This document shows, piece after piece, positions 1 through 30,489 of a stretch of DNA of 30,489 bases. Under the pieces are notes generated by a model. The model was not told the origin of the DNA and made no database searches. It saw nothing but the letters and a program-made list of their open reading frames with translations. Each line of letters starts with the position of its first letter. The stretch's first letter is position 1. The stretch is from a virus. The position numbers and the translations under genes are program-made. The DNA is taken from the IMG/VR virus record IMGVR_UViG_3300045968_000427, positions 1 through 30,489 of that record. One strand, 5' to 3'.

Positions 1-156
1 CGTGAGGCCGATGGCACGATCCACACGGCGCGAGTGTATGACCGGGAGGACGCGCCCGACAACACCGCCGCCCTCGCGCTGCTCGACGAGTGGTATGCGA
101 CCCCGGATGATCGGCCACCGGGATACTGGGATGAGTTGATCGCAGGAAAGGAGTAA
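1..156 (+). CDS. 3' end of an unidentified gene (partial)
   Basis: An open frame runs from the first base of the window to a TAA at 154-156, giving the last 51 residues of a protein whose start lies outside. The visible part is acidic and rich in Asp, Glu and Pro, with a WYATPDDRPPGYWDE-type segment near the C-terminus. The AAGGAG just before its stop is a good ribosome site for the next small gene, which supports this being the true end of a gene on this strand. I do not recognise the family. The GC-rich third positions fit a real coding frame. Confidence 0.6.
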   Translation, partial: READGTIHTARVYDREDAPDNTAALALLDEWYATPDDRPPGYWDELIAGKE

Positions 157-162
157 CGCATC

Positions 163-258
163 GTGGATCTCGATCTGAGTGGCGTGCTGCTGCTGGTGTT
201 CTTTCTCATCGGCGGGCTCGCGTTGTGGGCCGCGACCGATGATCCGCATCGTCGATAA
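163..258 (+). CDS. 31-aa single-span membrane peptide
   Basis: A GTG-started frame of 31 residues: a short acidic N-terminus (MDLDLSG), a hydrophobic helix of about 18 residues (VLLLVFFLIGGLALWAA), and a polar tail ending HRR. The AAGGAG at 148-153 lies 9 bases before the GTG, a good spacing. It sits between two genes on the same strand with almost no spare sequence. It is too short for family assignment. Such peptides in phages may be holin or antiholin components or membrane-effector peptides, but nothing in the sequence decides this. Confidence 0.5.
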   Translation: MDLDLSGVLLLVFFLIGGLALWAATDDPHRR

Positions 259-273
259 TGAGGGAGGTAAGAG

Positions 274-486
274 ATGCGGCGACGCGACCGTATCATCAAC
301 ATAGCCTTGGGTGTGGCTGGCCTCCTCACCTTCGTGGTGATGGCGGCAACCTTTGGCCCAACCGATCCAAGTATGCGCATCCAGGCAGGGACGATCCTTG
401 GCGCACTCTGGGGCGTGCTGTTTACACGGCTCTGGTTCCTGGCACCGAGGAGAAACACGGGACCGCATCGGCCATCCTATTACTGA
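274..486 (+). CDS. 70-aa two-span membrane protein
   Basis: ATG start preceded by GGGAGGT seven bases upstream. The product has a basic N-terminus (MRRRDR), a first hydrophobic segment at about residues 8-26 and a second at about 38-57, followed by a basic tail (APRRNTGPHR). The positive charges on both ends suggest both termini face the cytoplasm. It lies 15 bases after the 31-aa peptide gene and is followed at once by another small membrane-protein gene. The family is not recognised; holin-like topology is possible but unproven. Confidence 0.6.
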   Translation: MRRRDRIINIALGVAGLLTFVVMAATFGPTDPSMRIQAGTILGALWGVLFTRLWFLAPRRNTGPHRPSYY

Positions 487-502
487 CGTGAGGAGGGGAG
501 TG

Positions 503-814
503 GTGGAATTGTCAGACAATCAACATAAGGCCATGATATTTATTGGGGTGCTTGCTGCCCTCGCATTTGTCGGCACTCTCGTACTGAGCGGTCCTGGTTC
601 CTTGTTACCGCAGGCGCAGGGGAAAACAGTATCACCAGATGCGTGTGTGAGATACGAGAATACGATCACGCTGGCAAATACAGCCTATACGAAGGGCGTG
701 CAGGATGGCTTAGCGGTGGCGGTGTGCATCCTCAACGGCGGCACGCAAGAGGCTTGTAACCAGCAGTCCATTATGGCCATCCCGTGTCTCGACTGTGGAG
801 GAGAAAAAGAGTGA
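503..814 (+). CDS. 103-aa exported or membrane-anchored cysteine-containing protein
   Basis: I chose the GTG at 503 because AGGAGG at 491-496 lies six bases before it; a GTG at 500 is too close. Residues about 9-30 form one hydrophobic segment (signal anchor or uncleaved signal). The remaining part of about 70 residues carries five cysteines, including a C-terminal CLDC pair, and would be outside the cytoplasm, where disulfides can form. The stop overlaps the next gene's GTG by four bases (GTGA), so the two are likely translationally coupled. The family is not recognised. Confidence 0.6.
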   Translation: MELSDNQHKAMIFIGVLAALAFVGTLVLSGPGSLLPQAQGKTVSPDACVRYENTITLANTAYTKGVQDGLAVAVCILNGGTQEACNQQSIMAIPCLDCGGEKE

Positions 815-927
815 CCTTGATAGACGACAAGTGGACGGTCATTACCATATGGGCCGTGGTGCTCGCAGGAGCCGCAGTGATCATCGACATCATATGTGAC
901 TGCGGCTATCTGTTGACAGGGCTGTAG
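811..927 (+). CDS. 38-aa single-span membrane peptide
   Basis: A GTG start overlaps the previous stop (GTGA) with GGAGGAGAAAA just upstream. The peptide has a short charged N-terminus (MTLIDDKW), a hydrophobic stretch of about 20 residues (ITIWAVVLAGAAVIIDIIC) and a short tail with a CDC motif. It is the last of four consecutive tiny membrane-protein genes. Its tight coupling to the upstream gene is the main evidence that it is translated. No family is recognised. Confidence 0.5.
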   Translation: MTLIDDKWTVITIWAVVLAGAAVIIDIICDCGYLLTGL

Positions 928-940
928 GTATGCCTAGGCG

Positions 941-1047
941 CGTGTCAGAAACGCCCGATTGTGAGCAGGACATGATGGCATGGCTAAGGAGCCAGGAAAG
1001 CCCAAGAATGTGTAGCATAACTCGTGTCAGAAACTATGTCCCGAAAC
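941..1047 (+). repeat. Direct repeats CGTGTCAGAAAC / TGTCCCGAAAC, candidate recombinase half-sites
   Basis: A perfect 12-bp direct repeat (CGTGTCAGAAAC) occurs at 941-952 and 1023-1034, and a related copy (TGTCCCGAAAC) at 1037-1047. Tn3-family res subsites are known to be built from half-sites beginning TGTC with an A/T-containing interior. The match, and the position 100-200 bp upstream of the recombinase start, suggest a res-like site. I did not find a fully symmetric 28-34-bp subsite, so this remains a candidate. Confidence 0.4.
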
Positions 1048-1077
1048 GTACACTTTGTATGCCCATGGTCCATCATA

Positions 1078-1097
1078 GGAACTTTCTATGGAACTTT
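1078..1097 (+). repeat. Tandem GGAACTTT repeats with 12-bp period
   Basis: GGAACTTT occurs at 1078-1085 and again at 1090-1097, each preceded by an AT-G segment (ATAGGAACTTT, CTATGGAACTTT). Two copies one helical turn apart could bind a protein on one face of the DNA. They lie about 50 bp upstream of the recombinase start, so an operator for that gene or an accessory recombination site are both possible. Confidence 0.35.
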
Positions 1098-1148
1098 AGG
1101 TGAGTACCGCTTGTCTTTAACCATTATGGGTCATGGAAGGGGGCTCAT

Positions 1149-1703
1149 ATGACACTTGTAGGCTATGCAAGGGTCAGTAGTCGTGGGCAATCGCTTGCCG
1201 TGCAGAAAGATCGTCTGGCCATGTGCGAGGAAGTGTACGAAGAGACCGCCAGTGCTACCAGGTATGATCGTCCCCAACTCCAAGCATGCCTGAACTATGT
1301 CCGCAAGAAAGATGTCCTGATTGTCACGCGGCTAGATCGCCTCGCGCGTTCGACCATGCACCTGTGTCAGATTGCCCAGGTGCTTGAGAAAAAGAGTGTC
1401 CAGTTGCGGGTGCTTGATCAGAACATTGACACTAGCGATGCGACAGGACGACTCATCTTTCATTTGCTGGGAGCTATTGCACAATTCGAGACAGAGTTGC
1501 GGGCTGAACGCCAACTTGAGGGAATCCTGAAAGCCAAGGAGCTGGGTGTCCACTTTGGGCGAAAGAAACGACTCACACCCGTGCAGGTAGCAACGCTTCA
1601 ACAACAACGTGCGGCTGGCGTGCGGCTCTGTGAGTTGATGGCAGAATATCGTCTGACGAAAACGAGCATTTACCGATATCTTGGTGACCGCTCTGCGGAC
1701 TAA
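1149..1703 (+). CDS. Small serine recombinase (resolvase/invertase family)
   Basis: The 184-aa product has the size of Tn3/gamma-delta resolvases and Hin/Gin invertases. The N-terminus GYARVSS holds Arg8 and the expected catalytic serine (Ser10); VTRLDRLARS carries the conserved RLDR-R arginines; GAIAQFETEL-AER begins the long dimerisation E-helix; and the C-terminus from about residue 140 (KRLT...TKTSIYRYL) is a helix-turn-helix DNA-binding domain. The family exchanges DNA strands at paired sites through a covalent 5'-phosphoserine link. AAGGGGG lies just before the ATG. Repeats upstream may be its target. It could resolve phage multimers, invert a segment, or be left from a mobile element; I see no terminal inverted repeats to support the last. 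Confidence 0.93.
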   Translation: MTLVGYARVSSRGQSLAVQKDRLAMCEEVYEETASATRYDRPQLQACLNYVRKKDVLIVTRLDRLARSTMHLCQIAQVLEKKSVQLRVLDQNIDTSDATGRLIFHLLGAIAQFETELRAERQLEGILKAKELGVHFGRKKRLTPVQVATLQQQRAAGVRLCELMAEYRLTKTSIYRYLGDRSAD

Positions 1704-1712
1704 GGAACTCCT

Positions 1713-2747
1713 ATGTTCTGGATACTCTTCACCCTCTGTACCATCCTCCTCATGGCCTATAACCGCTGGCATTTCATCCGCGCCTGTCGCCGCACGCTTG
1801 TCGCCATGGAGGCGCAGCGCCTGGAGGGCGACCTCAACGACACGATCCAGGCCGAGGCGGAAGAATATGCGGCGACAGGCACCACGCGGTATCAGACATG
1901 CCACGCAGCACTCTTGCGCAAGATGCGGTGGCACAATGTTGGGTGGAGTGCAGGGATTGTGCTGAACACATTCTGTCTTGGCGTGCGTCTCCTTCTCCCT
2001 GACACCCAACCGCTCCCACAGACACACAGACCAACAGTCCCACCGCCTCGTGGAACAACTTCCGTCGAGCATATGCCACTCAGTAAACAGGCCAGCGCAT
2101 GCATGATGGCTCTCGTCCCTGAGAGTGCGCTCCTGAGTGCGAAGAATCCTGCGGTGCTCGACCTCAGTATCCCTGGCATGCCCCAATTACTTTTTGATGC
2201 CTCAACCCGTGAGCAGGCTACCTGGCATCTGCGTATCCCACCCGAGTGCCATGGCGGCATGTCACCACTCGTAGACATTACCTTTAGTATGGTGTCTGCG
2301 ACCAGCGGGAGTGTCGCCTTTGACATACAGAGCACGCCGTTCTCGACAGACATGGATGCTACGGGCATGCCGCGTACATGGCGCCGAAGTTGTCATGCGC
2401 CCGTCCCTGGCACCGCAGGCCATCATAGTCTCATGGTCTGTGGATTCGAGACCGAGGAACTTCCAGTGGACACACCCCTCACGTTGCAGATTGCCCGAGC
2501 CATAACACATCCCTATGACACGGCAACAGGGGATGTGGCTGTCCATCGCGTCAACGTAGGGATCATTAGGCCACACAGCGTAGGAGAACATGCGACACAA
2601 GGCAGTGGAGACGTGACATCGGTTGGCTCAACCGCGACACCAGCATGGGTGAATATGCCAACGATGTGTACCGCAGATATGCAACTGACCATTGACGGTA
2701 AGAACAATGTCGTATGCGAAAGCCTGGGAGGAGCAACATCAAAGTGA
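1713..2747 (+). CDS. Membrane-anchored protein sharing its C-terminal domain with the minus-strand fibre protein
   Basis: This 344-aa protein starts 9 bases after the recombinase stop, with AGGA upstream of the ATG. It has hydrophobic segments at about residues 2-16 and 77-95, a charged coiled-coil-like stretch between them (31-72), a Pro/Thr-rich linker (96-116), and a beta-rich domain at about 145-285. That domain contains LLFDAST, FSM-SATSG, a C-x(n)-VPGTAGH segment and ATGDVAVHRV. The same ordered motifs occur at the C-terminus of the 968-aa fibre at 18173-15267, so the domains are homologous by eye. I infer a membrane-tethered form of a virion or receptor-recognition domain, possibly facing the periplasm. 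The function is unknown. Confidence 0.8.
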   Translation: MFWILFTLCTILLMAYNRWHFIRACRRTLVAMEAQRLEGDLNDTIQAEAEEYAATGTTRYQTCHAALLRKMRWHNVGWSAGIVLNTFCLGVRLLLPDTQPLPQTHRPTVPPPRGTTSVEHMPLSKQASACMMALVPESALLSAKNPAVLDLSIPGMPQLLFDASTREQATWHLRIPPECHGGMSPLVDITFSMVSATSGSVAFDIQSTPFSTDMDATGMPRTWRRSCHAPVPGTAGHHSLMVCGFETEELPVDTPLTLQIARAITHPYDTATGDVAVHRVNVGIIRPHSVGEHATQGSGDVTSVGSTATPAWVNMPTMCTADMQLTIDGKNNVVCESLGGATSK

Positions 2748-2949
2748 GACCATCCGGGCCTGGTGCATCGGCGAGGATTGACAGGCCCGGCACTGGAAGG
2801 GTCTCTCAGACGCGAGAAGCCTTGAGTATACCGAGCACCACACCAGGACACAAGCCGAAACTGAGCCCCCGCACGCAGCCGCCAGCAGCGTGGACGGCAG
2901 AGCAGCGACGTGCGGGTGAGGCGTTCTCCCCAGCCATGGAAAGAACACG
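2748..2949 (+). other. Intergenic region with a 9-bp hairpin
   Basis: About 200 bases separate the membrane protein from the beta-helix gene. CCGGGCCTG at 2754-2762 and CAGGCCCGG at 2782-2790 form a perfect 9-bp inverted repeat with a 19-base loop, shortly after the upstream stop. There is no following T-run, so this is at best a weak or Rho-assisted terminator or an RNA stabiliser. No confident promoter was seen in the rest. A frame reading through this region into the next gene is discussed among the rejected items. Confidence 0.4.
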
Positions 2950-4578
2950 ATGCAAGTATATCTACGACGATGGACCCTGTGCACCGTTTTTCTCTGCCCC
3001 ATGCTCGCTAGTGCTGCCACCCATACCGTGACTCCTGGCCAGCGCATCCAGCCCGTTCTGGATCGTGCCCAGGCAGGCGATGTGATCCAGCTCGACGCCG
3101 CGACCTACACCGAGCGCCTCACCATCCGCCGTGATGGTATCACCGTCCAGGGCCGTGCAGGCACCATCCTGGACGGCAGCGAGCCGACGAGTGGCTGGAC
3201 CCCCATCGGCAGTGGGGTGTGGAAGGCTGACCTGGGCTATGTCCCCTACGCCATGACCACCGGGGGGCGGACCCTCTGGCGGCTCAGCGACCGCGCCATG
3301 GGCGGTGAGCGGCTCTTTGGCACCGATGGCACGGGCATGCAGGCCCTCCAACGCCCCGCCAGTGCGCTGCATAACAGTATTCGCTGGTGGGACGGCGTAG
3401 GCGCCCTGTTCGGCGTGCAAGGCCGCACGACCTATGTCCGCTTTGCCGATGGGGCCTCGCCCGCGACACGCCAGGTCCGTGCGACCCCACGCGAAGCCAC
3501 GATCACGGTGGACGGCGCCAACAATGTAACCATCAAGGGCCTTACGATTGTGGGCGGCTACTACGGTGTGCTCATCACCGGAGGGGCCACACGGACCACG
3601 CTGGAAGACTCGCGTATCCGCAATGGCTATGTCCGCGTCATGGTGAAACAGGCCAGTCAGACGACCATTCGCAACAACGATATCCGCATGCACGGCCTCA
3701 TGACCACGCAGTACCAACCGGGTGACTGGAATGATACCAGCTATGGCCGCAAGGTCAGCGGCGTCATGTATGCTGTCAACAAGTTCTTTGTGGGCGACAC
3801 CCGCGAGAATGACCAGAACATTGAGGTCTATCATGCCACCGACACCACCATTGAGGGCAATACGATTACGGAAGGCCTCGTCGGCATCGAACTCCGCGAG
3901 AGCCAGCGCACCCGCATCCTGGGGAATACGATCAGCCACCATGCCGCCCAGGGGATCTGGGCCTACGAAGGCGGCGAGGCGGAAGTGGCCCACAACCTGT
4001 TCTTGGACAATGATCACCACATGCGGGTGCAGATGAACGCGGGACCGCCCAAGAAGCTCTACATCTACGCCAATCGCTTCCATCAAGCCATGGCCGGCGA
4101 TAGTGCCAAGCATATTCACCTGAGCTTTGTGGGATGCTCAGGGCAGAGTTGTTCGAGTCCTGGCATCGTCGCCGTCTACCACAATAGTTTTGCCGGGGGT
4201 GGCTGGGCGGTCGATCTGGGCGGCACCAACGAAGGCCGCAAAGACACACCAGGGCTGCAGATTCTCAATAATCTCCTGTCCGTACGGGGGCTCAGTTCTG
4301 GCGGCTACCACAGCACGGGCGAGGTGCAGACGAAACTCACGGCTCCCCTGTGGCGCAGCGACAGTGTACCCACCTTTGTCCTGCCGGCAGGGCATGCAGG
4401 CCGTGACAGTGCCCCCAGCCTTGTCGGCAAGCTGCCTGGCATGACCAGTGCCTACATTGGGGATGGCAAGCCGAACTATGGCGCCGTACAAGACAATGGC
4501 AGCACGACGGCAGCCCCTGCACCAGCTCCTCCCCCGCTTCCCGTGCCCACCAACCTGCGGGTGATCGCCGCCCCCTAA
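2950..4578 (+). CDS. Exported right-handed beta-helix protein (pectate-lyase-like fold), paralogue of 8117-11536
   Basis: The 542-aa product begins with a clear Sec signal peptide (basic start, hydrophobic core, cleavage near ASA-ATHT at residue 22). Residues about 25-75 match the entry segment of DUF1565/pectate-lyase-like proteins (PGQRIQPVLDRAQAGDVIQL). Beta-helix rungs follow, such as TTIRNNDIRM, TTIEGNTITEGLVGIEL and TRILGNTISHH, to about residue 480. Motifs GDWNDTSY, YIYANRFHQAMAGD, AKHIHLS and VRGLSSGGY recur in the minus-strand 1139-aa protein. The end is Pro/Ala-rich and stops at PTNLRV, like the first strand of a fibronectin-III domain. The fold usually binds or cleaves polysaccharides; no catalytic residues can be assigned. 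Confidence 0.88.
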   Translation: MQVYLRRWTLCTVFLCPMLASAATHTVTPGQRIQPVLDRAQAGDVIQLDAATYTERLTIRRDGITVQGRAGTILDGSEPTSGWTPIGSGVWKADLGYVPYAMTTGGRTLWRLSDRAMGGERLFGTDGTGMQALQRPASALHNSIRWWDGVGALFGVQGRTTYVRFADGASPATRQVRATPREATITVDGANNVTIKGLTIVGGYYGVLITGGATRTTLEDSRIRNGYVRVMVKQASQTTIRNNDIRMHGLMTTQYQPGDWNDTSYGRKVSGVMYAVNKFFVGDTRENDQNIEVYHATDTTIEGNTITEGLVGIELRESQRTRILGNTISHHAAQGIWAYEGGEAEVAHNLFLDNDHHMRVQMNAGPPKKLYIYANRFHQAMAGDSAKHIHLSFVGCSGQSCSSPGIVAVYHNSFAGGGWAVDLGGTNEGRKDTPGLQILNNLLSVRGLSSGGYHSTGEVQTKLTAPLWRSDSVPTFVLPAGHAGRDSAPSLVGKLPGMTSAYIGDGKPNYGAVQDNGSTTAAPAPAPPPLPVPTNLRVIAAP

Positions 4579-4619
4579 GGGATCTTCGCAGGTACTTTGC
4601 AGCCAAAAGTCAGGCACGA

Positions 4620-4641
4620 TGTGACGCAGGTCACATATACT
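4620..4641 (+). promoter_or_regulatory. CRP-like palindrome overlapping a -10 box, upstream of the HAF-repeat gene
   Basis: TGTGA-CGCAGG-TCACA at 4620-4635 matches the TGTGA-N6-TCACA form of CRP/FNR-family operators exactly. TATACT at 4636-4641 directly abuts it and resembles a sigma-70 -10 element; no good -35 is seen at 17 bp. With a start near 4648 the palindrome would centre about 20 bases upstream of it, a position better suited to repression than to classical activation. The nearest downstream gene starts at 4718. The palindrome is seen; its role and binder are inferred. Confidence 0.45.
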
Positions 4642-4648
4642 GTGTGTG

Positions 4649-4675
4649 CTGGGTGTGCTAGGATACGACACCCAG
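4649..4675 (+). other. 5'-leader hairpin CTGGGTGT / ACACCCAG
   Basis: Perfect 8-bp arms at 4649-4656 and 4668-4675 enclose an 11-base loop. The hairpin would begin at, or within a base or two of, the start expected from the TATACT box, so it would sit at the 5' end of the transcript and could protect it from decay. Confidence 0.4.
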
Positions 4676-4717
4676 ACCATCCACGTGTCCCTTTCCTTTC
4701 ACAGAAGGAGTGATCGT

Positions 4718-5788
4718 ATGCGTCGTATTCTGGTCGTGTGTCTCATGCTTCTCACGGCCCAGGCCTTCGCGCTGGATCTGCCCCCCTGGATGCCCGGTGG
4801 GCTCATTACCCAGGTCACGGACTTACCCTTTCAAGGGGTCGATGGCACGACGGTGCTCAGCGATCTGAACGATTACAAAGATCTCGTCGGCAATCGCAGC
4901 TTTGGGAACTTTGGCGGGTTTCTCCTCAAACGAAGTAACGGCGTCACGTATCTGGGCTGTCCTGGGGCGAACCCGTATAGCACGACCGCCCAGGCGGTGA
5001 GTAACAAAGCCGAAGTCGTCGGCAGTTGTAGCTTCCCGGACAACACCACGCGGGGCTACCTCTATGGCGGGGGTGATCCCAAGCGCCCCTACATCCTGAT
5101 CCAGTTTGGGGGCTCACGGCATGTCGAGGCGCACGGCGTGAATGATCACCGCCATGTGGTTGGCGGCTATGTGCCGCCCAATAGCGTCTGGCATCGCGGC
5201 TTCTGGTGGAGTAATGGCAGTTGGAGTACCCTGGATGCCCCCTGGGCCGGACGGAAGGCCACGATTGCCCACGCGATTACCAACAACCAGAAGATTACCG
5301 GGATCTGGATTGACAGCGCTGACAATACGCGGGGCTTCATCCGCACCAACGGCAGTACCTATGCCATGCTCGATGTCCCTGGAGCGCGCTGGACCGTGCC
5401 GCTCGACATCAATGAAGCCGGACAGGTCATCGGCTGGTATCGCGGCTGGGATGATAGCGTCGGCGCGTTCTTGTATACCAACGGCCAGTGGTATACGGTC
5501 ATGGTGACGGAGCCCAACGTCACGTTTACGCATATCGAGGGGCTGAACAATCACACGCATCTGGCAGGACGGCTGCGCATCTGGCAACCAGGAGCGACCG
5601 AAGAGTTTGTCTCCAAGGGACTGGTGTTGCTGCCCTCACCCGAGTTGCAGGCCGAAGCTCCACCAGCGCAAGTTGCGAGCCGGGCGCTGATGAGCGTGGC
5701 GGCAGCCGAGGCGAGCACCGTACCGGTGTATATCCCAGACTGGCCCAAAGACTACCGGCCAGGCAAAGGCAAGCCGCTGCCGTGGTAG
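4718..5788 (+). CDS. Exported HAF-repeat beta-propeller-like protein
   Basis: I chose ATG 4718 because AGGAG lies eight bases upstream and the product then opens with a clean signal peptide (basic MRRI, hydrophobic core, cleavage after AFA at about residue 18). The 356-aa protein contains four to five imperfect repeats of the HAF type: GFxx-x(n)-G-S/T-W/Y-x-T/M-L-D-x-PxA, then IxN-x-G-x-V/I-x-G-x-Y/W. Examples are near VSNKAEVVGSC, VNDHRHVVGGY, ITNNQKITGIW and INEAGQVIGWY. HAF repeats occur in secreted bacterial proteins of unknown role. The C-terminus (about 300-356) is Ala/Pro-rich with a basic end. The gene follows a possible regulated promoter and is unusual in a phage. Confidence 0.8.
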   Translation: MRRILVVCLMLLTAQAFALDLPPWMPGGLITQVTDLPFQGVDGTTVLSDLNDYKDLVGNRSFGNFGGFLLKRSNGVTYLGCPGANPYSTTAQAVSNKAEVVGSCSFPDNTTRGYLYGGGDPKRPYILIQFGGSRHVEAHGVNDHRHVVGGYVPPNSVWHRGFWWSNGSWSTLDAPWAGRKATIAHAITNNQKITGIWIDSADNTRGFIRTNGSTYAMLDVPGARWTVPLDINEAGQVIGWYRGWDDSVGAFLYTNGQWYTVMVTEPNVTFTHIEGLNNHTHLAGRLRIWQPGATEEFVSKGLVLLPSPELQAEAPPAQVASRALMSVAAAEASTVPVYIPDWPKDYRPGKGKPLPW

Positions 5789-5797
5789 TACGACCCA

Positions 5798-5836
5798 CCG
5801 TCAGGAGACAGGGCACGAACCGCTGTCTCCTGACGG
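5798..5836. terminator. 14-bp hairpin between convergent genes
   Basis: CCGTCAGGAGACAG at 5798-5811 and its exact complement at 5823-5836 form a perfect stem with an 11-base loop. It lies 10 bases after the plus-strand HAF gene and 33 bases beyond the end of the last minus-strand gene, where a bidirectional terminator would be expected. There is no T-run on either side, so it may work as a transcript-end stabiliser or with other factors. Confidence 0.6.
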
Positions 5837-5868
5837 GCTGCGACTGGGGATAGGGGCCAGCCGCAACT

Positions 5869-6171
5869 TTACGGTGGGGGCGGAGGCGGGGCTAACGGTT
5901 GCCGAAAGATCCGGGCCAGTTGGGCCATGCCGTACCACAACGCCAGGGTCATCGGACAGCCAAGAACCATCCGCCACGACAAGGGGGGTTGCGCAAAATC
6001 GTCCACGCGGAATACGAGGATACACGCCCACGCCACCAGCAGTGCCCCCCAGGCCCGCGTCCAGGCTCCAAACGGAAACGGCCACCGCAGTTGTAACACA
6101 ATAAACACCCCGACCATCAGATGCAAGAGCAGATTGAGACTGGCGACGCCCAGACTAACCATCCGCCACAT
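5869..6171 (-). CDS. 100-aa membrane protein, paralogue of the membrane half of the PAS protein
   Basis: Hydrophobic segments lie at about residues 8-28, 38-55 and 68-88, then a QLARIF motif and a polyproline tail (PLAPPPPPP). The order LLLHL-VGV, a W-rich loop, ILV-R, MAQLARIF and Pro-rich end parallels the first 100 residues of the gene at 7134-6517, which continues into a PAS domain where this one stops. The gene overlaps the upstream gene by 17 bases, the same overlap as at the 7118-7134 junction, and 15 of the last 18 bases of the two upstream genes are identical. That supports a tandem duplication. The function is unknown. Confidence 0.7.
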   Translation of the reverse strand: MWRMVSLGVASLNLLLHLMVGVFIVLQLRWPFPFGAWTRAWGALLVAWACILVFRVDDFAQPPLSWRMVLGCPMTLALWYGMAQLARIFRQPLAPPPPPP

Positions 6172-6520
6172 GGATGGGCACCTCAGTCGCGTCCTCCTCC
6201 GGGGGGAGATAGGTTTTGTACGTGTAGAGCAGCATCCACACGGATGTACAGATCACGGCCCGCGCCACCATCTGCCGGCACACGGGCGCCCAGAAATACA
6301 CCTGCGCTGGGCGCCCTGGCGGGCTAATCAGCACCAGAGGATTCTTGCCGTGCGCGATATCGACGGTATAGGTGAGCAGATAGCCCAGGAACATCATGCC
6401 GAAGAACACGCGCAAGGGCCGAAACCGCCAGCATTCGTAGAGCCCCAGAACAAAGCCCAGGAACGTCAGCCACGAGGCGCTAAAGGAGATCAGTTCAACC
6501 GTCGCAAGGGGGAGCATCAT
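6155..6520 (-). CDS. 121-aa multi-span membrane protein
   Basis: The start ATG overlaps the stop of the PAS gene (ATGATG, 6520-6517), implying coupled translation. Hydrophobic segments lie at about residues 3-26, 36-52 and 82-100, giving a probable three-span topology with an acidic C-terminal tail (PPEEDATE). A short hydrophilic loop with HGKNP and SPPGRP falls between spans two and three. The family is not recognised. Its close packing with the membrane-PAS protein suggests that the two may act as a complex. Confidence 0.65.
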   Translation of the reverse strand: MMLPLATVELISFSASWLTFLGFVLGLYECWRFRPLRVFFGMMFLGYLLTYTVDIAHGKNPLVLISPPGRPAQVYFWAPVCRQMVARAVICTSVWMLLYTYKTYLPPEEDATEVPIHVADG

Positions 6521-7134
6521 AAGGTGTAAACCTGTCTGACATCACAGGTGAAGGTGGCCGCACCATCGGGCACGGGTACGGGCGTGAGTAAGAGTTCGAC
6601 TGTAAAAAGTGTCCCATCTTTGTGCCGCACCACAAACGGATGCCATTGCGTACTCAGGTGGCCATCCTCATAAGCGGCGAGATACCGCGCCACTTCCTGC
6701 CAATAGATCGCGTGACTATGTGTCGGAATAATGGTGTCATACAGCGTATGCCCAATGACATCCGCCGCACTATACCCAAAAATACGCTCAGCAATGCGAT
6801 CCCAGGTCAGGATGACTGATTCCCGATTCAGTGTAAAATGCCCATGCGGTGCCCGTGGTGGGGGGCGCAACTCCTCCGTAAAGATCCGTGCCATTTGCCA
6901 CACACCAAAGAGGAAGCAGCCCGTACACACCATCGTGACCAGGCCTTCCCACACAGGCGGCACCAGCCAGACTTCCGCCACGCGCCGGGGGAGAATCACG
7001 AGCATGGCGCCCAGTTTCGCCCGCCACGCCAGATTCCAGCGCCAGGACCGCAGAGGGTGCCAGACCTGTTGCATAATCACGCCCACGAGCCCCAGGTGCA
7101 GGAGCAGAGTTAGGACACTAAGCACCCGACACAT
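6517..7134 (-). CDS. Membrane protein with C-terminal PAS sensory domain
   Basis: I chose ATG 7134 (GGAG seven bases upstream) over an earlier ATG because the product then begins at the hydrophobic domain and mirrors its paralogue. The 205-aa protein has three hydrophobic segments in residues about 5-85, a linker (WQMARIF, then PPPRAP), and a PAS fold at about 100-203. The PAS signature is visible in TWDRIAERIFGYSAADVIGH, the WHPFVVRHKDGTLFTVE segment and the terminal CDV strand. PAS domains bind ligands or cofactors and transmit signals, but no output domain is present (no kinase, GGDEF or HTH). It therefore probably acts by protein contact at the membrane. A PAS protein in a phage late operon is uncommon. 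Confidence 0.8.
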   Translation of the reverse strand: MCRVLSVLTLLLHLGLVGVIMQQVWHPLRSWRWNLAWRAKLGAMLVILPRRVAEVWLVPPVWEGLVTMVCTGCFLFGVWQMARIFTEELRPPPRAPHGHFTLNRESVILTWDRIAERIFGYSAADVIGHTLYDTIIPTHSHAIYWQEVARYLAAYEDGHLSTQWHPFVVRHKDGTLFTVELLLTPVPVPDGAATFTCDVRQVYTL

Positions 7135-7360
7135 GGCGGTGCTCCAGATCCAGCCGTACCGCCTCGACACCGGCGTAGATGAGGCGGGCGTTATTGCGTT
7201 GATCGTCCTCAACAGCCGGATTGTCCAGATACGCGGCTTTCAACCACTGTTGCAGTTCCAGGCACTCGTACACACTGCGCAGGCGGCGGTATTTGTAGCG
7301 TTGCACCAGGTTCATACCCCGTGCCACCTGCACGTCCTCCGTCGCATGATGCTGCTCCAT
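7118..7360 (-). CDS. 80-aa hydrophilic helical protein
   Basis: The start at 7360 follows the previous stop by one base (TGAGATG), suggesting reinitiation. A longer version from 7474 would overlap the upstream gene heavily and is less likely. The product is predicted mostly helical and charged (NLVQRYKYRRLRSVYECLE near the middle), with no membrane segment or signal peptide. Its 3' end overlaps the PAS gene by 17 bases. The family is not recognised; a small cytoplasmic partner of the membrane proteins is a guess. Confidence 0.55.
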   Translation of the reverse strand: MEQHHATEDVQVARGMNLVQRYKYRRLRSVYECLELQQWLKAAYLDNPAVEDDQRNNARLIYAGVEAVRLDLEHRHVSGA

Positions 7361-7361
7361 C

Positions 7362-7712
7362 TCAGGGCCTATCGCCTGGGTATTGGTGGGGCTTGGGTGG
7401 GGGTCGGAGCATATCGGGAATTTGATCCTCAACATACCGCCACCAGATCCCAATTTTGGACTCCGCGACTTCAAGCCGGGTCGTCAGGCGTTGCACCTCT
7501 GTCACGGCACGTTCAAGCTGCTGGCATTGGCGCTCCAGGCTTTCAATCTGCTGCGCCAGCTTCTGCCGATCCCGATCTACCATATCATACCACTCTTGCC
7601 GCCGATCCACCTTTTTCCCGACACGGTTGAGCAAGAGATTGAAGCAAAAGCCCAGGACGGCGGCAAGGAGAATGCCTATAATAGTCCAGGGAATAGACGG
7701 CCCTGGATTCAT
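7362..7712 (-). CDS. 116-aa single-span coiled-coil membrane protein
   Basis: The ATG at 7712 overlaps the previous stop (ATGA), which decides the start over an upstream ATG. A hydrophobic helix lies at about residues 7-27 (WTIIGILLAAVLGFCFNLLL), then a basic stretch and a heptad-like coiled coil at about 40-85 (KLAQQIESLERQCQQLERAV), ending in a proline-rich tail. This is the topology of inner-membrane spanins and of some baseplate or hub membrane proteins. No outer-membrane lipoprotein partner with a lipobox was seen overlapping it, so a spanin role is only a possibility. Confidence 0.65.
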   Translation of the reverse strand: MNPGPSIPWTIIGILLAAVLGFCFNLLLNRVGKKVDRRQEWYDMVDRDRQKLAQQIESLERQCQQLERAVTEVQRLTTRLEVAESKIGIWWRYVEDQIPDMLRPPPKPHQYPGDRP

Positions 7713-8107
7713 TGCGGCGGAGGCCCAGCAGGCGGCGTGAGCCATGGGGGCAAGGTGCCAAATGGCAACTCCTCTGGTTCGCCGACATGCCGAATGTTAT
7801 AGTCCATCGCAAGAAGGACTCTGAGCACCGCACGCGCGACCTCAAGCTGCTGGGCCATCGCGGCCTCATGATGCTGATCAAGGCGCAGCCGGAGGGCTTC
7901 CAGTACCTGAAGCTGTTCCTGGGCAATGCGGTGCCGATCCTGCATATCACGGTGCATGATGACCTTCCCCGCATCCCAGAACAGGTAGACGAGCGCACCG
8001 AGCAGCGCAATGAAGAGCACATTGACGATATTGTAGGTGCTAAATGAAATATGCTGCCCGGCCACATGGGCATCCAGTCGCTCAGGCGGCGGTGGTCCCT
8101 GCGCCAT
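7709..8107 (-). CDS. 132-aa single-span coiled-coil membrane protein
   Basis: AGGAG lies eight bases before the ATG. A hydrophobic segment spans about residues 26-44 (NIVNVLFIALLGALVYLFW) and is followed by a long amphipathic helix (residues 48-100, many Gln, Glu, Arg and Leu) and a Pro-rich C-terminus (PPAGPPPQ). Its layout of single span, coiled coil and Pro-rich tail is the same as that of the next gene, with which it overlaps by four bases. They may form a hetero-oligomer. The family is not recognised. Confidence 0.65.
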   Translation of the reverse strand: MAQGPPPPERLDAHVAGQHISFSTYNIVNVLFIALLGALVYLFWDAGKVIMHRDMQDRHRIAQEQLQVLEALRLRLDQHHEAAMAQQLEVARAVLRVLLAMDYNIRHVGEPEELPFGTLPPWLTPPAGPPPQ

Positions 8108-8116
8108 GCTATACTC

Positions 8117-11100
8117 CTACTCGGCCAGGAACATCATGCCAGCACCTACCGGTGTCGCACTCAGCGCCCCCGGTGGCGAGACAGGCGCAGACGAGGCCCG
8201 ATCATAGGCACCTATATCATACTGTCCTGCTGTGCGGGGGAGGTTGTCGATGGTCACGGTGACTTCCGCCAGATCGGTCCCTTCATCGACAGCAGGCGAG
8301 TCCCCTGCGGCAATCCGGTAGTTTCCAGAACCTACAAAACCTGGGTCTGTTGTTACATTGGTCGTGAGCACCGTATCCGTGCCACTATCGCTGATTTCGG
8401 TCTCATTGCCGTACACAATATTGTTGGTCAGCAGCGTGTCGATCGCCCCTACATCAATCTGGATGCCTGTGCCGGTATTGTCGGCACACGTGTTGTTATA
8501 GATCTTGGTGCCCACCACATTGGCACTGACTGTGACGCACCCCAGATTGCCATAGAACAGGTTATTCGAGATGAGCAGGGCATCAGCCCCTTGCTGGAGC
8601 AGGATGCCCGTCAAAGCGAGGTTGCGGAACGTGTTCCGGGTGATCGTCGTATGCGTCACTTGCGCATCCGCCACGACCATCCCGCCGCCTTCAGAGCCGT
8701 CAATCACGTTGCCCTCAAACCGTAAACCATCCACCACCCCGAGTAACCGCACCGTTTCAAAGGGACCATTATCGTCAAACGTATTGTTGAGGATTTCGAT
8801 TTGATCTCCACCCGCGACCAGCACATGCTCAAAGCGCATGTTACGACTGACCGAGTTTTGCACGCGGATATGATGGGTCCCTTCCACGAACACAAAGCCA
8901 TTGGTCTGCACCGAGGGGGGGGATTCGCCATCCAGAATGAGGCGATTGACGATGATGTAGTGATCGGTCGCCGGGTTACGAAACCATGCCAGCACCGTGG
9001 TCGGCAGTTGCAGGATCACCTGTTCTTGCTCATAAGCGGTAATGACCGTGGCCGTGTCCCAGGAGGTGCCCCCAGGAATGGCGGCGATGCCAGAGTCAAT
9101 CTTCTGCGTATACGTACCGCCCCGGAGGTACAACGTGTGCCCCGCACCCATCCGGCCCGCCACGTGGGCAATCGTGCCACAGGGCTCCGCCAGCGTGCAG
9201 TCTTCGCCATCCACGCCATCTGTCGCAATGTACCAACTCGTCTGTGGCGCAGGCGGCAGGGGCAAGGGTGTGGTCGTCGTACATTCTACGGGCAACGGCC
9301 CAAAGAGCGTTTCCACCACATTGGTGACATGCGTAGGGGGCTTCCCCGCTGCGGTACGCGCGTCAATAATCCGTTGGTTCATCGGCCATGGCCAGAGGGG
9401 ATCGTTGGTCAACTCTCCATCTATATAGCGCTTGCACAGCCCTGGCAGCTCCAGATACGGGTTATCGCCCCCCGTCGCAGCCGTGACGGTCGTCCCTTCG
9501 AGCAACCCGCTCACCGTCCAACCGGCCCCGCCTTCGTTACTGGTGGCTGTGCCATTATGCACCGAGAGGCAGTTACTACAACTATTCCCACTCGGGCTCA
9601 CCCCGACTGCATCAAAGTGGAACGGCATCACGGCCGGAAAACCACTTTGCAGCACACTCGCCACATCAGTCATGGTGACATTGCTGGCACACGAGGCCCG
9701 CACCAGCGCGGTCGCGTCATAAATCTGGCCAGGGAGCAGGTAGAAGAGACTCCCCAGCACAGAGGCATTGAGACTATTCGAGGCACTGCCACAGTTGTGG
9801 GTCAGTTCGAGGGCCAGCCCTGGGGTAATCGTCGGCGGTGGTTCGGGGGGCGTCTCTAGATCCCCCTGAATCGCGCCATGATCGGGGGCTCCATCCTCGT
9901 AGTAGCCGCTTGTCATGCCAGGGAGCCCCGTGGAAATCAGGCTGGTTGCTCCATTCCGCATGGACGTGGGCAACACAAAGTCTGGCACAGCATTCGTGCG
10001 CCAGATGGTCGTGGTCAGGTTGCCCGTGTTCGAGCCAATCTGGTTAAAGCCACCGGAACTCAGACCCCGTGACGAAAACACGTTGTTGCGCATATGTAAG
10101 TGCGGAAAGTTGCGCTGCCCTTCGCCCATGCCGCCAATGTCAATCGCCCAGCCGCCGCCACCAAAGCTATTCTGGTAGATCTGGTAGATGCCCTGCGTGG
10201 CCGTGCAGTTCGTGCCGGAGGCGCAGCCGGTCGAGGGCGAGAGGTGGATATGCTTCCCACCATCTCCTGGCATGGGCTGATGGAAGCGATTGGCATACAT
10301 GTACATTGACTTGGGAAAGGTAAAGGCTTGCTGGATACGGATATGGTGATCGTTGTCATAGAAGAGATTGCCGGAAATCTGCATATTGACAATCGTATCG
10401 AGCGGCCATAGCCCTTCTGCCCCCGTGAAAAAGATCGTGTTATCGCGGATGGCCGTATCCGTGCTGTCCCAGATTTTGACGCCGACCGCCCCCTGAGAAA
10501 TACTATTGCCCTGGATCAGTGTGCCAACCGGGTTGTCATCGAGCATGATCCCGGAACCGTTTTCTGTCGTGGCCCCGACATAGAACTTGTCAATGTCGTA
10601 CTGGTGGCGCTGCACCCACCGTAGATACGAGGTATCGTTCCAATCCCCGGACATATACGTGGTGGTATGCAGTCCATCCTGAATAATCGTGTTGTTCAGG
10701 ATCTGATCATTCGCGGCACCGTCTTCCACGGCAATCCGTTGGACCCCATGGCGCAGGATACAGTTTTCAATGATGCGATTCCCACCACCCCGCATCCGTA
10801 CCCCATCATAGCCGCCCAGAATCTGCATATTTTTGATGGTGATATAGCTCCGCGAGCTGAGATCCAGCACACCCGCATCTGGGGCAGCACGGACATTCAT
10901 GGTGTCGGGGTCCACATTCGTGCGGAAGCGGAGATACGTGGTCGTACCGGTATACCCATAGAGCGCTTCCACACCATCCCAGAAGGAATTGAGCACGCCC
11001 ATCGCACTCCCCCAACTGCCGGTGGCAGGGGTGGCGAGGACGCTAAACCCGCTACGCCCGACGCCAAAAATACTGCCGCAATTGGAGGTGCAATCCATGA

Positions 11101-11536
11101 CATTATTGCCAATTTTCTGGATCATTTTGCCGTTGGTGGTCACACTCCAGGGCTGATAGCCGAGCACGCGCTTATAGACACCCGTGCCCACTTCCGGTGC
11201 CGCCACCCAGGTATCCGTAGGATCGCTCCCGTCCACAAAGGTGGACGAGGAGCCCGCCCCCTGAACGGTAATGCGGGCACCCGAGGTGCCCGAACGTGGG
11301 AAGGTCACTCGTTCGGTGAAAGTCCCCGCGCTCACTTGCACGGTGTCCCCAGCCTGGGCGGCTGTGACGCCCTTTTGGATCGTCCGCCACGGATTGCCCG
11401 CAGACCCATCGCCGGTCGTATCCGAGCCGCTCAAGCTGATATGATAGGTCGCGCTGAAGGCCGAGCCTACCCACAGGCAGCAGAGGAGAAGAGCAAGAAC
11501 AGCCATTATAGAGAGTCTTTGAGGTTGCTGTCGCAT
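8117..11536 (-). CDS. Exported 1139-aa double beta-helix protein
   Basis: ATG 11536 is favoured (AGGA eight bases upstream). A Sec signal peptide occupies residues about 1-29 (cleavage near AFSA-TYH). Residues about 30-565 are a right-handed beta-helix homologous to the plus-strand 2950-4578 protein (shared GDWNDTSY, YANRFHQ-MPGD, KHIHLS, RGLSSGG). A Cys-containing middle domain (about 570-770) is not recognised; it carries LWPWPMNQRI and FGPLPVEC. A second beta-helix follows (about 775-1120), starting with a DUF1565-like WYIATDGVDGEDCTL-type strand and many N-x-F/I rungs. This fold is common in phage depolymerases and in secreted polysaccharide lyases. The signal peptide argues for export. 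Confidence 0.85.
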   Translation of the reverse strand: MRQQPQRLSIMAVLALLLCCLWVGSAFSATYHISLSGSDTTGDGSAGNPWRTIQKGVTAAQAGDTVQVSAGTFTERVTFPRSGTSGARITVQGAGSSSTFVDGSDPTDTWVAAPEVGTGVYKRVLGYQPWSVTTNGKMIQKIGNNVMDCTSNCGSIFGVGRSGFSVLATPATGSWGSAMGVLNSFWDGVEALYGYTGTTTYLRFRTNVDPDTMNVRAAPDAGVLDLSSRSYITIKNMQILGGYDGVRMRGGGNRIIENCILRHGVQRIAVEDGAANDQILNNTIIQDGLHTTTYMSGDWNDTSYLRWVQRHQYDIDKFYVGATTENGSGIMLDDNPVGTLIQGNSISQGAVGVKIWDSTDTAIRDNTIFFTGAEGLWPLDTIVNMQISGNLFYDNDHHIRIQQAFTFPKSMYMYANRFHQPMPGDGGKHIHLSPSTGCASGTNCTATQGIYQIYQNSFGGGGWAIDIGGMGEGQRNFPHLHMRNNVFSSRGLSSGGFNQIGSNTGNLTTTIWRTNAVPDFVLPTSMRNGATSLISTGLPGMTSGYYEDGAPDHGAIQGDLETPPEPPPTITPGLALELTHNCGSASNSLNASVLGSLFYLLPGQIYDATALVRASCASNVTMTDVASVLQSGFPAVMPFHFDAVGVSPSGNSCSNCLSVHNGTATSNEGGAGWTVSGLLEGTTVTAATGGDNPYLELPGLCKRYIDGELTNDPLWPWPMNQRIIDARTAAGKPPTHVTNVVETLFGPLPVECTTTTPLPLPPAPQTSWYIATDGVDGEDCTLAEPCGTIAHVAGRMGAGHTLYLRGGTYTQKIDSGIAAIPGGTSWDTATVITAYEQEQVILQLPTTVLAWFRNPATDHYIIVNRLILDGESPPSVQTNGFVFVEGTHHIRVQNSVSRNMRFEHVLVAGGDQIEILNNTFDDNGPFETVRLLGVVDGLRFEGNVIDGSEGGGMVVADAQVTHTTITRNTFRNLALTGILLQQGADALLISNNLFYGNLGCVTVSANVVGTKIYNNTCADNTGTGIQIDVGAIDTLLTNNIVYGNETEISDSGTDTVLTTNVTTDPGFVGSGNYRIAAGDSPAVDEGTDLAEVTVTIDNLPRTAGQYDIGAYDRASSAPVSPPGALSATPVGAGMMFLAE

Positions 11537-11538
11537 AG

Positions 11539-13884
11539 TTACTGTCCTGTTTTGTTCCACGTCCCGATCACATTCTCAAACCGCTGGCCACTCCCCAATC
11601 TGAACGTGGCCCCTGCCGCAATACTGCCGCCTTCGGGGTGATCGTTAAACTCGCCCCAGCAGCGCCGGTAGCCACTGCCGGTACTGGTCGCTTGCCCCGA
11701 ACCCTGGAATACCGTTCGGGCATTGTCGCCCCACCCGGCGCAGTCTTCGACAATGGTATTGGTCCCCTGCACCTCAAACACCACCGCGTTGGGTTGGCCA
11801 GAGGTCGCGTTCCAGCCGACGAGGCGCTTGCCCCGGTTGTTCGAGCCCAAAAACTGATACACGCCGGTGAGGCCGTTGCGGGCATTGATCCCTTGGACGA
11901 TGAACCACTGATTGGTCCCGCCGATCACCACGGGATTGCGGGCGTTCTGGCCATCGAGCAGCACCGCCCCATCGTTGATGGCCTGGATGGTAATCGGCAG
12001 CGAGCCCGTGCCTGCGAGGTTCGCAGGGGGCTGAATCATGCCATTGCCCCCCGTGTAGGTGCCATCGAGCAGACACAGCGTTTTGCCCGCAGGCGCGGCG
12101 GCAATCGCCGTCCAGAAGTTGGCAATCTGAAAGGGCGTGCCCACACTCAAGCCGTTGCCGGTGCCACTGGTCGAGGCATAGTGGGTGCAGGTGCCCACCG
12201 GCGGTGGCGGGGTATACGTCACGGTCAGCGTATCAGTTTTAGTGCCTCCAGCATCGCTGGCGGTGACGGTGACCAGGTTGCTCCCCGACGCCAGATCAAT
12301 CGACGGAATGGTCCAATTCGTAAACGTCGTGGCTGCACCACAGGCCGGGTCGCAGGTCGCAGTCCCGCTGGTGGTGGCGCACGTCGTACAGGTCCAGGCC
12401 ATCCCGGTCACGCCGATATTGTCACTGGCCACGCCCCCAAGATTGGCTAATAACGGGGCGCTTGTGCTATAGGCGTCATTCGTTGTTGGGGTGGTAATCT
12501 GCACAGAAAGCGGCGCAGGATCTTGCAGGGCAGCCAGCCCGGCAATGTCCGTGGCAGTGAGGGCGCGGGTATAGACCCGGACATCGTCGATCCGTCCCTG
12601 AAAGCGAAAATTCGCGGGTTGCGTCGGATGACTCCCCAGCACCGTATCCGCAGGACGACCCGTATAGCTGACCGGCGTACTATCATTGGCACTGCCCACC
12701 GCCACCCCATTGACGTAGACCACCTGCGTCCCCGCCTGCATCGTGTACGCCACATGCGTCCAGGTATGCAGGGGAATCCCTGCCGGCACGGTCACCCCAC
12801 TAAACCCTGTGCCGTTATAAAATGAGCCGCGCACGCTGCCACTATCTTGCAGCCGGATGATGACGGCATCGCGGATATTAATGACCCCGTTGGTCGTCGT
12901 GGGCCACGCCGTAGGGAAGACCCATGCGGCGAGCGTCGCGGCGGTCGGGTTGGTCAAGCCCCCCGAGACCGTCACGACCCCGGTCTCTGTCCCATCATAA
13001 GTAACGGCACTCGTGCCCATCTTGGCCGCACCCCAACTATTGCCCGCGCCCAGGGTGCCATCGTGATTGTTCGCGGTGCTGTCTTCAGCGGTACTGTCCG
13101 TGCCTTCATCAAACTTCAAGTGCATGCGCAAATCCGTCGTATAATCGGGCGTGGGCGGGGCGCCACCACAGGTGGGCTCCAGCGTCTCGTTGCCGCCGGT
13201 AAAGACGGGCAGACAGTCCAGCAGATAGGCCGGCTTAAAATCAATCGTCGTATCCGCAGGAACGGACCAGGACGCATCATTGCCGCCCCGGAAGGGCTGC
13301 ATAAAAATTTTATCAACTCGCGCCGTACTGCTGCTGACATTGCCCCGGAGGCGAATATTCGTGCGCGAGTAGGCGAGATTGCCGTTGACCCAGATCTGGA
13401 TAATGCCATCGGTCACGTTGGGGGTGTTAATTTTGACGCGCATGGTGAGCCGCGTCCACACATTCACGGGCAGTGCCGAGGGCGAAAAGCCATAACTATC
13501 CCCGCAGACATCCACGCGGTTTTGATCGTAGAGATAGAGCCGCATGCTGTCCCACATATAGCGGGCACTCCAGCCGTTCGCCACAATCGGATCACATCCG
13601 GTCGAGGCGGCACCCCCGGCGAGGCCATAGAGCTTGCCGCCTTCCCCTTCAATCCACCCGGTGCGGTATTTCTGCCAGTAATCGAGGTAATACTCATCAC
13701 GCGCGGTGATGGACACCGGACCATAGGTGATGCCACTGATAATCATATGGGAGCCCGGCCCCACGCCAAAGGTGTTCGCTTTGAAGGTCACAAAACCACC
13801 AGGGAAGCTCTGGAGCACGCCAGCGGTCCCAGGCGTAGACAGGCCGACCAGGCTCAGGAAGACGATGAAAATACGGAGGAGCAT
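11539..13884 (-). CDS. Exported lyase-like/LamG/Ig-like/beta-helix multidomain protein, apparently truncated
   Basis: Start 13884 is chosen for its AGGG site and immediate signal peptide (1-22). Domains in order: a jelly-roll resembling polysaccharide lyase family 14 (about 25-215, with GGKLYGLAGG, GWSARYMW and a WVNG strand); a LamG/concanavalin-like lectin domain (about 245-455, with LKFDEGT, LAAWVF, TWTHVAYT and GRIDDVRVY); an Ig-like repeat with paired cysteines (about 460-560); and the beginning of a beta-helix (about 565-781) that stops abruptly after a rung at ENVIGTWNKTGQ. The next gene starts two bases after the stop. The protein probably binds or degrades an acidic polysaccharide; lyase activity is inferred only from resemblance. 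Confidence 0.78.
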   Translation of the reverse strand: MLLRIFIVFLSLVGLSTPGTAGVLQSFPGGFVTFKANTFGVGPGSHMIISGITYGPVSITARDEYYLDYWQKYRTGWIEGEGGKLYGLAGGAASTGCDPIVANGWSARYMWDSMRLYLYDQNRVDVCGDSYGFSPSALPVNVWTRLTMRVKINTPNVTDGIIQIWVNGNLAYSRTNIRLRGNVSSSTARVDKIFMQPFRGGNDASWSVPADTTIDFKPAYLLDCLPVFTGGNETLEPTCGGAPPTPDYTTDLRMHLKFDEGTDSTAEDSTANNHDGTLGAGNSWGAAKMGTSAVTYDGTETGVVTVSGGLTNPTAATLAAWVFPTAWPTTTNGVINIRDAVIIRLQDSGSVRGSFYNGTGFSGVTVPAGIPLHTWTHVAYTMQAGTQVVYVNGVAVGSANDSTPVSYTGRPADTVLGSHPTQPANFRFQGRIDDVRVYTRALTATDIAGLAALQDPAPLSVQITTPTTNDAYSTSAPLLANLGGVASDNIGVTGMAWTCTTCATTSGTATCDPACGAATTFTNWTIPSIDLASGSNLVTVTASDAGGTKTDTLTVTYTPPPPVGTCTHYASTSGTGNGLSVGTPFQIANFWTAIAAAPAGKTLCLLDGTYTGGNGMIQPPANLAGTGSLPITIQAINDGAVLLDGQNARNPVVIGGTNQWFIVQGINARNGLTGVYQFLGSNNRGKRLVGWNATSGQPNAVVFEVQGTNTIVEDCAGWGDNARTVFQGSGQATSTGSGYRRCWGEFNDHPEGGSIAAGATFRLGSGQRFENVIGTWNKTGQ

Positions 13885-13894
13885 ACGATCCCTT

Positions 13895-14476
13895 CTACGG
13901 CGCAACTGGGGGACCAGCCCGCCCCCGAATACAGCGCATCAGCTTTTCCAGCGCATTGACGAGGCGCGTCATCATATCGGTTAATTCGGTTTTCGCCGTG
14001 GCAATATTGGAGATGCCATCGATATCCCCCTGCAGGTTCGTCATCAGGGCAGTCTTGGCCGTATCCAATTCCGCGAGGGTGGCATGGCAGAGGTCGTTAT
14101 TGGTCGCGGCATCCTCATAGGCTTGTTTCTCATCCAACACCGCTTGGATAGCCGCATTGACCACATCCTTTTCCGGCTGGGTCATTTCGACGAGGATGCC
14201 AGCCTCAACCTTCAGATGGCAGCGCCCGTGGACATGGCTCGCACTCACGGTCTCGACCAGCGCACGCTGGCTGGCCGTAATGCCTGGGGTCGCGTTTTCG
14301 TCCAGCATGACGCAGGTCGGGTCGGTGACCTTCGAGGGATCGACGGAGCGAATATACCGTGTGGCCCCTGTGGTGTCGGCACACTGGGGACGGACGCCAT
14401 TGCCACACACAAAATCTTCGGCCTCAACCACCACCACGAGACTGAGCAAAACCATCAGTATGAGCCGCACACGCAT
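13895..14476 (-). CDS. Exported 193-aa helical cysteine-containing protein
   Basis: The start overlaps the upstream stop by one base (TAATG). A signal peptide is clear (MRVRLILMVLLSLVVVVEA). The N-terminal third has several cysteines (DFVCGNGVRPQCAD, PTCVML); the rest is mostly helical, with a probable coiled coil at about residues 105-180. Small exported proteins of this kind with CxNGxRxxCxD-type motifs are seen beside fibre genes in environmental phages, but I cannot name a family. It may be an adaptor or chaperone for the adjacent lectin proteins. Confidence 0.68.
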   Translation of the reverse strand: MRVRLILMVLLSLVVVVEAEDFVCGNGVRPQCADTTGATRYIRSVDPSKVTDPTCVMLDENATPGITASQRALVETVSASHVHGRCHLKVEAGILVEMTQPEKDVVNAAIQAVLDEKQAYEDAATNNDLCHATLAELDTAKTALMTNLQGDIDGISNIATAKTELTDMMTRLVNALEKLMRCIRGRAGPPVAP

Positions 14477-15258
14477 TACTGGATACCTCCTATCCCTGTC
14501 AGCAGTGCGCCTGCCCGGCAGGTCACCCCCGTATTGTTTGCCCCATCATCGGCCGTGATGGTGCGGGCATTGCCACTATGATCGCGGAAGGCGACGGCAT
14601 TCCCTGCTGCGCCATCGCCACAGTTATCAAAGAGCCACTCCCCGGTGGGCAGGGTCCGGCGTAAGCGCGGGCGTTTGGACGTGGCGAGAATCGCAATTTC
14701 TTCCGCAGGCACCACAACGTTGTACAGCGCCACATGGTGGAAGCGCCCTTCCGCCGCCGCAAAGGTGCCCGTATTCCCGCACAGGGTGAGGGAGTCGGTC
14801 AGCGAGGACGTATCCCCAGACGATGCCGTGGTAATTTGTGTCCCATTTGCGTACAGCGTGATGGTCCCCCCAGTATGCGTCATGGCCAGATGGATAGGTG
14901 TCCCTGCAAAGGTGGTTTCTGCTGTGTCGTACATTACCTCATCTGTCGCACCATCGTTATTGCCCATACAGAGACGGTCCTGGCGGCGCCAGGTGGCAAA
15001 AATGCGCTTCGTCCCCCCCGTGTTACTGAGGATGCCCTCGACGTTCGCCCCATCATGGCAGAACGACCCGCCCGCCGGTGCTGGAGCCGTGGGGGTATAC
15101 CAGAGTGCAATCGTTTTGGTGCCCGCTGCGAGGTACGTGGAAATGGCGGCGCCACCAATCGAGTCGTCCACGCCGTCACAGTCCACGGCAGCCTGGGCAA
15201 CACCCGCCCACAGCCCGACGAGCAGCACCAATCCCGGCAGCGTCTTCCCTGGATGCAT
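14476..15258 (-). CDS. Exported LamG (concanavalin A-like) lectin-domain protein
   Basis: SD GGAG lies just before ATG 15258. The signal peptide ends near AQA (residue 23). The mature part begins VDCDGVDDSI and has the LamG strand pattern: TIALWYTP, a FATWRR strand, IHLAMTHTGGTITLYANG, then GRFHHVALYN and an AEEI helix. These domains fold as a jelly roll that binds glycans or proteins. A second short region (LRRTLPTGEWLFDNCGDG to the end) resembles the opening of another LamG domain but is cut short. Its six or so cysteines suit an oxidising compartment. Related in fold to the LamG domain in the gene just downstream. Confidence 0.75.
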   Translation of the reverse strand: MHPGKTLPGLVLLVGLWAGVAQAAVDCDGVDDSIGGAAISTYLAAGTKTIALWYTPTAPAPAGGSFCHDGANVEGILSNTGGTKRIFATWRRQDRLCMGNNDGATDEVMYDTAETTFAGTPIHLAMTHTGGTITLYANGTQITTASSGDTSSLTDSLTLCGNTGTFAAAEGRFHHVALYNVVVPAEEIAILATSKRPRLRRTLPTGEWLFDNCGDGAAGNAVAFRDHSGNARTITADDGANNTGVTCRAGALLTGIGGIQ

Positions 15259-15266
15259 ACGCTCTC

Positions 15267-18173
15267 CTAACGTGTGTACTCCAAGCGCGCATGGACGACC
15301 TCAGCGTCCCCAGAAGCCGTATCCCCCGTATCCCGACAAATCTTGATCTTGAAGTAGTCGCCAGCTGCGATACTATCCGCATTCGTCAAGGTGCAACTGA
15401 TCTGATCCAGATGTCCTGCAGTCCCTGGTACGCCGGCGTCATCACAGGCATTCGCCGTGTCGTAGGAGTCCGTGTTGATATCCGCACTGTCACCAGGCGT
15501 CACGGCCATCACCGACACATCCAGGTTGAACGTGCCAGACGTGGCAGAGGTCATCGAGAAGGAGGCTTTAAAGGTCAGCCCGCTGGCATAATCCGCATTC
15601 AAGGTGCCCTGCCAGATGGCACATTCACTCGTCGACGCATCAAAGAGTAGGCGCAGGTTATTCTCGCTGGCGTCGAGTTGCGCGGGATTACTGGGAGGGA
15701 GACTATAGCCGCCCACGCTCAGATGAATGGTCCCCGTGCCCCCGCCTGCGGCATTCAGCGTGGTGCCACTCATACTAAGCCCGGTCCCCAGCGTGATTTC
15801 TTGCCAGTCCCCAGCGCCGCTATCGCCACGCCCCAGGAGCTTGGAGGCCGCCCCGGCAGCGGTCAGGTTCGCGTAGGGCAAATCCCCCGTAATGGCATCC
15901 CCATCGGCAAGGTCCAGGGCTCCCCACCCGTAGGTATTGGAGCCGGTCACCCGCAACACCTGCCCTACCGTGGTGCTATTGGTAATCGCGGTGACCGCTG
16001 AGGTGCCATTGCCTTGGAGCAGTCCGGTGAGCGTGGTGGCCCCTGTCCCACCCGCCGCGACGGCCAGCGTGCCATACGTGTGTGGCCCCACGCCGCCGCC
16101 CGAGAGCAAGGGTTGCCCGGCAGTGCCCGCCGTCGTCGGCAACCAGAAATCATACGTCCCGGCTTCAGCCGACACGACCATACTCACCACCCCTGACGTA
16201 CTGCCGGTAATGTCGAGCTGCGTGACGGAGGCCGCGCCAGGCACGACGCTGTAGGCTTCCCACTTGGTCGAGGTCGGGTCATAGCGCACGAGCACGCGCA
16301 GGTACTTCCCGGCCGGGATGACCGTGGGCAGTTGCACATCGGAGCCTGCCGCGTAGCCGGTATCCCAGGTAATGGTTTCTTCCGCAGCGGCATAGAAGCT
16401 AAAGAGAATCGGCTGGAACGGGGCCGGGTTGGGGGACGTCACGGTCGGATCGTCAATCTCAATCGTATCATCCACGTCATGGCGGTAAATCACATCACAG
16501 CTATCGCCGTTGGGGATGACCGTGCCGCTTGAGGCCGACAGTTGACACACACGTGGCACATTCTGCTTATTCGTGAGCCGTTGGGCGGCATCGAGCTTGA
16601 CGATGGTCGCACTATCAGAAAGCGAGGCTGAGGAGGGCCGTGCGGTACTGAGCACGCCCGACGTATCCAGGCCGGTCACGAAGAAATGGTCGACATCATC
16701 CAGGCTCTGCACCATGCGCTTGATCACGCCATCGCTGGTAATCACGCCAAAGTTTTTGCTGGTGCTGTCCAGCCACAGCGTGCCTTGCGTCGCCGCAGGG
16801 GTACTCGGTGCACTACTCTCTAACCACCACATATTGGTAATGGGGAAGCCTGCGGTGGCGGCATCGCCCGAGGTGATGTCCCCAAAGGCGGTCATATCGC
16901 CGCTGCCTTCGCCTTCGCCGCCCTCATCCGCTGCACAGACCACTTGGCCGCTGAGATTCACGGTCAACTTGCCGCCGTTGGCATCGCCGGTGCAGGTGCC
17001 CGTGGTGATGTTAAAGCTCAGAGGACTTGGCAGCAGATAGCCGTCGTACAGCACAGAGACATCTTGGCCCCCGCAATACTGGAGCCGCCCCGTATCCATA
17101 ACCTGGTGCTGACCCTGGGCCCCGCCGCCACAGGTGAGTGACACCGCTGCGCCATCATTCCATGCGGCGGTCGAGGCATCAGCCACGTCCGGGGAGCACT
17201 GCACGACGCCGCCCACAATCGTGAGCTTGCCCAGGTTCTCATCTGCCGCACAGCTACTGGTATCGCCCCAACTCAGGCCACTCGGCAGGCCCGCAATGTG
17301 CAAGGTTGGCGTGGCCTCGTAGCCGCAATACTCCAGGTTACTGCCAGGCCCGACCTGCATCTGCCCGCCGGTGCCTTCACCACAGCTCAGAGACTCGGCA
17401 GTACCATCAAAGAGAGAGCCAGACTCGGTGAGAGCCGTCGACAGTGTCACGCCAGAAAGTGCCAGCCCCGTGCCAGCGGTGAGAGGTGCCTGATAATCTG
17501 TCCCTGCCGTAGCGGCACTGAGCACGCCACTGGTGCCTTTCAAGATGCCCGTGGTCGTGGCAGATTTCAGGGTTTTCCCCCCGGTGCCTGAAAAGAGCGC
17601 GATTTCATTGTCAATGGATGACCCTGGCCCCGAGGTATCGCCTTTCGCATCAAACGCCGTCCAATCTGCAGCCGTGAGGAAGCCTGGCCCCCCGCCGCTG
17701 GCCTTCTGGGCATTCGCATAGTCCAGGCCACAGACGCCCGTCGTGCAGTCAAAATCATCGGCCACAAACGCCACGGCTCCCTTGGTACTCCCATCCGCCG
17801 CCGCATTGGCGATGGAGACCGTGATACTGCCGCTGCCGTTGGTAATGGAGATGGGTGTCGTGCCAGTCAACGTGCCCAAGGCGGGCGTGGTACCCGTGCG
17901 ACCGATGAGCACCTGGCCATTGGCCATCGCGCCCGTGGAGGTCGCAGAGCCTGTGCCCGTGGCAAACATGGCCCCGTTGTTCGTGCCGGAGACAATGCCC
18001 GTCGAGCCTTCGACCAGGCAGGTATCGTAGGTGGGGAGTCCATCGACAATGAGGAGACAGGTGCCCTCACCCCCAGGCGCAGGCAGGCCCCCGCCACCGA
18101 TAATCTGGATGGCATGGGCCGGGAGCACCGCCACGCAGCAGCACAGGAACAGGAACCAGACCCAGCGGGCCAT
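15267..18173 (-). CDS. 968-aa fibre-like protein with signal peptide
   Basis: Start 18173 is chosen for GGAGG nine bases upstream and a perfect signal peptide (1-21, ending PAHA). The body has low-complexity Gly/Thr/Ser fibre repeats (GTGLALSG, AAGGTGATTLTGLLQGNG, LTAAGAASKLLGRGDSGAGD) typical of phage tail fibres. Residues about 256-330 and 340-415 are two copies of a four-cysteine module (Cys264/283/308/326 and Cys348/367/394/413). The last 130 residues are a beta domain shared with the plus-strand 1713-2747 protein (LLFDAST, FSMTSATSG, VPGTAGH). Disulfide-type cysteines and a signal peptide suggest export; virion association is possible. Confidence 0.82.
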   Translation of the reverse strand: MARWVWFLFLCCCVAVLPAHAIQIIGGGGLPAPGGEGTCLLIVDGLPTYDTCLVEGSTGIVSGTNNGAMFATGTGSATSTGAMANGQVLIGRTGTTPALGTLTGTTPISITNGSGSITVSIANAAADGSTKGAVAFVADDFDCTTGVCGLDYANAQKASGGGPGFLTAADWTAFDAKGDTSGPGSSIDNEIALFSGTGGKTLKSATTTGILKGTSGVLSAATAGTDYQAPLTAGTGLALSGVTLSTALTESGSLFDGTAESLSCGEGTGGQMQVGPGSNLEYCGYEATPTLHIAGLPSGLSWGDTSSCAADENLGKLTIVGGVVQCSPDVADASTAAWNDGAAVSLTCGGGAQGQHQVMDTGRLQYCGGQDVSVLYDGYLLPSPLSFNITTGTCTGDANGGKLTVNLSGQVVCAADEGGEGEGSGDMTAFGDITSGDAATAGFPITNMWWLESSAPSTPAATQGTLWLDSTSKNFGVITSDGVIKRMVQSLDDVDHFFVTGLDTSGVLSTARPSSASLSDSATIVKLDAAQRLTNKQNVPRVCQLSASSGTVIPNGDSCDVIYRHDVDDTIEIDDPTVTSPNPAPFQPILFSFYAAAEETITWDTGYAAGSDVQLPTVIPAGKYLRVLVRYDPTSTKWEAYSVVPGAASVTQLDITGSTSGVVSMVVSAEAGTYDFWLPTTAGTAGQPLLSGGGVGPHTYGTLAVAAGGTGATTLTGLLQGNGTSAVTAITNSTTVGQVLRVTGSNTYGWGALDLADGDAITGDLPYANLTAAGAASKLLGRGDSGAGDWQEITLGTGLSMSGTTLNAAGGGTGTIHLSVGGYSLPPSNPAQLDASENNLRLLFDASTSECAIWQGTLNADYASGLTFKASFSMTSATSGTFNLDVSVMAVTPGDSADINTDSYDTANACDDAGVPGTAGHLDQISCTLTNADSIAAGDYFKIKICRDTGDTASGDAEVVHARLEYTR

Positions 18174-18201
18174 AGCACACGCCTCCAGAGGAAGAGGTGA
18201 G

Positions 18202-18315
18202 GCATACTCGCCCAGACACACAAAAAGCCGACGTTCAGAGGCAGGTGCACCTGAAAACGTCGGCTTGACGTTGCACGCCTTCCCGCTAGCTAGGCGGCAA
18301 GGTGAGCGAGTATGC
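18202..18315 (-). repeat. Outer inverted repeat enclosing the terminator (candidate attenuator)
   Basis: GCATACTCGC at 18202-18211 and GCGAGTATGC at 18306-18315 are perfect complements. On the minus-strand RNA they would close a structure containing a small CCGC/GCGG hairpin and the intrinsic terminator. The 3' arm lies after the U-run and about 30 bases before the fibre start codon, so it can pair only if transcription reads through. AACGTC just before the terminator could also pair with the terminator's GACGTT, an alternative fold typical of attenuators. Confidence 0.5.
18222..18266 (-). terminator. Rho-independent terminator between the ejection and fibre blocks
   Basis: On the minus strand an 11-bp perfect stem (AAGCCGACGTT / AACGTCGGCTT, 18225-18235 with 18256-18266) with an internal palindrome (18242-18253) is followed by TTTTT (18226-18222). 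It lies about 70 bases after the stop of the exported 130-aa gene and about 50 before the fibre start. No promoter is visible between it and the fibre gene, so read-through may set fibre expression. Confidence 0.82.
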
Positions 18316-18333
18316 AGTTGTTACCGTAAGAGT

Positions 18334-18726
18334 CTAGGGCATCCCCTCAATAACATTTAAAACTGCGTCTGCGCCACCCGTCCGTACACAGCGCCACATT
18401 CCTGTACTCTCTGTCCCAAGCGCGATACCATTCCCATTGCCTTTAATGAGAATGCCAGTCGAGGCTGTTGGTGCAGGGTCTATAGAGGTGTCCGCGCACG
18501 AAGCGTCATTTTGCGAGACATTAATAATCGCCAGCGAACAGCGCGATCCATTCGCTTCAGCCACCGTCACGACACTATCACTGACGACGACAGGCGCACG
18601 GTCGACCCCTAACAGATTCCCCCGCGTGCGGCGACAGCCCGATTGCGCCAGCACGTCCACCGGCAGCAGAGCACTCCAGGCAAGCACAAGCCCCACGACT
18701 ACCCCCACCAGACGCATGATCGACAT
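18334..18726 (-). CDS. Exported 130-aa beta-rich protein
   Basis: ATG 18726 is preceded by AGGAG at a good distance, and the product then starts with a signal peptide (cleavage near VLAQ, residue 28). The mature part of about 100 residues contains two strands typical of small phage beta-sandwich proteins (SLAIINVSQND, ASTGILIKGNGNGIAL, GMWRCVRTGGADAVLNVIE). That pattern resembles short decoration or tail proteins with an 'R-L-I-N-S ... C/Y-x-T ... G-I-L ... V-V-I-E' layout. Four cysteines fit an exported protein. It closes the transcription unit before the terminator. Confidence 0.7.
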   Translation of the reverse strand: MSIMRLVGVVVGLVLAWSALLPVDVLAQSGCRRTRGNLLGVDRAPVVVSDSVVTVAEANGSRCSLAIINVSQNDASCADTSIDPAPTASTGILIKGNGNGIALGTESTGMWRCVRTGGADAVLNVIEGMP

Positions 18727-18737
18727 ACACAGCTCCT

Positions 18738-20813
18738 CTAGCGCGCCGTGGGCTCGCTGGGTTGAGTTTCGGATGGCAGATTGAGTCCTTGCGCACGAAA
18801 GACCACCGACGCGAGCCCTGACAGCGCCGTAGGCGAAAGCATGCCCTGCCCTTCTTCCAAAGCCTGGAGCAACGCCCACCGTCCCACGCGCGATTGCATG
18901 GCAGCGGAGATCACAGCAGGCGCCGCTTCCGCCGCAATGACGAGGCCTGCTGCAGCAGGGACATTCCCTGTTGAGAGTTCGCCCACGCCCGCGAGACGTC
19001 CCAGCCATTTAATCCCTTCGCCCACCCAGCCGCCTTGATGGGTCGGTGCCCGACTCGTAAGGCGAGCCACATCTTTCAACGTGTCACGGATATCGGTCAA
19101 CTCGTCAGGGGTAAAGCTTCCGGCAAAGAGCTTGTCATCTTTGATCCGCTTCTCGAACTGATTCTGGATACGCTTGCCATAGACACGGGTAATATCCCCT
19201 TGCTCGAGCTGAATCCCCTTCCCCGGACTCCAGAGGTCCATCAATCCTTCAAGCCCCCGTTCTTGTCGATATGCCTGAATGGCACCCCGCAAGGTCTGTG
19301 CTCCTGGCACCCCATGCTGTGCCGCGGTGGCGATATCATCCATGATGGAACCGTAAATAGCCTTGAGCCCGGTCGCTTGCGGCCAGTTCTCCGTATTGGC
19401 TTGGCGCACGAGCAACCCCACCCGCTTGCGGATATTGTCAAGGTCTTGCAGTGGAATCACGGCCCCTGGCTGTTGCGAGAGCTGCTGCATATCACGGGCA
19501 ACCCGGATGATGTCGCTCTGCTGGACACTGGGCGGCAAGGCCAGTTCCCGCCGCAGTAAGTCATCTGCTGTTGTGCGGAGGCTCACAGGGACAATAGGCG
19601 GATTATGTTTGGCAGCCTGGGCGAAGAGATCATCTGAGGGTGTAGACGGCCCAAGACGACTGGCCAGTTGTCCTAAGCGTGTCTCCCCCATCTCATGCAT
19701 CACCCGACTCACGCCGGGCAGGGTCGGCAGGAGACGCTTTCCAGCAGCAACAGTAGCCGCAATGGGGACAGGAAGAGCACCCAGGAGGTCACTAGGGTAG
19801 AGATTCGCCACAGCGCTTTCGGCTATGGGCTGCTCTGGCTGCGTCAACCCCAGCGCATTCGTCGCGCGCGTCGCAAGACTGCCACCGATGGCTGCCCCCA
19901 CGGCAGGGCCGATAGGGCCTGTCACTGGCGAGGTGAGACTGCCGAGTGCAGCGCCGCCCATGGACCCCAATACTTGTGCGGCCATCGCCGGCATATCCTG
20001 ATACAGCGCCTTATTTGTCGTGGCTTGCTCACGAGTAATCATCTCATCAATACGACGGTCAATCTCTGCCTGTCCTGGTGTGCTCGTCTTCGCAATCTCG
20101 ACGGTCAAGTCACTGGGCACTGTAGACTGTACTGGAGGAGATGCAACAGCAGAGGATTGTTCCGGGCTTACGGGCTGTTCTCCAAACAAATCACGGTCAA
20201 TGTCATCCAGCTTCTGCTGTGGCGCAGGAGCAGAGCGTGATGGGGATGCCGTGTTACTTCTCGCCGGTGACGATGGACCAAACAGCTCTTGTTCAATCAC
20301 ATCAAGTGAGACGGGCACGGTCTGTCGTTGCCCCTTGCGACCTTCCGGCGTCATGGACTGCGCTGTCCGTTGCATCAAGGTCGTTGTCAGTGGCGTCTGT
20401 GGCACGGTCTGTGTTTGGAGCGGATACGTACTCAGCACTTTGTCCGGATAATCGGCTTCGTTGGGATCGCCATAGCGCGCTAACGCTTGCCGTACATCCC
20501 CCTTTGTTGCCTTCAGGAGATCGCGGAAATGGCGGATACCTACGTCCATGCTTACATCAGGGTCTGTCCGTGTCTGCGGGGTTTGTCCATACGGGCGCCC
20601 CGTGGCATTCGTCACCTGAAACAAGCCCGTCACGCCGGTGGGACTCACAGCCTGGGGGTTGTACCGCGATTCACGATGGGCCAGAGCCAGCATCAAGGCC
20701 GGATCGACCATGTAGCGCTCGGACGTCGTGATAATCCGGTTACGGAGCGATGCCGTCGTGGCGGGATCATCGGTCGCAAACAGATCACGTTCGACTTGCG
20801 TTAAGAGTGCCAT
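18738..20813 (-). CDS. Ejection protein with lytic transglycosylase domain
   Basis: The ATG overlaps the upstream stop (TGATG). Residues about 25-125 form an SLT domain: a helix leading to LALAHRESRYNPQAVS with catalytic Glu48, then GVTGLFQVTNATG and a later ALARYG. SLT enzymes cleave peptidoglycan glycan strands, here to let DNA cross the cell wall at infection. The long middle (130-300) is Ser/Pro/Gln-rich, then a Gly/Ala-rich segment near 300 (SMGGAALGSLTSP, then GPAVGAAIGG) that could enter the membrane. The rest is helical. Three short motifs of the form VERDLF / VIEQELF / DIDRDLF recur in the first 215 residues. Confidence 0.87.
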   Translation of the reverse strand: MALLTQVERDLFATDDPATTASLRNRIITTSERYMVDPALMLALAHRESRYNPQAVSPTGVTGLFQVTNATGRPYGQTPQTRTDPDVSMDVGIRHFRDLLKATKGDVRQALARYGDPNEADYPDKVLSTYPLQTQTVPQTPLTTTLMQRTAQSMTPEGRKGQRQTVPVSLDVIEQELFGPSSPARSNTASPSRSAPAPQQKLDDIDRDLFGEQPVSPEQSSAVASPPVQSTVPSDLTVEIAKTSTPGQAEIDRRIDEMITREQATTNKALYQDMPAMAAQVLGSMGGAALGSLTSPVTGPIGPAVGAAIGGSLATRATNALGLTQPEQPIAESAVANLYPSDLLGALPVPIAATVAAGKRLLPTLPGVSRVMHEMGETRLGQLASRLGPSTPSDDLFAQAAKHNPPIVPVSLRTTADDLLRRELALPPSVQQSDIIRVARDMQQLSQQPGAVIPLQDLDNIRKRVGLLVRQANTENWPQATGLKAIYGSIMDDIATAAQHGVPGAQTLRGAIQAYRQERGLEGLMDLWSPGKGIQLEQGDITRVYGKRIQNQFEKRIKDDKLFAGSFTPDELTDIRDTLKDVARLTSRAPTHQGGWVGEGIKWLGRLAGVGELSTGNVPAAAGLVIAAEAAPAVISAAMQSRVGRWALLQALEEGQGMLSPTALSGLASVVFRAQGLNLPSETQPSEPTAR

Positions 20814-22372
20814 CAGGGCGTAATCCTATAGCCAGAGGCCTGGGCACGTTGCCGGACATCAGCTTCCGAGAGCCCACGCCGTTGCGCCAACTCACGGACT
20901 TGTTGCTCCGTCATCACTTTCTGCGTGGGCGTACTCGAAACGCCCTTGCTCTGAAATTCTTCTTTATAGGCTTGTTCACGCCGCTGTTTAACCTGAGCAA
21001 GCGTCGTCTTGAGACGTGTAAGATTGCCGGTGAACTGTTCTTGACTTTGGGCTTGCTCCAGGCTGCCCAGGACCGATTGCAAGAGCCGATGTTCAGCCTC
21101 AGTCACTTGCCCCAACGTTGAACCTGCTTGTCTCAACGATTGCAGCTCATCAAGACCAATATTAGCACCAATAGTAGTAATAAGGCTGGCAAGGTCACGA
21201 CCTGGCTGATAAAACGACTTCAGGAAATTTCCCATGACCCCTGTCGTAGGCAGCGTGGATGTCGTGATAATATTTAATGCTTTATCAATTTCCTGCCCTA
21301 CCAGCTGATGTTTTTTGTCAATTTGATCGAGTGTCGCCCGTGCTTGACGCTCCATCTGCGGCAACTTGCCCTCATACGTGCCTGTTTCTTGCCCAATCTG
21401 CTTCTCCGTTTCCGCTTCACGCACATTCTTCGTAATCGGTGCACCCACTGTGGTACCGCCTGGGCCTACCGGCACATACCCCGTCCCTACATCCAGCGGT
21501 TTCGTAGGTGGCAGGGGCGTAAAGCCTTGCGGGTATTGGGTCTGTACTGCCGCGCCCGATGGTGTCAACTGCGTTGTCGTATAATTCCCCTGCGCATCCT
21601 TGCCCCAGATCGGGTTGAGCCCCGCCTGCATGCCCTGCACACGCTGTTTCATCGGCACAAGCTGCCGCCGTCGCTGGTCAATCAACGCGGCATCGTAGGT
21701 CTCCGGGAGCAAGTCCGCCAGCTTCGGCCCAATCTGTGGCAAGTCCTCTAACGTCGCGCGCCCTTTATCCAATGAATCTTGGTCAACCACAGTTGCCAGA
21801 ATCTCATCGAGAAAGCCAATGCCCCCACTCAAGACCTTCATCTGCGTCAGCGCATCTCCTTGCTCCATCTGGCGCACCGTATTGAAGATCTCTAAGCCGC
21901 GCTTTGGATCAAGGGCATACATCTTCCGCCAATCAAGCTGGTCTGTGAGCCGCATGCCCCCACCTGACCGCCGCGCTGGCACCGGGGGAGCTTGTGGTGT
22001 GACCTCTGTACGCTGATACGTCGTCCCAGGGCCAGCTGCCATCCGTTGCGCTGCCGCTGGGCTCGCAGCCTCCCCACCTTGCCAGAGCGCCTGCGTTGGT
22101 CCATGAATCAAGGGGCGCGTACCCGGGGCTGACGCAAGCTGACTCAGCGGCACGGTGCCGGCTTCAGCCTGGGCCATCTGTGCCGCCATATAGGCTTGCA
22201 GAGCCTGTTCACGCTCGCGCTGGAGCATAACATCCTGCACGGCGAGCTGCCGCACCTGCTGTTGCTGCATCAGATCTTTCAGCTGCGCGGCTTGCAGCAT
22301 CGTGCGGCCAAAGTCCGGCGTGGGAATGTTCACGGGTTGGACTTGTAAGGACAATCCTGGTAAAAGCGCCAT
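20813..22372 (-). CDS. Internal virion / ejection protein (519 aa)
   Basis: The start is six bases after the upstream stop region, and the stop overlaps the next ATG by one base. The first 75 residues are a Gln-rich coiled coil (QAAQLKDLMQQQQVRQLAVQ), followed by Pro-rich spacers and a mainly helical body of about 300 residues. The C-terminus has a short helix-rich tail (EQQVRELAQRRGLSEADVRQ). No enzyme motif is seen. Length, composition and position between two ejection proteins fit the middle member of a gp7/gp20/gp16-type set that forms the DNA-injection channel. Sequence similarity to a named family could not be shown here. Confidence 0.72.
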   Translation of the reverse strand: MALLPGLSLQVQPVNIPTPDFGRTMLQAAQLKDLMQQQQVRQLAVQDVMLQREREQALQAYMAAQMAQAEAGTVPLSQLASAPGTRPLIHGPTQALWQGGEAASPAAAQRMAAGPGTTYQRTEVTPQAPPVPARRSGGGMRLTDQLDWRKMYALDPKRGLEIFNTVRQMEQGDALTQMKVLSGGIGFLDEILATVVDQDSLDKGRATLEDLPQIGPKLADLLPETYDAALIDQRRRQLVPMKQRVQGMQAGLNPIWGKDAQGNYTTTQLTPSGAAVQTQYPQGFTPLPPTKPLDVGTGYVPVGPGGTTVGAPITKNVREAETEKQIGQETGTYEGKLPQMERQARATLDQIDKKHQLVGQEIDKALNIITTSTLPTTGVMGNFLKSFYQPGRDLASLITTIGANIGLDELQSLRQAGSTLGQVTEAEHRLLQSVLGSLEQAQSQEQFTGNLTRLKTTLAQVKQRREQAYKEEFQSKGVSSTPTQKVMTEQQVRELAQRRGLSEADVRQRAQASGYRITP

Positions 22373-22375
22373 AGC

Positions 22376-23260
22376 CTACCGTCCCATCAGCTGATTAAGC
22401 AGCATGTACTGTAGCGCTGAGTTTCCGGCACCGCCGAGTCCACTCAGTGCATTGCCCCAGGCGCTGCTGGCTCCAACTTGTCCGGCAGCATTTGAGGCTG
22501 CACCGCTCAAGATGTTATTCCCTTGCTGAGTACCTAGATTCGCACCCAAATTAGCCAGAAGACTATTCGTTGTCTGCCCAAGACCGGCCAAACTACTAAG
22601 CTCATTGAACGCTTGTTGCCTGAGCCCGAGTTGTGAGGCAAGATTTGTCTTATATTCCTCTAATCCACGCAAGTACTCATCTTGAGACTGCTGTTGCGCT
22701 CGACCATATCCCAAGGCGTCTGCTTGAGACAACCGATCATAGTTTAATTGGTTCTCAAGGAGAGAACGGTTGAAGGCATCTGTGTCATAGCGTAAGGCCC
22801 GGTCATACGCACGGTCGGTCGTGGCAAGCCCCCGCGAGAACAAATCCTGGTCTTGCTGTAAGGCGCGTGTATAGTCTAATTGATTCATCCCGAGTGCGCG
22901 GTTCCACGCTTTATCATATTCCTGACTGGCAAGGTTCTGTGAATAATCCGTCAGCGCTTTCCCAGTGGCACCACTGAAGAGTCCCCCACGCGCTGCAGCA
23001 CTCGCCTCCAGGGCTTTCTGTCCTTCGCTCATGCGAAAGGCATATCCTGGATCGTTCGCCAGTAGCTGTTCCCCAGACGGCGGCTTGAACTGAAAGTCCC
23101 AGGGATTCATCGCTGTCGCCTGCGTCTGGAAGCCCCACGGATTCATCGGCGCCTGCGGTGTAAACATCGTGGCGTTATAGACCTGCCACGGATCGTAGCC
23201 ACTGTTGTCCGTCGCACTATACGCCTGATAGGGATTGTCAAACTTGAACAGTTCAGCCAC
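22376..23260 (-). CDS. DNA-transfer (ejection) protein (294 aa)
   Basis: GTG start with AAAGGA seven bases upstream. The centre carries the recognisable phage DNA-transfer pattern: DPGYAFRMSEGQKALEASAA, ARGGLFSGATGKALTDYSQN, and ASQEYDKAWNR. After this comes a repetitive helical region in which Tyr/Phe, Asp and Arg recur every 7-11 residues (about 120-215). The C-terminus is Gly/Ala/Asn-rich. Proteins of this type are carried in the virion and ejected ahead of the genome. A short NPWGFQTQA / NPWDFQFKP duplication lies near residues 40-60. Confidence 0.82.
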   Translation of the reverse strand: MAELFKFDNPYQAYSATDNSGYDPWQVYNATMFTPQAPMNPWGFQTQATAMNPWDFQFKPPSGEQLLANDPGYAFRMSEGQKALEASAAARGGLFSGATGKALTDYSQNLASQEYDKAWNRALGMNQLDYTRALQQDQDLFSRGLATTDRAYDRALRYDTDAFNRSLLENQLNYDRLSQADALGYGRAQQQSQDEYLRGLEEYKTNLASQLGLRQQAFNELSSLAGLGQTTNSLLANLGANLGTQQGNNILSGAASNAAGQVGASSAWGNALSGLGGAGNSALQYMLLNQLMGR

Positions 23261-23272
23261 AGCCGTGTCCTT

Positions 23273-24271
23273 TCAGCGCCGCGACGGCGGATATTGTGGG
23301 GCAAACGTCGCCATCAGCGGCTTCGGCGCGGTGTACGTACCCATCGTGACCGGCGACTTCACCAGATCGCCCAACTGACTGAGTGCTGCATACCCGGCCT
23401 CACGATACGGCGCCATGTCGGTGCGCTGCTGGTCGTACAGCGCCGCCAGCAGAATATTGGCCTGTTGGGCGGCATCGGCTTGCGTGCGGGCGGCATCCTT
23501 CGCCGCACCAGACCCTATGGCACCGCCAATCAGCGAGCCCAGGCCCGAGATGCCCGAACTAATGAGCGGTGCCCAGGCACCCAGACTGCCGAGCGTGCCG
23601 AGCAGGCCACTGGTCCCCGCTGCGCCTGCACCTAATGACCCCAGCGTTGGAGCGAGGGTACTGATCGGGGCCACCAGTCCGCTGCCTGCCATGGTTCCTC
23701 CTACTGCGCCCGCACCACCCAGCACCGGGGCGCTGGTGGCCGCACTGAGTGTCGGGCTTGCGGCTATCGGGGCAATCGAGCCCCCCACATCGGCAGCACC
23801 AATCGCGCCGGCTCCTGCACCAGCCGCAGGAGCCGCAAAGCCGCCGGCAAGGGCCGCACCGCCTGTGGCAAGCCCGAGGGCTGCCAATGCTGGGAACAAG
23901 TTGTCTCCTAGCGGATTCCAACTGTCCTTGCGTTGCGCTGGGATTGCTAAATACCGCTCCCAAATATCAAAGTCTTTCGCAAATCGCGGATCGGTACGTG
24001 CCTGCTCCTCAGTAATCTGCAAGGCTTCTGGTGTTCTTCCTGTGTATAAACCTTGGGATGTCATATCCCTATCAGGATCAGATGCAAACCAGCTACCTTT
24101 TCCGAAGCGTTCACGCTGATAATCTGTATAGGGGAGAGCATATAATTGAGAAAAGTCGTCCGACTCTCCGCCGGCAGACCCCCAAAGGAATTCGTAATTA
24201 GGTATATAATTTTCTGAACTAAGTTGAGATAGGAAATCGTTTATTTGTTGGTCTACAGCATTAAGAGCCAT
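23273..24271 (-). CDS. Probable internal virion protein with Ala/Gly-rich membrane-active core (332 aa)
   Basis: ATG 24271 is chosen for AGGA with good spacing. Residues 1-120 are soluble and aromatic. Residues about 125-255 are very rich in Ala, Gly and Ser (e.g. [37 protein letters not shown]) and could form membrane-inserting helices. A helical Gln/Asp stretch follows ([20 protein letters not shown]), with [13 protein letters not shown], a motif often seen near the end of phage internal proteins. The first gene after the mobile HNH insertion, it heads the ejection block. Its 5' part is more AT-rich than the rest. Confidence 0.72.
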
Positions 24272-24305
24272 ACGCTTTCCTATCACAAGATGCGAGCATA
24301 TGTGC

Positions 24306-24311
24306 TATACT
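24306..24311 (+). promoter_or_regulatory. Extended -10 promoter for the HNH-type gene
   Basis: TATACT at 24306-24311 is preceded by TGC, forming an extended -10 element (TGnTATACT), which can work without a strong -35. None is seen 17 bases upstream. The expected start near 24318 coincides with the beginning of the folded leader described next. It lies in the divergent region between the internal virion gene (minus) and the HNH-type gene (plus). Confidence 0.55.
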
Positions 24312-24315
24312 CTCG

Positions 24316-24374
24316 TGTGTACATGCCGGGTCTGCAGCCCGTGCGCACGCCCCCATACGTGCCGCATGTACACA
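24316..24374 (+). ncRNA. Three-way-junction RNA leader (candidate structured element)
   Basis: P1 is an 11-bp perfect stem (24316-24326 with 24364-24374; a G-U pair extends it). Inside it are P2, CGGG/CCCG (24327-24330 with 24338-24341, 7-base loop including CTGCAG), and P3, GCACG/CGTGC (24345-24349 with 24358-24362, 8-base loop). Only three bases separate P2 from P3, and one base separates P3 from P1. It starts at the predicted transcript 5' end. A further CATCA/TGATG hairpin lies just before the ribosome site of the gene at 24419. I know no named RNA family with this layout. Confidence 0.5.
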
Positions 24375-24418
24375 TCATGCATATGGGGATCATCACTTTT
24401 CTGATGGGAGAAAAGACC

Positions 24419-25234
24419 ATGCCCTCGTTTCAAGATCTTGCTGGCCAGACATTCGAACGATGGACTGTTTTGCATCGCGTGCCCCCACCAAGCCATACTA
24501 ATGGCAAGAACACCTACTATTTGTGTCAGTGTGTTTGTGGCACACAAAAAGTTGTGCACGGCGGAAGTTTGCGTAGAGGTGATAACAGAAGCTGTGGATG
24601 CCTGAATAATGAAATGCGCATACTGCGTAAGTTGAAGCATGGTGCCACGCCAAAAAGTGGTGCGACTGCTGAATATGAGGCATGGTCCCACATGAAGGAA
24701 CGTTGCTACAACCAAAACGGTCGCTATTATGCTGACTATGGTGGACGTGGCATTACTGTATGCAAGCGATGGCTTAATGATTTCTCTGCGTTTTTGGCTG
24801 ATATGGGACCACGCCCCAGCCCGAAACATTCGTTGGATCGTTACCCTGACAATAATGGACCATACAGCCCTGAGAATTGTCGATGGGCAACCAGAATAGA
24901 GCAAGCCCGCAACGTTCGTAGCAATACGCTGATAACCTGGAATAATGAAACTCATTGTTTGAGTGAATGGGCTGAAATTCTTCATTGCTCGCCAAGTTTC
25001 CTCTCTGCCAGACTAAAAGCGCTAGGTTGGTCTGTCGAGAAGGCTTTTACTTTTCCCAAACGTAAAAAATTCCCTCAAACTCTTACCTATCAAGGCGTCA
25101 CTCGTTCTTTGAAAGAATGGGCAACCCTGTTAAACCTTAAACCCGTTATCTTGCGCGACCGTCTCTATGCTGGCTGGTCAGATGAACGCATTATCACTAC
25201 GCCACAACTGCTCTTCCGAGGACGTACCCCTTAG
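24419..25234 (+). CDS. HNH-type homing-endonuclease-like protein with zinc ribbon and DNA-binding repeats
   Basis: ATG 24419 has GGGAG upstream. The 271-aa product starts with [12 protein letters not shown] and a CxC-CG...SCGC zinc-ribbon-like motif (to about residue 62). A core follows, [13 protein letters not shown]...[12 protein letters not shown]...DMGPRP...[21 protein letters not shown], shared by many phage genes annotated as HNH-like. Two C-terminal repeats (about 172-265) have the form T-x-SEWA/KEWA...L-x-RL-x-GWS-E, typical of DNA-binding tails of mobile endonucleases. It is on the opposite strand to all neighbours and is more AT-rich, indicating insertion into the late operon. Catalytic activity is inferred. 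Confidence 0.8.
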
Positions 25235-25248
25235 GGCAGCGCCATGGC

Positions 25249-25464
25249 CTATGGTCCTTCCTTGCCAAAGACCAGCACCATGACCCGCTCCTCATGCGTT
25301 GTGCCGCCCATACCGCCAATCTGCGCCACTTCAACCAGGCGCTCGGCCATCGTGACAAGCTGCCAGCCTGCCGCCACCTGCGTATTGAGGTACGCCGTGA
25401 GAGCCACTTCCCACGGGCGCGTTTCAGCGGGATCGGGTTCCCAGGTCAGGACGTCGTACTGCAT
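25249..25464 (-). CDS. 71-aa DUF4177-like small protein
   Basis: GAGGT lies just before the ATG. The product follows the pattern of DUF4177-type proteins: an opening strand (MQYDVLTWEP), a helix ending in LN, AGWQLVTM, and a closing strand MVLVFGK. These small alpha-beta proteins have no known role. The gene ends 14 bases from the convergent HNH-type gene, i.e. right at the edge of the likely insertion. Confidence 0.65.
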   Translation of the reverse strand: MQYDVLTWEPDPAETRPWEVALTAYLNTQVAAGWQLVTMAERLVEVAQIGGMGGTTHEERVMVLVFGKEGP

Positions 25465-25468
25465 AGCA

Positions 25469-25732
25469 TTACCTCACGGGCTTGCCCGTTTCATCGACCA
25501 GGAGCGGCGATGCAGGCGGGACGTGTGAGGGCGCTGCCGCCTGTCGTGCCTCAATGCGTGCCTTCAGGCTGGCACGCAACGCCGCCAGACTGCCGAAACC
25601 ACAGGCGGCGAGCAGGGCATCCGCCGTACTCTTCTCCAGCACGCCCACGAAGTAGGGCACGATCACCACGCCACCTGCCCCGGCACAGAGATACGTCTTC
25701 TTGCCACGGAGCCACGTCACGACATCGGTCAC
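25469..25732 (-). CDS. 87-aa small membrane protein, possible holin component
   Basis: A GTG start overlaps the preceding stop (GTGA). The protein begins WLRGKKTYLCAGAGGVVIVP, like many short phage proteins with a G-KTY-I motif before a single membrane segment (about residues 13-31). It continues with LLAACGFGSLAALRASL and a Pro-rich polar tail. Such proteins occur beside lysis genes and are often annotated as holin-like. Neighbouring small membrane genes support, but do not prove, a lysis role. Confidence 0.62.
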   Translation of the reverse strand: MTDVVTWLRGKKTYLCAGAGGVVIVPYFVGVLEKSTADALLAACGFGSLAALRASLKARIEARQAAAPSHVPPASPLLVDETGKPVR

Positions 25733-25878
25733 TTCAGGCCCCCTAACGGCAGCACGCGTAACAGGTCTAGAAGTACCAGGAGTAGCACCGCAACCCAGAG
25801 TGGTGGCGGACGCCCGATGGCTGATAAGATGGTGCAGACAAATGCGGCCAGGACCAAGACCAGGCTAACGGTAAGCAT
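25729..25878 (-). CDS. 49-aa two-span membrane peptide
   Basis: ATG 25878 lies two bases after the upstream stop. The product is nearly all hydrophobic: a first span (LTVSLVLVLAAFVCTILSA), a GRPPP turn, and a second span (LWVAVLLLVLLDLL), ending GGLK. Its stop overlaps the next GTG by four bases. The two-span hairpin with a Pro-rich turn is a plausible class II-type holin layout. The tight coupling to both neighbours is the main evidence for translation. Confidence 0.6.
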   Translation of the reverse strand: MLTVSLVLVLAAFVCTILSAIGRPPPLWVAVLLLVLLDLLRVLPLGGLK

Positions 25879-25880
25879 GA

Positions 25881-26210
25881 TTAGTCTTTCTTCTCGGCAG
25901 CGGCAGCCTTCGCCAGATCAGCTTCCGCCTTCTCCGCTCGCTTCATCGCCTGAGCCAGACCATTTTCGGCTTTTTCGGCACGCTCGACTGCCACCCGCAA
26001 CTCACGAGCACAGGAGTCCCGCAGGGTACGGTTTAGGAGAGCCTCAGCATTGAGCTTATAGTCCTGCTCCGTCCTGAGTTGCTCACACGTCGGCAAAGCC
26101 TGCTGCGCAAACAACGATGTCCCAAGCACAAGCCATGTTGCCAACAAGACTGGCACGACAACAAACACAAGAAACGCTATCCATCCTAACCGTGCTGACC
26201 CATCCCTCAC
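25881..26210 (-). CDS. 109-aa single-span coiled-coil protein, possible inner-membrane spanin
   Basis: GTG 26210 is preferred because AAAGGA lies seven bases upstream and the start then falls after the previous stop; an ATG at 26240 would overlap it. One membrane segment (about residues 9-32) precedes a polar region with two cysteines and a regular coiled coil (about 65-105) rich in RAEKAE repeats. This is the layout of i-spanin (Rz-like) proteins. No embedded lipoprotein partner was found, so the assignment is tentative. Confidence 0.6.
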   Translation of the reverse strand: MRDGSARLGWIAFLVFVVVPVLLATWLVLGTSLFAQQALPTCEQLRTEQDYKLNAEALLNRTLRDSCARELRVAVERAEKAENGLAQAMKRAEKAEADLAKAAAAEKKD

Positions 26211-26223
26211 AGATTTCCTTTCG

Positions 26224-26823
26224 TTATGTCCCTGCCACATAGACCGCCGTCGCGCTCTGCGGGGCCTGCACGCTCCGTGGCACTTCCACCGCCATCGGTG
26301 GTGTGGCTGCGCTCTCCTCCCCGCTTGCTGTCACCGCGACAACATAGTACACGTAGATCACCCCAGGCTGTATCTGCCCATCGAGGTATGTATAGATCTG
26401 CACTCCAGGCTCCACGGCAGGCAGCTCCGCGATCTTGACGAAGGGCGCACTCCCCACTTGCCGATAGACCCGAAACGCCACCGCAGGCCCGAGCGCTGGC
26501 GCATACTGCCAGCGCACTCGGATACGCGGCGCCGTCTGGATGACGTTGAATGCCTGCGTCTCGTAGCCATACGCATACGTCTGCAACGCATCACGGACCA
26601 GGAGCCGTGTCGCAGCCGCATTCTCGTGCAGTTCGACCTCGCCCATGGTCGTGCTGAGTTGCCCGCGTGACTCCCACGTTGTGTCATCCGTCGTCCGCAG
26701 CCGCTCATACAGGGTAGCCCCTCGCACCCCAAAGACCCGGCCACTGGCTGCTTGGATGCGTGCACGAATCGGGCCGGCGCCTGGGAGCTGCACGACCGCC
26801 GCTGGCAAGCTCTGCTCAGCCAT
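26224..26823 (-). CDS. 199-aa protein: gp10-like segment plus fibronectin-III domain
   Basis: AGAGG lies five bases before ATG 26823. Residues about 28-95 match residues about 69-131 of the gp10-like protein encoded upstream (29260-27830): FGV-GATL-E, G-L-T--G-V, LLV-D and AF-I occur in the same order. Residues about 98-185 form a fibronectin-III domain (IRVRWQYAP, FRVYRQVG, VYYVVAVTASGEES). The protein thus looks like a fragment of the gp10 propeller joined to an FN3 adhesive module. It lies directly after the tail adaptor gene, so an accessory tail or hub role is likely. Confidence 0.7.
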   Translation of the reverse strand: MAEQSLPAAVVQLPGAGPIRARIQAASGRVFGVRGATLYERLRTTDDTTWESRGQLSTTMGEVELHENAAATRLLVRDALQTYAYGYETQAFNVIQTAPRIRVRWQYAPALGPAVAFRVYRQVGSAPFVKIAELPAVEPGVQIYTYLDGQIQPGVIYVYYVVAVTASGEESAATPPMAVEVPRSVQAPQSATAVYVAGT

Positions 26824-26831
26824 GCCTGCCT

Positions 26832-27521
26832 CTACTGCGCCACATAGAAGCCGCTAATCTTGATGCTAAACTCATCGACTGCCGCCAGATCCGCTAATGG
26901 AATCGCGGCCAGCGTCCCATCGCTCAAGTCCACCGTCAGGAGCGAGATTTCCAGGTTGACGAGTTGGTTCAAGAACGCATGCACCGGCCCAGCCAGCACC
27001 AGCCCTGGGCCGCCCCAAAGCAATACCGTCACGGGCACATCAAAGATGGCCGAGTCGGGGAAGCCCAGGATACGGGTATTGCCTGACCCCGTATGGCCGA
27101 CACACACCAGCGTCAGGGAGAAGAACACCACCGGGCCACTGCGGACAAAAATGCCCGACTGCTCGGTATAGCTGCCCACGCCCGCGACCACACTGCCCGC
27201 AATCACCGGCGTAAAGCCGCCCCCAGCGACCGTAATGCCTGTGATACTATCCACAGGCCACCCCGGCTGGTGCACATCGTTCGCGTCAAACACGTCAATG
27301 CGGTACAGCGCATCAAGGGCCATGTACGCGAGCAAGGAGCCATCGGCCGGCAGCTCGATCGGATTGTCGAACGGCGTTTCCCCCAGAATATCGGTATACA
27401 GGGCTTTCGGGGTACTGGTCCCGCTGACATACGAATAGACTTTGCCCCCCGCCAGGGGCAAGCCTTCCTGGTCAAAGAACCGTTGGATCGGCGACTGTAA
27501 GAAGACGGTGGGCTGTGCCAC
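26832..27521 (-). CDS. Tail adaptor / fibre with head-binding N-terminal domain (229 aa)
   Basis: The GTG at 27521 is chosen because GGAGG lies seven bases upstream and it overlaps the previous stop (TAGTG). Residues about 5-85 match the tail-fibre head-binding pattern: QRFFDQEGLPLAGGKVYSYV, then TSTPKALYTD, NPIELPADG and a later YRIDVFDAND. The C-terminal half (about 105-229) has strands of the type G-SYTEQSGIFVRSG then GNTRILGFPD, common in receptor-tip domains. It probably joins the tail to a larger fibre. It has no signal peptide, unlike the fibre block further along. Confidence 0.82.
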   Translation of the reverse strand: MAQPTVFLQSPIQRFFDQEGLPLAGGKVYSYVSGTSTPKALYTDILGETPFDNPIELPADGSLLAYMALDALYRIDVFDANDVHQPGWPVDSITGITVAGGGFTPVIAGSVVAGVGSYTEQSGIFVRSGPVVFFSLTLVCVGHTGSGNTRILGFPDSAIFDVPVTVLLWGGPGLVLAGPVHAFLNQLVNLEISLLTVDLSDGTLAAIPLADLAAVDEFSIKISGFYVAQ

Positions 27522-27820
27522 TAGAGAGCCTCCAGCGTTGCACGAGTCACCGCTCCAAAACGACCGGTATGAAACTCGTGCGCCAAGGTCCGTTGCCGGG
27601 TCGGGGTCAGCGGGGCCACCACGCGCTCCATCGTCTGCACTGTGGTTGGACTCCACTGGCCGGCGCGAAAATCCGCCCGCAGCGTCTGGAGCACGCTCGG
27701 GGTCGGGAGAATCCCCGCTGCCGTGAGCGTCTCGGTCCAGAACCGCGTCACAACACTCGACCACTGCCCCCGAGGTAACTCACGGGCTAAGGTCAACCAG
27801 ACGGAGGGGGAGCCCGCCAT
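27521..27820 (-). CDS. 99-aa protein with three internal helical repeats
   Basis: ATG 27820 has AAGGAG five bases upstream. The protein consists of three imperfect repeats of about 30-35 residues: LARELPRGQWSSVV, LRADFRAGQWSPTT and LAHEFHTGRFGAVT mark their starts. It is rich in Thr, Arg and Leu, with no signal or membrane segment. It lies between the gp10-like gene and the tail adaptor gene, with the latter overlapping it by one base, so a small virion or assembly role is likely. No family is recognised. Confidence 0.65.
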   Translation of the reverse strand: MAGSPSVWLTLARELPRGQWSSVVTRFWTETLTAAGILPTPSVLQTLRADFRAGQWSPTTVQTMERVVAPLTPTRQRTLAHEFHTGRFGAVTRATLEAL

Positions 27821-27829
27821 CACAACTCC

Positions 27830-29260
27830 TTATGTATCCAAGACCGCGCCGAGCACGACGAACTTAGTGGGCTCAGAACACACGACTCTATATCGCCTAT
27901 CGCGAGACATGCCGAGACGGCGCACACGCGCACGATGGCGATACTCGCCGATCCGTCCCATGGGCACATGATGTGTCCCGTGGAAAACATGGCCACCATC
28001 ATCGCTGTAGGACAATTCAAGGCTTGGGTCACTGCCTGGGATGACAGCCCCGTCCAGGCCAACGCCACTTTCAATGTCCAGTTGCAACGCGGCATGCGTC
28101 ACACGCCCGAGGTCTTCACTACTAAATACTGGGGGTAAGACAACCTCTTTGACTATCGGCGTGCCCGCATCGGTGTACGCCTGCTCATCCAGGATATACA
28201 CCGCCCCGGTGCTGTGATTGCCCACATAATGCCGCCCATGCGCAAAGCCATGCACATACCCCAATGGGATCTGATACTGCCCCAGTTCCATATTCCAGGA
28301 CTGCCGCCGATGCCACAGCCCCGTGGCCAGATCATAGACGTGCGCCACGCCTTGCGAGGGGAACGTCAGCACGTAGAAGACATGGCGCCCCTGCTGATAG
28401 GACCAGCCAATAGCATCGGCCCCAGTCCCATAGGCTTGGAGCGTCGTGGTCAGGGTGTGCGTCGAGATGGGCACCACCTGCATCCCCTGCGTCTGCACCA
28501 CGAGGCGATCCCCTTGCTTGTTCTGCGCCAGCCAGCACAGTGATTCGCCCACAATCGCTGGGGAGTGGGGCGCGAGACAGCCATGCTCCAGTAACGCCCC
28601 TTCAATCCGCGCAAAGGCATCCGCCCCGGCTTGCCCCGTGGAGTACCACACTTCCGTGGTGTAGCGGCCAAACAGCCAGATTTCGCGGTGGGCGACCAGC
28701 AACGCCACGAGCAGGTCTGGTGACCCTTCCGCTGAGGCAATGTTCGTCCCAGTAAAGGCAGCCGAGTAGAGATCCGACCAGTAAAACTGCTGGGTATTCG
28801 GGCGAGCCAGCACGTAGTACCCATCCAGAAAGCCCACATGGGACGCGCCCAGAAACTCGGCATCCACAATCTGCGCAAACGCGCTCCCGGCATACGTGAA
28901 CGTGTAGCCAAACGGCCCATCGACCAGGATCAGCGTCGTGCCATTGTCCGCAAAGGAGACCGGACCAACAGCCGTATTCAGCGTGCCACCGACCGTGAGC
29001 CCCCCGGTCGGCGCAATCTCCGTGAGAGTCGCACCACAGACGCCAAAGAAGCGGCCATCGGCCGTGGTGTGGAAGCCGCGCACGCCACCATCACCGGCAA
29101 GCGTCACAAAGGGCGTGAGGCCGGGAACGCCGTAGAGGGCCACCGCACATTTGCCCGCACGACTCTCCACAACTTCTGGGTAGGCATTGACGCAGGTCAA
29201 ATTGCTCACATTACTCGACTTTGCGGTCGCTTCAGTCCCGATCCAGTGCAGGCGCGGCAT
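27830..29260 (-). CDS. P22 gp10-like packaged-DNA stabilisation / tail accessory protein (476 aa)
   Basis: ATG 29260 overlaps the previous stop (TGATG) and has a G-run upstream; a GTG 15 bases earlier is less likely. The family signature is clear: NLTCVNAYPEVVESRAGK near the start, then YGVPGLTPFVTLAGDGGVRG, FFGVCGATLTEI, LILVDGPFGYTFTYAG, and later IGWSYQQGRHVFYVLTFPSQ. In P22, gp10 is a hub protein that seals the portal and links to the tail. Its 476-aa length fits the family. One segment is duplicated in the 199-aa gene downstream. Confidence 0.9.
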   Translation of the reverse strand: MPRLHWIGTEATAKSSNVSNLTCVNAYPEVVESRAGKCAVALYGVPGLTPFVTLAGDGGVRGFHTTADGRFFGVCGATLTEIAPTGGLTVGGTLNTAVGPVSFADNGTTLILVDGPFGYTFTYAGSAFAQIVDAEFLGASHVGFLDGYYVLARPNTQQFYWSDLYSAAFTGTNIASAEGSPDLLVALLVAHREIWLFGRYTTEVWYSTGQAGADAFARIEGALLEHGCLAPHSPAIVGESLCWLAQNKQGDRLVVQTQGMQVVPISTHTLTTTLQAYGTGADAIGWSYQQGRHVFYVLTFPSQGVAHVYDLATGLWHRRQSWNMELGQYQIPLGYVHGFAHGRHYVGNHSTGAVYILDEQAYTDAGTPIVKEVVLPPVFSSEDLGRVTHAALQLDIESGVGLDGAVIPGSDPSLELSYSDDGGHVFHGTHHVPMGRIGEYRHRARVRRLGMSRDRRYRVVCSEPTKFVVLGAVLDT

Positions 29261-29724
29261 CACGCTACCCCCCACACGACGCGTGTGAGGTTCGACGCCG
29301 CCGCCTCTTGTGCTGCCTGGATCGTAGCGCCCGCGTGGAGTGAGACGGTGCCATGACCGGGGAACACCGACTGGCTTACCTCTTCCACGAGGCGCAAGAG
29401 TTGCTCCTGCTCCGAAACGGTCAAGGGACGATCAGGCGCACAGCCCCACGGGCACACCATGGCGTCTGTCGAGCCGTATAGATGGCAAATCGCCGGGCGA
29501 ATCGCATACACGCTACACCGCCCCTGCTTCAGCAACGGGCACGCAGACGCCTGCACGTCCCGGAGCTTCTTCCCGGTACGCCGCTCTAACCGCGTGCGTT
29601 CCAGGTGCGACAGCGCCATGGGGCCACACGCAGCGGTGCACAGACCCACACAATGGACCTCTGGCACCATGGCATAGATGGCTTCGAGCTTGACTATGGC
29701 GTCGTCATACAAGCTCTGTGGCAT
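29260..29724 (-). CDS. YkgJ-type zinc/iron-chelating domain protein (154 aa)
   Basis: Eight cysteines (25, 29, 33, 62, 70, 80, 91, 95) follow the YkgJ/CxxxCxxCC pattern: HCVGLCTAACG, then ACPLLKQGRCSVYAIRPAIC, and CPWGC. Such proteins are thought to bind Zn or Fe-S-type metal centres. This member lies between the gp4-like and gp10-like genes, with four bases before it and a one-base overlap after it. That position suggests a virion-assembly role, but bacterial YkgJ proteins have no known phage function. The ribosome site is weak. Confidence 0.8.
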   Translation of the reverse strand: MPQSLYDDAIVKLEAIYAMVPEVHCVGLCTAACGPMALSHLERTRLERRTGKKLRDVQASACPLLKQGRCSVYAIRPAICHLYGSTDAMVCPWGCAPDRPLTVSEQEQLLRLVEEVSQSVFPGHGTVSLHAGATIQAAQEAAASNLTRVVWGVA

Positions 29725-29727
29725 AGG

Positions 29728-30474
29728 CTACACGTAAGAATCCGTGAGTGGGTTCCATCTGCCCCACGTCCGTTGCCCTGGACACCTGGGGTCCAAGTCC
29801 AGCGTGGGGATTTCCGTATTCATGCGCATCACTAAGCTTTTGCTACTGCGGGCGACGTCGATCACTTCTGGGCTCGCCTGGCCGCCATATTCAGGTGTCA
29901 GCCGTATTGCCAGGTTGTAGACCACTGCTTCCTCGTAGCCATCCGGCAGCGTCAGATTGGTCTGCACCGTGGCCCACGTGGTAAGCTGGCGCCAGAGATA
30001 CACGGCCATCGAGCGATTGACCGTGGGCTTGGGCCACAGGAAGATGCTTCCGAGCGGCACTAAGGCAGAATAGCTCCAATCAGTCTGCCAACTACTTGAT
30101 AATGTTTTCAGTTGAATGGCACGATACTCTGCTTCAGTAAGTTCATGCATCGGTACTTCAAGATCTGGCTCTTGAGTTGTATCAATAAGCCCTATTGCCT
30201 CGATCTTGGTTGGCCGTGTAGCCTGAGCACCCATTATGGGGGTTGTATTCCACTCTCCAGATGGTCCAACTGTATAAACTTGCTGGCCTGCGGTAACAGC
30301 AAAAACAGCCCGTTCAATGTCGTAGGCCATGAGGCCCTCTAACCTCCAAGTTGATAACATAGAATTAAGACTTTCAAGACCATCCTGCGCCTCTTCAGCC
30401 GCAGGCGTTTCGGCTGGGTCGATGGCACGGATTAAGCGTAAGGCACGACGTATGATAGCTAGCGCTGTAGGCAT
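29728..30474 (-). CDS. P22 gp4-like tail accessory factor (248 aa)
   Basis: The N-terminal pattern IIRRALRLIRAIDPAETPAA, then AQDGLESLNSMLSTWRLEGL is typical of the P22 gp4 / tail-completion family. Later motifs are EYRAIQLKTLSS, LWPKPTVN, LPDGYEEAVVYNLAIRL and a C-terminal W-NPLTDSYV tail. These proteins bind the portal after DNA packaging. The gene's 5' half (about 30100-30474) is clearly more AT-rich than its 3' half, suggesting recombination within the gene. The window ends 15 bases upstream of the start, which has only a weak A-rich ribosome site. Confidence 0.85.
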   Translation of the reverse strand: MPTALAIIRRALRLIRAIDPAETPAAEEAQDGLESLNSMLSTWRLEGLMAYDIERAVFAVTAGQQVYTVGPSGEWNTTPIMGAQATRPTKIEAIGLIDTTQEPDLEVPMHELTEAEYRAIQLKTLSSSWQTDWSYSALVPLGSIFLWPKPTVNRSMAVYLWRQLTTWATVQTNLTLPDGYEEAVVYNLAIRLTPEYGGQASPEVIDVARSSKSLVMRMNTEIPTLDLDPRCPGQRTWGRWNPLTDSYV

Positions 30475-30489
30475 TCTTTTTCTACATAC

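Follow-up and report, generated by a model that had tools for sequence, protein, structure and literature searches.

In the 30,489-base IMG/VR virus fragment analyzed here (the window, meaning the whole stretch), a block of six genes in the late structural operon is predicted to encode proteins with Sec signal peptides. Tentatively, and giving it slightly less than an even chance, we read the block as a set of late, Sec-exported, disulfide-folded proteins that would bind or cut glycans, be released at lysis, and not belong to the virion. Tailed-phage fibers are usually pictured as being made and assembled in the cytoplasm, a picture that signal peptides on fiber-type proteins contradict.

The late module of the window is of the P22/P26218 type

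The window derives from a tailed virus of bacteria. Its late module runs on the minus strand from 30474 to 18738, and the first late gene, at the end of the window, is gp4-like (Table 1). Connector genes of the gp4 and gp10 types and, after them, the ejection-protein genes share one strand, as in P22 and P26218, and phrog_637, phrog_578, phrog_598, and phrog_342 occur in this order, in synteny with P26218. The phrog_578 match of the gp10-type protein and its 38% identity to Rhodoferax phage P26218 place the window among the P26218-like podoviruses; by gp10, the nearest annotated phages are P26218 and its relatives (35 to 38% identity). The N terminus of the tail adaptor or fiber base matches fiber proteins of P26218, MW202557, and contig L002. 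Viral scans with the transglycosylase or with gp10 alone as the query gave no match, and Rfam and tRNA scans of the whole window were empty.

Table 1. Late-module genes and genes for proteins with predicted signal peptides in the window (a caret marks the predicted cleavage site)
Feature	Coordinates	Strand	Signal score	Cys	Signal peptide^mature start	Description
bh2950	2950..4578	+	11.6	2		Predicted exported right-handed beta-helix protein, PF13229 (E = 4e-19)
haf4718	4718..5788	+	17.8	2		Predicted exported HAF-repeat protein, TIGR02913 (E = 1.8e-11)
bh8117	8117..11536	-	21.7			Predicted exported, 1139 aa, right-handed beta-helix, PF13229 (E = 1e-24)
lam11539	11539..13884	-	6.3	12		Predicted exported PL14-like lyase (PF21294, E = 1e-19) + LamG (PF13385, E = 1e-25) + Ig-like + half beta-helix domain
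c13895	13895..14476	-	19.3	6	MRVRLILMVLLSLVVVVEA^EDF	Predicted exported small protein, 193 aa
lam14476	14476..15258	-	19.0	6	MHPGKTLPGLVLLVGLWAGVAQA^AVDC	Predicted exported, LamG PF13385 (E = 2e-12)
fib15267	15267..18173	-	17.4	18	MARWVWFLFLCCCVAVLPAHA^IQI	Predicted exported fiber-like protein, 968 aa
s18334	18334..18726	-	10.1	4 (mature part)	MSIMRLVGVVVGLVLAWSALLPVDVLA^QSG	First gene of the block, 130 aa
Transglycosylase ejection protein	18738..20813	-				P22 gp16-like position; PF01464 (E = 5e-17); phrog_342 internal virion protein; no signal peptide
519-aa protein	20813-22372	-				Weak match to a protein "released from the phage upon host infection"
gp7-like DNA-ejection protein	22376-23260	-				phrog_598
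gp7-like DNA-ejection protein	23273-24286	-				phrog_598
Tail adaptor/fiber base	26832..27521	-	-6.0			Head-binding-type N-terminal domain; no signal peptide
P22 gp10-type head-closure/stabilization protein	27830..29275	-				phrog_578 (E = 4e-101)
gp4-like adaptor	29728-30474	-				Late module

Six of the eight genes with predicted signal peptides form one late block

All eight open reading frames (ORFs) for which the initial annotation had claimed Sec signal peptides are present at their coordinates, and all eight N termini are predicted to be such peptides. The claim was borne out by scores of 6.3 to 21.7, compared with ≤1.2 for the remaining soluble proteins of the window; no other soluble late protein scores as a signal peptide, and the nearby tail adaptor lacks one, as had been proposed. 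N-terminal membrane segments are found in two further window proteins, 25881 (score of 9.5, transmembrane-like) and 1713 (0.4). The scorer was home-made, built from 18 textbook Escherichia coli signal peptides, which scored 5.3 to 24.5 in leave-one-out calibration. In an E. coli K-12 control region, modA, tolB, and ybgS scored 15 to 18, and soluble cytosolic proteins scored ≤6.1. For the exported-protein class, it predicts a signal peptidase I-type cleavage site, from sequence only. Identity as SAR-endolysins or spanins was rejected on account of the clear cleavage sites and the absence of a lysozyme domain.

That these N termini are not signals at all, owing to wrong starts or to hydrophobic fiber N termini that are not exported, would fit the use of a home-made predictor and the borderline score of lam11539, the lowest of the eight. 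We consider this very improbable, however, since a purine-rich Shine-Dalgarno-like stretch lies a few bases 5′ of most of the chosen starts (weakest at bh2950 and bh8117), signal-peptide character is kept in homologues despite sequence divergence, and cysteines covary with the signal peptide.

The initial annotation had grouped all eight genes in one late block. This holds for six of them, which constitute one tight minus-strand operon from 18726 to 8117; bh2950 and haf4718 are a separate plus-strand unit outside the late operon. The block begins 12 bp past the transglycosylase gene, which encodes the last P22-type ejection protein, and its genes, packed in the late structural operon, overlap or nearly overlap at their starts. 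It occupies the spike/fiber slot between the ejection proteins and the lysis genes, the slot that holds the spike of Xanthomonas phage PBR31 and the fiber of P26218.

Fiber-type and putative glycan-active domains in the block

The beta-helix, LamG, and lyase-like folds that had been proposed were found again in bh8117 and bh2950, in lam14476 and lam11539, and in lam11539 (PL14-like), respectively; the proposed fiber, fib15267, has no Pfam match and a weak tail-fiber PHROG match (E = 4e-4). Its sole tblastn match in the phage collection is a short one (60% identity over 50 amino acids [aa]) in Limnohabitans phage YIMV22061. The C-terminal 153 residues of fib15267 were modeled by AlphaFold as a carbohydrate-binding-type jelly roll (pLDDT, 80), and the model matches structures of carbohydrate-binding modules (CBMs) and of phage tailspike and tail-fiber domains. 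By this model, fib15267 has a fiber or receptor-binding domain. The other block members are lectin- or lyase-like. The model of c13895 is helical and of low confidence (pLDDT, 49).

In tblastn searches of the phage collection, no homologue of s18334 was found, and the idea that it is the tagged (signal peptide-bearing) counterpart of a small protein common in phages was therefore dropped; no homologue of c13895 was found in the collection either, and single-sequence tblastn with bh8117 gave no match. Pfam and PHROGs recognized no virion-binding domain in the tagged proteins, although divergence could hide one; the tail adaptor at 26832 was the only protein in which a head-binding-type domain was seen.

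A recurrent domain resembles chondroitinase B and PL6 lyases in their N-terminal beta-helix region (E = 5e-8 to 1dbg). The profile match, from which we assign the PL6/chondroitinase B beta-helix fold, spans about 90 residues, and the alignment stops before the catalytic part, so that any lyase activity is putative. Unlike in those enzymes, the domain in the window is divided between two proteins: it is contiguous in two other phage contigs (L002 and L003), whereas here the first half closes lam11539 and the second occupies a central position in bh8117, between a bh2950-like beta-helix and a further beta-helix. Judged by sequence, a tagged beta-helix gene thus seems to have entered a gene for an exported protein, with both products keeping a predicted export signal. 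The chondroitinase-B-like family is present in about 25 distinct phage contigs, in most of which a signal peptide or signal-like segment directly precedes the domain; the exceptions include L042, L044, and the second copy in L003.

Related blocks occur in other phage contigs

The search for homologous blocks suggested by the initial annotation was successful. A trio of fiber, LamG, and small protein, all signal-peptide-bearing, occurs in the same order in two phage contigs, L059 (39 kb) and L066, with 32 to 62% identity to the window (37 to 38% for the mature part of c13895), and the tagged beta-helix family recurs in many contigs. The signal sequences of the trio have clearly diverged between the window, L059, and L066, and their signal-peptide character is kept. 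In L059, the trio is followed by a further tagged fiber-like protein and then by a beta-helix/LamG protein; in L066, which has a major-head-protein gene upstream of the block, a beta-helix protein comes next, together with a complete GH9 glycanase (E = 7e-52). The beta-helix proteins behind the trio are predicted to be exported. The distal block genes are interchangeable and encode putatively glycan-active proteins (PL14-like, chondroitinase-B/PL6-like, or GH9). In the siphovirus-like contig L030, a chondroitinase-B-like gene follows the central tail fiber (phrog_31) and another tagged fiber-like protein. Methylophilaceae phage P19250A and Tsukamurella phage TPA4 have the C-terminal domain of this fiber-like protein in an untagged form with a single cysteine. 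Across 24 contigs, signal peptides were not significantly enriched near the beta-helix gene (20/135 versus 11/114; P = 0.15), and in a near relative (L020), they are present on only some fiber-region genes.

The genes might instead be cargo, with a part in lysogenic conversion or an auxiliary role, whose host-type secreted products would benefit the bacterium rather than the lytic cycle. Secreted bacterial proteins commonly contain beta-helix, HAF, LamG, PL14, and GH9 domains, homologues of the chondroitinase-B-like proteins occur in bacteria and mostly have signal-like N termini, and bh2950 and haf4718 lie on the opposite strand, apart from the late operon. Nevertheless, the fusion of six genes with overlapping or nearly overlapping starts into a structural operon, the phage-type C-terminal domain of the fiber, and the gene order conserved between phages make such a role improbable.

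Cysteine content follows the predicted signal peptides

The exported late proteins of the window contain 1.3 to 3.7% cysteine, with nearly all counts even; the ejection proteins (18738, 20813, 22376, and 23273) contain none. Among 37 signal-peptide ORFs of phage loci, 33 have cysteine, and 27 of the 33 have an even count (P = 2e-4; this and the following P value were computed ignoring shared ancestry), compared to 130/268 for the other ORFs. Four cysteines of the fiber C-terminal domain are conserved in the tagged proteins of the window, L059, and L066, and none of the four positions is a cysteine in an untagged homologue (L068).

A separate fiber family was reached via PBR31 gp35 and Burkholderia phage BcepC6B gp19. 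It comprised 73 homologues, 43 tagged and 30 untagged, a proportion that is not a prevalence because the 80 loci were picked by similarity to tagged queries. At least two cysteines were present in 39/43 tagged but only 10/30 untagged members (Fisher P = 4e-7), and 4 of those 10 (L092, L094, L107, and L146) look like misclassified tagged proteins. The solved tail fiber gp47 (8vbx), an untagged virion fiber, shares the C-terminal domain of this family (A7 family); at the positions of the two cysteines in the C-terminal domain of BcepC6B gp19, it has other residues. These two homology contrasts, one in the C-domain cysteines and one in the association of tag and cysteine, suggest that export is real, and the combined signature offers a simple means to find more such proteins.

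Comparison with cultured phages and known exported phage proteins

The contrast with normal phages that had been drawn is real but not absolute, as cultured phages, too, encode a single tagged protein beside the tailspike or fiber genes: BcepC6B gp19 (score of 14.7), PBR31 gp35 (12.6), and P26218_24. Of the 118 late genes scored in six related podoviruses, 10 exceeded 6, mostly as alanine-rich or membrane false positives; the two convincing signal peptides were those of P26218_24 and PBR31 gp35, each single and beside a spike or fiber gene. Like the block proteins, gp19 and gp35 are Sec-tagged fiber-type proteins whose mature parts have even cysteine counts, and they are encoded directly behind an untagged tail fiber or tailspike. 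They differ from the block in that one gene is tagged, not six, and in that the fiber domain is unrelated. Both are annotated only as tail fiber or putative structural protein, and a published description of PBR31 does not mention the signal peptide of gp35. Sec signals on tailed-phage fibers were not described in the full texts searched, which came mostly from outside the subscription journals; dozens of environmental contigs, as well as the cultured phages BcepC6B, PBR31, and P26218, nonetheless encode tagged fiber-type proteins.

The P22 tailspike and podoviral tail fibers share with the block their genome position and their glycan-binding and glycan-cutting folds. Those proteins, however, are synthesized in the cytoplasm without a signal peptide and have an N-terminal head-binding domain; neither feature was recognized in the tagged block proteins, and all six carry predicted Sec signal peptides. 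Lambda Lom and Bor and T5 Llp are phage-encoded, Sec-exported proteins that act at the envelope. They are small outer membrane proteins or lipoproteins, whereas the window has an operon of fiber, LamG, and lyase genes. Lom has been treated as an exported phage accessory protein (PMC12309495). The soil viral chitosanase V-Csn represents the viral carbohydrate-active enzymes (CAZymes) encoded by auxiliary genes (PMC9485262), which, like the block, bring glycan-active enzymes into soil phage contigs; such CAZymes are reported as single metabolic genes, while the block sits with fiber proteins in a structural operon.

Possible fate and function of the exported proteins

We favor the following course of events. 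The block genes belong to the late structural operon and immediately follow those for the ejection proteins; the predicted Sec signal peptides would direct the block products to the periplasm, where signal peptidase I would trim them. Disulfides would be paired there, as the cysteine enrichment, the even counts, and the loss of cysteines in untagged homologues suggest. The proteins would then build up and be released once the cell is opened by the lysis genes. Outside, the fiber and LamG proteins might bind, and the lyase, beta-helix, and GH9-type proteins might cleave, glycans on the host envelope, on debris, or in the matrix, such that progeny would not be trapped on receptor-bearing fragments and could spread, in analogy to the T5 Llp shield or to a free depolymerase. 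Any effect before lysis would need another step, because Sec alone does not cross the outer membrane. Of the exported glycan-active system proposed initially, there is good support for export and for most members being glycan-active, and the pattern recurs in other phages, but no finding points to a coat on the living host, as Sec alone delivers to the periplasm in a diderm host. The block members resemble phage fibers and not known shielding proteins, an observation that runs against this course of events.

The main competing explanation, in line with the unusual assembly route that the initial annotation offered as its other option, is that the block encodes the receptor-binding fibers and lectins of the virion, which would acquire disulfides while folding in the periplasm and attach to the untagged adaptor of finished particles at lysis; we regard it as possible but doubtful. 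It accords with the location of the block in the spike/fiber slot, with the modeled fib15267 C-terminal fold that matches tailspikes and tail fibers, and with the place of the homologous A7-family domain at the tip of gp47. Moreover, the short adaptor at 26832-27521 is the sole possible receptor-binding protein in the window apart from the block, and P22 tailspikes can join finished heads in vitro. A nonvirion role is slightly favored because the cultured relatives (P26218, PBR31, and BcepC6B) encode an untagged spike or fiber, with a head-binding-type domain, beside the tagged protein, because the tagged proteins are without a recognized virion-binding domain, and because one block includes a GH9 glycanase, which would be unusual as a fiber.

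The broader proposition that some tailed phages make part of their host recognition apparatus outside the cytoplasm, using Sec and disulfides and adding fibers, lectins, and lyases at lysis, we hold to be rather unlikely. If the tagged proteins do belong to the virion, tailed-phage assembly would have an unrecognized extracytoplasmic step, a second assembly line. If they act apart from the virion, as we favor, many "tail fiber" genes would be misnamed and would encode exported factors acting on host glycans at lysis.

Relationship of the plus-strand unit to the block

An invertible cassette, in which the recombinase at 1149 would lie between inverted paralogues, was set aside since no Gin/Hin-type site was found. 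The longest inverted repeat of the window reflects mere paralogue homology and is not evidence for such a cassette; bh2950 is paralogous to the N-terminal part of bh8117, with 43% identity over 512 aa.

Signal peptide-bearing proteins in other phages and in the window

Proteins with a predicted signal peptide (termed tagged here) also occur in other phage sequences. A phage contig that carries the fibre-LamG-small protein trio (L066) encodes a complete tagged glycanase together with a major head protein, and in the cultured Rhodoferax phage P26218 the gene for the tagged protein P26218_24, for which no homologue was found in other phage records, lies directly behind the tail fibre gene. Loci L071 to L073 belong to the podovirus-like contig of L002 and L020; this contig also seems, by eye, to bear conjugation-type genes (VirB4/VirB10-like) and could be integrated or chimeric.

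The fibre at L128:1-1000 is untagged and contains zero cysteines, and its start, MTTKSPIKLIDPTGSTSGQ, is similar to the mature start of its tagged relatives, ATLNPIQLLNPAGSTSGQ. On these sequences, the two forms are a possible gain/loss pair for the signal peptide and the cysteines.

In the window, a tagged beta-helix module divides a chondroitinase-B-like domain between two proteins, whereas this domain is unbroken in L002 and L003. Downstream of the block of tagged genes lie three membrane proteins, one of which bears a PAS domain (PF00989, E=4e-8); the other two are small, with coiled-coil-like tails.

Features discussed in the text
Feature	Location	Strand	Details
GH9 glycanase	L066:9866-11746		Complete, signal peptide; E=7e-52
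P26218_24	L013:20318-20827		169 aa; strong signal peptide (score 18.0)
Serine recombinase	window 1149-1703	+	DNA-invertase family; phrog_125, E=1.5e-56; PF00239
Membrane proteins	window 6517-7212, 7362-7796, 7709-8107	-	
Split domain	window 11539-13884, 8117-11536	-	
gp7-like genes	window 22376-24286	-	
Low-GC island	window 24245-25234	+	47% GC
199-aa protein	window 26224-26823	-	N-terminal part like the same phage's gp10 (37% over 88 aa)

Recombinase, low-GC island and gp7-like genes

The serine recombinase lies next to 1713 and the beta-helix gene bh2950, whose paralogues (the jelly-roll C-domain of the fibre-like fib15267 and the beta-helix bh8117) lie on the opposite strand. A search for a Gin/Hin-type crossover site for this recombinase found none.

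The ORF in the low-GC island had no match in Pfam or NCBIfam; by eye, it reads like an HNH-type homing endonuclease. The gp7-like ejection protein seems to be encoded by two adjoining genes, which match successive stretches of phrog_598.
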